DNA of 62,974 nucleotides from Occultella gossypii (GTDB lineage: Bacteria; Actinomycetota; Actinomycetes; Actinomycetales; Beutenbergiaceae): the NCBI RefSeq assembly GCF_019947135.1, contig NZ_JAGSHT010000030.1, positions 1-62,974 on the forward strand, read 5' to 3'. Each line of letters begins with the position of its first letter. Within the stretch, counting starts at the first letter, position 1. Below are positions 1-62,974 of the stretch, piece by piece. The translations under genes were made by a program, and so were the position numbers. Under the pieces are notes generated by a model, which ran no database searches, was not told where the DNA came from, and saw only the letters and a program-made list of their open reading frames with translations.

Positions 1-1
1 T

Positions 2-352
2 GCCGTCGATCCCGAGACCGGCGAGCAGGTCGAACTGCACCTGGTGATGGACAACTACGCCGCCCACAAGCACGCCAAGGTCAAGACCTGGCTCGCAGCG
101 CATCCAAGGTTCAAGGTCCACTTCACCCCCACCCACGCCTCCTGGATGAACCTCGTCGAGGTCTGGTTCGGCCTGGTCGAACGACAAGCCGTGCGCCGCG
201 GCGTGTTCAAGTCCGTCAAGGACCTCAACGGCAAGCTCCGCGCCTACATCGAGGGCTGGAACAAACGCGCCCACCCATTCGTGTGGACCAAGACCGCAGA
301 CGAGATCCTCAAGAAGGCCAACCGTCCAACAACTTCAAATCCGCGCCACTAG
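2..352 (+). CDS. IS630-family transposase, C-terminal part (cut by window edge)
   Basis: The reading frame is open from the first bases of the window, so the N-terminus lies outside. The visible 116 residues carry the C-terminal half of an IS630/Tc1-like DDE transposase: the second catalytic Asp in a MDNYAAHKH context, then the THASWMNLVEVWFGLVERQ segment, whose Glu is the expected third acidic residue. Such enzymes cut and join the ends of their insertion sequence. The gene stops only 10 bp before the next start codon, so the right end of the element lies in or beside the promoter of the HxlR gene. I could not identify a terminal inverted repeat because the left end is missing. Whether the element is intact cannot be judged. 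Confidence 0.85.
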   Translation, partial: AVDPETGEQVELHLVMDNYAAHKHAKVKTWLAAHPRFKVHFTPTHASWMNLVEVWFGLVERQAVRRGVFKSVKDLNGKLRAYIEGWNKRAHPFVWTKTADEILKKANRPTTSNPRH

Positions 353-355
353 AAT
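350..355 (+). promoter_or_regulatory. Putative -10 box of the HxlR gene, overlapping the transposase stop
   Basis: TAGAAT matches the -10 consensus at five of six positions. Its first three bases are the transposase stop codon TAG. Seven bases separate it from the ATG at 363, and there is no Shine-Dalgarno sequence, so the HxlR mRNA would be leaderless. No good -35 box is visible at the right distance. Confidence 0.4.
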
Positions 356-362
356 CCCGTCC

Positions 363-857
363 ATGCTCGGCAAGACGTACGAATCCCAGGTGTGCTCGAT
401 CTCCCGGACCCTAGAGATGGTCGGGGAGCGCTGGAGCCTGCTGATCATCCGCAACGCGGCCTTCGCGGGCATGACCCGGTTCGGCGAGTTCCGCCGCAGC
501 CTCGGGATCGCGACGAACGTGCTGCAGTCACGCCTCGACGGCTTCGTCGAACATGGCCTGATGGAGCGCCGGCCCTCCCCCGAGCAGCCCACGGTTCCCG
601 AGTACGTCCTCACGGACAAGGGGAGCGATCTCGTCCCAGCGCTCGTCGCGCTCACGGCCTGGGGCGACCGGTGGGCGGCCCCGGACGGGCCGCCGATCCT
701 CTACCGCCACGCCGGCTGCGGCGACGCGGTCGGTCACCACCTCACCTGCACGACCTGCGGTCTCATGGATGACCCGACCCAAGTGGAGGCCCATCCCGGC
801 CCGGGCATGCCGGAGGAGCGCGCCGCCGTCATCCGCCAGCGCTTGGCGACGGGTTAG
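363..857 (+). CDS. HxlR-family winged-helix transcriptional regulator
   Basis: This 164-residue protein has the typical HxlR start: a Cys near residue 11 (CSISRTLEMVGERWSLLIIRN), a winged helix (residues about 20-90, with GEFRRSLGIATNVLQSRLDGFVEHGLM), and the LTDKGSDLVPALVAL helix used in dimer formation. A C-terminal tail of about 60 residues holds three cysteines (CGDAV and CTTCG) and may form a small metal or thiol site. HxlR proteins bind DNA as dimers and often respond to electrophiles or redox stress. No target gene is adjacent; the next gene is convergent. A second, decayed copy of the C-terminal half lies at 11992-12194. The start is chosen at the ATG behind a good -10 box, as no ribosome-binding site is present. 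Confidence 0.85.
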   Translation: MLGKTYESQVCSISRTLEMVGERWSLLIIRNAAFAGMTRFGEFRRSLGIATNVLQSRLDGFVEHGLMERRPSPEQPTVPEYVLTDKGSDLVPALVALTAWGDRWAAPDGPPILYRHAGCGDAVGHHLTCTTCGLMDDPTQVEAHPGPGMPEERAAVIRQRLATG

Positions 858-959
858 CCGCCATGCCGTCAGGGCACCGCCGCTCCGACCTCACGGCGAC
901 CGCGGGCGCCGCGCGCACGGGCAGAGAGCCTCGGCGTCAACCTGGGCGGGCGCTCGCGC

Positions 960-3485
960 TCATGGGCTCGAAGGGAAGCGGAGCCGGCGTGGCCCGGTAG
1001 CGACCGCAGTTGCCGTGCCCAGGCGCTCGGCGAGCGCCGCCGGCAGGTGCACCTGCGCCGTGACGTCAGCGGGGAGTTCGATCTCGAGCAGCGTTTGCTG
1101 CGGGTCCCAGTGGACGAAGACGGGTCCCCGGGGCGTGAGGGTGGTCCCGGTGACGTAGGGCAGGCCCGCATCATCCGGTGCGATCACCAGCCGTTCGCCG
1201 CCGGGTGCCACCACACGCACGCCCAACAGGCTCTCGTGCAACCAGAGCAGGGCGACGGCGGCCCATCCGTGCGAGCCGGTGGGGTCGATCGGCTGTCGAT
1301 CGTTGATCGCGTCCCGCGGCAGACCTTGGTCCTCGTGGCTGACCCAGTACTCCGGCAACGGCCCGCCGTACGGGCCCTGCAACGCGAGCGGGGTGGGGTT
1401 GCGCGGGTGCTGCGGCAGATACGGGGCGAACCGCTCCAGCAGGTGGGCGACCGCGCGTCGCGACCGGCCGCGTGCCGACAGTGCGCTGAGCGCGCGGTAC
1501 AGCCACGTCGGGTTGTTCCAGCGCCGCACGCCAGGCGGCGGTGAGCCGTCAGGGTCGGGGAATGCCCAGTCCAGGACTGCGTCCGCCTCCGCGGGCGTGA
1601 GCAAGCCGTCGAGCACTGGCACGACCTGAGCCGCCTGACCGGGCGTCAGTTCTCGGCCGGGCTCGTCGGGGTCGACGACGTCCAGCACGAGCGCCTGCAC
1701 GCGCGCGTCGTCGCGGACCACATGGATACGCCGGAACGCCTCCGCAATCGACTCGGCAGCGCTCGACCACTCGGCGGCGCGCTCGGGCCGACCCATCGCG
1801 CCGGCCAGCTCGACGCTCCAGCGCAACCGGTCGATGAGCCACGGCGTCACCACCGAGCTCGAGGAGCGGTGGCCCCCGCGGTCGCTGCTCTTGATGTCCG
1901 CGAACACCCGCGAGGTGCGCCACACGCCGTCGTCATCGACATCGGCCAGGACGGACGTCCAGTACCGTTCGAGCACTGTCCAGTGCTGCGCGACCAGATC
2001 GGTCTTGCCGGTCCAGCGGAAGTCATCCCAGAGCATCGCCACCCACTGCACCGACCAGTCGATGTTCGCCGGGTAGGCGGGATAGTTGCTGGGGAAGAAG
2101 GGGTGCAGGTTGCCGTCCTCGCCCTGCCCTTCAGCGAGCGTGCGGACCATCAGCGAACGCAGCGCGGTGTCGCCGAACCAGCGCTCGGAGACCAGGGCAC
2201 GTGGGCGGGCGTCCTCGATCCACTGCCCGTCCTCGCGGCCAGGCGTGTCGACGTAGGTATCGCTCATCGTCACTTCGGCATGGATGAGGGAGAGCTTGAC
2301 GATCTGCTCGATGCGTTCGTCGCCGCAGGCGAAGGACCCCCGTGGCACCACGGGGTACTGGCTCTTGACGAGGCCGAGCCCGTGCAGGGTCACGACGGCA
2401 TCGGCGTCGGCCACCAGGTGCACGGTCAGCCATCGTGCCACCCTCTCGTCCGGGATCTCGCCGGCGAACCTGCCCGGGCGCAACTCGATCAGGTCGCAGT
2501 AGCCGTCGCCGACGACGCCGTTCACATCCACCCACCCATCGGGTCGCACGTGGACCGAGCCGTCGTACATCGACCACGCGATCTCGCCGTAGCCGAGCCG
2601 CACCGTGAGCGCGGCGTCGCTCTCGAGGTCGAGGTACGGGTAGCCGTGCACGGGTCGGTGCATGTCGACCGTGAGGTAGAGCACCTCGCCGGCTCGAACC
2701 TCGACCGTGACGGCTGTGCCGTCCACGAGCCCGGCAACCGCGGCGGTGAGGGCGGTGTCCGGGGCGAGTTCCGCCGTCGTCAGGTCGGCTGTGCGCAGGT
2801 CGGTGCCATGGGTGGCGTACCCGGCAGCGAGGACGCCGCCAGGGCGCTGGCGAGACTCGCGCTGGCCCGGTGTCTCGACCGGGTCCGGGTGGGCCGGCCA
2901 GGGTCGTGCGTCCGGCGGGACGACGACGGCGGGTCGCCAGCCGGTCTTCCTGCTCGCGATCTGCCATGGCTCGCCCGGGTCGGGCCGCCAGCGGACCGGG
3001 AACCGCACGCGGGGCGTGCGGTCCCGCACGCCCAGGAACTGGTGCGGGTGCTGCTCCAGCTCCTCAGCGACGCGCCACTGCCAGACCGGCTCGTCCTGCG
3101 CCCACTGAGCGTCGAGGTACAGGCCGGCATGCTCGGAACCGGTCCGCTGGAACGTGATGATCGGGCCCCAGCTGTGGTGCAGCACCAGCAGCGTGTTCGC
3201 GCCGGGCCGCAGGTGGGCACCGAGGTCGACGAGGTCGGCGCGCACCTGGGGCTCGTGGAAGCGGGTGACCTTGCGCCGCACGAGCGTTCCGTTGACCCAG
3301 AGCTGGGCCGTGCTGTCAGCGGCGAACAGCACGTGCGGATCCTCGGGAATCGCGTCCAGGTGGAGCACCGTGCGGAACCAGGTGAAGCGGTTTGTCGGGG
3401 CGACATCGTGCTCACCGGTCCACACCCAGCGGCCCCGGCGCTCGCCCGCAGACACTCGGGCGAGCGGGCGAGCGTCGTGAGTCAT
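960..3485 (-). CDS. GH78-like alpha-L-rhamnosidase-family protein
   Basis: The 841-residue product has no signal peptide, so it is probably cytoplasmic. The N-terminal region is a jelly-roll domain (residues about 20-110, with WFRTVLHLD, LWVNGTLVRR and LRPGANTLLVLHHSWG) as in GH78 proteins. A further beta domain follows, then an (alpha/alpha)6 barrel from about residue 440 starting with SLIHAEVTMSDTYVDTPGREDGQWIEDAR. That segment aligns with the GH78 acid motif (normally DCPQRDERLGWTGDA), so the acidic residues are shifted but present. The C-terminal beta domain is typical. GH78 enzymes release terminal L-rhamnose; divergent members have other specificities, so the substrate is open. The start codon ATG at 3485 lies 4 bp after the stop of the binding-protein gene. 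It is the last gene of a five-gene operon with a CUT1 importer and a sugar isomerase. Confidence 0.75.
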   Translation of the reverse strand: MTHDARPLARVSAGERRGRWVWTGEHDVAPTNRFTWFRTVLHLDAIPEDPHVLFAADSTAQLWVNGTLVRRKVTRFHEPQVRADLVDLGAHLRPGANTLLVLHHSWGPIITFQRTGSEHAGLYLDAQWAQDEPVWQWRVAEELEQHPHQFLGVRDRTPRVRFPVRWRPDPGEPWQIASRKTGWRPAVVVPPDARPWPAHPDPVETPGQRESRQRPGGVLAAGYATHGTDLRTADLTTAELAPDTALTAAVAGLVDGTAVTVEVRAGEVLYLTVDMHRPVHGYPYLDLESDAALTVRLGYGEIAWSMYDGSVHVRPDGWVDVNGVVGDGYCDLIELRPGRFAGEIPDERVARWLTVHLVADADAVVTLHGLGLVKSQYPVVPRGSFACGDERIEQIVKLSLIHAEVTMSDTYVDTPGREDGQWIEDARPRALVSERWFGDTALRSLMVRTLAEGQGEDGNLHPFFPSNYPAYPANIDWSVQWVAMLWDDFRWTGKTDLVAQHWTVLERYWTSVLADVDDDGVWRTSRVFADIKSSDRGGHRSSSSVVTPWLIDRLRWSVELAGAMGRPERAAEWSSAAESIAEAFRRIHVVRDDARVQALVLDVVDPDEPGRELTPGQAAQVVPVLDGLLTPAEADAVLDWAFPDPDGSPPPGVRRWNNPTWLYRALSALSARGRSRRAVAHLLERFAPYLPQHPRNPTPLALQGPYGGPLPEYWVSHEDQGLPRDAINDRQPIDPTGSHGWAAVALLWLHESLLGVRVVAPGGERLVIAPDDAGLPYVTGTTLTPRGPVFVHWDPQQTLLEIELPADVTAQVHLPAALAERLGTATAVATGPRRLRFPSSP

Positions 3486-3489
3486 CAGG

Positions 3490-5157
3490 TCAGGCTCCCT
3501 CGACGCCGAGCTGCTCCGCCGCCTGGTCGAGCAGCTCCTGACCACCGTTCTGCTTCCACGACTCCACGTAGGCGTCCCACTCGTCGAACGAACGGCCACC
3601 GAGCACGAACTGGATCTCGTTCGTCTCGGTGAAGGTGAGGATGTCCTGCACCGGTCGTGGATCGAGCGTGAGCCGGGTGTCGAAGTTCTCCCACCGCTCG
3701 AGCGACTGGGTGTACTGGTTCCACTCGAAGCCGTGCACACCGACGTCGTCCGTGTAGGTCTGCCACCGCAGGGTGTATCCGAAGGCCTGCCAGTCGGCCA
3801 GGCCGACGAGATCGGTGTCGGCGAAGAAGGGCGCGTCCGCTGGGATCGTGAAAATGTTCAGCCCGGTCTCAGGGTCGAACTCGGCGGTGACGTCATCGGG
3901 CCAGATCTCGGGACCGCCTCCCTGAGCCACTGCCCAGTAGTTGACGTTGGGGTAGACGAAGGTGTCGATCATGTGCGCGATCCTGCGCAGCTTGCCCTCG
4001 TCGTCGGCGAGTCGGGCATTGAACACGTAGAGCTGGCCCGGGTTGTCGCCCGGTGGGAGCTTGCCGCCACCGCCACCAGGGCCGGTCAGTGCCCCCAGCG
4101 GCTGCCAGGCCTCGACGGCCGCGAAGTCCTCACCGGTGGCCGCGTAGGTCTCGGTCGCCAGATTCCACCCGGGATACGTCACCGCGCCGAGCTGGTCGTT
4201 GAAGGTACGAGACTTCAGCGGCTCCCACTCGGTCGTGTACCAGTCCGGTGGAAGCAAGCCCTCCGTCTCGAGCGTCCTGACGAACTCCAGGAAGGCTCGG
4301 GTGGTGCCATCGAGCATCGGGTGGTTGATGCGGCCGTCGACCACGTTGTAACTCGGGTGGCCGAAGTAGGAGCGCACGAAGTCGAGCATGCCCCAGCCGT
4401 TCCCCCCGGCACCGGTGGCCATGAACCACGGCCCGTCCTCGCCGGGCGTGGGGTCGTTCTCCTTGAGCGCGCGCGCGTACTCAAGGAGCTGGTCGGTGGT
4501 CTCGGGCAGATCCATCCCGCTCGCGCCGAGGAAGTCGTTCCTGGCGTACACGTTCTGAACGTTCCCGAAGACGTCGTAGGTGGGGATCCCGATCATCTCG
4601 CCGTCCACACTCGCCCAGGCTTGCCCTGCGTCGGTGACGTAGCCCGCAGCCTGAGGCATGAGCCCCAGGATGTCGTTCACCGGGAGCAGCTGGCCCTGTT
4701 CGAAGAGCGTGACGGCGACATCGCGCAGGCCGGACGGAATCGCGATGAAGTCCGGCGCATCGCCCCCGGTGAAGGCCAGGGCGAGCTGGTTGCGCATGTC
4801 GGCAGCCGAGATCGATGTGAAGGAGAGGCTCACATTGAGCTGCTCCTCGATGTAGTCCTGGATCGGATCGGACGGCCGGGGCTGGTTGAACGGCCCGGCC
4901 GCCATCAGCGAGATCTGCTGAGCCGTCTCGAGGTCGTCGTAGTCATAGCTGCTCTCGGCGACCGGTGCGGGAACGTCGGGGTAGGCGTCGGCGAAGGAGT
5001 CGGGCGGCGCAGGGCGGTCACCGAAGGCGCCTTGCTCGCCTGCGTCGCTCTCGGGCGAGCAGGCCGTCAGAGCAATGGCCGAGAAGGCTCCGGAGAGGGC
5101 AACACCCTGGAGGAGGAGGCGACGCGTCACGGTCGTGGGGATGGTGGTGCGGGACAT
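3490..5157 (-). CDS. CUT1-type ABC transporter sugar-binding lipoprotein
   Basis: The 555-residue protein begins with a twin-arginine-like signal (TRRLLLQG), a hydrophobic stretch and the lipobox LTAC, so it should be lipid-anchored outside the membrane. The size and late Trp-rich region match the LplA/LipO-like family 1 extracellular solute-binding proteins, which are larger than the usual 420-residue maltose-binding type and are generally paired with LplB/YtcP permeases, as here. It would deliver an oligosaccharide to the two permeases encoded just upstream. No ATPase gene is in the operon. This is usual for the class, which borrows a shared MsmK/MalK-type ATPase. A hairpin in the 61-bp gap before the gene may stabilise its mRNA relative to that of the permeases. 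Confidence 0.9.
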   Translation of the reverse strand: MSRTTIPTTVTRRLLLQGVALSGAFSAIALTACSPESDAGEQGAFGDRPAPPDSFADAYPDVPAPVAESSYDYDDLETAQQISLMAAGPFNQPRPSDPIQDYIEEQLNVSLSFTSISAADMRNQLALAFTGGDAPDFIAIPSGLRDVAVTLFEQGQLLPVNDILGLMPQAAGYVTDAGQAWASVDGEMIGIPTYDVFGNVQNVYARNDFLGASGMDLPETTDQLLEYARALKENDPTPGEDGPWFMATGAGGNGWGMLDFVRSYFGHPSYNVVDGRINHPMLDGTTRAFLEFVRTLETEGLLPPDWYTTEWEPLKSRTFNDQLGAVTYPGWNLATETYAATGEDFAAVEAWQPLGALTGPGGGGGKLPPGDNPGQLYVFNARLADDEGKLRRIAHMIDTFVYPNVNYWAVAQGGGPEIWPDDVTAEFDPETGLNIFTIPADAPFFADTDLVGLADWQAFGYTLRWQTYTDDVGVHGFEWNQYTQSLERWENFDTRLTLDPRPVQDILTFTETNEIQFVLGGRSFDEWDAYVESWKQNGGQELLDQAAEQLGVEGA

Positions 5158-5183
5158 GGTCGTACCTTTCGTCGTCGGAAGGC

Positions 5184-5199
5184 TGCTGCGCTCGCAGCA
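5184..5199 (-). other. Intercistronic hairpin before the binding-protein gene
   Basis: TGCTGC-GCTC-GCAGCA is a perfect 6-bp inverted repeat in the only sizeable gap of the operon, between permease and binding-protein genes. Such hairpins often protect the downstream mRNA or cause partial termination, giving more binding protein than permease. The role is inferred from position. Confidence 0.35.
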
Positions 5200-5218
5200 A
5201 GTGAGACGTGCGGGGTGT

Positions 5219-6109
5219 TTACTTGACGGCGCCCATGTAGACGCCGCGGATGAAGTGCTTCTGCAGGAACGGGTAGACCATCAGGATCGGGATGATGGAG
5301 ACGACGACCGTCGCCATCTTCAGGCTCTCCGGGCCGATCCGCTGGCTGTCGGCGAGCGATTGGAGCATCTGGTCGTTCAGCGAGCCTGCCTCCGAGCTGA
5401 GCATGTTGCGTAGCACGAGCTGCAGCGGGTACAGGCTCTGGTCCTGGAGATAGACGAGCGCGTCGAACCACGAGATCCAATGCGTCACGATGTTGAACAT
5501 TGCGATCGCAGCGATCGCCGGCGCGGCGAGCGGGACGATGAGCCGCGTCATCATCTGCCACTCGTTGACACCGTCGATCTGGGCGGCGTCGGTCAGCTCG
5601 GTCGGGATGTTCTCGATGAACATCTTGATGACGAGCAGGCCGAAGCTGTCCACGGCGAGCGGCAGGATCAGAGCCCAGACGGTGTTGAGCAGTCCGGTCT
5701 GCTGCATGACCAGATAGCTCGGGATGAGGCCGCCACGGAAGAGGATCGTGACCAGCACCATCGTCAGCAGGATGCGGCGCCCGGGCAGGTCCTTCTTCGC
5801 CAGCACGTACGCGCCTGCGACCGTGAACGCAATCGTCACGAGCGGCCCGACGACGGTGCGGAACACCGAGATGAACACCGAGTTCCACAGGACCTTCGAG
5901 GACAGCAGGCGCCGGTACGCCTCGATCGTCGGTTCGTTCGGGATGATCACGAAGTAGTTCCGTGCAATCAGCTCACCTTGTGAGGTCAGCGACATCCCGA
6001 CGACGTACACCAGTGGCAACAGTGCGGACAGCGCCACCACCGCGATGGTGAAGTGGACCACCACCTGATAACTGGCCTCGGCCGGGCTACCTCGGAAACG
6101 CTTGATCAC
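5219..6109 (-). CDS. CUT1 ABC transporter permease, YtcP/MalG-like
   Basis: The product is 296 residues with six predicted membrane helices. The cytoplasmic EAA loop is visible as ELTDAAQIDGVNEWQMMTRLIVPLAAPAIAA; it contacts the ATPase. The C-terminal MVYPFLQKHFIRGVYMGAVK is the characteristic end of the LplC/YtcP-type permeases. The GTG start at 6109 overlaps the stop of the preceding permease (GTGA), and gives the family's normal length. With the partner permease it forms the membrane channel for the lipoprotein encoded next. Confidence 0.9.
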   Translation of the reverse strand: MIKRFRGSPAEASYQVVVHFTIAVVALSALLPLVYVVGMSLTSQGELIARNYFVIIPNEPTIEAYRRLLSSKVLWNSVFISVFRTVVGPLVTIAFTVAGAYVLAKKDLPGRRILLTMVLVTILFRGGLIPSYLVMQQTGLLNTVWALILPLAVDSFGLLVIKMFIENIPTELTDAAQIDGVNEWQMMTRLIVPLAAPAIAAIAMFNIVTHWISWFDALVYLQDQSLYPLQLVLRNMLSSEAGSLNDQMLQSLADSQRIGPESLKMATVVVSIIPILMVYPFLQKHFIRGVYMGAVK

Positions 6110-7095
6110 CAGATTCCCCTTCCGGTCAGGCGGCGTGCGATCGTGTTCGACAGCATCACGAGCACCAGACCGACCGCGGACTGCAACAGCCCCATCGCGG
6201 TGCCGATGCTGAACTGCAGGCGCCCGAGGCCCTCGCGATAGACCCAGGTGTCGATGACGTCCGCGGTGTCGTAGACGGCCGAGTTGTAGAACGCGAGGAT
6301 CTGCTCGCCGCCGGCGTAGAGGATGAAGCCGAGGTTGATCGTCAGGACGAACGAGATCACAGGCAGGATCGCCGGCAACGTCACGTACCAGATTCGTCGC
6401 AACGGTCCTGCGCCATCGAGCGCGGCGGCGTCGTACAGCTCGGAGTCGATGGTAGCCAGCGCGGCGAGGTAGATGATCGTGCTCCAGCCGACCTCCTTCC
6501 ACACACCTGAGGCGATGAGGATCGGGCGGAACCACTCCTCCGACAGCAGGAACTCGATGCGTTCGCCACCGAACCACTCGAGCGCGTTGTTGATCAGGCC
6601 CGGACCGGTCGCGACCATCGCGAAGACGATGCCGTAGACGATGATCCAGGAGAAGAAGTGCGGGATGTAGACGATCGTCTGGGTGATCCTCTTGAAGACT
6701 CGCGAGCTGACGTCGTGGAAGAGGATCGCCAGGATGATCGGCGGGAGGAAGCCGAACAGCAGCCGCAGCAGACTGATCTCCACCGTGTTGCTGAAGACGT
6801 TCATCAGCGCCGGATCACTGAAGATCTCGGCGAAGTTCTGGAAGCCCACCCAGTCGCTTCCCCAGATCCCGGCACCGAGCTTGAGGTCCTTGAAGGACAC
6901 GATGAAGGACAGCAGTATCGGCCAGTACTGGAAGATCGTGTAGTAGGCGAAGACCGGCAGGAACAACAGGTAGAGGAACTTGTACCGCCACAGCCGCTGC
7001 CGCACCGTCCGGGGGCGGCGCAAGGGTGCGCTCTCGGGCGCCGGGGCGGCCATGGGAACCTGCCCTCGCGTGAGTGTCGGCCCCGCGGTCGTCAT
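6106..7095 (-). CDS. CUT1 ABC transporter permease, LplB-like
   Basis: This is a 329-residue integral membrane protein with six helices. A charged N-terminal stretch (RRPRTVRQRLWRYKFLYLLFLPVFAYYTIF) leads into the first helix, as is usual in LplB. The EAA loop reads SELYDAAALDGAGPLRRIWYVTLPAI. The start is taken at the ATG at 7095, because GAGGA lies about 11 bases upstream. An alternative ATG at 7107 overlaps the isomerase stop, but its ribosome-binding site would touch the start codon. It is the second gene of the operon and partners the YtcP-like permease. Confidence 0.9.
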   Translation of the reverse strand: MTTAGPTLTRGQVPMAAPAPESAPLRRPRTVRQRLWRYKFLYLLFLPVFAYYTIFQYWPILLSFIVSFKDLKLGAGIWGSDWVGFQNFAEIFSDPALMNVFSNTVEISLLRLLFGFLPPIILAILFHDVSSRVFKRITQTIVYIPHFFSWIIVYGIVFAMVATGPGLINNALEWFGGERIEFLLSEEWFRPILIASGVWKEVGWSTIIYLAALATIDSELYDAAALDGAGPLRRIWYVTLPAILPVISFVLTINLGFILYAGGEQILAFYNSAVYDTADVIDTWVYREGLGRLQFSIGTAMGLLQSAVGLVLVMLSNTIARRLTGRGIW

Positions 7096-7099
7096 CGAC

Positions 7100-8563
7100 T
7101 CAGTCATCCTCATCGGCCACCTCCACCTCGACCAGTTCCATGGACAGCAGCTCGGCGAGGGCGCGCAGGTCGCCGCGGTGGTGACCGACACCGAGTCCCC
7201 AGTGGTGCGCAGAGCCACCGGCTGCCCACGCATCGACCCAGTCGCCGGGATGGCAGTCGAAGTCCACCCGCGTGGTCGTGTTGCCGATCTGAAGCATCGG
7301 GCCGTGCACGGCGCGTCCCTGCGCCGTGACCAACCGGAGGCGGCCGTCGCGCGTCTGGTTCAACCCGAGAAGCGTGACCGGGCCCGGCTTGATGGTGACC
7401 TCGACCGAGACCCCCCAGCCGCGCTTGCCGTGATAGAGGCCAAGGCCGCGCAGCCGCGGTCGTGCGGCACCGATGCCGGGGTGTGCCGGCCCGTCGTGCC
7501 CCATCTCGACCACGCCGTCCACGAAGTTCAGAGCTTGGATCTCGGTGAACGATCCCCCGGCCCCGAGGTGGTCGAGGATCAGCATCGCCGCCGACGTTCG
7601 CAGCTCGTACTCACCGACCGCGGGCACACCACGCTCGGTGAGCAGGGAGGCGCCGAGGATCAGTCCGGCGCCGAGGCGCTCCGAGGCGTTCCCGTCCAGA
7701 CCGCGGTGGTAGTACGCGAGGGCGTTCAAGGCGAAGTCGTCGACCAGTGCGTCCATGCCGACGGAGACTCGCGACGCCCACTCCAGGTCATCCGCCTTGA
7801 CGGAGCCGTCCAGATCGAAGCGATCGCGGGTCAGGGCAACCCGGTCGCGGGTCTGGCTCTCCGTGACCTGCTGGACGCGTGCCTGCAGATCGTCGGTCTC
7901 CAACACCTCGACGTGTGATCCGAGATGGCTGGTGAGCATCGTGAGGTCGGTCGAGACGTCAAGCATTCCCGGGTAGAGGTGGCCGAGGAGCCCGAACCGC
8001 GCGCCGCGCAGGGCCGTCGCGACGCCAGCCGCTCGGACCCACCGCCCCACCCGGCGCCAGGCGCGCTCTTCCTCCAGATGGCCTGAGACCGAGCGGAACG
8101 GGACCCCGAGCCGTTCGAACGTGTTCGCGAGCTCCGGGACCGCGCAGCCACCGCACGAGGTGAGCCAGTCGCCGGTGCTGACCTGGGGGTGGTCCATCGA
8201 CGGCGCTGGTTGCAGGTTCAGGACGAGGATCGGGGCGCCGGCTCGCTGCGCCAGCGGCGCGACCATCGACGACGTCAGGTAGGTCGGGACGTAGATGACG
8301 ACGAGATCGCACGAGGCCGCACGCACCCGTTCGGCGACCGCGGCGCCCTCGACGGCGTCGGAGATGAAACCTGCGTCGAGGACATCCGCCCCGAGGCCCG
8401 TCAGCCGCTCCGCCACGCGGGCGGCGCCCGCCCTCAGCAGCGGAAGCAGATCGGGAAACTGGGGCCAGTAGGCCCCGAGACCACCACTGACGAGCGCGAC
8501 GCGTGGTGCCCGCGCCGCGCGCGCACCAGGGCGGGTGACGTGCGTCATCTGATCGGTCGGCAT
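7100..8563 (-). CDS. L-fucose/L-arabinose isomerase-like sugar isomerase
   Basis: The 487-residue protein resembles the L-fucose/L-arabinose isomerase superfamily: an N-terminal Rossmann-like region (RVALVSGGLGAYWPQFPDLLP, residues about 20-40), the segment DLVVIYVPTYLTSSMVAPLAQ, and a C-terminal domain with acidic and His residues (GEYELRTSAAMLILDHLG, FTEIQALNF, VDFDCHPGDWVDAW, HHWGLGVGH) that in the family bind the divalent metal and the sugar. These enzymes interconvert aldoses and ketoses; the exact pentose or deoxyhexose cannot be told. AAGGAG lies 9 bases before the ATG, which fixes the start. It is the first gene of the operon, preceded by two LacI operators, so the operon probably takes up and converts a deoxysugar or pentose released by the GH78-like enzyme. 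Confidence 0.75.
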   Translation of the reverse strand: MPTDQMTHVTRPGARAARAPRVALVSGGLGAYWPQFPDLLPLLRAGAARVAERLTGLGADVLDAGFISDAVEGAAVAERVRAASCDLVVIYVPTYLTSSMVAPLAQRAGAPILVLNLQPAPSMDHPQVSTGDWLTSCGGCAVPELANTFERLGVPFRSVSGHLEEERAWRRVGRWVRAAGVATALRGARFGLLGHLYPGMLDVSTDLTMLTSHLGSHVEVLETDDLQARVQQVTESQTRDRVALTRDRFDLDGSVKADDLEWASRVSVGMDALVDDFALNALAYYHRGLDGNASERLGAGLILGASLLTERGVPAVGEYELRTSAAMLILDHLGAGGSFTEIQALNFVDGVVEMGHDGPAHPGIGAARPRLRGLGLYHGKRGWGVSVEVTIKPGPVTLLGLNQTRDGRLRLVTAQGRAVHGPMLQIGNTTTRVDFDCHPGDWVDAWAAGGSAHHWGLGVGHHRGDLRALAELLSMELVEVEVADEDD

Positions 8564-8604
8564 CGTTGCCTGCTCCTTCGCTCGTGGGACACGTTAGCAG
8601 CGGA

Positions 8605-8618
8605 TTGGAACGTTGCAA
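8605..8618. promoter_or_regulatory. LacI-type operator 1 of the isomerase/GH78 operon
   Basis: TTGGAACGTTGCAA is an imperfect 14-bp palindrome with the central CG typical of LacI-family sites; only the fourth and eleventh bases break symmetry. It lies between the divergent isomerase and lacI-type genes, 55 bp (centre to centre) from a second copy. That spacing, near five helical turns, would suit looping or cooperative binding. Confidence 0.6.
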
Positions 8619-8659
8619 CTAGTGACTCCGTTGTAATTTCACCACAAGTGGATCGCTGA

Positions 8660-8673
8660 TTGCTACGTTCCAA
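8660..8673. promoter_or_regulatory. LacI-type operator 2 of the isomerase/GH78 operon
   Basis: TTGCTACGTTCCAA keeps the same core as the site at 8605 (TTGSAACGTTSCAA), with one extra deviation in the left half. It is the upstream partner in the divergent control region. Confidence 0.5.
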
Positions 8674-8751
8674 CACCGGAACTCGCGCCGCGGTAAGGCT
8701 AGACTTCTCTGACCGCCGGCCGGTCCAGGTGGCGAAGGAGGACGAGAGCTG

Positions 8752-9747
8752 ATGCGCCAGGTGCGGATGCAGGACGTGGCGGATGCTGCGGGCGTGTCGA
8801 CCTCGACGGTCTCGAACTACCTGCATCGACCCGGGCGACTGAAGCCCGATACGGCCGAGCGCATTCGCCAGGCGATCGAAGCCTTCGACTACCAGCCGCA
8901 CTCGGGGGCGGCTGAGCTCCGTGGTGCGCGTCGAGGCCTCATCGGGGTCGTCATACCCGACGTGACGAACTACTTCTACGCCTCGATCGTGCGTGGGGTC
9001 ACCGATGTCGCCCTGGAGCGAGGCCTGTCGGTCGTGCTGTGCGACAGCGGTGATGACCCCGCCCGGGAGATCGCACTGTTCGACCAGCTGTCGGAACGGC
9101 GCGCGCTCGGGGCCGTCGTCGTTCCGCTCTCTGCCGATCACGAGAGGCTGCAGCGACTCATCCGGAGGGGCATCCAGGTCGTCGTGGCAGACCGGGCCTC
9201 GGCAACCAGCACGGGCTGCAGCGTCGGAGTCGATGATGTGCGAGGAGGCCGGATCGCGGTCGAACACCTGGTCGCCGGCGGCGCCCGCGACATCGCCGTG
9301 ATCAACGGGGCGTGGTCCATCAAACAGTGCGCTGATCGGTTCCAGGGTGCGGTCGGTGCAGCCGGCAAGGATGCCTCGGTTCGCGTGCGTCAGGTCGAGG
9401 TCTCGGCCATGACGGTCGAGCAGGGTGCAGCGGCGGCGACCTCGCTGCTCGCGGACCTTCCCGACGCACTCTTCTGCACCAACGACTTCCTGGCCGCGGG
9501 CGCCGTACAGGCACTGCTGGCCGCGGGAATCGAGGTGCCGGGACAGGTGCGGGTCGTCGGGTACGGGGACCTCGAGCTCGCCAGCCTGGCGCAGGTGCCG
9601 TTGACGACCATCTCGCAGCCGGTGGCCGAGCTGGGGCGGCTGGCCCTCGAGCTGCTCGTCGCCGACGTGAACCACGGGGCGGAGCACCAGCACGCCGTGA
9701 GCATCCTCGAGCCAGCACTCGTGGTCAGGGAGTCGGCTCCGTCCTGA
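8752..9747 (+). CDS. LacI-family transcriptional repressor of the sugar operon
   Basis: The 331-residue protein has a classic LacI helix-turn-helix (MQDVADAAGVSTSTVSNYLHRP), a hinge helix (RRGLIGVVIPDVTNYFYASIV) and a periplasmic-binding-protein-like effector domain through residue 320 (VGVDDVRGGRIAVEHLV, DALFCTNDFLAAGAVQALLAAG, VVGYGDLELASLAQVPLTTISQP). It would bind the two palindromes in the shared upstream region and block the isomerase operon until a sugar binds. Its recognition helix (STSTVSNYLHRPG) differs from that of the two other LacI proteins in the window, matching the different operator. AAGGAGG sits 10 bases before the ATG. The effector is unknown. Confidence 0.9.
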   Translation: MRQVRMQDVADAAGVSTSTVSNYLHRPGRLKPDTAERIRQAIEAFDYQPHSGAAELRGARRGLIGVVIPDVTNYFYASIVRGVTDVALERGLSVVLCDSGDDPAREIALFDQLSERRALGAVVVPLSADHERLQRLIRRGIQVVVADRASATSTGCSVGVDDVRGGRIAVEHLVAGGARDIAVINGAWSIKQCADRFQGAVGAAGKDASVRVRQVEVSAMTVEQGAAAATSLLADLPDALFCTNDFLAAGAVQALLAAGIEVPGQVRVVGYGDLELASLAQVPLTTISQPVAELGRLALELLVADVNHGAEHQHAVSILEPALVVRESAPS

Positions 9748-9752
9748 GCTAC

Positions 9753-10949
9753 TCACCACGCGACCGTCACGACGCCGGACTCGTAGGTGGCCACGGGGTT
9801 GGCCAATGGACCCGGCCTCAGCTGCTCGGCGTCGACGAGGCGGAGCCCGGGGAGCCGCGTGACCAGGGTGCGCACAGTGGCGGCGATCTCCACGCGAGCC
9901 AACTGCTGCCCGGCACACATGTGGGGACCGTCGCCGAAGCTCAGGTGGCCACGAGCCGAGCGACTCACGTCCAGGGCGTCGGGGTCGTCCCAGCGGCGCG
10001 GGTCGCGATTCGCGCCCACCGGCGAGACGGAGACCGTTGTTCCCTCGGCAACGAGCTGGTCACCGACCTGAACGTCCTGCAGCGACGTGCGCGGGAACAA
10101 CGTCAAGAACATCGGCGTGAAGCGGAGCAACTCCTCGACAGCTGTCGGCACCAGATCTGGGTCCGCTACCAGAGCCTCATACTGGGCCCGATCGGTCAGG
10201 AGAGCGACGACGGCGGTCGCGATGACATAGGCCACGGTGTCGCGCCCCGATGTGCTCAGCACGAACGCGAGGCCCTCGACCTCGATCCGGTCGAGGCCGG
10301 GGTTGGCGACGAGGTCCGAGAAGACGTCATCCCCGGGCTCCTGCCGGCGGTGCTCCAGCGCGAGCCGCAGCAGGTCGTGACGGTCCTGAGCCGGCGCGCC
10401 CTGCACGAAGCAGCGGGTGAACTCCGCCATCAGGTGCGGTGGCACGCCGAGCGCGAGCCCGTGCACGCGCACCGAGATGGGCTGAGCCAGGTGCGCGGTC
10501 AGGTTCGCCGGGGCGCCGTGCGCGAGCATCTCGTCGAGTACGGAGTCGACGACGTCCTCGATCTCGGCGGTCCGCGTGCGGACAGCCTTGACCGAGAGCC
10601 GGCGCGTGATGGCCCGGCGCAGCCGCAGGTGCTGGGGGCCGTCCATCGAGAGCAGCGAGGTCGAGGCGACGGCCTGCCGGCCCCGGTCGTCCAAAGGCCC
10701 CGGAGCCACCCCATCGACCAATGCGGACTCACGGAGCGGGCTCCGGTGGTGCGCGACCGTGAACCGCGGGTCGGAGAGAACGGACCGTGCCTCCTCGTGA
10801 CGGGTGATGACAAACCCCTCGTGGCCGTCCTCGTAGCGCAGGGGCGCGGCCGCGCCGGCCTCGCGCCACTGTGCGAACCGAGGCGACGGCGAGGTCGGTG
10901 TCGAGTCTCCTGGCAGCGCAGCCGGAGAGTGGAAGGGGCAGTCGGTCAT
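9753..10949 (-). CDS. Cytochrome P450
   Basis: This 398-residue soluble bacterial P450 shows all signatures: the I-helix segment FVLSTSGRDTVAY (SGRDT for the usual AGxDT oxygen-activation motif), the K-helix EELLR (ExxR), and the haem loop FGDGPHMCAG with the axial Cys at residue 345. The opening MTDCPFH is common in class I enzymes of actinomycetes. It inserts one oxygen atom into a substrate using electrons from a ferredoxin and reductase; neither is encoded nearby. The substrate is unknown. It is divergent from an AraC-type regulator across 93 bp, which suggests that regulator controls it. Confidence 0.93.
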   Translation of the reverse strand: MTDCPFHSPAALPGDSTPTSPSPRFAQWREAGAAAPLRYEDGHEGFVITRHEEARSVLSDPRFTVAHHRSPLRESALVDGVAPGPLDDRGRQAVASTSLLSMDGPQHLRLRRAITRRLSVKAVRTRTAEIEDVVDSVLDEMLAHGAPANLTAHLAQPISVRVHGLALGVPPHLMAEFTRCFVQGAPAQDRHDLLRLALEHRRQEPGDDVFSDLVANPGLDRIEVEGLAFVLSTSGRDTVAYVIATAVVALLTDRAQYEALVADPDLVPTAVEELLRFTPMFLTLFPRTSLQDVQVGDQLVAEGTTVSVSPVGANRDPRRWDDPDALDVSRSARGHLSFGDGPHMCAGQQLARVEIAATVRTLVTRLPGLRLVDAEQLRPGPLANPVATYESGVVTVAW

Positions 10950-11030
10950 GTGTTCTCCACATCCAGCTCTCTCGGTGGCCTCAATGCCAGAAATTCATCA
11001 TGAAGCGCGCTATTCGCTGATTACTAGGAC

Positions 11031-11036
11031 TAATCT
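11031..11036 (+). promoter_or_regulatory. Putative -10 box of the AraC-type gene
   Basis: TAATCT (four of six consensus bases) ends six bases before the ATG at 11043, and no ribosome-binding site is present. This fits a leaderless mRNA. No clear -35 box is visible. Confidence 0.3.
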
Positions 11037-11042
11037 TGGACA

Positions 11043-11963
11043 ATGGCCGCCGATTTTGTGACACACGTTCAGATACGGGAACGGTTCGCGACCCTTCGTC
11101 AGGTCGGCATCGCAGCGGAGAGTTACCCGAAGTACGTCAAGACCGCCATCGAGCCGCACCATCTGGACGTGGTCCTGATGACGTTCGTGCGCGCGGGCCG
11201 CGGTCAGCACGTGATGGGCGAGGCGGTGCACGAGATCCTCGCGCCGAGCGTGGCGGTGACCATGGCGGGCGAGCCCCACAGCGTGGTCAGTGATGCTGAC
11301 GGCGTCGATGTCGTCAACGTCTTCATCGATCCGCTTGTGCGGCCGCTCCCGACGCTCAGCCCACCGCTGGACCTGGCGCTCGCCGCCCTGATCCCGCTGC
11401 CATCTGCGCCGGCTCTGTCGCCCACCCGGTTCGCCCAGGTCGAGCTACGCGACGACGACCGCTTCGCCCCGCTGCTCGACCTGCTCGTCGCCGAGACAGC
11501 GCAGCCGCGCAACGTCGAGCTGATCGAGGCGCTCAGGACCGCGTTGCTGGCAACGTGCGCCCATGCCGTGGTGGAGCGTGGGCTACTCCCCGGGGACCCA
11601 CCCCGCAACGCGACCGACGCACGGATCGGTGCGGTTCGTGCCTGGCTCGACCAGCACTACCTCGAGCAGCACTCCCTCGGGTCGTTGGCCGAGCGTGCGC
11701 ATCTCGAGCGCACCTACTTCTCGACCCGCTTCTCGCAGGTAGTGGGCATGTCGTTCAGCGAGTACGTGATCCGGCTACGGATTCGCTATGCCGCTGGACT
11801 GCTCCAGACGACCGAACGCACGGTCTCCGAGATCAGCCGAGCGAGCGGATTCAGGGACCTCTCCAACTTCGGTCGCGCCTTCAAACGACTGACCGGCGTA
11901 GCCCCTCGACAGTTCCGTCGTGAAGCCCGTGCGGTGAGTGGCGCAGGAGGAGATCAGCGGTGA
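11043..11963 (+). CDS. AraC-family transcriptional regulator
   Basis: The 306-residue protein has an N-terminal sensor of the AraC-binding-like type (residues about 20-170, with HHLDVVLMTFVRAGRGQHVMG), and a C-terminal pair of helix-turn-helix motifs: LGSLAERAHLERTYFSTRFSQVVGMSFSEYVIRLRIRYAAGLL and VSEISRASGFRDLSNFGRAFKRLTGVAPRQFRR, the AraC signature. It probably activates the divergent P450 gene, judging only from position. The effector cannot be inferred. The ATG is chosen because a -10 box lies at the right distance for a leaderless transcript. Confidence 0.88.
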   Translation: MAADFVTHVQIRERFATLRQVGIAAESYPKYVKTAIEPHHLDVVLMTFVRAGRGQHVMGEAVHEILAPSVAVTMAGEPHSVVSDADGVDVVNVFIDPLVRPLPTLSPPLDLALAALIPLPSAPALSPTRFAQVELRDDDRFAPLLDLLVAETAQPRNVELIEALRTALLATCAHAVVERGLLPGDPPRNATDARIGAVRAWLDQHYLEQHSLGSLAERAHLERTYFSTRFSQVVGMSFSEYVIRLRIRYAAGLLQTTERTVSEISRASGFRDLSNFGRAFKRLTGVAPRQFRREARAVSGAGGDQR

Positions 11964-11991
11964 CATCTCCGATCAGCCGGTGTGGACCCTC

Positions 11992-12194
11992 GCCCTGACC
12001 GCCTGGGGCGACCGCTGGGCGGCCCCGGACGGCCCGCCGATCGTCTACCACCACACCGGGTGCGGCGGGACGGTCGCCCCCCAGCTCACCTGCACGACGT
12101 GCGGCCCGCTCGGCGACGCCACCCAGGTCGAGGCCCACCCCGGCTGCCGGACGACCGCGCCGCCGTCATCCGGGAGCGATTGGCGGCGGGTTGG
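11992..12194 (+). pseudogene. HxlR regulator relic, 5'-truncated and frameshifted
   Basis: Translating from 11992 gives ALTAWGDRWAAPDGPPIVY, then CTTCG and QVEAHPG, nearly the same as the C-terminal third of the HxlR protein at 363-857. Near 12142 a few bases are missing relative to that gene, and the homology continues in another frame as DDRAAVIRERLAAG. The TAG stop of the intact gene is TGG here. The DNA-binding half is absent. The remains directly follow the AraC-type gene and are probably not functional. Confidence 0.75.
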
Positions 12195-12276
12195 TCCGAC
12201 TCTCGGTCCCGGCGCGTTGGCGCGGTGTGGGCGCGCCCACGCCTGAAGCGTCGGACGCGCCCACGTCAGTGCGGGG

Positions 12277-12831
12277 TCAGGCGGTCGTGGCGGTGCGCTT
12301 GGGAAGCACCCAGCCCGCACGCGGGAAGTGGCAGGTGTAGCCGTTCGGGAAGGCGATCAGGTAGTCCTGATGCTCCGGCTCGGCCTCCCAGAAGGGCCCC
12401 GCGGGCTCGATCGTGGTCACGGCCTTGCCCGGCCACAAGCGTGACGCATCGACGTCCGCGATCGTGTCGCGAGCGACCCTGTCCTGTTCGGGGGTGACCG
12501 GGAAGATCGCCGAACGGTAGCTCGCGCCGATGTCGTTGCCCTGGCGGTTCAGGGTCGACGGGTCGTGGATCTGGAAGAAGAACGCCAGGATGTCCCGTTA
12601 GGTGGTCTGCGCCGGGTCGAAGACGATCTCGACCGCTTCCGCGTGTCCGGGGTGATTGCGGTACGTGGCGTGGTCGTTCTCTCCGCCGGTGTATCCGACG
12701 CGGGTGCCCAGGACTCCGGGCTGTCGTCGGATGAGGTCCTCCATGCCCCAGAAACAACCGCCGGCGAGGACGGCCGTCTCCGCACCCGGCTCGCGGGTGA
12801 TCTGTCCGGTGTCATTGATTCCGCTGGTCAT
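12277..12831 (-). pseudogene. msrA: Peptide methionine sulfoxide reductase A broken by a stop codon
   Basis: The 184-codon frame encodes an MsrA: catalytic GGCFWGMED (Cys26), [54 protein letters not shown] and HQDYL motifs are all present in one frame. Codon 78, which in the family reads Tyr in TTYRDIL, is TAA (12598-12600). A single base change from TAC or TAT would explain it. Translation would stop after 77 residues, leaving the active-site Cys but not the rest of the fold. MsrA reduces S-methionine sulfoxide in oxidised proteins. The start ATG overlaps the msrB stop (ATGA), so both were cotranscribed. It could be a true recent mutation or a sequencing error. Confidence 0.9.
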
Positions 12832-13307
12832 GATGCACGCTCCTGTGTGCTGTCGGGGTCGGCTGGGTCGAACAGCGAGCGGTACTCGCCGTAACCCTGC
12901 GCGTCGAGTTCGGCGGCCGGGACGAACCTCAGGGCGGCCGAGTTCATGCAGTACCGCTGCCCGCCGGCGGCCGTCGGCCCGTCATCGAACAGGTGCCCGA
13001 GGTGGCTGTCGGCGTGTGCCGACCGCACCTCGGTACGGATCATTCCGAACGTGGCGTCGGTCTCGGAGCGAACCGCGTCCGTCCCGATCGGCTTCGTGAA
13101 GCTCGGCCATCCGGTGCCGCTGTCGAACTTGTCGGTCGACGAGAACAGGGGTTCGCCGGAGACCACGTCCACATAGATTCCGGGCTCGTGGTTGTTCCAG
13201 TACGCATTGCGGAACGCGGGTTCGGTGCCGTTCTTCTGCGTCACCTTGAACTGGCTGCGGGTCAAGCGGCTCAGCGCCTCGGGGGTCTTGCGGTAGTCGT
13301 GTGGCAC
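12828..13307 (-). CDS. msrB: Peptide methionine (R)-S-oxide reductase MsrB
   Basis: The 159-residue protein carries the MsrB motifs [21 protein letters not shown] and [13 protein letters not shown], whose Cys is the catalytic residue. It is the only Cys, so the zinc-binding CxxC pairs found in many MsrB proteins are missing, and reduction must use an external thiol. It repairs R-methionine sulfoxide. The start is a GTG at 13307, preceded by AGAGGAGAG; this gives the usual MsrB N-terminus. The gene overlaps msrA by 4 bp, and with that gene broken it may be the only methionine sulfoxide reductase made from this operon. Confidence 0.93.
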
Positions 13308-13480
13308 GATCTCTCCTCTTCTGACGTCGCTGGCTGCGGCGTCACTGATCAGAACAACGCAGCGCGTCGTTTTGGTCCCGGGCTCTGCGAACTCGATCCT
13401 TCGTGGTGGCAGATCGGATCTCGGCGCCGCTGACCGTGTGGAACTACGGTGGCGATGTTGACAGAACACGGAGGTGCGTG

Positions 13481-14398
13481 ATGAAGGCGATCGTGGTGAC
13501 GGATCAGGCCGCGGGAACGGCCGGAATGACGCTGGCGGAGCGGCCCGACCCCGAGGCGGCGAGCAACGACGTCGTCGTGGAGGTTCATGCCTCGGGATTC
13601 ACGCCCGGTGAGCTGACGTGGCCTGGCACGTGGACCGACCGCCTCGGCCGGGACCGAACACCGTCGATCCCCGGTCACGAGTTGGCCGGCGTGGTCAGTG
13701 CGCTCGGCTACGGCACGAGAGGGCTGACCGTGGGCCAGCGGGTGTTCGGGCTCGCCGACTGGACCCGCGACGGCACCCTGGCGGAGTACGTGGCGGTCGA
13801 GGCACGTAACCTCGCACCACTACCGGGCGATGTGGACTTCATAGCCGGTGCGAGCCTGCCGATCTCGGGCCTGACCGCATGGCAGGGACTGTTCGTGCAC
13901 GGCCGCCTTCAGGTGGGGCAGAGCGTCCTCGTCCACGGCGCAGCCGGCGGTGTCGGCTCGATGGTGACGCAACTCGCCCGAGAGGCCGGTGCCTACGTGA
14001 TCGGCACCGGGCGTGCCGCCGACCGGCTCGCGGCGTTCGACTTCGGCGCGCAGGAGTACGTCGACCTCGACAACGACTCGCTGGAGGACGTCGGCGGAGT
14101 CGACCTGGTCTTCGACGTCATCGGCGGCGACGTCGGAAGGCGGTCCGCGCGGCTGGTTCGATCCGGAGGAACGCTGGTGACCATTGCCGGCCCACCCGAG
14201 GCAGGCCCTGCGGGCGGGCTGGCGGTGGATTTCGTCGTCGAGGCCGACCGCGCGCAACTGGGTGAGGTCGTCCAGCGAGTTCGGGACGGCCGGCTTCGGA
14301 CAAATATCGGCAGCACCGCGACCCTCGACCTCGCTGTTGCCGCGTTCAACCCGACCGAGCGGATCACGGGAAAGACGATCATTCGCGTTCGTCCATAG
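13481..14398 (+). CDS. Zinc-independent MDR-family NADPH oxidoreductase (quinone oxidoreductase-like)
   Basis: The 305-residue product belongs to the medium-chain dehydrogenase/reductase superfamily: GroES-like N-terminal domain (residues 1-120, PSIPGHELAGVVSALG, VFGLADWTRDGTLAEYVAV) and Rossmann domain with LVHGAAGGVGSMVTQLAREAGAYVIGTG. The catalytic and structural zinc ligands of true alcohol dehydrogenases are absent, as in quinone oxidoreductases. It probably reduces quinones or activated double bonds with NADPH. GGAGG lies 6 bases before the ATG. It is divergent from the msrBA operon across 173 bp, perhaps a shared oxidative-stress context, though nothing in the spacer proves it. Confidence 0.85.
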   Translation: MKAIVVTDQAAGTAGMTLAERPDPEAASNDVVVEVHASGFTPGELTWPGTWTDRLGRDRTPSIPGHELAGVVSALGYGTRGLTVGQRVFGLADWTRDGTLAEYVAVEARNLAPLPGDVDFIAGASLPISGLTAWQGLFVHGRLQVGQSVLVHGAAGGVGSMVTQLAREAGAYVIGTGRAADRLAAFDFGAQEYVDLDNDSLEDVGGVDLVFDVIGGDVGRRSARLVRSGGTLVTIAGPPEAGPAGGLAVDFVVEADRAQLGEVVQRVRDGRLRTNIGSTATLDLAVAAFNPTERITGKTIIRVRP

Positions 14399-14453
14399 CG
14401 ACGTGGGGTCGCCACACCCGACGGAGATGCGCCGCGCGCTCAGTACCCGCTGC

Positions 14454-16721
14454 TCAGGCCTCCCGCACGACGGCGTAGCCCCAGCCGGGCACGGTCACGT
14501 CACCGGAGTGCGCGGCGCCGGTGACGAGGTCGGTCCCGTTCGCCGGGACGCGCACCTCGCTGTCGGTGTGGTTGAGCACGAACAGGTAGGACGCACCGTC
14601 CTCACCGACCCGCCGCACCACCTCGACTCCAGGTTCGGCCGACGCCGCCGCCACCACACCGGACTCGGCCAGGAGTTCGCCCACGAGCCAGGCCACGCCG
14701 GCCTCGTCCTGACGCGTCGCGGCGTACCAGGCCGCCCCCTCGCCGACGACGTTGCGAGTGACCGCGGGCCCACCCGGCAGCGGCCCGTCCACGAACGACC
14801 GGAGTACCTCCGCGGAACCGACGCGGACGCGCTCGGTCCACACGTCCGCCGTCGTGCCGTCGTCGAGCGCGACGCGCTCGCCCGCGAGCAACGGGAAGAA
14901 CTCGTCGGTCTTCACGCCGAGCAGGTCCCGGAAGGCGCCGGGGTAGCCGCCGAGGCGGATGTGGTCGTTCTCGTTGACGATCCCGGAGAAGTAGGTGATC
15001 AGCACGCTGGCGCCACGTTCGGCGGCAGCGGCGATGTTCGCGGCGCCCTCGTCGGTGACCAGGTAGAGCGTCGGCACCAGGACGAGGTCGTAGCCGGACA
15101 GGTCGGCAGTCGGGTTCACCACGTCCACGGTCACGCCGCGGCGCCAGAGCTCGCGGTAGAGGGCGCGCAGCCGGTCGAACGCCGTGACGTCCTCGCTCGG
15201 GTGCGAGTCGAGCTCGACGGCCCACCAGTTGACGTAGTCGAACACGATCGCGGCGCGCGCCTGCACCCGTGCGCCGCGCACCGGCGCGATGGCCCGCAGC
15301 GTCTCGCCGAGGCGCACGGAGTCGGACCAGATCTGAGAGTCCCGGCCCGCGTGCGGCACCAGCGAGGAGTGGAACTTCTCCGCGCCGGCCTTGGACTGGC
15401 GCCACTGGAAGAACATGACCGAGTCCGCCCCGCGGGCGACGTGCGCGAGCGAGTTCCGCAGCATCTCCCCCGGACCCTTGGCCCGGTTGCGCGGCTGCCA
15501 GTTCACGGCCCCGCTGGAGTGCTCCATCAGGATCCACGGCTTGCCCTTGGCGGTTCCGCGCGTCATGTCCGCGGCGAGCGCGAGCTCGACCTCCCGCTCG
15601 GCGTCGGCGGAGACGGTGTAGTGGTCGGTCGCGACCACGTCGACCTCGTCGCCCCAGCGGTAGTAGTCCATCCACTTGGTGCCCGGCCCCACCATGAAGT
15701 TCGTGGTGATCGGGACGCCCGGGGTGATCTTGCGGACCGCGTCCCGGAGCAGCGTGTAGTAGCTGAGCAGCGTGTCCGAGGAGTACCGAGCGAAGTCCAG
15801 CTGCTGGGTCGGGTTCGCGTAGGTGGGCGCGGACCGCGGCGGCTGGATGTCCTTGAAGGAGTTGTACTTCTGCGACCAGAACGCGGTGCCCCAGGCGTCG
15901 TTCAAGGAGTTGATCGACTTGTAGCGCTTGATGAGCCAGGCCCGGAACGACTTCTCGGCCGCCTCGGAGTAGTCGTGCGGGACGTGGCAGCCGATCTCGT
16001 TGTCGACGTGCCACAGCGCCAGCGCCGGGTGACCCGCGTAGCGCTCGGCGACGGCGGACGCCATCTTCACCGCGTAGTCGCGGTAGACCTTCGAGGAGAT
16101 CGCGTAGGACTGCCGCCCGCCCTGGCCCAGGACGGTGCCGTCGGCGAGGACTGGCAGGATCTCGGGGTGTGCGACGGTCAGCCACGGCGGCGGCGACGCG
16201 GTCGCGGTCGCCAGCGCGACCCGGATCCCGGCGGCCGAGAGACGGTCCATCATGTTGTCCAACCAGGCCCAGTCGTACTTGCCCTCTCGTGGCTCGATGG
16301 TGGCCCAGGAGAAGATCGCCAGGCTGACGATGTTCACCCCGGCCTCCCGCATCAGCTGGATGTCCTCGAGACGGGTGGCCATCGGCCACTGCTCCGGGTT
16401 GTAGTCACCGCCGAAGCCCATGCCGGTCAGACCGATCGGCCAGGCGTCCGGCTCGACGACCGGCTCCTCGTCGGCCCCGGCCACCTCCTCGGCGGCCCGC
16501 TCCTCGGCTGCCCCCTCCTCGGCCCCGGCCCCGGCCCCCTCCTCGGCCCCGGCTCCCTCCTCGGCGCCGGCCACCGTCGAGTCAGTCGCGGAGCCGTCGA
16601 GATCGTCGGTTCGCGGCGACTGACTCGACCCGTCCGTGACTGACTCGGCCGTGGTGGATGCCGCTTCGTCACCTTCCGTGCGGCTCTGGTCGGACGCGGG
16701 CACCGTTGGGTCGACAGACAT
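14454..16721 (-). CDS. GH42 beta-galactosidase with acidic N-terminal extension
   Basis: The catalytic part is a full GH42 enzyme beginning at about residue 101 (MGFGGDYNPEQWP). The acid/base Glu is at about 242 in WHVDNEIGCH and the nucleophile Glu at about 400 in ILMEHSSGAVNW, followed by the trimerisation and C-terminal beta domains. It hydrolyses beta-galactosides inside the cell. The first 100 residues are unusual: a Ser/Thr/Asp-rich stretch then a run of AEEGAG-like repeats (residues about 51-87). No signal peptide is present. The true start could lie further in, for example at the GTG within EEVAG, since the family normally begins near MGFGG. The gene stands alone, convergent with the oxidoreductase and downstream of the TetR gene. 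Confidence 0.9.
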   Translation of the reverse strand: MSVDPTVPASDQSRTEGDEAASTTAESVTDGSSQSPRTDDLDGSATDSTVAGAEEGAGAEEGAGAGAEEGAAEERAAEEVAGADEEPVVEPDAWPIGLTGMGFGGDYNPEQWPMATRLEDIQLMREAGVNIVSLAIFSWATIEPREGKYDWAWLDNMMDRLSAAGIRVALATATASPPPWLTVAHPEILPVLADGTVLGQGGRQSYAISSKVYRDYAVKMASAVAERYAGHPALALWHVDNEIGCHVPHDYSEAAEKSFRAWLIKRYKSINSLNDAWGTAFWSQKYNSFKDIQPPRSAPTYANPTQQLDFARYSSDTLLSYYTLLRDAVRKITPGVPITTNFMVGPGTKWMDYYRWGDEVDVVATDHYTVSADAEREVELALAADMTRGTAKGKPWILMEHSSGAVNWQPRNRAKGPGEMLRNSLAHVARGADSVMFFQWRQSKAGAEKFHSSLVPHAGRDSQIWSDSVRLGETLRAIAPVRGARVQARAAIVFDYVNWWAVELDSHPSEDVTAFDRLRALYRELWRRGVTVDVVNPTADLSGYDLVLVPTLYLVTDEGAANIAAAAERGASVLITYFSGIVNENDHIRLGGYPGAFRDLLGVKTDEFFPLLAGERVALDDGTTADVWTERVRVGSAEVLRSFVDGPLPGGPAVTRNVVGEGAAWYAATRQDEAGVAWLVGELLAESGVVAAASAEPGVEVVRRVGEDGASYLFVLNHTDSEVRVPANGTDLVTGAAHSGDVTVPGWGYAVVREA
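16461..16571 (-). repeat. Low-complexity repeat encoding AEEGAG-like units in the GH42 gene
   Basis: The segment consists of repeated GAGGAGGGGGCC-like units encoding Ala/Glu/Gly repeats. It lies before the first conserved GH42 motif and looks prone to slippage. Confidence 0.7.
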
Positions 16722-16883
16722 GCTCCGAAGCGTATTCAGCCGGGCTGGCGGAACCTAATCCGCTCACCGGATCCGGCAGTGTCGGCCGGTCAGCCGAGCC
16801 CTCGGTCCTCCGCCTTGCGGAGCATCACCCTGGCGGTGAGATCGGGATCTCCACCGCACGGCGGATGCGCGGCAGATAGCCGA

Positions 16884-17540
16884 TCAGGCTGCGACGAGCC
16901 ACCGCAGACCGACCCGCACCTCGTCCGGATCAGCACCGTCGGCGACCGACCGCAGCGCCTGCCGCCACGCCGCCGTGAGGATCGCGGCCGTCGCGCCCGC
17001 CCGCCCGGGCACCGCTCGAACGAGCGCCGCGGCGATGACGTCGGCGCCGCCGTCGGGTCGTGGCTCCGCCAGTACTCGGGTGACGCCGAACCGCACCGCC
17101 GCGTCGAACGCGACCTCGAGAGCGGTCGCGAGCGCGGACCGGTCCACCAGCACGGCCGCACCACGTGCGCCCGCCGAGGCACCGCCGTTCACACCCGCCG
17201 AGCCACCGCCGTCGGGCGCATTGTCCCCGTCGGCCGAGCCATCGCCGTCGGGGTCCTTGCCTGCTGAGCCACCGGCCACCGCCAGGGCGTCGAGAGCACC
17301 CTCGATGCGCTCGACCATGCGCTTGTCCATCTCGTCGCGGACCATCGTGAACAGGCCGAGCTTGTTGCCGAAGTGGTGATAGAGCGAGCCGGTGGTCACG
17401 CCCGCGGCGTGCGCGACCGCTTGGACACTCAGCGCCTCATATCCCTGGCGTTGGAGGTGATCGATCGCCGCGTCCAGCAGTCGCGCCTTCGCACTCCCCG
17501 GGAGCGGGATCCAGTCCGTCATCCCGACACCATAAGCCAT
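16884..17540 (-). CDS. TetR-family regulator with a Gly/Asp-rich insert
   Basis: Residues 15-65 form the TetR helix-turn-helix (LLDAAIDHLQRQGYEALSVQAVAHAAGVTTGSLYHHFGNKLGLF). The ligand domain follows but is interrupted by a Gly/Ser/Asp/Ala-rich insert (about residues 89-128) that I do not expect in the family. The ATG at 17540 is nine bases from a -10-like TACGGT inside the palindromic operator, so the message may be leaderless; an alternative ATG at 17522 would remove six residues. It is divergent from a VOC-domain gene, and both promoters share one operator, so it probably represses itself and that gene. Ligand unknown. Confidence 0.85.
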   Translation of the reverse strand: MAYGVGMTDWIPLPGSAKARLLDAAIDHLQRQGYEALSVQAVAHAAGVTTGSLYHHFGNKLGLFTMVRDEMDKRMVERIEGALDALAVAGGSAGKDPDGDGSADGDNAPDGGGSAGVNGGASAGARGAAVLVDRSALATALEVAFDAAVRFGVTRVLAEPRPDGGADVIAAALVRAVPGRAGATAAILTAAWRQALRSVADGADPDEVRVGLRWLVAA

Positions 17541-17549
17541 TGACGGCAG

Positions 17550-17568
17550 ACCGTAATCAATTTACGGT
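17550..17568. promoter_or_regulatory. Palindromic TetR operator overlapping both divergent -10 boxes
   Basis: ACCGTAA-TCAAT-TTACGGT is a perfect 7-bp inverted repeat with a 5-bp spacer between the TetR and VOC genes. Each arm contains TACGGT when read outward, placed as a weak -10 box 7 bases before the VOC ATG and 9 bases before the TetR ATG. A repressor bound here would shut both promoters at once. Confidence 0.7.
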
Positions 17569-17575
17569 TCTCACC

Positions 17576-17935
17576 ATGGCACTGAAACTCACGATGATCT
17601 ATCAGCCCGTGACCGACCTGGATCGCGCAGTCACCTTCTACCGGGACACCCTCGGGTGGGACGAGGCGTGGCGCATGGGCGACACCACCGCCGCGTTCCG
17701 GATCCCGGGCTCCGGGATCGAGCTGATGCTCGACATCGCCACCGATGACCCGCATGGCCAGTCCGGCTTCTATGAGGTCGCCGATGTGGACACGTACTTC
17801 GAGGCGAAGAAGGACTCCGTGGACTTCCTCGTGGAGCCGATGGACCTGCCGCCGATCCGGTATGCGGCATTCAAGGACCCGGACGGCAACGTGTTCCGGA
17901 TCTACCACTCCACCGATGAGGCCGCCGAGGACTGA
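17576..17935 (+). CDS. VOC/glyoxalase-fold protein
   Basis: The 119-residue protein has the beta-alpha-beta-beta-beta pattern of the vicinal-oxygen-chelate fold: a start LTMIYQPVTDLDRAVTFYRDTLGW, a middle IELMLDI and the end YAAFKDPDGNVFRIYHST. This is the single-module form that dimerises. Members include glyoxalases, dioxygenases and antibiotic-binding proteins; the substrate is unknown. No Shine-Dalgarno sequence precedes the ATG, and the -10-like box in the operator suggests a leaderless message. It is likely the target of the divergent TetR protein. Confidence 0.85.
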   Translation: MALKLTMIYQPVTDLDRAVTFYRDTLGWDEAWRMGDTTAAFRIPGSGIELMLDIATDDPHGQSGFYEVADVDTYFEAKKDSVDFLVEPMDLPPIRYAAFKDPDGNVFRIYHSTDEAAED

Positions 17936-18117
17936 GTCGGGCACGCGGAGATTCACCCTCGGTTCACCCTGATGTCACCCTCGGTAAGTGGTATGCAGAT
18001 CTGGCAAATGGACCGGACAGGCATATATTCAAAGCGAATTGCACAATGTGTCTGGACCCTGCATGTACTGGTGTGAAAACATCCGCATCAAACACCACAA
18101 CGCAGGGGATGACTCAC

Positions 18118-18414
18118 GTGACTCGCGCGCGCCAAAAACCGTCCGTCCAACGACGGACCCGTCGGTTCGTCTCGGCCCTCACCGGGCTGCTGCTGGTCGG
18201 CGGCGGCGTGGTGGCCACGGGTACGTCCGCCACCGCGGCGGACGCCGTGGTCACGACCCCACTGGAACTGTCGCGGGCCGTGCAGTGCGACGGCGCCTCG
18301 GGACTGCCCACCACCGGCACCGCCATCGGTCAGCTGGCCGGCCTGGCGGGCCTGGTTCTGCTCCTCGGACTGGCGGCGAGCGCGTTCAGCGTGCGCAGGC
18401 GGCACGGGCAGTAG
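18118..18414 (+). CDS. Tiny sortase-anchored (LPTTG) cell-wall protein
   Basis: The product is only about 98 residues. An Arg-rich n-region (VQRRTRRF) leads to a signal peptide ending near SATAA. Next come about 24 mature residues (ADAVVTTPLELSRAVQCDGASG), the sortase motif LPTTG, a hydrophobic helix and the tail RRRHGQ. Sortase would attach it to the wall. The short mature part resembles the first strand of a beta-helix protein (VTTPLELSRAV), as if the repeat region had been deleted. The GTG at 18118 is chosen because GGGG lies nine bases upstream; the ATG at 18109 directly touches it. The next gene encodes a large LPXTG beta-helix protein. No sortase gene is visible. Confidence 0.75.
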   Translation: MTRARQKPSVQRRTRRFVSALTGLLLVGGGVVATGTSATAADAVVTTPLELSRAVQCDGASGLPTTGTAIGQLAGLAGLVLLLGLAASAFSVRRRHGQ

Positions 18415-18485
18415 TCCCGCCGGGGTGGCGTACTCACGCCAAGTTCTCACCGATTCCTGAAACACACTCCAAGCAGGGGACAGCG

Positions 18486-21400
18486 ATGCGCACCGCCGAG
18501 GGCCGGACCGCCATTCACAACGACCAGATGGGCAACCATCGACACCTACGCCGTCGCCTGGTGGCGTTCGGCTCGGCGGTGGTGGCCGCGACGGCCCTGT
18601 CGGTGTCGGGTGGCGCGCTGCCGGCAGCCGCCGCAGGCCTCACCTGGTACGTCGACCAGGCCGCCGGAGCCGACGCGCCTGACTGTGGCGCGGCCGCTGG
18701 CGCGGATGCGTGCGCCACGATCGGCGCGGCGCTGGCGCAGGTCACGCCCGATGACATCGTGGCGATCGCGGCCGGCAGTTACGCGGAGGCGCTGACGGTC
18801 ACCACCCCGGTCACGCTGCAGGGTGCCAGCACGGGCGAGGTGGTGCTGACCAACCCCTCCGTTGACGACACGGCAATGGTGCTCATCGATGCTGACGGCG
18901 CCGTGACGATCGCCGACATGAGCTTCGTCGACGAGAGCGTCAGCAACGACGTCAGGCCAGTGATCCAGCTCGCCGAGAACCGGGCCGCGACCCTCTCGGG
19001 CATCGTCATCAGTGGCGCGCCGACGGGCCCGGGCGCCGGGACCATCGGCGTCCTGACCGAGGGCGGCAGCACGGTCACCATCGAGAACGCAGCCATCAGC
19101 GGAACCTTCTACGGCGTCACGGCCGGCGGACTCCTGACAGAGCCTGGGGACCCAGTGCCGGCCACCGTGTCGATCAGCGAGTCCTCCATCGCCGCCACGG
19201 GCGCGGGCGTCGCACTGCTGGCGGGCGAGGCGACGATCACCGGCGGCTCGGTGTCCGGCAGCCTGGGTGCAGGTCTCCTCGGCTACACCGGCGCTGCAGT
19301 CTTCAATGTGACCGGGACAGCGATCACCGACAGCGGTGCGCCCGAGGGCGGGACGTTCCGTGGTGGCGTGGTGCTCTACCAGGGCGGCACGTTCCTGGGC
19401 GACGACGTCACGATCTCAGGCAACGACAACGGCGTGATGCTCCCCGAGGGCGGCACCGTCACGCTGACGAACAGCACGGTGACCGACAATGCCGGCGCGG
19501 AGGCGGGCAATGGCATCTGGGGCCGGCCGGGTCCGGACGGTGAGCCGGTCATCGTCGAGCTCACGGGAACGCAGGTATCGGCCAACGGGGTCGGCCTGGC
19601 CCTGGAGGACGCCCAGACTCAGATCATCGACAGCACGATCGCGGACAACTACACCGGACTCTGGCTCACCGCCTCGGCTGAGGGTTCCAGCCTGGAACTC
19701 ACGAACAGTGCCGTGACGGACAACGTCGCCGACATCGACAACGGCGGCGGTGCTCTGGCCGCCGGGGCCGGCGTGTACCTCCTGCGCGTCGACTCCGTCG
19801 TCACCGACACGGAGATCAGCGGCAACGTGATGGGAATGTATGCGGAGTTTGCCGAGGTCACCGTGACCGGTGGTGTCATCGCCGACAACGGGCTCGCCGG
19901 CCTGTTCTCCGCCGAGCGGCCGCACTCGGAGGAGCGGACCACCGTGGACCTGACCGGCACGACGATCTCCGGGAACGGACTAGAAGCCGACTCACTTGGG
20001 GCGGGGTTCGGCTTCGGTGGTATCGCCATGCGATTCTCCACCGTCGTCACCGGTCACGACCTGACGATCTCCGGCAACGCCCTGGGCGCTTCCGTGTCTG
20101 GCGGCACCCTCTCGCTCACCGACAGTTCCGTGACCGACGGCGTGAGCACCGCCCTGGACGACGTCCTCGGGCCTGGGATCACGGGCAACGGGTTCCTCGT
20201 GACCCCTGCCGGCGCCGAATGGCTTGGGGAGATCCACCTGTTGCGGACCGAGGTCTCAGGCAACGCGGGCAGGGGTCTGTGGCTGGCGGAGAGCTCCGGT
20301 GGCACCGTGGTGGCGAGCACCATCGCTGAGAACGGTGGTCTCGGGATCGACGCGAACCTCGGCAGCGTCTCGGACGACTACCCCGAGCAGCCGCTGCTGG
20401 TAGCTGGCAGCACCGTCGCAGAGAACGGCGAGGGGGCGCTCAGCCTGACTGACACCATCCCGATGACCGTGATCGGATCGATCGTGCAGGCCCCGGCTGG
20501 CGTGGCTGCCTGCACCGGAGAGCCGGCCGGCCTGATCGATGGCGGGGCCAACGTGCTCTCCGACGAGACCTGCGGGGCGCCATCGGCGACAAACGTGGTG
20601 GGGGATCCGCTGCTGGACGCGTTGGCTGACAACGGTGGCCCGACGCACACCGCGCTGCCCTCCATGATGAGCCCGGCCGTGGACCTGGTCCCCACCGGCA
20701 CCGCCGTCAGCTGGAGCGGGGACTCGATCGATGTGTGCCCCGGCACCGTCGACCAGCGCGGGCCGGGCTTCCCCCGGCTGCTGGGCGACGCCTGCGACGC
20801 CGGTGCGGTCGAACGCACCCCCGGCGGTCTGATCACCGTGACCGCGAGCGACGCCACCACCTACGAGGGCGCCTTCGAGCCTGAGGTGACGGCGGCGTAC
20901 GCCGGCTTCGTGGGCGACGACACGGTCGACGACCTGGACACGCTACCCACCTGCAGCTACGACATCGACACCGCCACCACGTTCTGCAGCGGTGGCGCAG
21001 ACGACTTCTACACGTTCGAGTACGTCAACGGCACCCTGACCGTGCTCGCCCCGCTGGTGATCGTGACGGACTCGCTCCCGGACGCAGAGGTCGATGTGGA
21101 GTACTCGGTCACGCTGGAGGCGACCGGCGGCAACGGCGGTCCGTACACCTGGGGCATGTCCGAGGGCGTCCTTCCGGCGGGGCTGGAGCTCGACACCGAG
21201 ACGGGTGAGATCTCGGGCGTTCCCGAGGCCGCCGGCGACGTGACGTTCACCGTGTTCGTGGGTGACCCCATCACCAAGGAGTTCACCATCAGCGTGGCGG
21301 CCGCGCCCACCGAGCCGACGACTCCGCCCACCACTGAGCCAACAACTCCGCCCACCACCGAGCCGACGGCGCCGCCCACCTCTGGGTCGACGAACCCGCC

Positions 21401-21572
21401 GAGCATCACCGACCCGACAGCTGCTGCGCCGCCAGTCGATCAGGGCCAGGGCTTGCCGGACACCGGATCTGACACGCTGCCGGCCCTGGCCGCCACCGCG
21501 GCGATCCTGCTTCTCGGCGCCGCCCTGTTGCTCATCCGCCGACGCCAGCAACACCAGCGATCGGTCTCCTGA
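18486..21572 (+). CDS. Large LPXTG-anchored parallel beta-helix surface protein
   Basis: The 1028-residue protein starts with a signal peptide ending near ALPAAAA, after the ATG at 18486 with GCAGGGGA upstream. Residues about 55-800 are a right-handed parallel beta-helix of many short coils (repeated units like LTNSTVTDN, VTISGNDNGV and TTISGNGL), a fold of polysaccharide lyases, glycosidases and adhesins. After this come an MBG-type beta domain (VTASDATTYEGAFEP to YVNGTLTVL), a putative Ig-like domain (LPAGLELDTETGEISGVPE) and a PTEPTTPPT spacer that crosses the wall. The motif LPDTG begins at residue 990, followed by a membrane helix and RRRQQHQRSVS. I see no catalytic signature that would choose between adhesin and enzyme. 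Confidence 0.88.
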   Translation: MRTAEGRTAIHNDQMGNHRHLRRRLVAFGSAVVAATALSVSGGALPAAAAGLTWYVDQAAGADAPDCGAAAGADACATIGAALAQVTPDDIVAIAAGSYAEALTVTTPVTLQGASTGEVVLTNPSVDDTAMVLIDADGAVTIADMSFVDESVSNDVRPVIQLAENRAATLSGIVISGAPTGPGAGTIGVLTEGGSTVTIENAAISGTFYGVTAGGLLTEPGDPVPATVSISESSIAATGAGVALLAGEATITGGSVSGSLGAGLLGYTGAAVFNVTGTAITDSGAPEGGTFRGGVVLYQGGTFLGDDVTISGNDNGVMLPEGGTVTLTNSTVTDNAGAEAGNGIWGRPGPDGEPVIVELTGTQVSANGVGLALEDAQTQIIDSTIADNYTGLWLTASAEGSSLELTNSAVTDNVADIDNGGGALAAGAGVYLLRVDSVVTDTEISGNVMGMYAEFAEVTVTGGVIADNGLAGLFSAERPHSEERTTVDLTGTTISGNGLEADSLGAGFGFGGIAMRFSTVVTGHDLTISGNALGASVSGGTLSLTDSSVTDGVSTALDDVLGPGITGNGFLVTPAGAEWLGEIHLLRTEVSGNAGRGLWLAESSGGTVVASTIAENGGLGIDANLGSVSDDYPEQPLLVAGSTVAENGEGALSLTDTIPMTVIGSIVQAPAGVAACTGEPAGLIDGGANVLSDETCGAPSATNVVGDPLLDALADNGGPTHTALPSMMSPAVDLVPTGTAVSWSGDSIDVCPGTVDQRGPGFPRLLGDACDAGAVERTPGGLITVTASDATTYEGAFEPEVTAAYAGFVGDDTVDDLDTLPTCSYDIDTATTFCSGGADDFYTFEYVNGTLTVLAPLVIVTDSLPDAEVDVEYSVTLEATGGNGGPYTWGMSEGVLPAGLELDTETGEISGVPEAAGDVTFTVFVGDPITKEFTISVAAAPTEPTTPPTTEPTTPPTTEPTAPPTSGSTNPPSITDPTAAAPPVDQGQGLPDTGSDTLPALAATAAILLLGAALLLIRRRQQHQRSVS

Positions 21573-21595
21573 CGAACGCCGACCGGGGGCCGGGG

Positions 21596-21694
21596 CTCTC
21601 CACGACCGGCGCCACCGCCATCGGGCTTGTCAGTCTCGCCGGCCTGTTCCAGCTGCTCGGGGTCGCAGCCACCGCGGCCGGCCTCCGGAGGTAG
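21596..21694 (+). pseudogene. Relic of a third LPXTG-type wall-anchor tail
   Basis: Directly after the beta-helix gene, in another frame, the DNA encodes LSTTGATAIG, a hydrophobic stretch (LVSLAGLFQLLGVAATAAG) and LRR before a TAG stop. This is strikingly like the end of the tiny protein at 18118 (LPTTGTAIGQLAGLAG...). The Pro of the sorting motif is Ser and no start or signal peptide is joined to it, so it is probably the leftover 3' end of another surface-protein gene. Confidence 0.55.
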
Positions 21695-21726
21695 ATGCTG
21701 CGTGTCCCAACGTGTGGAACCCAGAC

Positions 21727-21740
21727 TGCAACCGCTTGCA
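21727..21740. promoter_or_regulatory. LacI-regulon operator, epimerase promoter
   Basis: TGCAACCGCTTGCA fits the palindrome TGCAANCGNTTGCA. It overlaps a -35-like TTGCAA (21736-21741), which lies 18 bp from TACGGT (21760-21765), ahead of the epimerase-family gene at 21788. Confidence 0.7.
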
Positions 21741-21787
21741 ATGTCGGACTACCGTGCCCTACGGTCGTCGGAACGACGGGAGTGGGA

Positions 21788-23011
21788 ATGAGTCTGCCGA
21801 ACGCACCGGGACAGGCACGCGAGCAACTGGAGTCGATCGTGCTGCCGTTCTGGCTGGAGCACGGGGTCGATGAGCGGGACGGCGGATTCCACACCTGCTT
21901 TGACAACCGCGGGCGGACCCGGACCTCGACCGACAAGTTCACCTGGTCCCAGGGTCGGTTCGTGTGGCTCCTGGCTCGGGCCGCAGACCTGGGCCACCGG
22001 GGAAGCCTCGACGTGGACGGTGATCGGCTCCTCGCCCTCGCCACGACCGGCGCAAGGTTCCTGGAATCGTTCGCCGTGCGCGCGGACGGCACCTCACGTT
22101 TTGCCCTGGTCCGGACGGGTCACGCGGCGGCACCTGGCCACCCCGACCGCAGCGTCTATGCGGACTGCTTCGTCGCGATGGGCCTGGCCGAGCTCGGGCG
22201 CGTCACCGGTGAGCCCCACTGGCTCGAACTAGCCAGGCCGATCGTGGAGCGCGCCCGGACCGACATCCGTGCCGGCACCGCTCCGACCCCTCCCTATGAC
22301 GTGCCGGCCGGGTACCAGGCGTTCGGACCCCGGATGATCCTGCTGAACACGCTGCTGGTCTTCGCCCAGGCCGAACTCTCCCTGCACCGATCCCGATCGA
22401 CGTTCCCCTGGCTCCTCGAGGGACTCGACGCGATGCTGGAGCACCGCCTGCCGGACGGCACGTTCGCCGAGATGACCGGACCGGATCCCGAGTCGCTGAT
22501 CGGCCGGCATCGGGTGCCCGGGCACGCGATCGAAGGGATCTGGATGGCCCTCGAGGCAATGCCCCTGGTCGCGGACGAGCGTGACCGGAACCCACTTCTC
22601 GACTCCATCGGCGCACTGTGCACGCTCGGCTGGGATCGCGAGCTGGGCGGCCTGCTCCGCTTCACGGACTCGAGCGGAGCGGCGGCACCCACCGGCACCA
22701 CGTCCGGCACGCCGTACGAGGATCTCGTGGCCCGCACCTGGTCCACGAAACTGTGGTGGGTGCACTCCGAGGCTGCCGCCACGACGGCGATCGCGGCTAC
22801 ACGGTACGGCCACGGCCCCTCGGCCCAGTGGTTCCAACAGATCTGGGACTACACGCTGACAACGTTCCCGGGCCGTGGGGACGGCGAGGAGTGGATCCAG
22901 ATCCGAGATCGGAACGGACGTCCGCTCGACGAGGTGGTCGCCCTACCCGTCAAGGACCCGTACCACGTCGCCCGGAATCTCATGCAGATCGTCGAGCTGG
23001 GCCGGTCCTGA
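21788..23011 (+). CDS. N-acylglucosamine 2-epimerase (AGE)-family protein
   Basis: The 407-residue protein has the (alpha/alpha)6-barrel motifs of the AGE/cellobiose-epimerase superfamily: LPFWLEHGVDERDGGFHTCFD, TSTDKFTWSQGRFVWLLARA, RSVYADCFVAMGLAEL, RHRVPGHAIEGIWMALEA with the conserved His, and KLWWVHSEAAATTAI. Members epimerise at C2 or isomerise free sugars and short oligosaccharides in the cytoplasm. The ATG at 21788 has GGGAGTGGGA upstream. A LacI-type operator overlaps its promoter, so the enzyme belongs to the regulon of this block. The exact sugar cannot be read from the sequence. Confidence 0.88.
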   Translation: MSLPNAPGQAREQLESIVLPFWLEHGVDERDGGFHTCFDNRGRTRTSTDKFTWSQGRFVWLLARAADLGHRGSLDVDGDRLLALATTGARFLESFAVRADGTSRFALVRTGHAAAPGHPDRSVYADCFVAMGLAELGRVTGEPHWLELARPIVERARTDIRAGTAPTPPYDVPAGYQAFGPRMILLNTLLVFAQAELSLHRSRSTFPWLLEGLDAMLEHRLPDGTFAEMTGPDPESLIGRHRVPGHAIEGIWMALEAMPLVADERDRNPLLDSIGALCTLGWDRELGGLLRFTDSSGAAAPTGTTSGTPYEDLVARTWSTKLWWVHSEAAATTAIAATRYGHGPSAQWFQQIWDYTLTTFPGRGDGEEWIQIRDRNGRPLDEVVALPVKDPYHVARNLMQIVELGRS

Positions 23012-23026
23012 CGGCTCGACACCTGA

Positions 23027-24004
23027 TCAGGGTGGCGGTCCCGTGGTGCCGCGGACCGTGAGGGTCCCCTGGAGCTGTACGTTCGGCACCGGTCTCTGCT
23101 CCAGGAGCCCGTGCAGCGCGAGCACCGACTGGCGGCCCAGCTCCTCCAGCGGCGCCGTCACGGTGGTCAGTCCCGGTGTCATGGTTCGCGCCAGCAGGAC
23201 ATCGTCACAGCCGATGATGCTGCGGTCCCGCGGTACGGTCTCGCCCAGGTCGCTGAGGCCGGCGATGACACCGGCAGCCATCAGGTCATCGAACGCGAAC
23301 ACCGCCGTGGCCCCCGACTCGACGATCTGCGCTGCCGCGCGGCGACCGTCGACGAACACCGCTTCGTAATGGCCGAGCTCGGCGAGGCTCACCCCGGCCT
23401 CCTGCGCCCACGACCGGATCGCATGGGCGCGCCGCCCGGCCGCCCACGAGGCGGACGGTCCCCGCATCAAGGCGAACCGACGATGCCCGAGATCATGCAG
23501 GTGGGTGGCCGCTTCCCGCAGCGCGGCGGTGTTGTCGCAGACCACCGTGGCCAGACCCTGGGCAGCACGGTTGATGATGACGCTCGGCACTGCGCCGAGC
23601 GCCTCCTTGAGCTTCGCCGTCGCCAGGCGTGGGGACGCGACGAGCAGCCCGTCCACCTGCGCCTTGATCCGGCTGACCAACGCCGTCTCGGCGGCTCCGC
23701 TGCCCTCGGAGTCGACCAGGAGCACGCCCGCGTCGACCCTCGCGGCCGCCTGCTGGATCGCACGGATCAGCGGCGGGAAGAAGGGGTTCGTGACGTCCGG
23801 GACGAGCAGCCCGTAGAGGCCGGTGCGCCCGGTGGCCAGCCCGCGCGCCGCGCGGTTGGGTGCATAGCCGAGCTCCCGCGCGGTGGCCAGGACTCGTTCG
23901 CGGACCTCCGGCTTGACCAGGTCCGGGCGTGAGAACGCCCGGGACACCGTCGAGGCCGAGACCTCCAGTGCCTGTGCGATCGAGTAGATCGTCGCCTGCT
24001 TCAT
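23027..24004 (-). CDS. LacI-family repressor A of the glycan regulon
   Basis: The 325-residue protein opens with the helix-turn-helix ATIYSIAQALEVSASTVSRAFSRPDLV, then the hinge RAARGLATGRTGLYGLLVPDVTNPFFPPLI and a sugar-sensing domain (IINRAAQGLATVVCDN, VFAFDDLMAAGVIAGLSDLG, TTVTAPLEELGRQSVLAL). It is closely similar to repressor B at 33661, with the same recognition helix. Its own promoter (TTGACA-N17-TAGGTT) is followed immediately by an operator, so it is autoregulated. It is divergent from the alpha/beta hydrolase and convergent with the epimerase. The effector is probably an intermediate of the pathway encoded here. Confidence 0.92.
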   Translation of the reverse strand: MKQATIYSIAQALEVSASTVSRAFSRPDLVKPEVRERVLATARELGYAPNRAARGLATGRTGLYGLLVPDVTNPFFPPLIRAIQQAAARVDAGVLLVDSEGSGAAETALVSRIKAQVDGLLVASPRLATAKLKEALGAVPSVIINRAAQGLATVVCDNTAALREAATHLHDLGHRRFALMRGPSASWAAGRRAHAIRSWAQEAGVSLAELGHYEAVFVDGRRAAAQIVESGATAVFAFDDLMAAGVIAGLSDLGETVPRDRSIIGCDDVLLARTMTPGLTTVTAPLEELGRQSVLALHGLLEQRPVPNVQLQGTLTVRGTTGPPP

Positions 24005-24117
24005 GATCGGAAGGATCGACCTGGCGCCGACCACGACCGGCCATCACGATGCGGCGCGCGGCGGAGTTTCTTCATGGCCTGGCCATCCCTCGACTCGGTG
24101 GCGATTCGATCTCTACG

Positions 24118-24131
24118 TGCAATCGGTTGCA
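24118..24131. promoter_or_regulatory. LacI-regulon operator, repressor A promoter
   Basis: TGCAATCGGTTGCA, a perfect member of TGCAANCGNTTGCA. It lies three bases after the -10 box of the repressor A gene, covering the expected transcription start. The next site is 78 bp away. Confidence 0.8.
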
Positions 24132-24134
24132 AGC

Positions 24135-24163
24135 AACCTATGAGCCGCCGGCGGCACTGTCAA
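24135..24163 (-). promoter_or_regulatory. Promoter of repressor A gene
   Basis: On the minus strand TTGACA (24158-24163), a 17-bp spacer and TAGGTT (24135-24140), with an operator straight after. Confidence 0.65.
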
Positions 24164-24195
24164 GCATCGTTCGACATCCGGCAGTCAGATGCGCC

Positions 24196-24209
24196 TGCAA
24201 GCGGTTGCA
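24196..24209. promoter_or_regulatory. LacI-regulon operator, hydrolase promoter
   Basis: TGCAAGCGGTTGCA. Its right end overlaps a -35-like TTGCAC (24205-24210), followed after 17 bp by TTGGAT (24228-24233). The start codon GTG lies 7 bases further on. Confidence 0.75.
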
Positions 24210-24240
24210 CTCCGGCCGTAGGGCTGCTTGGATGGGAGTC

Positions 24241-25161
24241 GTGAACATCGATCCGACCGGCCAGGACTGGTGGCGCGGGTGGCTCGGGGCGGAGCCGGAC
24301 CCCGCCGGGACCTGGGATCTCGGTCCCGAGCTCGCCGACGACGCACTCGGTGGCACGACCCGGGACCTGACGCTGCACACCTTCGGTGCCGCCCTGACGG
24401 CCGTCTACCACCGGCCGGCCGTCGAGACGGTCCCCGGCGCGGTGGTCGTGGTGCCGTTCTATGACACGCCGCCGCTGTTCGGGCGGGCATCCCCCCGGAC
24501 CGAACGGATCGGCAGACCGCCTGCCTCGGCGGCGTTCGCGGTCCATCTGGCCCGGGCCGGGCTCGCCGTCCTCGCCGTGCCGTGGTGGTTCGAGCAGGTG
24601 GCCGCCGGTGATCGCCGGACTGCCGCCGCGGTCGGCCTGGACGACCGCTACGGACCGGCGGCCGCGGAGCACCTCCGCTCGCTCCCGATGACGGCGCTCG
24701 GCCGCAGTGTGGGCGATCTCATGCTCGCGGTCACGGCGCTGCGCGAGGAGCTGGGCCGATCGCGGATCGCGGTGTTCGGCCACTCGCTGGGCGGGAAGCT
24801 CGCGCTCCACCTGACCGCGCTCGATGACCGGGTGGTGGCCGGGGTGGCCCACGAGCCCGGCCTCGGCTTCGCCCACTCCAACTGGGACGCCCCCTGGTAC
24901 CTCGGCGACCGCCGTCCGGTCGATCGTGACCAGGACGACCTGCTCGCTCAGGTCGCCCCGCGGCCGTTCCTGCTCGCCGGCGGCGGCGCGAGCGACGGCA
25001 CCCACAACCTGGCTCTGGTCGAGCAGGCTCGGACCAGCTGGCCCGGCGGCCAGGGCCTGGACACTCTGATGCACAACGGCGGCCACCCGGTCCCGCACCA
25101 CGTGCTGATCGCGTGCACCACCTGGCTCGCCGACCGTCTGGGCGAAGGGCCGGCGACCTAG
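24241..25161 (+). CDS. Alpha/beta-hydrolase, dienelactone hydrolase/acyl-esterase-like
   Basis: This roughly 306-residue cytoplasmic protein has the nucleophile elbow GHSLGG (in IAVFGHSLGGKLALHL), and a C-terminal HNGGHPVPHH carrying the probable catalytic His. The acidic residue is likely in the RPFLLAGGGASDGTHN loop. The family includes acetyl-xylan and other carbohydrate esterases as well as dienelactone hydrolases. A role in removing acyl groups from imported sugars would fit the neighbourhood. Two starts are possible: GTG at 24241, positioned for a leaderless transcript, or ATG at 24232, which overlaps the -10-like box. The gene is divergent from repressor A and ends at a hairpin shared with the propeller operon. 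Confidence 0.8.
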   Translation: MNIDPTGQDWWRGWLGAEPDPAGTWDLGPELADDALGGTTRDLTLHTFGAALTAVYHRPAVETVPGAVVVVPFYDTPPLFGRASPRTERIGRPPASAAFAVHLARAGLAVLAVPWWFEQVAAGDRRTAAAVGLDDRYGPAAAEHLRSLPMTALGRSVGDLMLAVTALREELGRSRIAVFGHSLGGKLALHLTALDDRVVAGVAHEPGLGFAHSNWDAPWYLGDRRPVDRDQDDLLAQVAPRPFLLAGGGASDGTHNLALVEQARTSWPGGQGLDTLMHNGGHPVPHHVLIACTTWLADRLGEGPAT

Positions 25162-25187
25162 AACCGCCGCCGGCCTCCCGTCCGAGC

Positions 25188-25218
25188 GCCGGCCGGGGTG
25201 TCCAGCACCCCGACCGGC
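25188..25218. terminator. Bidirectional terminator hairpin
   Basis: GCCGGCCGGGGTG-TCCAG-CACCCCGACCGGC pairs at 12 of 13 positions. It sits in the 64 bp between the convergent hydrolase and propeller genes. No U-tract is seen, as is common in GC-rich actinomycetes. Confidence 0.65.
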
Positions 25219-25225
25219 ACGGAGC

Positions 25226-28200
25226 TCAGCTCGAGTTCGCCGGAACCTCGGGAACTCGCCGCCACTGGAACGAGTGGCTCCACCCGGTCGTGGCACCGGC
25301 GGCGATCACGTGTCCCTCGGTCGCCATCGCCGTCACGGACACCTCCCCGCTGGCGGCATGAACACCCGCGGGCGCGACCTCACCCGCGACGAGATACTCC
25401 ACGCCCTCGACGTCGGGGATCGTGTACCGGTCACGCGCCGGACCGGCCAGGTCGGTGAAGACCACGTCCTGCGGGGTCACCGGTTCCGGAACGTCGTACC
25501 TGAACACCTGCGCGCCGGTGGAGAACAGGACGTCTCCAGCCTCGTCGGCGACGGCGTAGGAGCCGACCCCGTTGACGATCGTGGTGTGCTCCATCGTCTG
25601 CGGATCGATCCGGAAGAAGGTGAACCGGTTCGAGCCGTACACGTTCCCGTCCGCGCCGACCGTCAGGTAGGCGTGCGCCCACACCGTGGCCGTCCCGTAG
25701 CGAGCGGCGAGCATCTTCTCCGAGTAGACGATCTCACCGGTGGCCGGGTCGTACTTGAAGACCGTGTCCTCCGAAACACCCCAGATCAGTCCGTCCGGCC
25801 CGAGCAGCAGACCGGTCACACCCTCGTCCCCGGCGACCGGGATGAGGTCTCGCACGACCTGCCCGGTGTCCGGATCGAACACGATGAAGTGCGCGTCGGT
25901 CTGACCCGACGGGGCCGCCCCCAGTCCACCGTCGATCGTGGTCCCGACGTAGACCAGGCCGTCGTGGTAGAGCACGTCGATCACGGACTGTTCGGTGACG
26001 ATCTCGTCGGTGTAGACGGTCTTGGTGTCGGTGGCGAAGTCGTACACCGTGAGCGCACCCTGGTTGTGCCCGTAGTGCGCGACGGTTCCCATGAAGATCC
26101 GGTCGCCGACCGGGTCGTAGTCCAGGCCGAACGGGCGGTCCTGATCCTCCGCCTCGAGCGAGAAGATCTGACGTGGGTTGGCCCCGGTGACGGGGTCGTA
26201 CTCCATCAGCCGGCCGTTCCCGTACGCGCCGAGCAGGAGCCGGCCGTTGCGCACCGCCGAGGACTCGTACTGCCCGGCCTGCACGGTGGTCCCGTGCTCA
26301 CCCGTCACGGAGTCGAACGGTGCCAGACCGACCATGTACCCGGATGCGTACATCGAGTCCGGGCCGAGGAAGAGCTTCTGGACGGTCACCGGATTCGTGT
26401 AGCCGATCGCGGCGGAGGTCACCTGGCCGGTGTCCGGGTTGTAGGCGGCCACGCCGTTGCCGGTCGCCGCCTGGAGGGTCCAGCCCGGCCATTGCGGATC
26501 GTCGCGCTCCACCCAGCGGGAGTCGTTCAGGAAGCCGTTGCTGGGCACGCCGGTGTTCCGGACCTCCTGGGTCAGCGCGTTGTACTCCCAGAACGTGCTG
26601 GTGGTGAAGATGTACGTGTTCGGGTCGTCCGGGCGCTGAGCCACGTTGTAGCCGAACATCGAGCGGTCCGCCCCGATGAACTCAACCTCGTCCGCCGCGG
26701 TGATGACGGTCAGCCGGCTCGGGTTTAGCCGGGCGAACAGCCGGTCGCCCACGAACGTGAACGAGGTGATGAAGGACTCGTCCCCCGCGCCTGGCGCGTT
26801 CTCCTCAGTGAGCAGCGCGGTCTTCGTGCCGTCCGCTCCGATCTTGTAGATCTGGGCGCTGCTGCCCCCCACACCCACGTACAGGTTGCCTCGCTCGTGG
26901 TCGTAGGCGAGCGCCCGGATGTAGGCCTGGGTCTCGTCGACGCGCCCGAGGTTCGTGATCGAGTCGTCGGCCGGGTCGTACCGGAACAGCAGCCCCTGCG
27001 GGTAGGTGCCGATGTACATCGTCCCGTCCGGACCGTCGGCCAGGGACCAGCCGTACCCGTCCGACGGCGACGCCGGGTTGATCAGGCCGATGTTGCGAGC
27101 CTCGTGGGTCGCCGGGTCGTACGTCCACAGGGTGAGGTTGCTCGTGACCATGTAGATCCGGCCATCGGTGGACCTGCGGATCTCGGTGGCATGATCGGTG
27201 CCGGCCAGCGGGATCGTCCGGACGATGGCACCGGTCGCGGTGTCCGCGACCACCAGCGTGGCCGGGCTCCCGGATGCGGCGTTGCCCCGGTAGACGCCGT
27301 AGGTCATCGAGACCCCGTCCTCCTCGCCGAGCACCATGTTCGTGATGATCCGGCTCGACACCGGGGCGCCGAGGTGGGTGAGGTTCGGGTTCTGGGCGAC
27401 GATCTGTTCGGGCGTGGGACGCGGCGGCAGCGGCGGTACCGGCGGCTCCTGGTCGGTGGCGACCATGGCGACGTCGTCGACGTAGCCGGACCCGAGGCCG
27501 GCGGTGGAGGAGTTCAGCAGCACCGTGCCGGTGACCGCACCGGCGGGCGCGGCGACGGCGAACGTCACCTCCTGCCAATCGTCGCCGTTCGCGTCGGCCC
27601 AGACCGCCTGGTTCACGAGCCGGTTGCCGCCGGAGTCGAAGTAACGCACGTAGAGCCCGAGCGGTCCGCGCTCGAGGTTCATCCATGCGGAGGCCTGGTA
27701 GACGATGCCGGGCTGCACCCGGAACGGTTCGCTCTGCAGGCTCACCCCGCGAACGGAGTTGTTGTCCTCGATGCGCAGGCTCCGGGAGCCGCCGTGCGCC
27801 AGCGCGTCGGTGAGCCCGATCGACTGGTTCTCCCAGACGGTGCCGTCGATGGCCCAGCCGGTGACCGGGTCGATGGCTCCATCCTCGAAACCGCCGTTGG
27901 TCAGCGGGAGCTCGGCGACCGGTCGGGTCACGTCCACGCGCACGTCGTCCACGTACCCGCGTCCGGTGCTTGCGCCGCCCGAGTACAGCAGTACCGTCCC
28001 GGTCACCGCACCTGCCGGGCCTGTGGCCGTGGCGGTGGTCGCCACCCACCGACCGTCGGTGACGCCGGAGCCGGTCCACTCGCTGCCCACCAGTGCGCCG
28101 GCGGCGTCGTAGAACCTGATCCACACACTGACGGCGTCCCGCTCGACGTCGAGCATGGCCTCGGCCGTGTAGGTCGAACCGACCTCGACGGCGAACGGGT

Positions 28201-28531
28201 CGCTCTCGATGCCCAGCCCGTAGGTCGCGTGGTTGTCATCGAGAAGCAGGCTCCGTGCACCGGAGTTGGCCCGGTCCGGCGAAACCGCGAACACCGTGTC
28301 CGGCCGGGCGACGCCCCACAGGCTCCAGCCTGGGATCGACCCGTCGGCAGCAAGGTCGTCCTCGAACCCGGCGTTCACCAGCGCGACGTCGCCGGTGGCT
28401 TGGGCCCCGACGCTCGGAGCCGTCGGTGCGGCGCCTGCGGCCACTGCCGCGAGGGGCAGGGCCAACGCCGCAGCCGCCAGTGTGGCGATACCTCGAGTCG
28501 TGGTTCGCCGGCTCATTCCGTGACCTCGCAT
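25226..28531 (-). CDS. Secreted beta-propeller protein with two jelly-roll modules (unknown activity)
   Basis: The 1101-residue product has a signal peptide (hydrophobic residues about 14-35) and two tandem jelly-roll, carbohydrate-binding-like modules (about 48-205 and 210-365; paired motifs VNAGFED / TNGGFEDG, SLLLDDNHATYGLGIES / SLRIEDNNSVRGVSLQS, and VTGTVLLYSGG / VTGTVLLNSS before GYVDDV). A long beta-propeller follows from about 375 to 1040, with blade repeats such as DPADDSITNLGRVDETQAYIRALAYDHERGN. A small C-terminal beta domain ends the protein. I recognise no catalytic motif; several polysaccharide lyase families are propellers, so a lyase is possible but unproven. AGGAGG precedes the ATG, which lies just after the stop of a paralogue. 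It shares long near-identical stretches with that paralogue but gained the binding modules. Confidence 0.75.
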   Translation of the reverse strand: MRGHGMSRRTTTRGIATLAAAALALPLAAVAAGAAPTAPSVGAQATGDVALVNAGFEDDLAADGSIPGWSLWGVARPDTVFAVSPDRANSGARSLLLDDNHATYGLGIESDPFAVEVGSTYTAEAMLDVERDAVSVWIRFYDAAGALVGSEWTGSGVTDGRWVATTATATGPAGAVTGTVLLYSGGASTGRGYVDDVRVDVTRPVAELPLTNGGFEDGAIDPVTGWAIDGTVWENQSIGLTDALAHGGSRSLRIEDNNSVRGVSLQSEPFRVQPGIVYQASAWMNLERGPLGLYVRYFDSGGNRLVNQAVWADANGDDWQEVTFAVAAPAGAVTGTVLLNSSTAGLGSGYVDDVAMVATDQEPPVPPLPPRPTPEQIVAQNPNLTHLGAPVSSRIITNMVLGEEDGVSMTYGVYRGNAASGSPATLVVADTATGAIVRTIPLAGTDHATEIRRSTDGRIYMVTSNLTLWTYDPATHEARNIGLINPASPSDGYGWSLADGPDGTMYIGTYPQGLLFRYDPADDSITNLGRVDETQAYIRALAYDHERGNLYVGVGGSSAQIYKIGADGTKTALLTEENAPGAGDESFITSFTFVGDRLFARLNPSRLTVITAADEVEFIGADRSMFGYNVAQRPDDPNTYIFTTSTFWEYNALTQEVRNTGVPSNGFLNDSRWVERDDPQWPGWTLQAATGNGVAAYNPDTGQVTSAAIGYTNPVTVQKLFLGPDSMYASGYMVGLAPFDSVTGEHGTTVQAGQYESSAVRNGRLLLGAYGNGRLMEYDPVTGANPRQIFSLEAEDQDRPFGLDYDPVGDRIFMGTVAHYGHNQGALTVYDFATDTKTVYTDEIVTEQSVIDVLYHDGLVYVGTTIDGGLGAAPSGQTDAHFIVFDPDTGQVVRDLIPVAGDEGVTGLLLGPDGLIWGVSEDTVFKYDPATGEIVYSEKMLAARYGTATVWAHAYLTVGADGNVYGSNRFTFFRIDPQTMEHTTIVNGVGSYAVADEAGDVLFSTGAQVFRYDVPEPVTPQDVVFTDLAGPARDRYTIPDVEGVEYLVAGEVAPAGVHAASGEVSVTAMATEGHVIAAGATTGWSHSFQWRRVPEVPANSS

Positions 28532-28534
28532 CGC

Positions 28535-30877
28535 TCAGTCCTCCTCGTCGGCGAACGGATCCTGGCCCGGGCCATCACCGAGCGGCGGTCCCCACCGGAA
28601 CGTGTGGCTCCACTCGCTCGTGGCGCCGTCGGCGATCACGAAGCCCTCGGTGGCCACCGCCGTCACGGACACCCCACCGCGGCCGGGATACACGCCCGCA
28701 GCCACGACCTCACCGGCGACGAGGTAGTCCAAACCCTCGACCTCGGGGATGGTGTAGGTGTCGTGTACCGGACCCGGCCGGTCCGTGAACACGACCTCCA
28801 GCGGCGTCACCGGTTGCAGCTCGGGGACGTCGTACCTGAACAGGTGGACGCCGTGGGAGAAGAAGACGTCGCCGTTCGAGTCCACGTTGGCGTAGTTGCC
28901 GGCTCGGTCCACCAGCCGGGTGTACTCCATCGTCTCGGCATCGATGCGGAACAGGGAGTTGCGGTTCGTGCCGTAGACGTTGCCGTCCGCGCCGATGTTC
29001 AGGTACGCCCACGCCCAGACCGTCGAAGATCCGTACCGGTTCCCCAGCAGCTGCTCGGAGTAGACGATCTGCTCGGTGGCAGGGTCGTACTTGAAGACGG
29101 TGTCCTCCGACACCCCCCAGATCAGCCCGTCCGGACCGACCATCAGGCCGGTCACCCCCTCGTCGCCGGCCACCGGGATGATGTCCTGCACCACCTGACC
29201 GGTGTCCGGGTCGAACACGATGAAGTGCGCGTCCGTCTGACCTGACGGAACGGCACCCAGACCACCGTCGATGGTGGTCCCGATGTAGACCAGCCCGTCG
29301 TGGTGGAGCACGTCGATCATCGACTGCTCGGTCACGATCTCGTCCTTGTAGACGGCGGTGGTCCCGGTGGTGAAGTCGTGCACGGCGAGCGCACCCTGGT
29401 TGTGCCCGTAATAGGGCACCGTGACCATGAACGCGCGGTCCGTGACCGGGTCGTAGCCCAGCCCGAACGGACGGTCCTGCTCCTGTGCCTGCAAGGAGAA
29501 GACCTGCCGCGGCGCCGCCCCCGTGGCGGGGTCGTACTCCATCAACCGGCCGTGCCCGTAGGTGCCGAGCAGCATCCGACCGTCCCGCACCGCCGAGGAC
29601 TCGAACTGGCCGGACTGGAGCGTCTCGCCGGCCGCACCGGTGGCGGAGTCGAACGGAGCGAGACCGATCATGTAGCCGGAGGCGTACAACGAGTCCGGGC
29701 CGGTGAGGATCTTCTGGATCGTGGTGGGGTTGCGGTAGTCGATCGGGTGGGCCTCGGACGTTCCGGTCTCGAGGTTGAGCTTGACCACGCCGTCGTTCGT
29801 GGCGGCGATCATCGTCCAGCCCGGCCACTGCGGGTCGTCCAGCTCGACCCAGTACGCGTCGTTGAGGTAGCCGTTGTTAGGGATGCCGAGATCCCGGGTG
29901 GTAGCCGTCTCGGAGTCGTACTCCCAGAACGTCTCCTGGAACGTGAAGATGTAGCGCCCGGGCGCGTCCGGGCGGGGCGTGACCTGGTACCCGAACGCCT
30001 CCTTGCCGTCTCCCCGCCAGTACTCGACCTGGTCGTCCGCGCCGATCACGAGAAGCTCGCTCAGTCCGCCCCGGGCGAAGAGCCGGTCGTCGACAAACGT
30101 GAACGTGGAGATGAACGAGTGGTCGGTCGCTCCCGGGGTGTCCACGTCGTTGAGCAGCGGGGTCTTCGTGCCGTCCGGCTCCACCTTCCAGATCTGCGCG
30201 CTGCTGCCGCCGGCGCCGACATAGAGGTTGCCGCGCTCCATGTCGTAGGCGAGTGCCCGGATGTAGGACTGGGTCTCATCGATGCGCCCGAGGTTCGTGA
30301 TCGAGTCATCCGCTGGGTCGTACAGGTACAGCAGGCCCTTGGGGTAGCTGCCGATGTACATCCTGCCGTTCTCGGCGGCGGCCATCGACCAGCCGTACCC
30401 GTCGGCGGGGGACTCGGGGTTGATCAAGCCGATCTGCCTGACCTGGGTGGTCTGCGGGTCGTAGACCCACAGGCTGTAGGTCCCGGTGGTCGTCATGTAG
30501 ATCTTGCCGTCGACCGAGCGGCGGATCTCGGTGGCGTGGTCCGCCCCGACGAGCGGGATCGTGCGCACGATCTCGCCGGTGAGGGTGTCGGCCACGACGA
30601 ACGTCGCCGGACTGTCGGTGTCCTTGCTTCCTCGGTAGACGCCGTACGTCATGGAGACGCCGCCCTCCTGCCCGAGCACCATGTTCGTGATGATCCGGCT
30701 CGACACCGGAGTGCCGAGGTAGGAGACGTTCGGGTCCTGCGCGACGACGGTCTGGGGATCGAACGCAGCCACGGCCGCGGCGGGCTCGGCAGCGGCGGGT
30801 GCTGCGCCTGCCGGGGCGGCCGTGAGCAGGAGCGCGGCGGACAACAGCACGATCAGTGGACGGTGGACGGCTCGCAT
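28535..30877 (-). CDS. Secreted beta-propeller protein, paralogue without binding modules
   Basis: The 780-residue protein has a signal peptide ending near APAGAAPA, then the same propeller as its neighbour, starting at VVAQDPNVSYLGTPVSSRIITNMVLG. Blades repeat motifs such as GMPNNGYL-like loops, LLGTYGHGRLMEYDP and VYIGTTIDGGLGA. The C-terminal small domain matches that of the larger paralogue (TIPEVEGLDYLVAGEVVAAGVY). It must be exported and soluble, as no anchor is present. The ATG at 30877 is preceded by GGGAGAGG. It is first in a two-gene operon whose promoter carries LacI-type operators. Activity unknown; by fold and setting it probably binds or cleaves the target glycan. Confidence 0.75.
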   Translation of the reverse strand: MRAVHRPLIVLLSAALLLTAAPAGAAPAAAEPAAAVAAFDPQTVVAQDPNVSYLGTPVSSRIITNMVLGQEGGVSMTYGVYRGSKDTDSPATFVVADTLTGEIVRTIPLVGADHATEIRRSVDGKIYMTTTGTYSLWVYDPQTTQVRQIGLINPESPADGYGWSMAAAENGRMYIGSYPKGLLYLYDPADDSITNLGRIDETQSYIRALAYDMERGNLYVGAGGSSAQIWKVEPDGTKTPLLNDVDTPGATDHSFISTFTFVDDRLFARGGLSELLVIGADDQVEYWRGDGKEAFGYQVTPRPDAPGRYIFTFQETFWEYDSETATTRDLGIPNNGYLNDAYWVELDDPQWPGWTMIAATNDGVVKLNLETGTSEAHPIDYRNPTTIQKILTGPDSLYASGYMIGLAPFDSATGAAGETLQSGQFESSAVRDGRMLLGTYGHGRLMEYDPATGAAPRQVFSLQAQEQDRPFGLGYDPVTDRAFMVTVPYYGHNQGALAVHDFTTGTTAVYKDEIVTEQSMIDVLHHDGLVYIGTTIDGGLGAVPSGQTDAHFIVFDPDTGQVVQDIIPVAGDEGVTGLMVGPDGLIWGVSEDTVFKYDPATEQIVYSEQLLGNRYGSSTVWAWAYLNIGADGNVYGTNRNSLFRIDAETMEYTRLVDRAGNYANVDSNGDVFFSHGVHLFRYDVPELQPVTPLEVVFTDRPGPVHDTYTIPEVEGLDYLVAGEVVAAGVYPGRGGVSVTAVATEGFVIADGATSEWSHTFRWGPPLGDGPGQDPFADEED

Positions 30878-30943
30878 GGTGCCTCTCCCAAGCAGTCGAA
30901 CTGTGTTGCGACGCCGCGGAGCCTTCGTTGGCCGCACGGGTCT

Positions 30944-30957
30944 TGCAATCGGTTGCA
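30944..30957. promoter_or_regulatory. LacI-regulon operator, propeller operon
   Basis: TGCAATCGGTTGCA within the longer palindrome CTTGCAATCGGTTGCAAG, about 13 bases downstream of the minus-strand -10 box, in position to block transcription. Confidence 0.8.
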
Positions 30958-30970
30958 AGTGATGAACGAG

Positions 30971-31000
30971 AGAGTAGTGGCCCACGTCACATCCGCGCAA
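30971..31000 (-). promoter_or_regulatory. Promoter of the propeller operon
   Basis: Minus-strand TTGCGC (30995-31000), 18 bp, TACTCT (30971-30976). Moderate match to consensus, supported by the operator that follows. Confidence 0.45.
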
Positions 31001-31018
31001 CCCCTGGGTCCTCACTTT

Positions 31019-31032
31019 TGCAAGCGATTGCA
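31019..31032. promoter_or_regulatory. LacI-regulon operator, DUF4127 promoter
   Basis: TGCAAGCGATTGCA, overlapping a -35-like TTGCAG (31028-31033) that is 18 bp from TAGATT (31052-31057). It is 75 bp from the site at 30944, so one repressor pair may loop the divergent region. Confidence 0.8.
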
Positions 31033-31085
31033 GGTTCCCGGTCCGTCAGCCTAGATTTGGCCTGACCCCCACCTCGAGGAGCTCC

Positions 31086-32567
31086 ATGCGGATCGCCCTG
31101 CTGCCCCCGGACGAACGCCCCAACACCGCCGGCTACGCGGTGTGGATCGGCGAGTGCACTGGCGCCGAGGTGGTGCTCCCCCCGGCCGAGCTCATGCCAC
31201 GGTTCCGGCAGCCCGCGGACACCGCCGGCCTGGCCGATTGGCTGCGCAACGTCGCCGGCGAGGTCGACCACGCCGTGGTCTCCCTCGACATGCTCGTGCA
31301 CGGCGGCCTGATCCCGTCCCGGCTGACGTCGGACCGCATCACCGACGTGCTGCCCCGGCTCGACGTGCTGCGCGAGCTGGACGTCCCGGTCACCGGCTAC
31401 CAGGTGATCACCCGACTCCCCCACTACGACAGCGTCGGCCGGTCCCGGCAGGAGCCGGAGTTCTGGACCACGCACGGCCGCCGGATCCACGAACTGGGCG
31501 TCCGGTGGGACGCGCACGCGTTGGGCGAGGTCGGGGACGTCGAGGTCGCGGCCGCCCGGGAGGCGGTCCCGGTCGAGTACGCGCAGGAGGTCGTCGGCCG
31601 CCGGCTGCGCAACCATGTCGTGAACCTTGCGGCGCTCGAACTGGCCGCGGACGGAACCCTCGAGACCCTGGTCATCACCTCCGACGACACGGCTCCGCGC
31701 GGCCTTCCCGCGGCAGACCGCCGGGCCGTCGGTCAGTGGATCGATCGGCTCGGGGTGGAGGTGCTGCTCTATCCGGGGGCGGACGAGGTGCCGAGTGTTC
31801 TCGTGGCCCGGGTGGCCGCACGGGCCGCCGGGATTCGGCCGCGGGTTGCGGTGCGCTGCCCCGATCCGGACGGTCTCGACCGCGTCGCACCGTACGAGGA
31901 CCGTCCGATCGCTCTCGGGGTGGCGCGGCAGATCCGGGCGGTCGGCGCGGTGCAGGTCGACGAGCCCGACGACGCGGACCTGGTGCTGGTGCTGCACGCC
32001 CCCGCGCACGAGCCCGGGGACTGGGTCTCGAACCCGCCGACGCGCTCGAGCGAGGCGGAGACCGCCGCCGTGGTGACCGAGGTGCTCGCCCAGCTGGCGC
32101 GTGGCCACCTGGTGGCCCTCGCCGACGTCAGGTACGCGAACGGCTCGGACCCGGGGCTCGTCGCCGCACTCGATGCGGCCGGCGCACTCGGGCGGCTCGT
32201 CGCATACGGCGGCTGGAACACGGCGGGCAACACCCTCGGCACCACGTTGGCCGCCGGGATCAGCGCCGTCATCGACTCCTCGCCCGCCGCGGCGGCCGCC
32301 CGCGGGCGCTACCTGGCGAACAAGATCATCAAGGACGGCCACTACCTGCCCACGCTGCGCCCACTGATCCAGCGCGAGCTGGCCGATCGGGGCCTCGCCG
32401 ATCCTCCCCTTGCCGAGCTCGACTCCGTGCAGCGGAGGATCACCCGCGACCTGGACCGCTGGGCGCAGACGATCCGGGCCCTGGAGGGCTATCGCGTGCG
32501 CGACGCGCGGCTGCCCTGGCAGTACACGTTCACGGTCGACTTCGACCTGGAGCGCCACGCCGGCTGA
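31086..32567 (+). CDS. DUF4127-family protein
   Basis: The 493-residue protein matches the uncharacterised DUF4127 family: start RIALLPPDERPNTAGYA, middle VVSLDMLVHGGLIPSR and the conserved YGGWNTAGNTLGTTLA segment. No signal peptide or membrane helix is present, so it is cytoplasmic. No activity is established for the family as far as I know. GAGGAG precedes the ATG. The gene is divergent from the propeller operon with its own operator-covered promoter, so it is produced with the glycan system and may act on an imported product. It converges on the NagB-like gene with a hairpin between them. Confidence 0.8.
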   Translation: MRIALLPPDERPNTAGYAVWIGECTGAEVVLPPAELMPRFRQPADTAGLADWLRNVAGEVDHAVVSLDMLVHGGLIPSRLTSDRITDVLPRLDVLRELDVPVTGYQVITRLPHYDSVGRSRQEPEFWTTHGRRIHELGVRWDAHALGEVGDVEVAAAREAVPVEYAQEVVGRRLRNHVVNLAALELAADGTLETLVITSDDTAPRGLPAADRRAVGQWIDRLGVEVLLYPGADEVPSVLVARVAARAAGIRPRVAVRCPDPDGLDRVAPYEDRPIALGVARQIRAVGAVQVDEPDDADLVLVLHAPAHEPGDWVSNPPTRSSEAETAAVVTEVLAQLARGHLVALADVRYANGSDPGLVAALDAAGALGRLVAYGGWNTAGNTLGTTLAAGISAVIDSSPAAAAARGRYLANKIIKDGHYLPTLRPLIQRELADRGLADPPLAELDSVQRRITRDLDRWAQTIRALEGYRVRDARLPWQYTFTVDFDLERHAG

Positions 32568-32575
32568 GGCCGATC

Positions 32576-32595
32576 GCGGCGCCCACGGGCGCCGC
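32576..32595. terminator. Hairpin between convergent DUF4127 and NagB-like genes
   Basis: GCGGCGCC-CACG-GGCGCCGC is a perfect 8-bp stem filling the 28-bp gap; it can serve both genes. Confidence 0.55.
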
Positions 32596-33393
32596 TCACG
32601 CCTCGCCGGCAACCTCCGGTCGCTCGATCGGCTGCGCGTCGGACAGCCGGGACGCGGCCGGGCCGTCAAGGAACCAGTGGGCGTCCGGGTGCAGCTGCAT
32701 GGCGCTGGCCGGACAGCCGACACTGACCGGCCCCTGCAGGGCCTGGGCCACGGCGGCGGCCTTGTGCGGCCCGAGCACGGTCGAGACCATCGTGCGCGCG
32801 CTCAGCAGTACCGGAACGGTCAGCGTCACCGCGGACGAAGGGACCGCCGCAAGGTCCGCGAACAGCCCTTCGTCGACCTGCTGTTGCCGCGAGGCGATGT
32901 CCAGCTCCACCAGGCGGAGTGCGTCCGGATCGTCGAACGCGGCGGCATCCGGTTCGTTGAAGGCGACGTGGCCGTTGACCCCGACCCCGAGGCACGTGAC
33001 GTCGAGTCGGGCTTCGGCGATCAGCGCCACATACCTGGCTACCTCCGCCTCCACGTCACCGTCGGTGCGCAGTCGGGAGAAGCCGGCGAGCGCGGCGTCG
33101 GGCAGGCGGTCCTGGAGCCACCGGCCGAACGACTGCGGCGCGTCGGGTGGGATTCCGACGTATTCGTCCATATGCAGGGACCGGACCGCGGACCAGTCGA
33201 TGCGCGGATCCTGCGCCAGGTGCGCGAGCATCGCCTCCTGCGACGGCGCACTCGCGAAGAGCACGTGGGCGGTGCCGCGTGCCTCGATCCCGGCGATGAT
33301 CGCGTCCGCCGCCACCCGGGCGGCATCGGTCGCTACCTCATCCACCGTTGACCAGACCCGAATCCTGGACTGATGCACACCGGTCTGCGTCAT
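32596..33393 (-). CDS. Glucosamine-6-phosphate deaminase-like (NagB family)
   Basis: This 265-residue protein has the NagB/6-phosphogluconolactonase fold: SLHMDEYVGIP with the catalytic Asp region, LGVGVNGHVAFNEPDAA (the phosphate- and substrate-binding loop with the catalytic His), and LDIASRQQQVDEGLF. NagB converts glucosamine 6-phosphate to fructose 6-phosphate and ammonia. The ATG at 33393 is used; a GTG at 33399 is a possible alternative. Its promoter carries a LacI-type operator at the start site. No nagA deacetylase is nearby, so the true substrate could be a related amino-sugar phosphate. Confidence 0.85.
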   Translation of the reverse strand: MTQTGVHQSRIRVWSTVDEVATDAARVAADAIIAGIEARGTAHVLFASAPSQEAMLAHLAQDPRIDWSAVRSLHMDEYVGIPPDAPQSFGRWLQDRLPDAALAGFSRLRTDGDVEAEVARYVALIAEARLDVTCLGVGVNGHVAFNEPDAAAFDDPDALRLVELDIASRQQQVDEGLFADLAAVPSSAVTLTVPVLLSARTMVSTVLGPHKAAAVAQALQGPVSVGCPASAMQLHPDAHWFLDGPAASRLSDAQPIERPEVAGEA

Positions 33394-33415
33394 GACCACC
33401 CACCCCTATAGCGCT

Positions 33416-33429
33416 TGCAATCGGTTGCA
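33416..33429. promoter_or_regulatory. LacI-regulon operator, NagB-like promoter
   Basis: TGCAATCGGTTGCA, starting four bases after the minus-strand -10 box, so it covers the start of transcription. Confidence 0.8.
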
Positions 33430-33433
33430 ACTG

Positions 33434-33463
33434 ACAATAGCCGGGGACACCCGTCAGGGTCAA
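33434..33463 (-). promoter_or_regulatory. Promoter of the NagB-like gene
   Basis: Minus-strand TTGACC (33458-33463), 18 bp, TATTGT (33434-33439). The layout is the same as at the binding-protein promoter (42779-42808). Confidence 0.65.
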
Positions 33464-33660
33464 TCCTCGACGGCGCAGCGGCCGTCGGCGTTGTCCCCGT
33501 CCGCGCGGCGACGGCCTGGTGAGCGCCCCGTGTCCGGGCAGGCGGGCCCGGCCGGCGCTCGTATGCCGGGCCTTCGGCGGCCCGACCGGTGCCCGGACGC
33601 AGTGACGGCCGCCTGACCGCGGCCCGGATGCTGCCGTGAAGGGCAGGTCTGCCAGGTCGC

Positions 33661-34647
33661 TCAGCGCACCGGCGCCGTCGTCCCCCGTACGGTCAGCGAT
33701 CCGGCGATCTTGACGTTCGCGGGTCGGGGACCGCCGGCGATCACCTCACCGAGGAGTTCGACGGCGTGTCGGCCGAGGTCCTCGAACGGTGCCGTGACGG
33801 TGGTCAGCGGCGGGGTGAGCGTTCGAGCCAGTAGGACGTCATCGCACCCCACGATGCTGCGATCGACCGGGACCCCGATCCCCCGCTCGGCGAGCCCGGC
33901 GATCACGCCGCACGCCATGAAGTCGTCGAAGGCGAGGATCCCCGTCGCACCCGTCCCGAGGATGTCCGGGACCGCGTCACGCCCGGACTCGAACACCGCC
34001 TCGAACGGTCCGAGCTCGATCACCTGCACGTCGGACGGAGCCGACTTCGCCCAGGCCCGGATCGCCGCCGTGCGCCGCTGCGCCGCCCACGACGCGGCCG
34101 GCCCGCGAAGCACCACCAGGCGCCGGTGCCCCAGTTCGACGAGGTGATCTGCCGCGCCCCGCAGTGCCTCGGAGTTGTCACACACGACGGAAGCCAGGCC
34201 CGCCGCAGCCCGGTTCACCAGGACGGCGGGGGTCGCACCGATCGCCGCCTTGAGCTCCGCGGTGGGTAGCCGGGAGGATGCGACGATCAAGCCGTCCACC
34301 TGCGAGCTCAGCCGCTGCACCAGGCCCGGCTCGGCTGGGCCGCCGACCGCGGCGTCCACCAGCAGCACGGAGGCCTCGATCCCCGCTGCGGCATGCTCGA
34401 TGGACCGCACGAGCGGCGGGAAGAACGGGTTCGTGATGTCCACGACCACGAGACCGATCAGTCCGGTTCGTCCGGTGGCGAGCCCGCGAGCCGCCCGGTT
34501 CGGGGCGTACCCCCGGGCCGCGGCGGTGGCAAGGATCCGTTCCCGGACGTCGTCCTTGACCAGGTCGGGTCGGGAGAACGCGCGGGAGACCGTGGAGCCG
34601 GAGATGCCGAGCTCGGCCGCGAGCGAGTAGATGGTGGCTGCCTTCAC
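33661..34647 (-). CDS. LacI-family repressor B of the glycan regulon
   Basis: The 328-residue protein is a close paralogue of repressor A. The DNA-binding region (ATIYSLAAELGISGSTVSRAFSRPDLV) and hinge (RAARGLATGRTGLIGLVVVDITNPFFPPLV) are nearly identical; the effector domain differs more (SSRLPTAELKAAIGATPAVLVNRAAAGLASVVCDNS). It should bind the same palindromes. The GTG at 34647 is preceded by GGAGGG and matches the start of repressor A. No copy of the operator was found in its own upstream region, so it is probably not autoregulated. It follows the enolase-superfamily gene on the same strand, separated by 235 bp with hairpins. Confidence 0.92.
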   Translation of the reverse strand: MKAATIYSLAAELGISGSTVSRAFSRPDLVKDDVRERILATAAARGYAPNRAARGLATGRTGLIGLVVVDITNPFFPPLVRSIEHAAAGIEASVLLVDAAVGGPAEPGLVQRLSSQVDGLIVASSRLPTAELKAAIGATPAVLVNRAAAGLASVVCDNSEALRGAADHLVELGHRRLVVLRGPAASWAAQRRTAAIRAWAKSAPSDVQVIELGPFEAVFESGRDAVPDILGTGATGILAFDDFMACGVIAGLAERGIGVPVDRSIVGCDDVLLARTLTPPLTTVTAPFEDLGRHAVELLGEVIAGGPRPANVKIAGSLTVRGTTAPVR

Positions 34648-34812
34648 GAGTCCCTCCGACCGTTCCTCGGCCGCGCCGCGCGGACCGATGCCCCACCCGC
34701 CACGACCGTCCTCGGGCGACTCCCGCGGCCACACGCTCCAGGCGCGCCGGGTCGGAATGGTGGCGAGTGAACCCCATCATGACGCACGACGCCCGCCGGC
34801 GGCGCCAGGTTG

Positions 34813-34850
34813 CCACGCGTCTTGCCGCGTGGGTGCCGGCCTGCACCGGC
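34813..34850 (-). terminator. Tandem hairpins after the enolase-superfamily gene
   Basis: CCACGCG-TCTTGC-CGCGTGG is a perfect 7-bp stem, followed by GCCGG-CCTGCA-CCGGC. They lie between the end of the transporter operon and the repressor B gene, and may end that operon. Confidence 0.4.
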
Positions 34851-34882
34851 GGGGTGCGCCCACTCCTGGCTTGAGACCCGGC

Positions 34883-36226
34883 TCAGACCTGGGTCAGCCC
34901 CGGCCGGTCCAGCAGCGGATGACGCACCGCGCCCGCCGCGACGCGCGTCAGAGCCGGATGGCTGGCGCCCAGAGCGCGGTTCCCGGCCGGCGCGTACTGC
35001 CGGCTGTTGTACTCCAGGTGCGGCGAGCTCAGCGGTAGGCCGGTCACCAACCGGGCGGAGTGGGCGAAGGCGCCGGCCACGCAGGTCAGGTCCTGCACGG
35101 TCACGAACAGGTCATGGGCGCGGGCGTAGGCATGAGTGACCAGTGCGGAGGACTGTCCCTTCGAAGCCTTGATCACCACGCCCGACCAGCCGTCGGCACG
35201 CAGCCGGGCGAGCCGCCCCGGATCGCTGTAGCCCTCGTCGATGACCACCGGCACGCCGACACCCGAGAACGCGTCCCGGCCGGGGACCAGAGCGCGCGGC
35301 GTCGGCTGCTCGACGTACCCGAGCCGGGCAGCGGCCCATGGCGCGGTCCGGCGCAGCTCGACCGCGAGCAGCACCGTGGTCGCCGCATCCGGGTAGCCCT
35401 CGTTCGGGTCCACCGCCAGCGTGTACTCGCCCACCTCGCTCTGGGCGACTGCGGCGACGCGCGCGATCCGGGCGGCATCCTCGAGCGGGTCCAGGCCACC
35501 GACCTTCACCTTCAGGTGGCGGATCCCCTCGGCGCGCAGCCAGTCCCGCAGCGATGGCTCACCACCGGCCCGCGACGGGTCACCTGCGGTCGACCGATCA
35601 CCACTCTCCAACGGGTCGCCGACCCCCACCACGTGCTGCACGGGCAGCTGCCGGCGGGGCTCGCCGTGGAAGTCGCCCGGGTACCGCCCACGCAGCGCGG
35701 GGTCCAGCCAGCCCAGGTCCTCGGCCAGGAACTCCTCGTGATACATCGAGAAGGCCGGCCGGCCGGCGGCGCGCGACCACGCGTCGTGGACCGCGTTGTC
35801 GACGGCGCCGAGCGCCAGTGCCGCGGCCAGCCCGGGCAGCTCGCCGGCGCCGTCGACCGCTGCCACGACCGCGGTCCGCGCGGCCTCGAGCTGCCGCCAG
35901 ATCTGGATCGGATCCGCGGGACCCAGCCCTTCGGCACGGCTCGCGAACGCCGCCACGCACGAGCGCATGACGGCGTCCCGGACGTTCGGGTCCAGGGTGG
36001 CGCTCGGCCAGGCCCACGGCACCGAGAGCACACTGTGCCCGCGCCCGGTCGCGGTTCGCCCCGCGCGGTCGGACACCACCACCTCCACCTCGGCGAGGGT
36101 GTAGGACGTCAGGCTACGACCACTGATCACGAACGGTGGGTCGAGCCGCACCCGGTCGAAGGTGGCGTGCGCCTCGCGCACCACCACGTCCGTCGACCGT
36201 GGGCGGACGTCCGGTGTGCTGCTCAA
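34883..36226 (-). CDS. Enolase-superfamily (mandelate racemase/muconate lactonizing-like) enzyme
   Basis: The 447-residue protein keeps the TIM-barrel residues of the superfamily: KxK at about 239/241 (HLKVKVGG), metal ligands Asp273 (AVDPNEGY), Glu306 (YVEQP) and Asp330/Glu331 (VIDEGYSD), and Lys353 (VIKASKGQ). Most relatives in sugar loci are acid-sugar dehydratases that abstract a proton next to a carboxylate. A Ser/Gly/Asp-rich insert (about residues 205-225) precedes the KxK. It is the last gene of the importer operon and overlaps the dehydrogenase gene by 4 bp, so the pair may treat an imported aldonic or uronic acid. The substrate is unknown. Confidence 0.83.
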   Translation of the reverse strand: MSSTPDVRPRSTDVVVREAHATFDRVRLDPPFVISGRSLTSYTLAEVEVVVSDRAGRTATGRGHSVLSVPWAWPSATLDPNVRDAVMRSCVAAFASRAEGLGPADPIQIWRQLEAARTAVVAAVDGAGELPGLAAALALGAVDNAVHDAWSRAAGRPAFSMYHEEFLAEDLGWLDPALRGRYPGDFHGEPRRQLPVQHVVGVGDPLESGDRSTAGDPSRAGGEPSLRDWLRAEGIRHLKVKVGGLDPLEDAARIARVAAVAQSEVGEYTLAVDPNEGYPDAATTVLLAVELRRTAPWAAARLGYVEQPTPRALVPGRDAFSGVGVPVVIDEGYSDPGRLARLRADGWSGVVIKASKGQSSALVTHAYARAHDLFVTVQDLTCVAGAFAHSARLVTGLPLSSPHLEYNSRQYAPAGNRALGASHPALTRVAAGAVRHPLLDRPGLTQV

Positions 36227-37233
36227 CCGAGCCGGTGGTAGTTGTCCGGCGTCACCTCGAACCGCAGCTCGCCGTCGGCGAGGTAGCGGGCGATCTCCGC
36301 CTGGACCGTCCGCCCCTGCGCGAACCGTGCCTCCACGGTGCCGCCGGCCACGTGCGGGGTCAGGATCACGTTCTCCAGCCCGAAGAACGCGCTGTCCGCG
36401 GCGAGCGGCTCCTCGGCGAACACGTCCAGCCCGGCGCGCAGCCGCCCGGAGGTCACCTCGGCGAGCAGCGCCCCGGAGTCGGTGACGGCGGCCCGGGCGG
36501 TGTTGATGACCATCGCCCCGTCACGCAGCAGCGCCAGCTGCTCCGCACCGATCAGGCCCGCCGTCTCGGCGGTCACGGGAGTGTGGATGGAGAGCACGTC
36601 GCTGGTAGCGCACAGCTCGTCGAGGTCGCACAGCGTCACACCGAGCCGCGCCGCGTCCTCGGCACTGACGTACGGGTCGTAGGCTCGCAACGCGCTGGCG
36701 CCGAGCCCTTGCACCATCCGGGCGTAGTGCCGACCGACGCGACTGAGCGAGACGAGTCCGATCCGTTGTGCGGAGATGCTGTGCCCGAGCATCCCGACAC
36801 CGCCGGTCCGCCAGTCCCGGGAGGACTGGAACCGGCGATCGTGCAGCACCAGGTTGCGCAGCAGCGCCATCGTCATGGTGACGGACATCTCCGCGACGGC
36901 CACGGCCATCGCCTCCGAGCCGCCCTGGGCCAGCCGGAGGCCGGCGCCGAGGATCTCGACGGGATAGAGGCCTCGGACCGATCCCGCACTGTGCACGGCC
37001 AGTTTCAACCGAGGGCCGGTCAGGATCGCCGGATCGAACCGCTGCGTGGTCCAGGAGGTGATGAGTACATCGAACTCGCTCCCGACCCCCGGGGGCACCG
37101 GAACGCGCGGCTCCGCGCCGTCAGGGTGGACGATCTCCCCGAGGTCGGCCAGCGCACGCCGGGTGGAGTCGTCGTAGAGCCGGGCGAACTCGGCGGGTTC
37201 GATCGCGACGAAGATTCTCATTGTCTCTGCCAT
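36223..37233 (-). CDS. D-isomer-specific 2-hydroxyacid dehydrogenase-like protein
   Basis: The 336-residue protein has the NAD-binding region RIGLVSLSRVGRHYARMV (a degenerate GxGxxG) and the catalytic trio: Arg in VINTARAAVTD, Glu in DVFAEEPLAAD and His in LTPHVAGGT. Such enzymes reduce or oxidise 2-keto/2-hydroxy acids. The ATG at 37233 overlaps the ATPase gene by 16 bp and is favoured by AGGAG five bases upstream; an ATG at 37221 overlapping the ATPase stop is possible. Its place between importer and enolase-type enzyme suggests work on a sugar acid. Confidence 0.85.
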   Translation of the reverse strand: MAETMRIFVAIEPAEFARLYDDSTRRALADLGEIVHPDGAEPRVPVPPGVGSEFDVLITSWTTQRFDPAILTGPRLKLAVHSAGSVRGLYPVEILGAGLRLAQGGSEAMAVAVAEMSVTMTMALLRNLVLHDRRFQSSRDWRTGGVGMLGHSISAQRIGLVSLSRVGRHYARMVQGLGASALRAYDPYVSAEDAARLGVTLCDLDELCATSDVLSIHTPVTAETAGLIGAEQLALLRDGAMVINTARAAVTDSGALLAEVTSGRLRAGLDVFAEEPLAADSAFFGLENVILTPHVAGGTVEARFAQGRTVQAEIARYLADGELRFEVTPDNYHRLG

Positions 37234-38957
37234 GCCACTCCTGGGAGGTCGGTCGCCTCGGGGTCCGTGACGGCGCCGCGCACAGGCAGCACCGCCTCCA
37301 GCAGTGCCCGGGTGTACTCGTGCTGCGGATTCGCGAACAGGTCGGCGGTGCGGGCTCGTTCCACAACCTGTCCGCGACGCATCACGATCACGTCATCGGC
37401 GAGTCGTTCCACGACGGCCAGGTTGTGCGTGATGAGCAGCAGCGCGAAGCCCAGCCGGGACTGCAGGTCCCGCAACAGGTCGAGGACCTGCATCTGGACG
37501 GATGCGTCCAGCGCGGAGGTGGGCTCGTCCCCCACCAGGAACTTCGGCTTCAGCGCCAGGGCGCGGGCGATCGCCACGCGTTGCTGCTGCCCGCCGGAGA
37601 GCTGGCGGGGGTACATGTCGAGGTAGGCCGGGCCGAGCTCCACCAGCCGCAGCAGGTCGACCGCTCGGTCGCGGCGTTCGGTCGGCGTGCCGATCTTGTT
37701 GATGCGCAGCGGCTCGGCGATGTTCTCGGCGACCGTATGCGTCGGCAGCAGGGAACCGTACGGCGACTGGAACACCATCTGCATCCCGCGTCGCCGGGCC
37801 CGAAGCGCCTTGGGCGCCAACGCGCCGAGGTCCTCGCCATCGAACGTGACCCGGCCCGAGGTCGGCTCGATCAGGCGCAGCACGAGCCGGGCGAGCGTGG
37901 ACTTTCCGGACCCGGACTCCCCGACCACGCCGAGGGTGCGCCCGGGCAGCAGGTCCAGCGAGACCTCGTCCACCGCCACCACATCCCCGCCACGGCTGGC
38001 GAACACCTTCGTGAGGTCCCGTACCTGCAGCAACGCCTCCGACGGCGTCCCCGCGGTATCGGTGATCGCCACCACCTCGCGCTCGGGTACGTCCATGCCC
38101 ACGTCGAGGGCCGCATCGATCAGCGACCTGCTGTAGGCCTCCTTGGGGCTGCGCAGCAGTTGTGCGATCGGCGCGCGCTCGACGACGTCACCGTCGCGCA
38201 GCACGACGGCGTCGTCGCAGACGTACCGGGCCACACCCAGATCGTGCGTGATCATCACCATCGCCATGCCCTGGTCACGCAGGTGCACGAGCAGGTCGAG
38301 GATCTGCTTCTGCACGGTGACGTCGAGGGCGGTGGTGGGCTCGTCGGCGATGACCACGTCCGGCCGGGCGATCGTGGCCATCGCGATCATGGCGCGCTGT
38401 CGCATGCCCCCGGAGAGCTGGAACGGGTACATCCGGATCCGCCGCTCGGGTTCCGGGATGCCCACGTCACCGAGGGCCTCGACGGCCCGCCGGCGGGCGT
38501 CGCTCTTGTTGGCCAAGCCGTGCCAGATCAGGTGCTCGGTGAGCTGCCGTTCCAGCGGGATCGAGGGGTTCAATGCCTCCATGGCGTTCTGGAACACCAT
38601 GCCGACCTGCCGCCCGCGGACCCGCCGGACCTTGGCCTCGCCCGCGGTCAGCAGGTCGAGGCCAGGTGAGCCTTCGGCGGTGAGCACGGCCGACCCCTGC
38701 ACCCGCGCGTTGCCCGGCAGCAGGCCGAGGATGGCGCGCATCGACACGCTCTTCCCGCTGCCCGACTCCCCGACGAGCGCCAGGGAGCCGTGGTGCGGCA
38801 GCGAGAACGAGAGGTCGTGGACCACCGTCTTGACGCCGTCGGGCAGGGCGAAGCCCACGGTGAGGCCGGAGACCTCCAGGACGGGCTTGCGCGACGCGGC
38901 GGACCCGGCTGCGCGGGGGCCGTCCGACGGCTCAGCTCTCATCGACGTCGAAAGCAT
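37218..38957 (-). CDS. Fused two-domain ABC ATPase (DppD-DppF type)
   Basis: The 579-residue protein joins two ATPase modules. The first has Walker A GESGSGKS, signature LSGGMRQR and Walker B VIADEPT; the second has Walker A GESGSGKS, signature LSGGQQQR and Walker B LVGDEPT. Both H-loops (MVMITHDLG, LLLITHNLA) are present. It powers the peptide/nickel-type importer whose permeases and binding protein precede it in the operon. The ATG at 38957 is chosen for the GGAG six bases upstream; it overlaps the DppC-like gene by 26 bp. An ATG at 38942 is an alternative. Confidence 0.93.
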   Translation of the reverse strand: MLSTSMRAEPSDGPRAAGSAASRKPVLEVSGLTVGFALPDGVKTVVHDLSFSLPHHGSLALVGESGSGKSVSMRAILGLLPGNARVQGSAVLTAEGSPGLDLLTAGEAKVRRVRGRQVGMVFQNAMEALNPSIPLERQLTEHLIWHGLANKSDARRRAVEALGDVGIPEPERRIRMYPFQLSGGMRQRAMIAMATIARPDVVIADEPTTALDVTVQKQILDLLVHLRDQGMAMVMITHDLGVARYVCDDAVVLRDGDVVERAPIAQLLRSPKEAYSRSLIDAALDVGMDVPEREVVAITDTAGTPSEALLQVRDLTKVFASRGGDVVAVDEVSLDLLPGRTLGVVGESGSGKSTLARLVLRLIEPTSGRVTFDGEDLGALAPKALRARRRGMQMVFQSPYGSLLPTHTVAENIAEPLRINKIGTPTERRDRAVDLLRLVELGPAYLDMYPRQLSGGQQQRVAIARALALKPKFLVGDEPTSALDASVQMQVLDLLRDLQSRLGFALLLITHNLAVVERLADDVIVMRRGQVVERARTADLFANPQHEYTRALLEAVLPVRGAVTDPEATDLPGVAWQRQ

Positions 38958-39837
38958 CACGAACTCCGTCTCCCACCCAGGTGAAGGCCAGCATGATGAG
39001 CACGAACACACCGACCGGCCAGGCGATGAGCTCGGGATTGGTCTGGACGAACCGGTACCCCTCGTTGATCATCGTGCCCAGTGAGGGTGTCGGTGGTGCG
39101 ACGCCGAGGCCGAGGATCGCCAGACCCGCTTCGGCGAGCATGTTGGCCGGGATGCCGAAGCTGGTGGTCACCAGCACCGGACCGAGCGCTCCCGGCACCA
39201 TGTACCGCATCACCAGGGTCCACGGTCCGGCTCCCATGGCCCGCCCGGCCTCGACGAACTCGAGCGTCTTCATCCGCATGATCTGAGCCCGCAGGAGCCG
39301 GGACTGACCCACCCAGCTGGCGATGGTCAGGGCCAGGATGACGGCCCAGGTGCTGCGCCCGAGCACCGCGACGAGCAGCACCGCGAACAGGTAGCCGGGG
39401 AAGGCGAACATCACGTCGGTCAGCGCCATCAGCCACTGATCGATCTTGCCGCCCTTGTATCCGGCGAGCAGGCCGACGGCGAACGCGATGATCAGGGACA
39501 GCAGCTCGGCCATGATGCCCACGAACAGAGCCGTCCGGAGGCTGAACAGCAGGCGGCTGAGGACGTCGCGGCCGAGCAGGTCGGTGCCCATCAGGTGGCC
39601 CGGTGAGAAGGACGGCAGGAACTCCTGCCCCGGGTTGATGGTGGCGTAGTGGTGCGGGGCGATCAGCGGTGCGGCCAACGCCGTCAGGCAGGCCAGCGCG
39701 ACGAGTGCGAGCCCGAGCACGGCCAGCCGGTTGCGCCGGAACCGCGCCGCGCGGCGGGACCACTCGCTGCGCGGAGGCGGAAGGCTGATGGTGATCGGAC
39801 CGGGGCCGGCCGCCGGCGCCTTGACGGTGGCGGTCAT
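38932..39837 (-). CDS. ABC transporter permease, DppC-like
   Basis: The 301-residue membrane protein begins with the cytoplasmic RFRRNRLAVLGLALV segment characteristic of DppC/OppC, has six helices and an EAA loop (EFVEAGRAMGAGPWTLVMRYMVPGAL). The early loop has the family motif HLMGTDLLGRDVLSRLLF. It pairs with the DppB-like protein. The start ATG overlaps the preceding stop by 4 bp. Confidence 0.93.
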   Translation of the reverse strand: MTATVKAPAAGPGPITISLPPPRSEWSRRAARFRRNRLAVLGLALVALACLTALAAPLIAPHHYATINPGQEFLPSFSPGHLMGTDLLGRDVLSRLLFSLRTALFVGIMAELLSLIIAFAVGLLAGYKGGKIDQWLMALTDVMFAFPGYLFAVLLVAVLGRSTWAVILALTIASWVGQSRLLRAQIMRMKTLEFVEAGRAMGAGPWTLVMRYMVPGALGPVLVTTSFGIPANMLAEAGLAILGLGVAPPTPSLGTMINEGYRFVQTNPELIAWPVGVFVLIMLAFTWVGDGVRDAFDVDES

Positions 39838-40880
39838 GACGCTCCCCCTACCGCGACGGGCCGACGGCGCCCGGAGCCGGCGTCACGAGCGCGCCGAGCG
39901 GACTCCTCACCGGTGCGGGTCAGGCCGAGATCGGCCCGCACCCGGGGGTCGAGCAGGGCGTAGATGAGGTCGACCACCAGGTTCATCACCATCAGCAGTG
40001 CCGCGAAGAACAGGGTGGTCCCCATCAGCAGGGGCATGTCCCGGCCCACGGCCGCCTCGGTGAAGTACCGGCCGAGGCCGGGCACCCCGAAGATCGACTC
40101 CACGAAGATCGTGCCGGTCGCCAACCCGGCGAACATCGGCCCGAGCACCGTCACGAGCGGCATCATCGAGTTGCGGAGCACGTGGCGGACCATGATGGTG
40201 CGGGACCGGCCACCCTTGGACTTGGCGGCCACCACGTACTCCTCGCGCAGGTTCTCCAGCACGGAGTTGCGCACGTAGCGGGCCAGCACGCCGATCGGCG
40301 CGATCGAGAGTGCGAGCACGGGCAGGATCATGTTCGCCGGCCCGTCCCATCCGAACGGTGGCAGCAGGCTGAGCATCCCGGAGAAGACGATCACCAGGAC
40401 CAGGCCGGCCAGGTAGTTGGGCAGCCCATGCCCCAGGGTCGCGGCGAACATGGTGCCCCAGTCCCAGACGGACTTGCGGCGCACCGCGGCCAGGATCCCG
40501 AGCGGCACCGCGACCAGCACCGAGATCAGGATCGCCCCGACGGCGAGACTGGCGGAGATCGGGAACGCGCCGGCGATGATCTCCTCCACGTCGAGGTGCT
40601 GGTACTTGTAGCTGGGGCCCATGTCCCCGGTGACGGCACCGGCCATGAACTTCAGGTACTGCTGCCACACCGGGATGTCCTCGCCGTAGCGAGCCGCCAG
40701 CCCGGCCTGCTGCTCCGAGGTGGCCTCCTGGGCCAGGCCGACGGTGCCCCCGCCGGACGCCTGGATGCTGGCGAAGTCGCCGGGCGCCAGCTGGAGCAGC
40801 GTGAACGTCAGCATCGAGACGGCGATCAGGCAGAGGACCACCCGGAGCAGCCGGCGGCCGATGTACATCGCGAGCTTCAC
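39834..40880 (-). CDS. ABC transporter permease, DppB-like
   Basis: The 348-residue protein starts MYIGRRLLRVVLCLIAVSMLTFTLLQLAPGD, the DppB hallmark, with a periplasmic loop before helix 2 and the EAA loop EEYVVAAKSKGGRSRTIMVRHVLRN. It forms the channel with the DppC-like subunit. The gene starts 61 bp after the binding-protein gene ends. Confidence 0.93.
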   Translation of the reverse strand: MKLAMYIGRRLLRVVLCLIAVSMLTFTLLQLAPGDFASIQASGGGTVGLAQEATSEQQAGLAARYGEDIPVWQQYLKFMAGAVTGDMGPSYKYQHLDVEEIIAGAFPISASLAVGAILISVLVAVPLGILAAVRRKSVWDWGTMFAATLGHGLPNYLAGLVLVIVFSGMLSLLPPFGWDGPANMILPVLALSIAPIGVLARYVRNSVLENLREEYVVAAKSKGGRSRTIMVRHVLRNSMMPLVTVLGPMFAGLATGTIFVESIFGVPGLGRYFTEAAVGRDMPLLMGTTLFFAALLMVMNLVVDLIYALLDPRVRADLGLTRTGEESARRARDAGSGRRRPVAVGGAS

Positions 40881-40941
40881 CTTGGCCTGCCCTTCTGACG
40901 CGGTGCCGGGGCCCGCCAGGGCCCCTCGGGGGCTGCGCTGC

Positions 40942-42705
40942 TCATCCTTCGCTGCGGCTGAGGTACTTGTAGTAGCAGGTCTCCGGCGCTGCGCGGGGCG
41001 CGAAGCCCTCGACGTCGTCGGCCACCGCGAACAGACGGGAGTTCCACATCAGCGGGATGGTGAACGCCATCTCCTCGCGCAGTGCCGCGGCCTGGAGGAA
41101 CGTCTGGGTGCGTTCCGCCTCGTCCACGGTGCCGCGGGCCTGCACGGCGAGTTCGGCGAACTCCTGGGCCCGCGGGTCGGAGTTGGTGGCCAGCGACTCC
41201 TCGAGGGCGGCGGCCTTCGCGGCGCCGTCGAGGCTCTCGTCGGCCTGGATCACCTGGTGGGCGAGCCAGTCCTCGGTGCTGAGACTGAACTGACGCACGT
41301 AGTCCGGGCCGAAGATGTTGTTCACCCAGTTGCTCATCGTGGTCAGGCCGGAGAAGGTACCGCCGTAGAAGCTCATCAGGGAGGTGTCCTCGAACGGCGC
41401 CCACCGAGTCTCGGTGTGCACACCGCCCTCGAGGAGCTCGATGTGCAGCGTGATCCCGAGCGCCTCGTGCCACTGCTCGGCGAGCGCCTCGAGCCAGGGC
41501 GACTCGAACGTGAACTGCAGGCGCGCGTCGGGCAGCCCGTCTCCGAAACCGGCCTCGTCCAGCAGCGCGAGGGCGCCGTCCACGTCGTAGGCGACGGCCA
41601 GGCCGGAGTCCCAGCCGGGGACCGTGTTGCCCGGGATCAGGGTGGTGCCTCCTTCCGAACCACCGGTCACCGCGGCGAGCGCGTCCCGGTCGATCGCCAT
41701 GGACAGGGCTCGGCGGACCCGCTCGTCGTTGATCGCCTCGTGCCCGCCCCACATCCGCTGCAGATACGTGATGCCGTAGCCCGGCACCTCGACGATCTTC
41801 TCCTGCAGTTCCGGGTCCTGCTGCACCACGGTGGCGTTGGCCGAGACGATGTCCAGGTCGCCGGAGTTGAACGAGGTCAGGGTGGCCGTGGCGTCCATGC
41901 CCAGCACCATGTCGATGGTGGCGACGCGGACCGAGGCGAAGTCCCAGTACGACTCGTTCGCGACCATCTTCAGCGACGACGTCGGGGACCACGTCTGTGG
42001 CACATAGGCGCCGTTGCCAACCCAGTTCTCGGGCTGCATCCAGTCCTGCGGCATCGCCTCGAGGCTGGCCGGGTGCAGCAGCACCATCGAGTAGTGCGAC
42101 ATCAGCAGCAGGAAGTCGGAGTTGGGTGCCTCGAGCTCGACGACGAGGGTCGCGTCGTCGGACGCGCTGATGCCCACGTTGGCCCAGTCGGTGTCGGCGC
42201 CGGAGAGGTGCTCGGTGGCGCCCTTGATGCCAAGACCGCTGAGGTAGCTGGACGCGCCGGCGGCGTAGTTCGTGCCGGCGCCGGTGGGCGTGAGCAGACG
42301 CTTGAAGCTCCACTCGGCGTCGCCGGCCGTGACCGGGTCGCCGTTGGACCAGGTCGCCCCCGCCCGCATCGTGAAGGTGTAGGTGCTCGCGTCCTCGGAC
42401 ACCTCCCAGCTCTCGGCGGCGGCCGGGACCACATCGTTGCCCTCGTCGTTGGAGAGCACCAGGCCTTCCAGCAGCCCGGCCGGGACCACCAGCATCACGT
42501 TGTTGACGTAGTGCGGGTCGAGCGAGTCGATCGACCCGCTGGAGATGGCCAGCCTCATCGTGCCCGAGGGGCCCTCCGCGCCATCGGCCCCGGTCGGCTC
42601 GGGCTCGTCCTGTCCCTCGAAGCCGCAGCCTGCGAGGGTCAGGCCGGTCACCCCGATTCCGCCGCCGAGGAACAAGCGTCGACTGACTGTGATCCCACCG
42701 TTCAT
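40942..42705 (-). CDS. Family 5 ABC transporter binding lipoprotein (TAT-type signal)
   Basis: The 587-residue protein has a twin-arginine signal (SRRLFLGGG), lipobox LAGC and an Asp/Glu-rich linker. The body has the SBP_bac_5 features: DPHYVNNVMLVVPAGLLEGLV, a WSNGDPVTAGD segment (as in FsDGtPvtAeDV) and RRALSMAIDRDALA. The family was named for peptides, but many members bind oligosaccharides, which this context favours. The ATG at 42705 is preceded by GGAGAG. It is the first gene of a six-gene operon (binding protein, DppB, DppC, ATPase, dehydrogenase, enolase-type enzyme), with a LacI-type operator at its start site. Confidence 0.92.
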   Translation of the reverse strand: MNGGITVSRRLFLGGGIGVTGLTLAGCGFEGQDEPEPTGADGAEGPSGTMRLAISSGSIDSLDPHYVNNVMLVVPAGLLEGLVLSNDEGNDVVPAAAESWEVSEDASTYTFTMRAGATWSNGDPVTAGDAEWSFKRLLTPTGAGTNYAAGASSYLSGLGIKGATEHLSGADTDWANVGISASDDATLVVELEAPNSDFLLLMSHYSMVLLHPASLEAMPQDWMQPENWVGNGAYVPQTWSPTSSLKMVANESYWDFASVRVATIDMVLGMDATATLTSFNSGDLDIVSANATVVQQDPELQEKIVEVPGYGITYLQRMWGGHEAINDERVRRALSMAIDRDALAAVTGGSEGGTTLIPGNTVPGWDSGLAVAYDVDGALALLDEAGFGDGLPDARLQFTFESPWLEALAEQWHEALGITLHIELLEGGVHTETRWAPFEDTSLMSFYGGTFSGLTTMSNWVNNIFGPDYVRQFSLSTEDWLAHQVIQADESLDGAAKAAALEESLATNSDPRAQEFAELAVQARGTVDEAERTQTFLQAAALREEMAFTIPLMWNSRLFAVADDVEGFAPRAAPETCYYKYLSRSEG

Positions 42706-42733
42706 CTGAACTCTCCGTTCGGCCGGGTTGCGC

Positions 42734-42749
42734 GTCACACCGCTGTGAC
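42734..42749. promoter_or_regulatory. Perfect inverted repeat in the leader of the importer operon
   Basis: GTCACA-CCGC-TGTGAC is a perfect 6-bp inverted repeat between the operator and the binding-protein gene. It could be another regulator's site (half-sites like those of CRP but in the reverse order) or an mRNA hairpin. Confidence 0.35.
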
Positions 42750-42760
42750 TGGACTCACGT

Positions 42761-42774
42761 TGCAACCGATTGCA
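42761..42774. promoter_or_regulatory. LacI-regulon operator, importer operon
   Basis: TGCAACCGATTGCA, four bases after the minus-strand -10 box; it covers the expected start of transcription. Confidence 0.8.
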
Positions 42775-42778
42775 AGTC

Positions 42779-42808
42779 AACATAGCCACTCCGTGCGGAC
42801 CAGGTCAA
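42779..42808 (-). promoter_or_regulatory. Promoter of the importer operon
   Basis: Minus-strand TTGACC (42803-42808), 18 bp, TATGTT (42779-42784), followed by GACT and then the operator; the arrangement matches the NagB-like promoter base for base in spacing. Confidence 0.65.
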
Positions 42809-42882
42809 GTGGTGCGGTGTCACGCGTTCGTTTCGTCCGGCCGACCTCGCTCACCGTGGCCGGCCACGCTCGCCGGAGACCC

Positions 42883-42912
42883 TTGACAGCACACCCGAGC
42901 CAGCCCTACGTT
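42883..42912 (+). promoter_or_regulatory. Promoter of the third propeller gene
   Basis: A perfect -35 TTGACA (42883-42888) lies 18 bp from a weak -10 TACGTT (42907-42912). An operator follows at 42930. The 343-bp region 42706-43048 holds only these control elements and no gene. Confidence 0.5.
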
Positions 42913-42929
42913 CACCACACCCCGCGGTC

Positions 42930-42943
42930 TACAACCGGTTGCA
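42930..42943. promoter_or_regulatory. LacI-regulon operator, third propeller gene
   Basis: TACAACCGGTTGCA, one mismatch to TGCAANCGNTTGCA in the left half; it lies downstream of the predicted start site, 169 bp from the importer operator. Confidence 0.65.
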
Positions 42944-43048
42944 AGAGTTGCCCGTGAAGACCGAACGAGCTGCGCGATTCCCCAGGCGGGGCGATCCCTC
43001 GCACCTGGCCTCGATCGCGTCATCCGCGTGCCCACTTGGAGGTTCAGA

Positions 43049-45505
43049 ATGAGGAGTCACCCTGCCCGCTTCCGATATCGCAGACGGCTGCATCGCCTGG
43101 TTCCGGCCGGGGCGGCGCTCGCCGTCGCAGCAGCGCTCCTGGTTGCGACGCCCGCCGGCGCCGAGCCGGAGGTCCCGACCGCCGAGGGCGCCCTCGCCGT
43201 GTCCGCGACAGTCGTCGACCTGGGCGTCGCCGCGACGCAGGTCAACGTCCGCACCGGGGTGACCGCGGTGTTCCCTGACGGGACCCCGGTGGCGTATGTG
43301 CTCTCCGACGGCAACCCGGTCTCCTTCAACGTGATCAACGTCGAGACCGGCGCGCTCATCTCGTCGTTCCCGCTGCCGCCGAAGTCGATCGGCGGCTACC
43401 CCGCGGTCGCCCCCGACGGCTCCGCCTACTTCGGGGTCCGAGACGGCAGGAGCACGCTCGTCTATCACTACGACCCGCTCACCAACGACGTCGAGTTCCT
43501 GATCGAGAGCCCCACCGGCGACTCCGTCACCCGGAGCCTGGTGGTGGGCGAGAACGGCCTGGTCTACGGAACCACCTATCCGCGCGCCAAGGCGTTCACC
43601 TACGACCCGCAGACCGGCGAGGTGGTGGACTTCGGGTCCGTGACCACCGGTGACGCCTATGGGTGGGGACTGGAAGAGGTGAACGGCACGATGTACATCG
43701 GCACCGGCATCGGCGAGGGGCACGTGATGACGGTCGATACCGCGACCCGCGAGATCGCCGAGCTGGCACTGCCGCCGGAGTACGACGAGGCGCTGACCTA
43801 CTTCTACCGCTTCCAGCAGGTCGGGGACCTGGTGGCGATGGCGTTCTCACCCGGTCTCCCGGGCGGCACGAACACCGCGTTCTGGGACACCGTCAACCAG
43901 GAGTGGGCGTGCGAGGGCGCCATCGGCACGTTCTTGCAGCTGAACGGCCCGTACACCCAAGCCACGCCCGACGGCGTCATGTACTACAAGTCGGGGGGCG
44001 AGATCTGGTCGTTCGACTCTTCCGACTGCTCGACGGCGGCCACCGGTTGGGCCGATCTCGGGCTCTCCGGTTCCCACCGGGTGCTCGACCTCGTCATGGT
44101 CGGCGAGGCAGACGCCGCCGAGCCGTGGCTGGTCGGCGTCAACAATGACGGCTCCATGTGGCGGTTCAACCCGAGCACGGGTGAGCACGCGGAGTTCGAG
44201 AGCGAGGTGCTGGGCGCTCCGCTGACTGCCCACACCGTCACCAGCGGCCCGGACGACCAGATCTACGTGAGCACCTACCTCGGGCCGGGCACGATCAGCC
44301 GCTACGACCCCGCGACCGAGCAGATCACACAGCTCAACGGCCCAGGTCAAGCGGACTCATGGCTCACCTACGGTGACGAGGTCCTGGTCGGGAGCTATCC
44401 GAACGCCATCGTGCACCGCGGCGACCCGGCGCAGCCGTGGGACTGGGGCACCAACCCGGCCCACGCGTTCCAACTCATCGGGGACGCCCAGGACCGGGTC
44501 ATCTCGATGGCGACCGACGGCGCACTCGTCGCCCTCGGCACGGTGTCCGACTACGGGGTGCGCGGTGGTGCGCTGACGATCACCGACATGAACGGCACCA
44601 TCGACGTCTACCGGGATCCGGTCCCGAACCAGAGCGTCACATCGGTGGCGTTCGGTGCGGACGGCCTCGTCTACGCCGGCACCTCGATCCGCGGCGGACT
44701 GTCCAGCCCGAACAGCCCACTGGATGCACATCTGGTGGTGGTCGACCCGGCTACAGGCACTCAGGAGTTCGCCGGCGTGCCGGTACCGGGCAACGACGTG
44801 GTGGCCGCACTCGCCGTCCGAGGGGAGACCGTGTGGGGCCTGACGAACACGGGAATGGTCTTCGGCTTCGACACCGCCAGTCGCACGGTCACGTCGACGA
44901 CGGATCTGGGCACCGGCCGCTCGGCCTCACCATGGGGCCTGGGCAGCACCCTCCAGGCCAATCCGGTCGACGGCCTGCTGTACGGCATCGCGGGTGAGTC
45001 GGTCTTCGTGTTCGACCCGGCCACCCAGGAGTTCCGGATCCTGACCGAGCCCGGCTTCAAGCGGTTGACCATCACCACGTCGGGTCAGCTCTACGCAGTC
45101 GGCGCGACGAACCTGTACCGGATCGACCTCGAGGGGACCGTACCCGCGTGCACCGCCACCATCGACGGCCAGCACACCGGTCCGCTGACGGTCACCGACG
45201 GCGTCACCTGCGTCCTCGGCGCCACCGTCGACGGGCCGGTCACCGTGGGGGCCGGCGGGAGTCTGGTGGTGCGAGATGCCACCCTCGTCGGCCCGGTCGC
45301 CGGCACCTCGGCGGCGACCATCGCGATCACCGACTCCTCGATCACCGGGCCGGTCATGATCACCGGCTCCACCGTGGAGACGACGATCGCCGGAAACGAG
45401 ATCGTCGGTCCGCTGGCGTGCTCGGGCAACACCCCGGAGCCGACCAACGCCGGTGTGCCGAACACGGTGTCCGGATCCCGGTCGGGTCAGTGCGCCGACC
45501 TCTGA
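43049..45505 (+). CDS. Secreted beta-propeller protein with C-terminal beta-repeat domain
   Basis: The 818-residue protein starts at the ATG behind GGAGG. A signal peptide (RRRLHRLVPAGAALAVAAALLVATPAGA) is followed by a propeller of repeated blades: TYDPQTGEVVDFGSV, NGTMYIGTGIG, RYDPATEQITQLNG, GLVYAGTSIRGGL, VFGFDTASRTVTST. It is a distant relative of the two paralogues at 25226-30877 (compare GLVYAGTSIRGGL with GLVYVGTTIDGGL). The last 120 residues (CTATIDGQHTGPLTVTDGV, then GPVTVGAGGS, ITGPVMITGS) form a short beta-helix-like domain with three Cys. No membrane anchor. The gene is divergent from the importer operon and operator-controlled. Its likely role is binding or depolymerising the glycan outside the cell. 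Confidence 0.75.
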   Translation: MRSHPARFRYRRRLHRLVPAGAALAVAAALLVATPAGAEPEVPTAEGALAVSATVVDLGVAATQVNVRTGVTAVFPDGTPVAYVLSDGNPVSFNVINVETGALISSFPLPPKSIGGYPAVAPDGSAYFGVRDGRSTLVYHYDPLTNDVEFLIESPTGDSVTRSLVVGENGLVYGTTYPRAKAFTYDPQTGEVVDFGSVTTGDAYGWGLEEVNGTMYIGTGIGEGHVMTVDTATREIAELALPPEYDEALTYFYRFQQVGDLVAMAFSPGLPGGTNTAFWDTVNQEWACEGAIGTFLQLNGPYTQATPDGVMYYKSGGEIWSFDSSDCSTAATGWADLGLSGSHRVLDLVMVGEADAAEPWLVGVNNDGSMWRFNPSTGEHAEFESEVLGAPLTAHTVTSGPDDQIYVSTYLGPGTISRYDPATEQITQLNGPGQADSWLTYGDEVLVGSYPNAIVHRGDPAQPWDWGTNPAHAFQLIGDAQDRVISMATDGALVALGTVSDYGVRGGALTITDMNGTIDVYRDPVPNQSVTSVAFGADGLVYAGTSIRGGLSSPNSPLDAHLVVVDPATGTQEFAGVPVPGNDVVAALAVRGETVWGLTNTGMVFGFDTASRTVTSTTDLGTGRSASPWGLGSTLQANPVDGLLYGIAGESVFVFDPATQEFRILTEPGFKRLTITTSGQLYAVGATNLYRIDLEGTVPACTATIDGQHTGPLTVTDGVTCVLGATVDGPVTVGAGGSLVVRDATLVGPVAGTSAATIAITDSSITGPVMITGSTVETTIAGNEIVGPLACSGNTPEPTNAGVPNTVSGSRSGQCADL

Positions 45506-45517
45506 GGCGGGGTGATG

Positions 45518-45540
45518 CCGAGGCGGTGAGCCCGCCTCGG
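45518..45540. terminator. Terminator hairpin 1 after the third propeller gene
   Basis: CCGAGGCGG-TGAGC-CCGCCTCGG, a perfect 9-bp stem 12 bases after the stop codon. Confidence 0.75.
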
Positions 45541-45550
45541 TAGTCGAGCG

Positions 45551-45586
45551 GTGACGCCGCCCCGGGTCCAGCCCGGGCGGCGTCAC
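45551..45586. terminator. Terminator hairpin 2, bidirectional
   Basis: GTGACGCCGCC... pairs with ...GGCGGCGTCAC around a TCCAG loop: a 15-bp stem with one bulged base. It lies between convergent genes and could serve the oxidoreductase pair as well. Confidence 0.75.
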
Positions 45587-45602
45587 TGTGTCCGTCGCGA
45601 AG

Positions 45603-45702
45603 CTCGCCGGGCCGGGAACCGCGCGAGAGCCAGAACTCGTCGGGCCGCAAGCCCTCGTCAGACCGCAACCTCCTCGAGCCGCAGACCCTCGTCAGACCGC
45701 GA
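45603..45702. repeat. Degenerate tandem repeat (about 18 bp) at the end of an oxidoreductase gene
   Basis: Units resembling CTCGTCAGACCGCAA recur at about 45603, 45636, 45654, 45673 and 45688. The last unit contains the stop codon and final codons of the minus-strand oxidoreductase gene, as if the 3' end had been copied repeatedly. Confidence 0.6.
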
Positions 45703-46687
45703 AGCTCCGGGCACCGCCGTCGCCGTCCGCGCTCTCCTGCGCGAGCAGCGCGACACGAGTCGCGAGCAGGCTGGCGGCCGTGGTGATCTCGGGTTCCCGG
45801 CCGGCGTCGACCGCGTCGAAGAAGTACGCGGCCGGGCGCCGTGGCGGCGGCAGCGTCTCGACCCATGGGGCGCGGTCGTGGGTGGCGACCGTGAGCGTGT
45901 TGTACGCCCAGTCCAGCTCGGCCGTGCCCTCCGAACCGGTCAGGCGCATCCGGTAGTGCCCGTGCACGTCCGCGGCCTGGGGGGAGAGCCAGTTCGCCTC
46001 GATCGTCGCGGTCACCGGCCCGGCCCGGAGCAGCACTGCCACATGGTCGTCGAACTCCGGGTGGTCGGCGGCCCGCGCGTTCCCGGTCAGGGCGCTCACC
46101 GAGCCCGAGGTCGCGCCGGTCAGGGTCAGCACGAGGTCGATATCGTGGATCGGCAGATCCGCAGCGATCCCGCCGTAGCCGGCGCGGCTCAGGAACCAGG
46201 CCGGCCGGGTGGGCAGGTTGAGCTTGTGCGGGCCGGTGCTCGCGACCAGGGCGAGGTCCCCCAGCACGCCGTCGGCGAGCAGCCGGCGGACGGCCAGCGT
46301 GGGCGGGTAGAACCGCTTCTCGAACACCACCGAGACGTGCCGGTCCGCCCGCTCGGCCGCATGCTCGATCTCGTCGAGCTGGGTCAGCGACGTGCACAGT
46401 GGCTTGTCCGCGAGCACGTGCGCACCTGCCTCGAGAGCGGCGAGCACGGCCGACGCCCGCTCGCCGTACACACCGGCCACGAGGGCCACGTCCACGTCGT
46501 GCGCGGCGAGCAGCTCGCCGGGGTCGGCGTAGGTCGGCACGTCCGGCGCACCGGCAAGGTGGGCGGCGCGCATCGCGGGATCCGGCTCCGCGATCGCGAC
46601 CAGCTCGCACGAGGGCCGCTGGGCAACCTCGTCCAGGGCGTAACTCACGTGCGGGTGCGCCGCACCGAGGATGGCCACGCGGGTCAT
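45692..46687 (-). CDS. Gfo/Idh/MocA-family oxidoreductase 1
   Basis: The 331-residue protein has the N-terminal Rossmann domain (RVAILGAAHPH, a variant of GxGxxG; VADKPL at the EKP position) and a C-terminal alpha/beta domain with DLPIHDIDLVLTLTG, which holds the conserved Asp and His. These enzymes oxidise or reduce sugars and inositols with NAD(P). The unusual GAAHPH loop suggests a different cofactor grip. The ATG overlaps the stop of oxidoreductase 2 by 4 bp, so the two are made together. Substrate unknown. Confidence 0.87.
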   Translation of the reverse strand: MTRVAILGAAHPHVSYALDEVAQRPSCELVAIAEPDPAMRAAHLAGAPDVPTYADPGELLAAHDVDVALVAGVYGERASAVLAALEAGAHVLADKPLCTSLTQLDEIEHAAERADRHVSVVFEKRFYPPTLAVRRLLADGVLGDLALVASTGPHKLNLPTRPAWFLSRAGYGGIAADLPIHDIDLVLTLTGATSGSVSALTGNARAADHPEFDDHVAVLLRAGPVTATIEANWLSPQAADVHGHYRMRLTGSEGTAELDWAYNTLTVATHDRAPWVETLPPPRRPAAYFFDAVDAGREPEITTAASLLATRVALLAQESADGDGGARSFAV

Positions 46688-47709
46688 GAGAGGTCCTCCA
46701 GTCGCACCTGGCGCCCGGTCCGGGCCGCCTCGTAGATCCCGCAGAGCAGCCGGACGGTCCCCACGGCGTCGGTGGCATCGGCCGCGGACCGGCGTCCGCC
46801 TGCGATCGCCGCCAGGACCTCCCGCCACATCGCGACGTGCCCCGCGATCCCGATCGCCGCCGGATCCGATGCCCCACTGATCACCGAGTCGTCCGCGGGC
46901 GGCGGCGGCACACCGGGCACGTCCCAGCGGATCACCTCACCCTGGCCCAGCTCGACGACGCCCCGGGACGTGTGCAGGGTGAGCGTCGCGGGCGAGCCGG
47001 GCGGGGTGGCCGTGGAGGTGCTGATCATGCCGAGCGCACCCGAGGCGAACCGCAGCGTGGCCACCGTGGTGTCCTCGGCGTCCATCTCGTGCCCGAGCGT
47101 GCCGTACTGCGCGGTCACGTCGGCCACCGGGCCGCACAGCCAGCGCAACAGGTCCACGTTGTGCACGCCCTGGTTCATCAGCGAACCGCCACCGGCGGCC
47201 ATCGAGGAGCGCCATCCGGCGGCCGCGTAGTAGTCGTCGTCGCGGTGCCAGTGCACGTGGGTGGTGGCCAGGCGCACCCGGCCGAGGCGGCCGTCGTCGA
47301 GCAGGGTCCTGACGTAGGCGAACTCGGCCTCGAACCGCCGCTGCGCGACCATGGCGATCACCACGCCCCGCTCGGCCTGCAGCGCGGCGAGCCGCTCCGC
47401 GTCGGCGACCGAGGTGGCCATGGGCTTCTCCACAAGGACGTGCCGGCCCGCCTCCGCGGCGGCGATGGCCAGCGGTGCGTGCCACTGGGTGGGAGTGCAG
47501 ACCGCGACGGCAGCCACCTCCGGGTGCGCGATCACCGCGTCCGGGTCGAGCCGGACCGCCCCCGGCCAGCCGCTCTCGGCCGCCAGCCGAGGACTTCCGC
47601 CACTGAACGCCACCAGATTCACGCCGGGCAGCGCACGCAGGGCCCGCGCGTGCGTGACCCCGATCGCGCCCAGCCCGATGATGCCGATACCGAGTTCGGG
47701 CGAGCTCAC
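46684..47709 (-). CDS. Gfo/Idh/MocA-family oxidoreductase 2
   Basis: This 341-residue member has a standard NAD site (IGIIGLGAIGVTHARAL), the EKP motif in VLVEKPMAT, and GGGSLMNQGVHNVDLLRWL with the conserved His of the active site. The GTG at 47709 is chosen because GGAAGGG lies six bases upstream; a GTG at 47724 would add five residues. It is divergent from oxidoreductases 3 and 4, with one LacI-type operator in the 88 bp between them. Likely a sugar or sugar-acid dehydrogenase. Confidence 0.88.
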   Translation of the reverse strand: MSSPELGIGIIGLGAIGVTHARALRALPGVNLVAFSGGSPRLAAESGWPGAVRLDPDAVIAHPEVAAVAVCTPTQWHAPLAIAAAEAGRHVLVEKPMATSVADAERLAALQAERGVVIAMVAQRRFEAEFAYVRTLLDDGRLGRVRLATTHVHWHRDDDYYAAAGWRSSMAAGGGSLMNQGVHNVDLLRWLCGPVADVTAQYGTLGHEMDAEDTTVATLRFASGALGMISTSTATPPGSPATLTLHTSRGVVELGQGEVIRWDVPGVPPPPADDSVISGASDPAAIGIAGHVAMWREVLAAIAGGRRSAADATDAVGTVRLLCGIYEAARTGRQVRLEDLS

Positions 47710-47761
47710 CTGGGTCCCTTCCACGACGGAGAGTGTCCCGCCACCCTACGGTGTCGAACCC

Positions 47762-47790
47762 TTGACTTGCAACCGATTGCACGCCAGGAT
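47762..47790 (+). promoter_or_regulatory. Promoter of the oxidoreductase 3-4/esterase operon
   Basis: TTGACT (47762-47767), a 17-bp spacer filled almost wholly by the operator, and CAGGAT (47785-47790). A transcript would begin at or next to the GTG at 47798. Confidence 0.5.
47768..47781. promoter_or_regulatory. LacI-regulon operator, oxidoreductase 3-4 operon
   Basis: TGCAACCGATTGCA sits exactly between the -35 and -10 boxes, a position that blocks polymerase directly. Confidence 0.8.
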
Positions 47791-47797
47791 GCGTCGC

Positions 47798-48673
47798 GTG
47801 AAAAGAATCGGATTCATAGGCACCGAGAACTCCCACACCGACCACTTCATCCGCTTCCTCAACGCCGAGGAACGCCACCCCGGCCATCGCGCAGCAGCGC
47901 TGGTCGGCGGAGCGAACGACCGCAACTCCGCGCTGGCCGCGAGCGGCGGGATCGACCTCGTCGTCGAGGCACCGGAGGACCTGATCGGGCAGGTCGACGC
48001 CGCGATCATCTCCAGCCGCGACGGCGCACTGCACCGCCGGCAGGCGGAGCCGCTCCTGGCGGCCGGCATCCCGGTGCTGGTGGACAAGCCGCTCGCCACC
48101 ACCGTCCCCGACGCCGCTGCCATCCTGGCCGCAGCCCACGCGGGCGGGGCGCCGGTGTTCTCCGGTTCCGCGCTGCGGTTCGTGCCGCAGATCTCGGAAC
48201 TGCGCGACGGCGGAGCCGAGCTCGGGCCGTTGCGTCACCTGCACGTGGTGGGTCCGGCCGATCCCGACAGCCCGTACTCGGGCCTGGCCTTCTACGGGAT
48301 CCACCACGTGGAGGCCGCACTGGAGATCCTCGGCAACCCGGTCCTCGTGCCCGGCGAGGTCACTCCCGTGGTGCGCCGGCACGGCGACACGACCACCGCC
48401 GTCGTACGCCTCGGCGAGACCGAGGTGACGTTCACGTTCGTGGTTCCCGGCGATGCGACCCGGGTGCCGTTCCACGCCACCGCCGTGCGGACCAACGGCG
48501 TCATGGCGCGCGAGCTGGTGCTGGACCGCGACTACAACGCGCCCGCCCTGGCCGCGTTCATCGACGCGGTCGAGACCGGCCGCTCCCCCGTTACCGACGA
48601 ACACCTGCTCAGCCCGGTGGTGGTGCTCAGCGCCATCGCCGAGGCCCTGCCCCTCGGAAAGGACGAATCATGA
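47798..48673 (+). CDS. Gfo/Idh/MocA-family oxidoreductase 3
   Basis: The roughly 291-residue protein begins KRIGFIGTENSHTDHFIRFLN, a divergent nucleotide loop (GTENSH in place of GxGxxG). VLVDKPLAT replaces the EKP motif, and AFYGIHHVEAALEILG takes the active-site helix. It is shorter than most family members. The GTG at 47798 fits a leaderless message from the promoter at 47762-47790; the ATG at 47789 (three codons earlier) overlaps the -10-like box and is the alternative. The stop overlaps the next start by 4 bp. It may act on the same intermediate as the other three enzymes or be a partner subunit. Confidence 0.82.
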   Translation: MKRIGFIGTENSHTDHFIRFLNAEERHPGHRAAALVGGANDRNSALAASGGIDLVVEAPEDLIGQVDAAIISSRDGALHRRQAEPLLAAGIPVLVDKPLATTVPDAAAILAAAHAGGAPVFSGSALRFVPQISELRDGGAELGPLRHLHVVGPADPDSPYSGLAFYGIHHVEAALEILGNPVLVPGEVTPVVRRHGDTTTAVVRLGETEVTFTFVVPGDATRVPFHATAVRTNGVMARELVLDRDYNAPALAAFIDAVETGRSPVTDEHLLSPVVVLSAIAEALPLGKDES

Positions 48674-49659
48674 CCACGCCCCTGCGGTTCGGCGTCATCG
48701 GCGTCGGCACCATCGGCCGTGCCCACCTCAAGCGGCTCCGTTCGGCGCAGTCCCCGGGCGAGCTGGTCGCCCTCGCGGACGTCTCGGCCGAGGCGGCCGC
48801 CGCCGCGGCGCAGGAGTTCGGCACGACGGCGGAGACGCTGGAGTCCCTGCTCGCCCGGGCGGACGTGGACGCCGTGATCGTCGCGATCCCGTCCGGTCTG
48901 CACGCGGACACGACCATCGCTGCCCTCGATGCCGGCAAGCATGTGCTGCTCGAGAAGCCGATCGACGTCACGGTCGATGCCGCGGACCGGATCATCGCGG
49001 CCGAGGAGCGTTCCGGGAAGACCCTCTCGGTGGTGAGCCAGCGCCGGTTCGCGGCGGAGAACCAGTTCCTGCGGGATGCGATCGCCGCGGGGCACCTGGG
49101 CAAGGTCACCGCCGCGAACATCGAGATCGCGCTCTGGCGCACGCAGGAGTACTACGACTCCGGCGCCTGGCGCGGTACCTGGACACTCGACGGCGGTGGC
49201 GCGCTGATGAACCAGGGCGTGCACCTGGTGGACCTGATCCTGTGGCTGCTCGGTGACGTCGAGGAGGTGTACGCCCACGGTGGGCTGCTCGCGCACGAAC
49301 GCATCGAGGTCGAGGACACGATCACGATCACGGCCCGGTTCGCCAGCGGCGCCCTGCTCACCTTCCTCGCCACCACCACCGCCTACGACAACCTCCCTCT
49401 GCGGGTGGCGATCATGGGCGACGGCGGCAGTGCCGTCACGCTGTCGGAGAAGTTCACGCACTATGAGTCCCGTACCGGGGCGGCGCCGGAGGAGTTCGGT
49501 GCGGTCGACCAGCAGCTCGGTCAGCTGAACGACTTCGTCACGGCCGTGCAGGCCGGCACCCGGCCGCTGGTCACCTCCGTCGAGGCGCGCGCGGCCGTCG
49601 CGTTCATCGAGGCCGCCTACACGTCGATGCGCACGGGCGAGCCGGTCAAGCCGCGATGA
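48670..49659 (+). CDS. Gfo/Idh/MocA-family oxidoreductase 4
   Basis: A canonical 329-residue member: NAD site RFGVIGVGTIGRAHLKRL, EKP in HVLLEKPIDV and active-site GGGALMNQGVHLVDLILWLLGD. It resembles inositol 2-dehydrogenase and related sugar dehydrogenases, and is closest in the window to oxidoreductase 2 (shared WR...G, GGG.LMNQGVH motifs). Overlapping starts and stops (ATGA on both sides) make it the middle gene of a tight three-gene operon. Confidence 0.9.
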   Translation: MTTPLRFGVIGVGTIGRAHLKRLRSAQSPGELVALADVSAEAAAAAAQEFGTTAETLESLLARADVDAVIVAIPSGLHADTTIAALDAGKHVLLEKPIDVTVDAADRIIAAEERSGKTLSVVSQRRFAAENQFLRDAIAAGHLGKVTAANIEIALWRTQEYYDSGAWRGTWTLDGGGALMNQGVHLVDLILWLLGDVEEVYAHGGLLAHERIEVEDTITITARFASGALLTFLATTTAYDNLPLRVAIMGDGGSAVTLSEKFTHYESRTGAAPEEFGAVDQQLGQLNDFVTAVQAGTRPLVTSVEARAAVAFIEAAYTSMRTGEPVKPR

Positions 49660-50399
49660 GCCTGGGCCCGGCCGATCCGACGGTGCCGACAGGGCAGACG
49701 GTGCCGACCGGGCAGACGGTGCCGACCGGGCAGTCGGTGCCGACCGGGCCGGCCGGGGTGCTGGCGCCGGTGCTCGCGGCGAGCACGCCCCAGGTGTGGT
49801 CGTTCATCGGTGACTCGGTGACGGCGGCGAGCTGGCACACCTGGGGTGGGCGCGGCTTCGTCGAGCTCTTCCACGAGCGTCTGCGCGAGCTCGGCCGCAC
49901 CAGGGACGGCGTGGTGAACACGGCCGTGTCCGGCTGGCGGGTCACCGACCTCGCCGAGAACCTGGACGCCATCTGCCTGCGTTACCGGCCCGACGTCGTC
50001 ACGATCGGCGTCGGGCTGAACGACACCAAGGGCCTGGCCGACGGCGTCGACGCCTTCGGACGCACCTACCGCGAGCTGGTGACGCGGATCCGCGAGGCGA
50101 GTGACGCCGTCGTGGTCCTGCAGACCCCGAACGGCACCCTGCCCACCGGGCCGGAGCACGTGCTGGCCCACCTGGACGCCTACGTCGCGGAGATCCGCGG
50201 CGTCGCTCGGGACCTGGAGGCGCCGGTGGTGGACCACTACGCGCAGTGGCAGGCCACCGATGCGAACACCTGGTACCACTGGCTCGGGCACGGCTGCCAC
50301 CCGAACGCCTACGGCCACCGCGCGATGGCCCGCACCATGATGCAGGCGTTCGGGGTGTGGAGCGAGGACGCCAAGAGTGGGCGCCTGACCATCCCGTGA
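49656..50399 (+). CDS. SGNH/GDSL-type hydrolase
   Basis: The 247-residue protein has the SGNH blocks: GDSV (nucleophile Ser in FIGDSVTAA), Gly in VNTAVSGWRVTDL, GVGLND (block III Asn) and HGCHPNAYGH (catalytic Asp position is Cys, His present; the usual DxxH reads CHPNAYGH). It probably removes acyl groups from sugars. No signal peptide is seen, so the acting site is the cytoplasm unless the N-terminus is misjudged. The first 35 residues are four TVPTGQ repeats encoded by an 18-bp tandem repeat. It ends the oxidoreductase operon and so falls under the LacI-type operator at 47768. Confidence 0.82.
   Translation: MSLGPADPTVPTGQTVPTGQTVPTGQSVPTGPAGVLAPVLAASTPQVWSFIGDSVTAASWHTWGGRGFVELFHERLRELGRTRDGVVNTAVSGWRVTDLAENLDAICLRYRPDVVTIGVGLNDTKGLADGVDAFGRTYRELVTRIREASDAVVVLQTPNGTLPTGPEHVLAHLDAYVAEIRGVARDLEAPVVDHYAQWQATDANTWYHWLGHGCHPNAYGHRAMARTMMQAFGVWSEDAKSGRLTIP
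49680..49751 (+). repeat. 18-bp tandem repeat encoding TVPTGQ units
   Basis: Four consecutive copies of ACGGTGCCGACCGGGCAG (with single-base changes) in frame with the SGNH hydrolase, so copy number could vary without breaking the gene. Confidence 0.9.
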
Positions 50400-50427
50400 A
50401 CCTCCGGAGGCGCCGGGCGAAGAGTGG

Positions 50428-51159
50428 CTAGCGGGGCTTGCGCACGCGCCGCATGATCGCCGGCCACACGCCGAACATCGCGACGAGCCACACGACGATC
50501 CCCCGGACGATCCACAGTCCCGCCGGCCAGACCACCTCGTACGACCCCGGGATGCCGAGCAGGGCCGCGATGATCTGGCCCCAGGCCGCGCGTCCGGCCG
50601 CCAGGCCGTCCAACGAGAGCGCCCCGATGATGATCACCGCGGCCAACGCCAGCAGGAAGAGGGACCCGACCCCGATCCTGCCAGCCTCCTTGTCGCCGCG
50701 TGCCCGGGCGATGAGGGCCATCACGAGGTGCGCGAACGGGAACACCACGAAGAACCACAGCAGGGCACCCATGAGGATCCCGACGTAGGCCAGCACGAGC
50801 ATCCCGGCGAGCGTCCCGACCGCTCCCAGCGGAGTCTGGCAGGCGAAGTACTCCGGATCGTCCAGGACCGCCGGGATGGCGCAGACCACGATGGCCACCG
50901 GCATCACGCCGAGCACCCACCAGAGCATCCGCCGGTTCAGCGGCCGGCTGCGCTGATGCGCCCGCATCACGACCTCGATGATGAGGGCCGACGCCACCAT
51001 CGGGACGCCGAAGATCGCACCGATCGGCCCGACGCCGTCGGCTGCCTGCGGGTCGAGCAGGAGCAGCGGCACGGCCGCGATGAGGACGGCGATTATCGAG
51101 ATCACGGCGACGACCGCGATGACCTCCACGCGTTCGCGCGGTTCGTCGGACCCGGTCAC
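50428..51159 (-). CDS. Polytopic membrane protein of unknown function
   Basis: The 243-residue protein has about six hydrophobic segments: residues about 14-34, 48-64, 78-98, 115-140, 165-185 and 205-230. No family signature is recognised. The start is a GTG overlapping the stop of the aldehyde dehydrogenase gene (GTGA), so it is probably cotranslated with the lysine-catabolic pair. It could be a transporter-like or accessory protein, but nothing in it proves this. Convergent with the SGNH gene. Confidence 0.75.
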   Translation of the reverse strand: MTGSDEPRERVEVIAVVAVISIIAVLIAAVPLLLLDPQAADGVGPIGAIFGVPMVASALIIEVVMRAHQRSRPLNRRMLWWVLGVMPVAIVVCAIPAVLDDPEYFACQTPLGAVGTLAGMLVLAYVGILMGALLWFFVVFPFAHLVMALIARARGDKEAGRIGVGSLFLLALAAVIIIGALSLDGLAAGRAAWGQIIAALLGIPGSYEVVWPAGLWIVRGIVVWLVAMFGVWPAIMRRVRKPR

Positions 51160-52727
51160 CCGAAGTCGATGCCCTGGGCGAGCGGCAGCTCGGTGGAGTA
51201 GTTGATCGTGTTCGTGGCGCGGCGCATGTAGGCCCGCCAGGCGTCGGACCCGGACTCACGCCCGCCGCCGGTGCTCTTCTCGCCGCCGAAGGCGCCACCG
51301 ATCTCCGCGCCGGAGGTGCCGATGTTGACGTTCGCGATGCCGCAGTCCGAACCGTCGGGCCCGAGGAACCGCTCGGCCTCGCGCTGATCCAGGGTGAAGA
51401 TCGACGACGAGAGCCCCTGCGGCACCGCGTTGTGCATCGCGATGGCCTCGTCCAGGTCCGTGTAGGTGAGCACGTACAGGATCGGCGCGAAGGTCTCGGT
51501 GTGCACGATCGCCGACTGAGCGGGCATCCGCACCAGGGCCGGGGTGGCGAAGGCGGCGTCGGGTGCGGACGCGACGTCGTGGGCGTCGCCGCCGGTGACG
51601 ACGGTGCCGCCCTCGGCCCGGGCCTGCTCCAGGGCCGCGAGCATGCGGTCCCGCGCGGCCGCCGAGATCAGCGGCCCGACGAGCGTGCCGCTCTCGCGCG
51701 GGTCCCCGATCGGCAGGCCGCGGTAGGCGCTCGCGAGCCGCTCGAGCACCTCGTCCACAACGCTTTCGTGCACGATCAGCCGCCGCAGCGACGTGCACCG
51801 CTGCCCCGCGGTCCCGACGGCGGAGAACACCACCGCGCGCACGGTCAGGTCCAGGTCCGCCGACGGCGTCACGATCGCCGCGTTGTTGCCGCCGAGTTCC
51901 AGCAGCGTGCGTCCCATCCGGGCCGCGACGACCGGCGCCACCTCGGTGCCCATCCGCTCCGACCCGGTCGCCGAGAGCAGCGCCACCCGCGGGTGCGCGA
52001 CCAGCGCCGCACCGGTCTCGCGCCCGCCGAGGATCACCGTGGCGAGGTCCTCCGGGGCGCCGTGCTCGGCGGCGGCCCGGCGCAGCAGGGCGGTCGCACC
52101 GAGCGCGGTCAGCGGCGCGGTCTCGGACGGCTTCCACACCACCGGGTCCCCGCACACGAGTGCCACGGCCGTGTTCCACGCCCACACGGCCGCCGGGAAG
52201 TTGAACGCGCTGATGATGCCGACCACGCCGAGCGGGTGCCAGGTCTCCATGAGCCGGTGCCCGGGCCGCTCGGACGGCATGGTGCGGCCCTCGAGCTGCC
52301 GGGACAGCCCGACGGCGAGGTCGCAGATATCGATCATCTCCTGCACCTCGCCGAGCGCCTCGGCGGTGATCTTGCCCGCCTCGAGCGTGACGAGCGTGGC
52401 GAGATCCGCCTTGTGCTCGCGGAGCAGGTCACCGAAGCGGCGCACCAGCGCACCGCGGGCCGGGGCGGGCACCATCCGCCAGGTCGTGAACGCCTCGTGC
52501 GCGACCTCGACGGCGGCGTCCACCTGCGCGGGGGACGTCACCGGGAGAGGGAACAGGGCCTGCCCGGACACCGGTGACGTCGGCGTGAAGGAGGCAGCGC
52601 CGTCGGGCGTCGACGGCAGCTGCGCGCCGAGCCGGCGCAGCGCCTCGAGGGCCTGATCGCGCGGGTCCGGCAGGGCGCGCCGGGCGTCTTCGAGCGGCCC
52701 GACGGCGGGGGTGGCGTTCGTTGTCAT
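51156..52727 (-). CDS. amaB: ALDH7-type L-aminoadipate-semialdehyde dehydrogenase
   Basis: The 523-residue enzyme carries the ALDH7A1 (antiquitin) signature at its end: NIGTSGAEIGGAFGGEKSTG with RESGSDAWRAYMRRATNTINYS. The nucleophile is Cys311 (GTAGQRCTSLRR) and the general base Glu277 (LELGGN); NAD binding uses IISAFNFPAAVWAWN. It oxidises 2-aminoadipate 6-semialdehyde (in equilibrium with piperideine-6-carboxylate) to 2-aminoadipate in lysine degradation. The gene overlaps by 4 bp with the HglS-type gene, which acts later on the same pathway. The symbol follows the characterised bacterial equivalent and is by analogy. Confidence 0.9.
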   Translation of the reverse strand: MTTNATPAVGPLEDARRALPDPRDQALEALRRLGAQLPSTPDGAASFTPTSPVSGQALFPLPVTSPAQVDAAVEVAHEAFTTWRMVPAPARGALVRRFGDLLREHKADLATLVTLEAGKITAEALGEVQEMIDICDLAVGLSRQLEGRTMPSERPGHRLMETWHPLGVVGIISAFNFPAAVWAWNTAVALVCGDPVVWKPSETAPLTALGATALLRRAAAEHGAPEDLATVILGGRETGAALVAHPRVALLSATGSERMGTEVAPVVAARMGRTLLELGGNNAAIVTPSADLDLTVRAVVFSAVGTAGQRCTSLRRLIVHESVVDEVLERLASAYRGLPIGDPRESGTLVGPLISAAARDRMLAALEQARAEGGTVVTGGDAHDVASAPDAAFATPALVRMPAQSAIVHTETFAPILYVLTYTDLDEAIAMHNAVPQGLSSSIFTLDQREAERFLGPDGSDCGIANVNIGTSGAEIGGAFGGEKSTGGGRESGSDAWRAYMRRATNTINYSTELPLAQGIDFG

Positions 52728-54193
52728 CGTGGTCCTTCGGTGGGGCGGGCGCGGGAGGCCTCACTCTGTGCGGCGTACAGGTCGAACGGGTCTAAGAGGT
52801 CGCGGCCGAGCGCTCCGGCCAACCAGTCCGCGTCGAGTGTCGCAGCCTCCTGGGTGCTGTCCTTCGCGCCCCGGTCGGTGAGGTTGGAGGCGAAGATGCC
52901 CGCGGCCGAGGCGGGCAGGAAGTCCTCGTAGACGATCGGGGTGCGGGCGTCGGACGCGTCGTAGCTGAAGTAGGCCAGGCCCTCGGCGTCGAGTTCGGCC
53001 TCGGTGCGGGGGAAGTCGCGCGCCCAGATCTCGCGGAGGATCTCCTGGCGTCGGACGGCCGCGGCGCTCCCGGCGGCCCCCACTGGGCCGCCCGCCTCCG
53101 CGGACCGGCCACCGGTGCCGCCCGCCGCGACGCTCCGGCGACCGGTGCTGTCACGGCTGCCACCCGCCGCACCAGCCATGCCACCGCTCGGCGCCCCGGC
53201 CACCGCGTCCGGTTCATTGCTCGCCTCGGCCCGTTCGCGGGCCTCGACGATCGCGGCGTCGTAGCGCGCCCGCCCCGCGCGGGTGAGCGCGATGCCGCGC
53301 GCCTCGACCTCCCCGAACCGGACCCGCAGCGAGTCGGTGACGATCTCGCCGTCGGGCGTGCGGAAGGCGCGCGGCTCCGCGAGCGCGCGGAAGGAGGTCT
53401 GGCGCAGCAGCACGTCCGGGCCGTCCCACCGCGGCGGCCCCTGGATGTCTTCGATCATCGTGATGCCGCGGGCGGACATCCGCTCGTACAGGGCGTCGAT
53501 GTCGAGCACCCGCGGGGTGAGATGGTTGATGTGGGTGCTGGCGACGCCACCGATGTCCGCGGCGACGGCCGAGACCCGTTCCAGCTCGGTGTACCAGGCC
53601 CGGTCCACCGGTTCGGGCGAGAGCTCGAACGTCGCCGTGGCCAGGCTCAGGAACTGCTCGGCGTCCGCGGAGCCGAGTCCGCCGTCGGCCTCGGCGCGGC
53701 CGGAGAGCGCGAGCAGTTCCGGCGAGAAGATGCGCCGGCGGCCCAGGAACTCCTCGAGCCGGGCCTGCAGGTCGGCCGAGAAGAACCGCCGGTCGCCCGG
53801 GGTCAGCACGGAGGTGAACACCCGGAAAGGGTTGCGGGCGAGCTCGTCGGCGGCGACGGGACGGAATGCCGTCGACACCACCGGGATGGCGCTGGAGCCG
53901 GCATCGCGCAGGTCGTAGAACCCGACCGGATACATCCCGATGGCGCCGAACACCCGCGCCACCTGGCTCAGTTCCTGCGGCGTGCCGAGCCGGATCGCGC
54001 CGTGCCGCTCCGCGGTGACCCGGTCGATGCTGCCCAGGCGCTGCGCCGCGGCGGGATCGGCCGCCATCACGTCGGAGTTCACCTCGTGGGCGACGTCGAG
54101 CAGGGTTGTGTAGGCGGGAACCTCGCGGCCGTACATGTCGGAGAGGCTGCGCGCGAACGCCGCCCGCAGTTCCCAGGTGGCTACGTCCGGCAC
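52724..54193 (-). CDS. hglS: 2-oxoadipate dioxygenase/decarboxylase (HglS, DUF1338)
   Basis: The 489-residue protein matches the DUF1338/YdcJ family, shown elsewhere to convert 2-oxoadipate to D-2-hydroxyglutarate with Fe(II) and oxygen. Visible motifs are the metal-binding STHINHLTPRVLDID, and IVYEDFLPASAAGIFASNL near the C-terminus. Residues about 326-379 are a Gly/Ala/Ser-rich insert that looks like a loop expansion. GAGGGAGC precedes the GTG start. With the ALDH7-type enzyme it covers two steps of lysine/aminoadipate breakdown. The aminotransferase that should link them is not in the window. Confidence 0.88.
   Translation of the reverse strand: MPDVATWELRAAFARSLSDMYGREVPAYTTLLDVAHEVNSDVMAADPAAAQRLGSIDRVTAERHGAIRLGTPQELSQVARVFGAIGMYPVGFYDLRDAGSSAIPVVSTAFRPVAADELARNPFRVFTSVLTPGDRRFFSADLQARLEEFLGRRRIFSPELLALSGRAEADGGLGSADAEQFLSLATATFELSPEPVDRAWYTELERVSAVAADIGGVASTHINHLTPRVLDIDALYERMSARGITMIEDIQGPPRWDGPDVLLRQTSFRALAEPRAFRTPDGEIVTDSLRVRFGEVEARGIALTRAGRARYDAAIVEARERAEASNEPDAVAGAPSGGMAGAAGGSRDSTGRRSVAAGGTGGRSAEAGGPVGAAGSAAAVRRQEILREIWARDFPRTEAELDAEGLAYFSYDASDARTPIVYEDFLPASAAGIFASNLTDRGAKDSTQEAATLDADWLAGALGRDLLDPFDLYAAQSEASRARPTEGPR
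53057..53218 (-). repeat. Gly/Ala-rich low-complexity insert in hglS
   Basis: About 54 codons (SGGMAGAAGGS, RSVAAGGTGGRSAEAGG and similar) interrupt the otherwise conserved protein. DNA has GC-rich, slippage-prone repeats. Confidence 0.7.
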
Positions 54194-54387
54194 GCCCGCT
54201 CCCTCGTCTCGACGCCGACCCCAAGGCTAGTCGACATCTCACCATGCGGACAGGGTGTGCACGTCGGAGTCCCCCGGGAGGGCTACAGACAGGTGTGCTC
54301 CGGGGGGTGACGACGTGGCGGGCCGCGGTCCATAGCGTCATATCTGGTCGCGGCAAGCCTGCCGCGCATAGTGCGAAGGAGTCTGGC

Positions 54388-55290
54388 ATGAAGTTCGTTT
54401 GGCAGGTACTGGCCCTCGTGGCCGTCTTCATCGGATGTCAGGGCATCATGTCGCTGGCGGCAGGGATGCCGTGGCTCGAACTGGTCGGCGGGATGGTGGC
54501 GTGCACCCTCGCCGTGCTGGTCTACCGATTCGTGGTGGGGCGGACCGAGCACCGGTCCGTCACGGAACTGGGCGGCGTGAAGGTCGGGCGCCGACTGGCT
54601 CTCGGTTCCCTGATCGGCTTCGGACTGTGCGGCGTTGTCATCGCAGCCATCGCTGCGCTCGGGTACTACCGGATCGGCGGGTTCGACTCCTGGACCGGCG
54701 CAGTGGGGCTGGCCGGCGTCATGGCCGTGGCAGCCACGACCGAGGACCTGTTGTTCCGCGGCGTGCTGTTCCGCAAGGTCGAGGAATGGACCGGCACCTG
54801 GATCTCGATCGCGGGGACCAGCCTCCTGTTCGGCGCCGTGCACCTCATCAACCCGCACGCCACCCTGTGGGGCGCCCTCCTCATCGCGCTCACCGGCGGC
54901 CCGTTGGTCACCTCCGCGTTCATCGCGACCCGCAACCTCTGGCTGTCGATCGGGCTGCACTTCAGCTGGAACTTCGCCCTGGGTGGCATCTTCAGCACCG
55001 ACGTCGGCGGCAACACGTCCCGGCCGGGGCTCCTGGACTCCGCCACGTTCGGCCCCGAACTGATCACAGGGGGAAAGTTCGGCCCGGAGGGCAGCATCTT
55101 CACCCTGATCTTCTGCGCCCTGGCGACAGCGGTCTTCCTGCTGGTGGCGCACCGTCGGGGACGCCTGGTTCCGTTCCGTCGCAGCGAACGCGTCCGGGTC
55201 CTTACGCAGCTTGCCCGGCAGGCCGCCGGGCAGTCCGACGGGCCCCGGCCGAACCCGTCCGGTCACGACACATACGCCGCGCTCCGCTGA
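54388..55290 (+). CDS. CPBP-family intramembrane metalloprotease-like protein
   Basis: The 300-residue membrane protein has about eight helices and the CPBP/Abi motifs: TTEDLLFRG (E-D-x-x-x-R where most have EExxxR), LLFGAVHLINP and HFSWNFALGG, which carry the putative metal-binding His and Asn. The second Glu being Asp may still allow catalysis. Family roles range from prenyl-protein processing to bacteriocin self-protection. AAGGAG lies 6-7 bases before the ATG at 54388. It is divergent from the lysine operon with no linked genes. Confidence 0.85.
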   Translation: MKFVWQVLALVAVFIGCQGIMSLAAGMPWLELVGGMVACTLAVLVYRFVVGRTEHRSVTELGGVKVGRRLALGSLIGFGLCGVVIAAIAALGYYRIGGFDSWTGAVGLAGVMAVAATTEDLLFRGVLFRKVEEWTGTWISIAGTSLLFGAVHLINPHATLWGALLIALTGGPLVTSAFIATRNLWLSIGLHFSWNFALGGIFSTDVGGNTSRPGLLDSATFGPELITGGKFGPEGSIFTLIFCALATAVFLLVAHRRGRLVPFRRSERVRVLTQLARQAAGQSDGPRPNPSGHDTYAALR

Positions 55291-55303
55291 CCGACCGCAG
55301 GGC

Positions 55304-55345
55304 CGCTCCTGGACTACGGTGCAGGCTCGACGTCGTCCAGGAGCG
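55304..55345. terminator. Long inverted repeat between convergent genes
   Basis: CGCTCCTGGAC and GTCCAGGAGCG form a perfect 11-bp stem with a 20-base loop in the 112 bp between the CPBP and GAP genes. Confidence 0.45.
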
Positions 55346-55402
55346 ACTCCGCCGCGCGACGGAGGGCGGGCATCTCCGGCGCCCGGGGATGTCCGGCGGC
55401 CA

Positions 55403-56326
55403 TCAGCGGAACAGGTCGAACAGGCCGAGCTGGAAGGCGGCGTCCCGGGCGATCAGGAAGCCAAGGATGCCCATGATCCACGCCATGGTCTCCCCCGCCG
55501 ACCGCGCCATCCAGTCCGAGATCCGCTGCAGCACCGGCTCGACCGCGCGCCGGGCCAGGACCCGCCCGGCGAGGAGCACCAGGGCCGGCACGATCATCAC
55601 GAGGCAGTAGCCCGCGAGCACCAGGACCCGCTCGGGTCCGGCCAGGTCGGCCCCGGTGATCAGGCCGATGGCGCCGAGGTAGGGCAGCATCGTCGCGACC
55701 TCGAGCACCGCGGCGCCGAGCGCGAGCCCGATCAGGGCCAGGTAACCGCCGCGGCCCTCGGTGGCCACGGTGCGTTCGCGCCAGCGGGCCAGCCGGCCGG
55801 TCAGAGCCGGGGCCGACTGGTTGGCGCCGCCACCCGGAGCCGCACCGGCGGCAGCGGCGGCCCAGGCGCTGCCGTCCGAGCCGGCTTCCGCGCTATCGGC
55901 AGCAGCACCCCCATCGAACCCGCTCGCACCGGCGCCGCCCCCGGCGGCGCCTGCTCCAGCCGACCGACCGCCCACGGCTACGTCGCCCGCCCGAGCCGAC
56001 CCTCCGCCGTCGGGCGCCTTCTTCTTGCGCCCCACGAAGAACGAGCCCGCGAACAGTGCGACGCCAACGGCCAGCTGCACCCACAGCAGCACCGGCGAGT
56101 CCGACTCCATGATCGAGGCGAGTCCGGTCGCGCCGGCGAGCAGCGCCAGGCCGACGCCGAAGTAGAACACCGCGACCGTCGCGAGGAACACGAGCACCCG
56201 CTGCGCACGCAGCCGGCCGGGCGCGAGCATCAGCCAGATCGGGATGAGCAGGGTGCCGAAACTCGTGGAGTCGATCAGCGCGAGGACCGCGAGCGGGCCG
56301 AACAGGGAGAGGGACATGGGCAGCAT
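55403..56326 (-). CDS. GAP-family (Sap-like) membrane protein
   Basis: The 307-residue protein has six predicted helices in two groups of three. The first begins FGPLAVLALIDSTSFGTLLIPIWLML, typical of the GAP/Sap family (related to the LysE-type fold). The two halves are joined by a long Gly/Ala/Ser-rich cytoplasmic segment (about residues 104-172). Members transport or help export lipids or peptides; the cargo here is unknown. The start ATG at 56326 is the first of two close candidates (the other is 56317); neither has a strong ribosome-binding site. Confidence 0.78.
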   Translation of the reverse strand: MLPMSLSLFGPLAVLALIDSTSFGTLLIPIWLMLAPGRLRAQRVLVFLATVAVFYFGVGLALLAGATGLASIMESDSPVLLWVQLAVGVALFAGSFFVGRKKKAPDGGGSARAGDVAVGGRSAGAGAAGGGAGASGFDGGAAADSAEAGSDGSAWAAAAAGAAPGGGANQSAPALTGRLARWRERTVATEGRGGYLALIGLALGAAVLEVATMLPYLGAIGLITGADLAGPERVLVLAGYCLVMIVPALVLLAGRVLARRAVEPVLQRISDWMARSAGETMAWIMGILGFLIARDAAFQLGLFDLFR

Positions 56327-56438
56327 CGTGGCGCCCGCCCGCCGCAGCCACATCGGGCAAAGGCAGGTCCGTGGCCTCAGCCCTTCGATGGAGATTTCCC
56401 GGAGTGCGACCCTTCTGCATCGGTGCCACGCTCGTCGG

Positions 56439-57915
56439 ATGACCGACGGGGACACCGCCACGGAGCCGGCAATCGCACCGACGCGCACGTTCTTCGGACA
56501 CCCTTGGGGGCTGGCGAACCCGGCCGGCGTCGAGATGTGGGAGCGCTTCAGCTTCTACGGGATGCAGGGCATCCTCGTCTACTACCTGTACTACTCGGCG
56601 ACCGAGGGCGGCCTCGGGCTCACCAAGGCCGAGGCGACCTCGATCGTGGGTGCGTACGGCGGCCTGGTCTACCTCTCCTCGATCCTCGGCGCGTGGGTCG
56701 CGGACCGGCTCCTCGGCGCCGAACGCACTCTGCTCAGCGCCGCCGTGCTGATCATGTGCGGGCACATCGCGCTGGCGGTGGTGCCGAGCTTCGCGGGCGT
56801 CGGCATCGGCCTGGTCTGCATCGCCCTCGGCTCCGGCACGCTGAAGGCGACCACCAGCTCGGTGCTCGGCGACATGTACGCCAAGGACGACCCGCGCCGC
56901 GACGCCGGGTTCTCCATCTACTACATGGGCGTGAACCTGGGCGCGCTGGTCGGGCCGCTGCTGACCGGGCTGGTCTGGGGCGCGAAGGGCTTCCACTGGG
57001 GCTTCGGGCTCGCCGCCCTCGGCATGGCGGCCGGGCTGATCCAGTACCTGCTGCTGCGCCGGTCCACGATCGGTGATGCGGGCAAGGAGGTGACGAACCC
57101 GCTGGACCGCCGGGGGCCGGATCCGGTACCTCGGCATCGCGATCGGTGCGGTCGTCGTCATCGCGATCCTCGCCCTGGTCGGTGCGATCACGGCTGGCAA
57201 CCTGTCCACGATCGTGGTCGTGGTGACGCTGACCGCCACGATCGCGCTGTTCGTCATCATCCTGGGCTCGTCGCGGCTCAGCGACGTCGAACGCAGCCGG
57301 GTGATCTCCTTCATCCCGATGTTCGTCGCGAGCGCGGCGTTCTGGTCGCTGTTCCAGCAGCAGTTCACCGTGGTGGCCGTGTACTCCGACGAGCGGCTGA
57401 ACCGCGAGGTCTTCGGCTGGGTGATGCCGCCGAGCTGGATCCAGTCGATCAACCCGATCTTCATCGTCATCTTCGCGGGTGTGTTCGCGGCGATGTGGCA
57501 GCGGATGGGACCACGGCAGCCGTCCTCGCCCTGGAAGTTCGCCATCGGCACGGTCGTGATGGGGATCGCGTTCCTGCTGTTCATCCCGTTCGCGGGTGGC
57601 GGCCCGAACAGCACCCCGCTGCTGTGGCTGGTGCTGATCCTGTTCCTGTTCACGATCGCCGAGCTGTGCCTGTCGCCGGTGGGGCAGTCACTGTCCACGA
57701 AGCTGGCGCCCGAGGCGTTCCACACCCAGATGATCGCGCTGTTCTTCATGTCGATCGCGGTCGGCTCGGCGGCCGCCGGTGCGCTCGCCACGTTCTACGA
57801 CACGGAGAACGAGGCTCCGTATTTCCTCCTCCTCGGTGGCGCGTCCATCCTGATCGGGGTGGTCGTGGCCGCGATGAACAAGTGGATCACCACGAAGATG
57901 GCCGGCATCCACTAG
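56439..57915 (+). pseudogene. POT/PTR-family proton-dependent oligopeptide transporter, frameshifted
   Basis: Frame 1 from ATG 56439 gives the N-terminal half: FFGHPWGLANPAGVEMWERFSFYGMQGILVYYL (the ERFSYYG motif), LGAWVADRLLG and GSGTLKATTSSVLGDMY. At about 57105-57115 the homology moves to another frame (RIRYLGIAIGAVVVIAILALVG) and continues to the end (SFIPMFVASAAFWSLFQQQ, the family's FW..F.Q motif, then PEAFHTQMIALFFMS). Removing one G from the GGGGG run near 57112 restores a single frame of about 491 residues, the family's length. It would import di- and tripeptides with protons. It is either a true frameshift or a homopolymer error. Confidence 0.88.
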
Positions 57916-57966
57916 CTCCATCCTTCGGCTGATCCTCATCCGGCCCGCGTGTGCTGGGATGGCCGG

Positions 57967-59238
57967 GTGGCATTCCTGATCACACTCTGGCGCTGGATCC
58001 GGGCGACCCCGCGCCGGCGGGACGTCAGCGACGCCGTCGCTGTGCTGGTCGTCGGGCTGGCACTGATCCTCGCCGACCTCATGCCGACGCTCACCGATCT
58101 GCCGACCACGCCGGTGCCGGCGCCCTGGCACGCCATCCCGCTGGTGGTCGGCGCCGCCATCATGCTCGGCAAGCGGCGACACCCGATCTCCGCCCTGATC
58201 GCGGGGGCCGCGGTGCTGGCGGTGGACACCGTGATGGGCCTGAGCCTTGGGGTCATGCTCGTCTTCATCGACCTGCTGTACAGCGCCGCCCTGTTCGCGT
58301 CGGCTCGCGCGGTCCGGGCGCTCCTGACGACGGCGGCGGCGATCATCGCCAGCTCGGCACTCGCGGCGTGGGTGGCCTCCGGCGACCCGCGGCTCGGCTT
58401 CTTCATCGGTCTGCAGGCGTTCGCACTGCTCGCGACACCGATCTGGTGGGGCACGTCCGTGCGCCAGCAGAAGGAGCTGGCCGACCTCGCTCATGAGCGG
58501 GCGGCCGACGCCGAGCGCTTCGCGCTGCTACGCCAGGCCGAGCGCCTGCGCGACGAGCGCGAGCGGATGGCCCGCGACCTGCATGACGCGATCTCGGGGA
58601 ACCTGTCCGCGATCGCAATCACCACCGAAGCGGCATTGGCAAGGCCCGACGGCGGAGCGGACCGGGCGGCGCTGCTCGCCGCCCGTAGGTCGTCGGTGGC
58701 GGCGCTGGCGGAGATGCGCTCGATGATCACCCTCCTGCGGGCCGGCGACGAGCCCGAGCTCGCCCCCGCGCGGCTCAGCGACCCGGTCGAGCTCGCCGGA
58801 CTGGGGGTCGCGCATGGCCTGGACCTGAGGCTGCCGTCGCGGTTCGGTGCCGACGGACTGCCGGCCGCCATCGACCAGGCGGGGTTCCGGATCCTGCAGG
58901 AGGCGCTCACGAACGCGGCCAGGCATGGCGCCGGTGGTGTCGAGGCCCGGCTGACCGATGACGACGGCACGCTCGTTGTCGAGGTGAGCAACGCCGTCGG
59001 GCCGGCTCGCCGGGACGACGCGCCCGGCTACGGGCTCGAGATCATGGCCGAACGCGCCACCGCCGTCGGCGGCTCGTGCCGGGCCGGGCCCGACGGCGGA
59101 CGCTGGGTCGTGCAGGCACGGTTGCCTGCCGTAAAGGTCGAGCCGGCCGACCGCCCACTCGCCGCGACGACGCCGGGCGAGCCGACGCCGTCGGGCATTC
59201 GCCACGGTGACCACACCACCAGGGAGCACCACCCATGA
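57967..59238 (+). CDS. Sensor histidine kinase (HisKA_3, NarL-type)
   Basis: The 423-residue protein has four to six membrane helices in residues 1-165 with little outside, so it senses within or near the membrane. The dimerisation helix RERMARDLHDAISGNLSAIA holds the phosphoacceptor His (about residue 206). The ATP lid region has EALTNAARHGAGG (N box) and APGYGLEIMAERATAVGGS. The GTG at 57967 is taken; a GTG at 57949 would add six residues. The stop overlaps the response-regulator start by 4 bp, so they form a two-component pair. The stimulus is unknown. Confidence 0.92.
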   Translation: MAFLITLWRWIRATPRRRDVSDAVAVLVVGLALILADLMPTLTDLPTTPVPAPWHAIPLVVGAAIMLGKRRHPISALIAGAAVLAVDTVMGLSLGVMLVFIDLLYSAALFASARAVRALLTTAAAIIASSALAAWVASGDPRLGFFIGLQAFALLATPIWWGTSVRQQKELADLAHERAADAERFALLRQAERLRDERERMARDLHDAISGNLSAIAITTEAALARPDGGADRAALLAARRSSVAALAEMRSMITLLRAGDEPELAPARLSDPVELAGLGVAHGLDLRLPSRFGADGLPAAIDQAGFRILQEALTNAARHGAGGVEARLTDDDGTLVVEVSNAVGPARRDDAPGYGLEIMAERATAVGGSCRAGPDGGRWVVQARLPAVKVEPADRPLAATTPGEPTPSGIRHGDHTTREHHP

Positions 59239-59927
59239 CGATCCGGGTCCTGATCGCCGACGACCACGCCGCGATCCGCGCGGGCCTTGGGCTGATGCTC
59301 GGCGGTGATCCCGACGTCGACGTGGTGGGTGAGGCGGCCGACGGTGAGGCTGCCGTGCGCAACGCCCGAGCGCTGCGTCCGGACGTGGTGCTGATGGACA
59401 TCCGGATGCCCCGGATGGACGGCATCGAGGCAACCCGGACGATCGTCGGCGAGGGCCTGGCGGACGTGCTCGTGTTGACCACGTTCGACCTGGACGAATA
59501 CGTGTTCGGGGCGCTGCGCGCGGGTGCGGCGGGCTTCCTGCTGAAGTCCACCAGCGCGGCCGCCCTGCTCGACGCAGTGCGGCGGGTGGCGGCCGGGGAG
59601 GGAGTCGTCGCGCCGGAGGTCACCCGGACCCTGCTCGACGCGTTCGCGACGTCGCGGCCGGGTGGGTCGGGGTCGCCGGAACAGGGCCACACCCCGGTCG
59701 GGGGTGACGGCGGAGCGGCGGACGTCGTCAGGCGCGCCGGGCTGACCGCGCGCGAACTCGAGGTGCTCGAGGCTCTGGCGCGAGGGCTGTCCAACGGGCA
59801 GATCTCGGCCGGCCTGCACATCACCGAGGCGACCACGAAGACGCACGTCTCGCACCTGCTGGCGAAGCTCGGCTGCTCCTCGCGGGTGCAGGCCGCGATC
59901 CTCGCACGGGAGGCGGGCATCGCGTAG
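59235..59927 (+). CDS. NarL/FixJ-type response regulator
   Basis: The 230-residue protein has a receiver domain with Asp9/Asp10, the phospho-acceptor Asp55 (VVLMDIRMP) and Lys104 (FLLKS), then a LuxR-type helix-turn-helix (LTARELEVLEALARGLSNGQISAGLHITEATTKTHVSHLLAKLG). The linker (about residues 138-160) is unusually long and Gly-rich. It receives phosphate from the adjacent kinase. No target gene is obvious next to it. Confidence 0.94.
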   Translation: MTIRVLIADDHAAIRAGLGLMLGGDPDVDVVGEAADGEAAVRNARALRPDVVLMDIRMPRMDGIEATRTIVGEGLADVLVLTTFDLDEYVFGALRAGAAGFLLKSTSAAALLDAVRRVAAGEGVVAPEVTRTLLDAFATSRPGGSGSPEQGHTPVGGDGGAADVVRRAGLTARELEVLEALARGLSNGQISAGLHITEATTKTHVSHLLAKLGCSSRVQAAILAREAGIA

Positions 59928-59969
59928 ACCGACGCAGGATCACGTTGCGGAGAAGGGCGCGTCGTAACG

Positions 59970-60072
59970 GTGCGTTCAGTCCTCGTGTGTTCAGTCCTTG
60001 TGTGTTCAGTCCTTGTGTGTTCAGTGCCACGTGCGTTCAGTGCCGCGTGCGTTCAGTGCCGCGTGCGTTCAG
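59970..60072. repeat. Tandem repeat of 15-16 bp at the end of the DapA-like gene
   Basis: Seven units: GTGCGTTCAGTCCTC, then two GTGTGTTCAGTCCTT, a GTGTGTTCAGTGCCAC, two GTGCGTTCAGTGCCGC and a partial GTGCGTTCAG. The last contains the complement of the DapA-like stop codon (TCA). No gene lies inside; it fills the convergent gap after the response regulator. Confidence 0.9.
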
Positions 60073-60968
60073 CCGACGAGCCCGGCCGCCCTCACCCAGC
60101 CGCTGAGCCCGACGCGAGCGTCGACGTCGAGCTCTCGCAGCGGCCTCGGCAGGTTCCGCTTACTGACCAGCCCGAGCTCCTCGGCGAGCGCTGACGCCAC
60201 CCGCATGCTGCCGTGCCGACGCATCAACTCCCACACCGTCTCCAGCGCCTCCGACAACGCCAGGGCGCGGCGGCGGTCACCGGCCTGCGCAGCTCTGGTG
60301 ATCGCCAGGGCCTGCTCCGGAAGGACCCCGCCGACCACCGAGTACCACGCGTCGCAGCCGGCCAGCAGGCCGGTAGCGGCCAGCGGGTCGCCGCTGATGC
60401 CGATGGTCACGTGCTCGGGCACGAGCGCACGCAGCCGTTGCACGTGAGGGACCGCAGCGTCGATTCCCTCCGGCACCCCAGGGATCTTGATCGATCCCAC
60501 CCGTGGCAACCGCGACACGCGCCCATAGAATTCGTCGCTGAACGTGAACTGCGTGGTCCTCGGGTTGTCGTAGACACAGAGCGGCACCGAGAGTTCGGCG
60601 GATACGTCCTCGTAGAGACCGAATACCTCATCCTCGGTCAGTGGCTGGTAGGACACCGGCGCCAGCAGCACCGCGGACGCCCCCGCGGCCTGTGCGTCCG
60701 CGCTCAGCTCGAGCACCTCCCGGGTGGCCAGGGCACCGATCCCGATGACGACCGGGACCCCGTCCGCGGCGTCGACCGCCAGTCGCGCGACCCGGGCCCG
60801 CTCGGCTCGGTTCAGGTACGGGTACCCACCGGTCGAACCCAGCGGGCAGATCATGTCGACGCTGCCCGCGACGAGCCGGCGCACCAGCCCCACGAACGCG
60901 GCCTCGTCGATCCCGGCCGGCCCGATCGGCGTGAGCGGAAAGGCGCCGAGTCCACTGAAGAGGTTCAT
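60069..60968 (-). CDS. DapA-family (dihydrodipicolinate synthase-like) lyase/aldolase
   Basis: The 299-residue TIM-barrel protein has the Schiff-base Lys161 (VGSIKIPG), the catalytic Tyr133 (CVYDNPRTTQ) and CPLGSTGGYPYL replacing the usual GTTGE loop. True DapA keeps GTTGE, so this is more likely a related aldolase or dehydratase for a keto acid (the N-acetylneuraminate lyase subfamily includes such enzymes). The ATG at 60968 has GGGAGAG nine bases upstream. It follows the PanE-like gene on the same strand by 59 bp, so the two may be cotranscribed. Confidence 0.85.
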   Translation of the reverse strand: MNLFSGLGAFPLTPIGPAGIDEAAFVGLVRRLVAGSVDMICPLGSTGGYPYLNRAERARVARLAVDAADGVPVVIGIGALATREVLELSADAQAAGASAVLLAPVSYQPLTEDEVFGLYEDVSAELSVPLCVYDNPRTTQFTFSDEFYGRVSRLPRVGSIKIPGVPEGIDAAVPHVQRLRALVPEHVTIGISGDPLAATGLLAGCDAWYSVVGGVLPEQALAITRAAQAGDRRRALALSEALETVWELMRRHGSMRVASALAEELGLVSKRNLPRPLRELDVDARVGLSGWVRAAGLVG

Positions 60969-61027
60969 GGGAACACTCTCCCGCACTGCCGCTGTGGCGA
61001 TTCGTGCCCGTGGCGCCGCCGTGTTCG

Positions 61028-62065
61028 TCAGCCAACCGACTCCCAGCGCCGGCCCAGCACCCGCTGCCCTAGCTCGCCGGGCGTCATGGCGCCCGGCCTG
61101 GTGCGCTGAGCAGCGGCGTGGCGGACCAGGGCTGCCAGGGCCGCGTTCACCGGCGCGGTCCGGCCGAGGCGGTGGGCGATCGCCACGATCTCACCGTTGA
61201 GGTAGTCGGTCTCGGCGGATCCGCTGCCGCGGTGGAGCGACTGCCAGGTCGAGCCACCCATGCGTTCGGGCGCACCCGCCACAGGGCCCACCTTGAGCTG
61301 GTCACGCGAGTGGCGTTCGGACTCGTCCGAGTTCATCGTGATGCCTGCCGCCTCGTAGATCGCGCCGGCCTCGGCGCGGGCCGCCTCGGTGATGTCCTGG
61401 CCCAAACTGCCGTCGCCGAGGAGCGCCTGGACGGCGTTGCCGAGGTTGCCGAGCAGCTTGCGGTACTTCCAGGGCATGACGTCGTCGGGGGTCGGGACCT
61501 GGATCCCTGCCCGGCCCCAGTCCTCGGCGAGCTGCTTCAAGAAGGCGACGTCGCCGTCGTCGGCGAGGGCGGCCGGGTAGCGCGCGGCATGGAGGATGGC
61601 CCGAACCGGGGCGCAGCGCACGATGATCTCCCCGGGCTGGGCGAGCACGGCGGGCATCCAGACGCAGACGCCGTAGACGCGCGCGAACCACCGCAGCGCG
61701 ATCTCCTCGCTCGCGACGCCGTTGAGGGCGGTGAGGAGTGGTAGCCGCTCGCCCGCGGTGCCGACCACCTGGCCGTCATCGTGCACCGGCGCGTCCGCCC
61801 AGGTGGCAAGCGCTGCGGCCGCCTGGTGGGTCTTCGTGGCGAGGACCAGCACGTCGTCGGTGCGGAGCTCGACCTCCTCGGGCGAGGCGGCGACGTCGGG
61901 TCGGCGGTTGATAACGCGGTCGGGCATGCGCACGGTCAGGCCGTGGTCGCGCATCGCCGCCAGGTGGTCACCGCGTGCCACCAGCAGCACCTCGGATCCC
62001 GAGTCATCCAGCAGGGCGCCGACGCCCGCCCCGATCGCGCCCGCTCCGATCACCACGTATCTCAT
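61028..62065 (-). CDS. Ketopantoate reductase-like (PanE/ApbA family) protein
   Basis: The 345-residue protein starts with MRYVVIGAGAIGAGVGALL, an NADPH-binding motif, and has the family's C-terminal Lys/Asn region (WKYRKLLGNLGNAVQALL). The central LATKTHQA holds the family's conserved KTH segment. PanE reduces 2-dehydropantoate; actinomycetes carry several paralogues of unknown substrate. It may work with the DapA-like enzyme downstream. The ATG at 62065 has no strong ribosome-binding site, but the motif requires a start here. Confidence 0.85.
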   Translation of the reverse strand: MRYVVIGAGAIGAGVGALLDDSGSEVLLVARGDHLAAMRDHGLTVRMPDRVINRRPDVAASPEEVELRTDDVLVLATKTHQAAAALATWADAPVHDDGQVVGTAGERLPLLTALNGVASEEIALRWFARVYGVCVWMPAVLAQPGEIIVRCAPVRAILHAARYPAALADDGDVAFLKQLAEDWGRAGIQVPTPDDVMPWKYRKLLGNLGNAVQALLGDGSLGQDITEAARAEAGAIYEAAGITMNSDESERHSRDQLKVGPVAGAPERMGGSTWQSLHRGSGSAETDYLNGEIVAIAHRLGRTAPVNAALAALVRHAAAQRTRPGAMTPGELGQRVLGRRWESVG

Positions 62066-62156
62066 CCGCCTACCTTGCCCGATCACGGGCCCTCTCCGCA
62101 GTAGTCGGCTGTCTCTCTGGGACGGATGCCCGTCCGCGTGTAGAACGTGACGGCAT

Positions 62157-62420
62157 GACGAGCAGCTCTCGAGTGCCCTCACCGAGATCGGGCGTGTGCT
62201 CCGCCCCGGCGGCATGGTCGAGGTGGGCGTCTGGGTCGTGAGCCGCCGCTCGAGTGCTTCGACGAACGCGGCTGCTACTTCAACCACCCCAGCGACAGCG
62301 ACGTTCGCACCGACCTCAGCACGCTCGGCGAGATCGAGGCGTTCGACACCTGGGACCACTCGCTCGGTCGCTGCAATCAGTGGGCGCGCGTCCGCGCGCC
62401 TGATCGGCGAGCTCGACATC
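62157..62420 (+). pseudogene. Decayed SAM-dependent methyltransferase C-terminal fragment
   Basis: One frame reads EIGRVLRPGGMVEVGVWV, the post-motif region typical of class I methyltransferases; after about 62235 another frame reads ECFDERGCYFNHPSDSDVRTDL and LGEIEAFDTWDHSLGRCNQWARV, with natural-looking composition. No start or N-terminal SAM site is present. The rest of 62066-62611 holds no other gene that I can support. Confidence 0.45.
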
Positions 62421-62611
62421 GACCTGCAGCGTCAGGTCGGTGGGTGTCTGACCGTTGCGGTCTCGGCGGCGTCGCTATACGCGCTCCCACCGTCATCTCG
62501 GCAAGCCGTCGGGCACCCTGTGGATTGGCTGTCATCGGGGTGTCCCAGAGGCCTGGTTTGGGTGGTTAGGATCGGCTGATGTCCCTGTATCCACCACGGA
62601 AATCGGGGTTC

Positions 62612-62639
62612 TTGCGCTGTCGGTGGGGCGTCCTAGAGT
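62612..62639 (+). promoter_or_regulatory. Promoter of the last gene
   Basis: TTGCGC (62612-62617), 16 bp, TAGAGT (62634-62639). Supported by the SOS-like box and ribosome-binding site that follow. Confidence 0.45.
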
Positions 62640-62652
62640 GGAGGTCAAGCAG

Positions 62653-62668
62653 GCGAACATACGTACGA
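62653..62668. promoter_or_regulatory. Possible LexA (SOS) box
   Basis: GCGAAC-ATAC-GTACGA matches the actinobacterial/Gram-positive SOS pattern TCGAAC-N4-GTTCGA at 10 of 12 positions. It lies just downstream of the -10 box, where LexA would block transcription. Genes of the 13E12/DUF222 family carry SOS boxes in mycobacteria. Confidence 0.45.
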
Positions 62669-62716
62669 AGCGGTAGGCGTTTCGGGCCCGGGACTTCGAT
62701 GGGGAGGTGAGCACAC

Positions 62717-62974
62717 GTGGACGACACCACAACCACCACCGGCGGCCCCGGCAGCCCGAGCGGCGCCGGCAGCAGCGGCGGCAGCGGTGGTGGCGCGGGC
62801 AGCGGTGGCGGGGGTGTGGCGCTCGCGTCCCGGATGCACCTGTCTCTGGCGGAGTTGATGTCGGGGTCGTTGGATGACCAGCTCATCGCGATCGATGCCC
62901 TGACCTGTTCGATCGCTGCCGGTGATCCGATCACCGAGTCCGACCGGTACGGGACCGCGTTCCTGGGCCAGGCA
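62717..62974 (+). CDS. N-terminal part of a probable DUF222/13E12-type protein (cut by window edge)
   Basis: From a GTG with GGGAGGTGA upstream, 86 codons are open to the window end. The first 35 residues are a Thr/Gly/Ser-rich run (TTTTTGGPGSPSGAGSSGG). Then comes ALASRMHLSLAELMSGSLDD, followed by a helix (QLIAIDALTCSIAAG). The layout resembles the start of DUF222 proteins, which often end in an HNH nuclease domain, but the diagnostic parts lie outside the window. The SOS-like box supports that guess. Confidence 0.4.
   Translation, partial: MDDTTTTTGGPGSPSGAGSSGGSGGGAGSGGGGVALASRMHLSLAELMSGSLDDQLIAIDALTCSIAAGDPITESDRYGTAFLGQA

Follow-up and report, generated by a model that had tools for sequence, protein, structure and literature searches.

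The 28.6 kb gene block at positions 21788-50399 of the window (the whole stretch of Occultella gossypii DNA analysed, 62,974 nucleotides) raises the question of which extracellular glycan it serves, and of what its three secreted-looking beta-propeller proteins do in a locus described in an earlier note as a layered polysaccharide-use regulon with no recognised secreted glycoside hydrolase. The results point to a LacI-controlled regulon for an extracellular glycan containing N-acetylhexosamine and probably uronic acid, which may carry sulfate or ester groups in some species, a reading to which we give a probability of roughly 0.6.

Gene content and operators of the block

The block extends from an AGE-family epimerase to a GDSL esterase (stop at 50399) and constitutes one regulon (Table 1). 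Gene identities were derived from ORF calling and Pfam searches, and the signal-like N-termini of the propellers were judged by eye. Nine exact copies of the palindrome TGCAAnCGnTTGCA were found in the 5.84 Mb genome by a genome-wide motif count, eight of them inside the block, compared with about 0.04 expected in 28.6 kb if the nine copies were evenly spread. When up to three mismatches were allowed, 10 sites were detected in the window versus 1.95 ± 1.51 in shuffles (shuffle maximum, 6). These operators precede most transcription units of the block, and both LacI-family regulators are predicted to bind them. The ninth copy, at C10:73989 and outside the window, is located at the 5' end of a gene encoding a secreted-looking beta-helix protein. 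Since the motif resembles the common LacI/CcpA-type site, distant operator matches may belong to other regulators.

ORF and Pfam content, together with the position of eight of the nine copies, bears out the layered regulon proposed earlier: as in PUL-like systems, an exported stage (export signals read by eye), an importer and sugar catabolism are encoded together and conserved, behind operators putatively bound by a dedicated regulator. Pfam matched no glycosidase or polysaccharide lyase family in 20 proteins of the block, of which 18 were searched at E <= 0.01 and two MocA proteins at E <= 1e-5, and for these proteins the lack of a recognised secreted glycoside hydrolase was thus confirmed.

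Table 1. Genes and operators of the block, in window positions
Feature	Position	Strand	Evidence and remarks
Operator TGCAAnCGnTTGCA	21727..21740	.	First of 8 exact sites
Exact TGCAAnCGnTTGCA sites (starts)	21727, 24118, 24196, 30944, 31019, 33416, 42761, 47768		
AGE-family (N-acylglucosamine 2-epimerase-like) epimerase	21788..23011	+	Pfam GlcNAc_2-epim 9.3e-23; operator 21727; start presumes ATG at residue 32 of ORF 21695
LacI-family regulator 1	23027..24034	-	Pfam LacI and Peripla_BP_3; operators 24118, 24196 near start
Alpha/beta hydrolase, distantly glucuronyl-esterase-like	24049..25161	+	Pfam Abhydrolase_1 6.6e-7; true start probably ~24232
Propeller 1 (PropCBM)	25226..28531	-	CBM_4_9-like N-terminal part, double propeller, C-terminal module
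Propeller 2 (Prop2)	28535..31015	-	True start probably ~30877; operator 30944; AlphaFold2 model
DUF4127 protein	31086..32567	+	Pfam DUF4127 1.4e-118; operator 31019
NagB-like amino-sugar-phosphate deaminase	32596..33399	-	Pfam Glucosamine_iso 1e-18; operator 33416
LacI-family regulator 2	33661..34734	-	Pfam
Enolase-superfamily enzyme, active-site pattern taken as MLE-type	34883..36226	-	Pfam MR_MLE_C 2.2e-12
D-2-hydroxyacid dehydrogenase family (2-HADH)	36223..37233	-	Pfam 2-Hacid_dh_C 1.4e-46
Opp/Dpp-type importer double ATPase	37218..39011	-	Pfam ABC_tran (two stretches) and oligo_HPY
Opp/Dpp-type permease C	38932..39837	-	Pfam BPD_transp_1, OppC_N
Opp/Dpp-type permease B	39834..40880	-	Pfam BPD_transp_1 5.3e-37
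SBP_bac_5 substrate-binding protein, TAT-type lipoprotein	40942..42789	-	Pfam 4.5e-66; operator 42761; twin-arginine/lipobox start SRRLFLGG...LAGC (by eye)
Propeller 3 (Prop3)	43028..45505	+	One-mismatch operator 42930
Gfo/Idh/MocA oxidoreductase 1	45692..46828	-	Pfam; N-terminus over-called
Gfo/Idh/MocA oxidoreductase 3 (P0001)	46684..47724	-	Open frame with MocA domain
Gfo/Idh/MocA oxidoreductase 2	47786..48673	+	Operator 47768; start inferred; Pfam GFO_IDH_MocA 5.4e-13, scored on longer ORF 47351-48673
Gfo/Idh/MocA oxidoreductase 4 (P0002)	48670..49659	+	Open frame with MocA domain
GDSL-type esterase	49656..50399	+	Pfam Lipase_GDSL_2 4e-29

Conservation and substrate clues

The system was found in 8 of 24 family genomes (this genome, G000, together with G014-G019 and G021). 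Operators of the TGCAAnCGnTTGCA type number 5-9 per genome in these eight and 0-2 in the other 16, and a reversed control pattern occurs as a single copy in five of these 24 and in none of the rest. A conserved glycan-use regulon is therefore well supported, because the operators cluster in the block and track the system over the family. Using thresholds set by hand, the genes for a propeller, the alpha/beta hydrolase, AGE, NagB, the enolase-superfamily enzyme, 2-HADH, MocA1-4 and LacI were found to be kept in all seven other system genomes, and double propellers are present in every system genome. The importer is of the Opp type here and of the CUT1 type in relatives, sometimes alongside an Opp-type one, with a sugar-type CUT1 binding protein in 7/7 of the other system genomes. 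NagA is encoded at the locus in G014, G016, G018, G019 and a Microbacterium locus (L064); in the fetched stretches it was not found at the locus in G000, G015, G017 and G021, and this genome has it only as a distant copy elsewhere. DUF4127 is missing at the locus in the stretches fetched from G015, G017 and G021, the G015 copy lying on another contig. A 91-92% identical copy of LacI regulator 2 was detected in G008 and G010. A point against the regulon reading is G009, which encodes propellers but has no copy of the operator.

Within the window, the only clues to the substrate are NagB and AGE, the uronate clues coming from relatives, and the amino sugar (NagA, NagB, AGE) is better supported than the uronate. 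The active-site blocks of NagB are DEY and GH.AFNEP, and H.DEY and GVNGH.AFNEP are invariant in the eight sequences aligned (NCBIfam nagB at 3.3e-28, short of the equivalog cut-off). The AGE protein has an HRVPGHA.E block invariant in 9/9 aligned sequences and N-acyl-D-glucosamine 2-epimerase as its top PDB match (8.1e-34), and it does not reach the NCBIfam equivalog cut-off; the L064 NagA also scores below cut-off (nagA, 4.5e-53). The parallel to GlcNAc/ManNAc catabolism lies in AGE and NagB, whose sequence blocks are intact, and in NagA at the locus of some relatives, whereas in this block AGE and NagB share the regulon with an enolase-superfamily enzyme, 2-HADH, DUF4127 and four MocA proteins, and no sugar kinase was found there even though the NagB substrate is a phosphorylated sugar.

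Regarding the uronate, mannonate dehydratase (ManD) above the equivalog cut-off was found beside propellers in L064 and L065, and glucuronate isomerase (UxaC) beside a propeller in L068. Mannitol-dehydrogenase-family proteins are encoded in L065 and L068, the former matching D-arabinitol dehydrogenase first and fructuronate reductase second in NCBIfam, all below cut-off. In L065, from Frigoribacterium, one operator lies 23 bp before the start of the mannitol-dehydrogenase-family gene and another about 100 bp before a sulfatase. The same operator accompanies NagB and a CE15 esterase in both G021 and G017; the G016 operator is flanked by NagB and an ORF judged CE15-like by eye in one direction and by a CUT1 importer with a PL8 chondroitin-AC-lyase-like enzyme in the other. 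Control of PL8 by the operator was discarded as a general rule: PL8 occurs in 17 of the 24 family genomes (three matches in this one), and only the G016 copy at 4233031 is near an operator by position. The alpha/beta hydrolase of the block matches GCE_fung at 2.7e-4, below the family cut-off, and its Microbacterium relative at 8.7e-9. The uronic acid advanced in the earlier note is thus supported indirectly, through the relatives (ManD, UxaC, CE15, one PL8); the carboxylate-handling enzymes of the window on which it had been based do not support it, because the enolase-superfamily protein shows a K.K ... KA.KG pattern that we take to be MLE-type.

The double propellers

Sequence comparison indicates that the three block propellers are homologous to one another (propellers 1 and 2, 69% identity over 722 columns; Prop3 and Prop2, 26% over 633 columns, E 3e-37). 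Propeller 1 has one Pfam CBM_4_9 match (3.4e-11, residues 210-338) and a second repeat recognised by eye, and CBM_4_9 or F5/8C domains are attached to some propellers. The AlphaFold2 model of Prop2 (mbb85199052d3; pLDDT mostly about 90 or higher, model residues 50-690) displays about 14 blades, which may be read as two seven-bladed propellers. In 41 non-redundant core sequences, from which an L043 gene called in two frames (13549-16027) was excluded, Tyr486 and Arg515 (Prop2 numbering) are invariant, as they are in 12/12 distant members. Gln470 is kept in 41/41 core members and is Glu in 9 of the 12 distant ones, Gln513 is kept in 38/41, and no His column reaches 50%. The Gln470/Tyr486/Arg515 set in the second propeller probably marks a ligand or catalytic site, and the secreted-looking propellers form a double-propeller exoprotein family whose members are probably enzymes.

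The propellers fit none of the known propeller enzymes with which they were compared. PL24, PL25 and PL42 lyases use His with Tyr and Arg (PMC8377490). Both groups are beta-propellers tied to uronate glycans with Tyr and Arg in common, but each of those lyases consists of one seven-bladed propeller and has a catalytic His, whereas the block family counts about 14 blades and lacks a conserved His, no His column of 50% or more accompanying the invariant Tyr and Arg in the 41 sequences. PL24, PL25 and PL42 were also absent from the 25 of 40 Pfam families listed for propeller members. GH74 xyloglucanases consist of two seven-bladed propellers with Asp-boxes. The tandem arrangement is shared by the block family, but no Asp-box (S.D.G.[TS]W) was matched in the 41 core sequences and GH74 is absent among the 50 Foldseek matches listed.

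The earlier proposal that the propellers are a new polysaccharide lyase family, possibly acting through the invariant Tyr and Arg, now appears unlikely. The conservation of these residues and of Gln470 and Gln513, the ties to uronate, CE15 and PL8 seen in relatives, the attached CBM-like domains and one weak Vgb_lyase match among 27 members (E 0.0096) speak for it. Nevertheless, no polysaccharide lyase fold is present among the 50 listed of 1550 Foldseek matches (E <= 0.001), and a His column of the kind reported for the propeller lyases is lacking. Moreover, GH88/GH105 (PF07470), which would process the unsaturated uronyl ends of a classical lyase pathway, was not found above cut-off in five of the eight system genomes (G000, G014, G016, G017, G021) and lies outside the locus in the other three (G015, G018, G019), an absence that is not decisive because family genomes with PL8 but without GH88 exist.

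Possibly, though less likely than not, the propellers have no catalytic role and, as glycan-binding or surface proteins, present the polymer to enzymes encoded elsewhere, such as PL8 or the beta-helix protein, as the three PL8 matches of this genome and the operator at the beta-helix gene would suggest. The 50 Foldseek matches listed are generic tandem propellers, mainly tandem WD40 proteins, along with Bacteroides glycan-sensor domains and tricorn protease, and weak Pfam matches to Reg_prop (16/27 members) and Tachylectin (7/27) point the same way. A large tandem-propeller region is shared with the extracellular part of two-component sensors from Bacteroides, such as BT4663 for heparin/heparan sulfate (best Foldseek E 7.8e-17), but the TM-score by query length is 0.25-0.29, Pfam detected no histidine kinase, sensor or regulator part in the three block propellers, and CBM-like domains occur in one of the three. 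The missing kinase part speaks against the binding-protein reading, as does the fact that one polar residue set is kept even in diverged copies and that paralogues are found in distinct loci, some adjoining SGSH-type sulfatases (L109, L111, L113) and one a GH123-type protein (L110), as is often the case for enzymes. A clear match to a known non-enzymatic family, the outcome that the earlier note had set against its lyase proposal, was not obtained.

Up to eight propeller matches per genome were found (G014), excluding matches to the C-terminal module alone, and members occur in Georgenia, Microbacterium, Jiangella, Frigoribacterium, Ruania, Phytoactinopolyspora and a Candidatus Avipropionibacterium MAG. 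A phylum scan for the propeller scored no more than the top three preliminary candidates of each genome, so that its count is a lower bound. Against the regulon reading, some distant homologues (L104, L105) are flanked by apparent housekeeping genes (by eye). A 1256-aa protein of L052, heparinase-like by eye, was discarded as such, with nothing in Pfam at E <= 1e-5 and PDB matches mostly to propeller designs. If the propellers are enzymes, they form a family with many paralogues in several actinobacterial genera, and settling the biochemistry of a single member would provide an annotation for dozens of loci.

Cytoplasmic enzymes and a putative route

In the proposed route, the propellers would attack or hold the polymer outside the cell and the resulting oligosaccharides would enter through the importer. 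The alpha/beta hydrolase and the GDSL enzyme may then remove esters, the four MocA proteins, the enolase-superfamily enzyme, 2-HADH and DUF4127 may rework an oxidised or glycosidic part, and AGE, NagA and NagB would route the amino sugar towards fructose-6-phosphate.

The enolase-superfamily protein, previously regarded as acid-sugar dehydratase-like, is not clearly so. Its K.K, D.NE, Y.EQP, DEG and KA.KG motifs are invariant in 8/8 aligned sequences, and the K.K ... KA.KG pattern lowers that assignment. Acid-sugar dehydratases of this superfamily have a catalytic His in the C-terminal half; the one His invariant in the eight sequences (HSA) was taken by eye for a helix residue. Two further assignments were rejected: MocA1 as a GH109-like NAD-dependent glycosidase, its top PDB matches being oxidoreductases, and a DHDPS-type gene (60069-60986) as a sialic-acid lyase, its matches being below cut-off and its position outside the regulon.

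These enzymes might instead act on peptidoglycan or muropeptides, with an Opp-type importer, an MLE-type enolase-superfamily enzyme serving as amino-acid/dipeptide epimerase, a D-lactate-type dehydrogenase and NagA/NagB. The Opp-type binding protein, the weak NCBIfam VanH matches of 2-HADH and the top NCBIfam match of the enolase-superfamily protein, N-acetyl-D-Glu racemase (well short of its cut-off, at E 4.8e-6), are in line with such a target, which is nonetheless very unlikely: the block proteins searched with Pfam include no etherase, amidase or muramidase, the other system genomes all have the CUT1 sugar-type binding protein, and the loci of relatives adjoin uronate genes and sulfatases.

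A regulon for an amino-sugar glycan, probably with uronate, remains our preferred reading. More tentatively, and with considerable doubt, the double propellers could be a new carbohydrate-active enzyme class with a His-free Gln/Tyr/Arg site, duplicated into several specificities, and DUF4127, the four MocA proteins, the enolase-superfamily enzyme and 2-HADH a uronyl-HexNAc route without GH88/GH105. The open-access papers searched contained nothing on DUF4127, on Ruania polysaccharide use and the propeller or on actinobacterial glycosaminoglycan use, and nothing related on DUF6923/DUF5074. No PDB structure matched the fold of the DUF4127 model (pLDDT 85.3) at E <= 0.001, and the idea that it shares its fold with a known enzyme was dropped (Foldseek best E 0.0029, TM 0.15); the regulon offers a testable context for this protein. 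Elsewhere, DUF4127 genes were found near NAGLU and NanE (L079) and near sugar importers (L080, L082).

Operator and gene content of the regulon

Nine exact copies of the palindrome TGCAAnCGnTTGCA were found in the whole 5.84-Mb genome of Occultella gossypii (G000), and eight of them lie within a block of 20 genes (ORF calling and Pfam) in the window, which is one complete 63-kb contig of 70% GC. The block is a single regulon. It comprises an AGE-family (GlcNAc 2-epimerase-like) epimerase, a LacI regulator (LacI1), an alpha/beta hydrolase, two adjoining propellers, DUF4127, a NagB-like deaminase, a second LacI (LacI2), an enolase-superfamily enzyme, a 2-hydroxyacid dehydrogenase, an Opp-type importer made up of three membrane/ATPase genes plus one for a TAT-type lipoprotein, a third propeller, four MocA-family proteins and a GDSL esterase. 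Operators are located before the epimerase, NagB and the importer operon, between MocA3 and MocA2, and in pairs between LacI1 and the hydrolase and between propeller 2 and DUF4127. A copy with one mismatch precedes propeller 3, and no operator was found upstream of LacI2. A large LPXTG-type right-handed beta-helix surface protein is encoded directly outside the regulon.

Coordinates of the features discussed (G000, genome of the window; C, contig; L, fetched locus)
Feature	Position	Locus position	Strand
Regulon block	window 21788-50399		
Propeller 2	window 28535-31015		minus
C-terminal module of propeller 2 (residues about 715-820)	window 28556-28873		
LPXTG-type beta-helix surface protein	window 17988-21572		
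Operator at beta-helix protein gene	G000:C10:73989-74002	L057:9990	
Second DUF4127 copy	G000:C15:315294-316823	L083	
Double-propeller protein of G009		L051:9917-15952	
NagB, CE15-like and PL8 site of G016	G016:C1:4226050-4234773	L119:6051-14774	

In the window and fetched loci (1,112,930 bases, partly overlapping), 65 operator copies were counted, and five control palindromes had none. Among 24 family genomes, eight (G000, G014-G019 and G021, hereafter system genomes) carry 5-9 copies each versus 0-2 in the remaining 16; a reversed control pattern occurred once in each of five of the 24. Since the motif resembles common LacI-type sites, isolated distant matches need caution. Outside the window there is a single exact copy, at the 5' end of a gene whose product (PF13229, called at 358 aa) is a right-handed beta-helix protein that looks secreted; it is a candidate further regulon member. 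In the PDB this protein matches a rhamnogalacturonan lyase best (E 0.006, 60 residues aligned), and the fold is common to many lyases.

Conservation of the system

Gene presence was scored by tblastn, with thresholds set by hand, in fetched stretches covering part of each genome. Propeller, hydrolase, AGE, NagB, enolase, 2-hydroxyacid dehydrogenase, MocA1-4 and LacI were present in all seven other system genomes, as were CUT1-type binding proteins; DUF4127, NagA and GDSL were each detected at the locus in four of the seven, and Opp-type binding proteins in three. The earlier claim of a glycan-use system is well supported as a conserved regulon, both by the clustering of the genome's operators in the block and by this shared gene set. 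The block is best read as a real and conserved regulon for a glycan of HexNAc/uronate type, with an unassigned family of double-propeller exoproteins. The propellers (export signals read by eye) would depolymerise or capture the glycan, the products would be imported, de-esterified and processed by redox enzymes, and the amino sugar would pass into central metabolism; the sequence blocks of NagB and AGE are intact.

Two congeners, G008 and G010, keep two operators each, together with MocA1-4, GDSL, NagB and LacI2 (G008) or MocA1-3, NagB and LacI2 (G010), and lack the propeller and importer block at the syntenic place (L123, L124, L125), as if it had been gained in G000 or lost in G008/G010. 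Each has a distant propeller homologue elsewhere (about 25% identity). Another congener, G009, has no exact operator in its genome and encodes a protein of 2011 aa that combines two double propellers with F5/8C and Ig-like domains.

Propeller 2 was matched in 17 of 24 family genomes (E <= 0.001), several by the C-terminal module alone; in G002, G004, G005 and G006 the match is (nearly) confined to it. Copies of this module, mostly at 45-54% identity, also occur in other large proteins at many loci. In a 396-genome phylum sample, with three candidates scored per genome, the propeller profile reached E <= 1e-20 in at least five genomes, G000 counted, and DUF4127 was found in seven. A contig scan yielded 8 named loci; L066 is a repeat of locus L049 (one L049 gene is 100% identical in it).

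Propeller architecture and the lyase question

The three propellers are mutually homologous by sequence comparison. An AlphaFold2 model of propeller 2 (19 alignment rows), which ends before the C-terminal 90 residues and has pLDDT mostly near or above 90 over model residues 50-690, contains 55 strands between residues 58 and 689, about 14 four-stranded blades, and is read as two predicted seven-bladed propellers. Foldseek returned 1550 PDB matches (E <= 0.001), the best 50 being tandem WD40 proteins, microtubule-doublet propellers, Bacteroides sensor domains (including the heparin/heparan sulfate sensor BT4663), PorZ and tricorn protease. TM-scores were low (0.21-0.35 by query length), so these matches tell architecture, not function. 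Sequence libraries matched generic propeller repeats: among the Pfam matches listed for 27 propellers, DUF6923 (23), PQQ_2 (18), DUF5074 (16) and Reg_prop (16), with weak matches to Tachylectin, Glu_cyclase_2, SGL and, in one propeller, Vgb_lyase. NCBIfam gave few matches, and the best E in a PDB sequence search was only 0.46.

Gln470, Tyr486, Arg515 and Tyr251 (propeller 2 numbering) are invariant in 41 non-redundant core propellers, with Gln513 in 38 and Asp514 in 36. Among 12 distant homologues, Tyr486 and Arg515 are retained in all and Gln513 in 10, and positions 470 and 514 are Glu and Asn, respectively, in nine each. Judged by the strand order, these residues would sit at A-strand starts and one B-strand end of neighbouring blades and would share one face.

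The earlier note had proposed a new polysaccharide lyase family. According to PMC8377490, lyases of PL24, PL25 and PL42 are built on one seven-bladed propeller and use Arg, Tyr and His, whereas no His column reaches 50% in the 41 core propellers. No polysaccharide lyase appears among the best 50 of the 1550 Foldseek matches. Moreover, GH88/GH105 proteins above cut-off are absent from G000, G014, G016, G017 and G021, and those of G015, G018 and G019 lie away from the locus; this is not decisive against a lyase, because several of these genomes nonetheless have PL8. These results make lyase activity less likely, and the tests run give the proposed new family no support.

Chemistry of the putative glycan

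All eight system genomes have NagB and several have NagA, which points to an amino sugar in the glycan. Uronate links come from relatives: D-mannonate dehydratase exceeds the NCBIfam equivalog cut-off in Microbacterium L064 and Frigoribacterium L065, glucuronate isomerase occurs in Phytoactinopolyspora L068, and a mannitol-dehydrogenase-family protein in L065 and L068 may be a fructuronate reductase, the L065 protein reaching no NCBIfam cut-off. In L065, an operator lies 23 bp before this gene and another about 100 bp upstream of one of two sulfatases with SGSH-type C-terminus. Outside the main locus, G021 and G017 have an operator between NagB and a CE15 esterase (G021 protein versus glucuronoyl esterase structures, E 3e-81), with a large alkaline-phosphatase-type protein nearby in G021. 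In G016, two operators separate NagB and a CE15-like ORF (by eye) from an operon of CUT1 importer and PL8/CBM96 lyase (chondroitin AC lyase E 1e-95, xanthan lyase E 4e-76); this PL8 link is suggestive only, because PL8 is found widely across the family.

The family includes Ruania, and three genomes of the Ruania group have another kind of propeller locus, in which the propeller is accompanied by two sulfatases and genes for a CUT1-type importer (L109, L111 and L113 of G014, G016 and G019); L112 of G018 has propeller and importer without sulfatases within the fetched 20 kb. DUF4127 lies near NAGLU and NanE in L079, near GH38 and an FAD oxidoreductase in L080, and near an FAD oxidoreductase in L082; its second copy in G000 is accompanied by a CUT1 importer, an FAD oxidoreductase and another LacI regulator.
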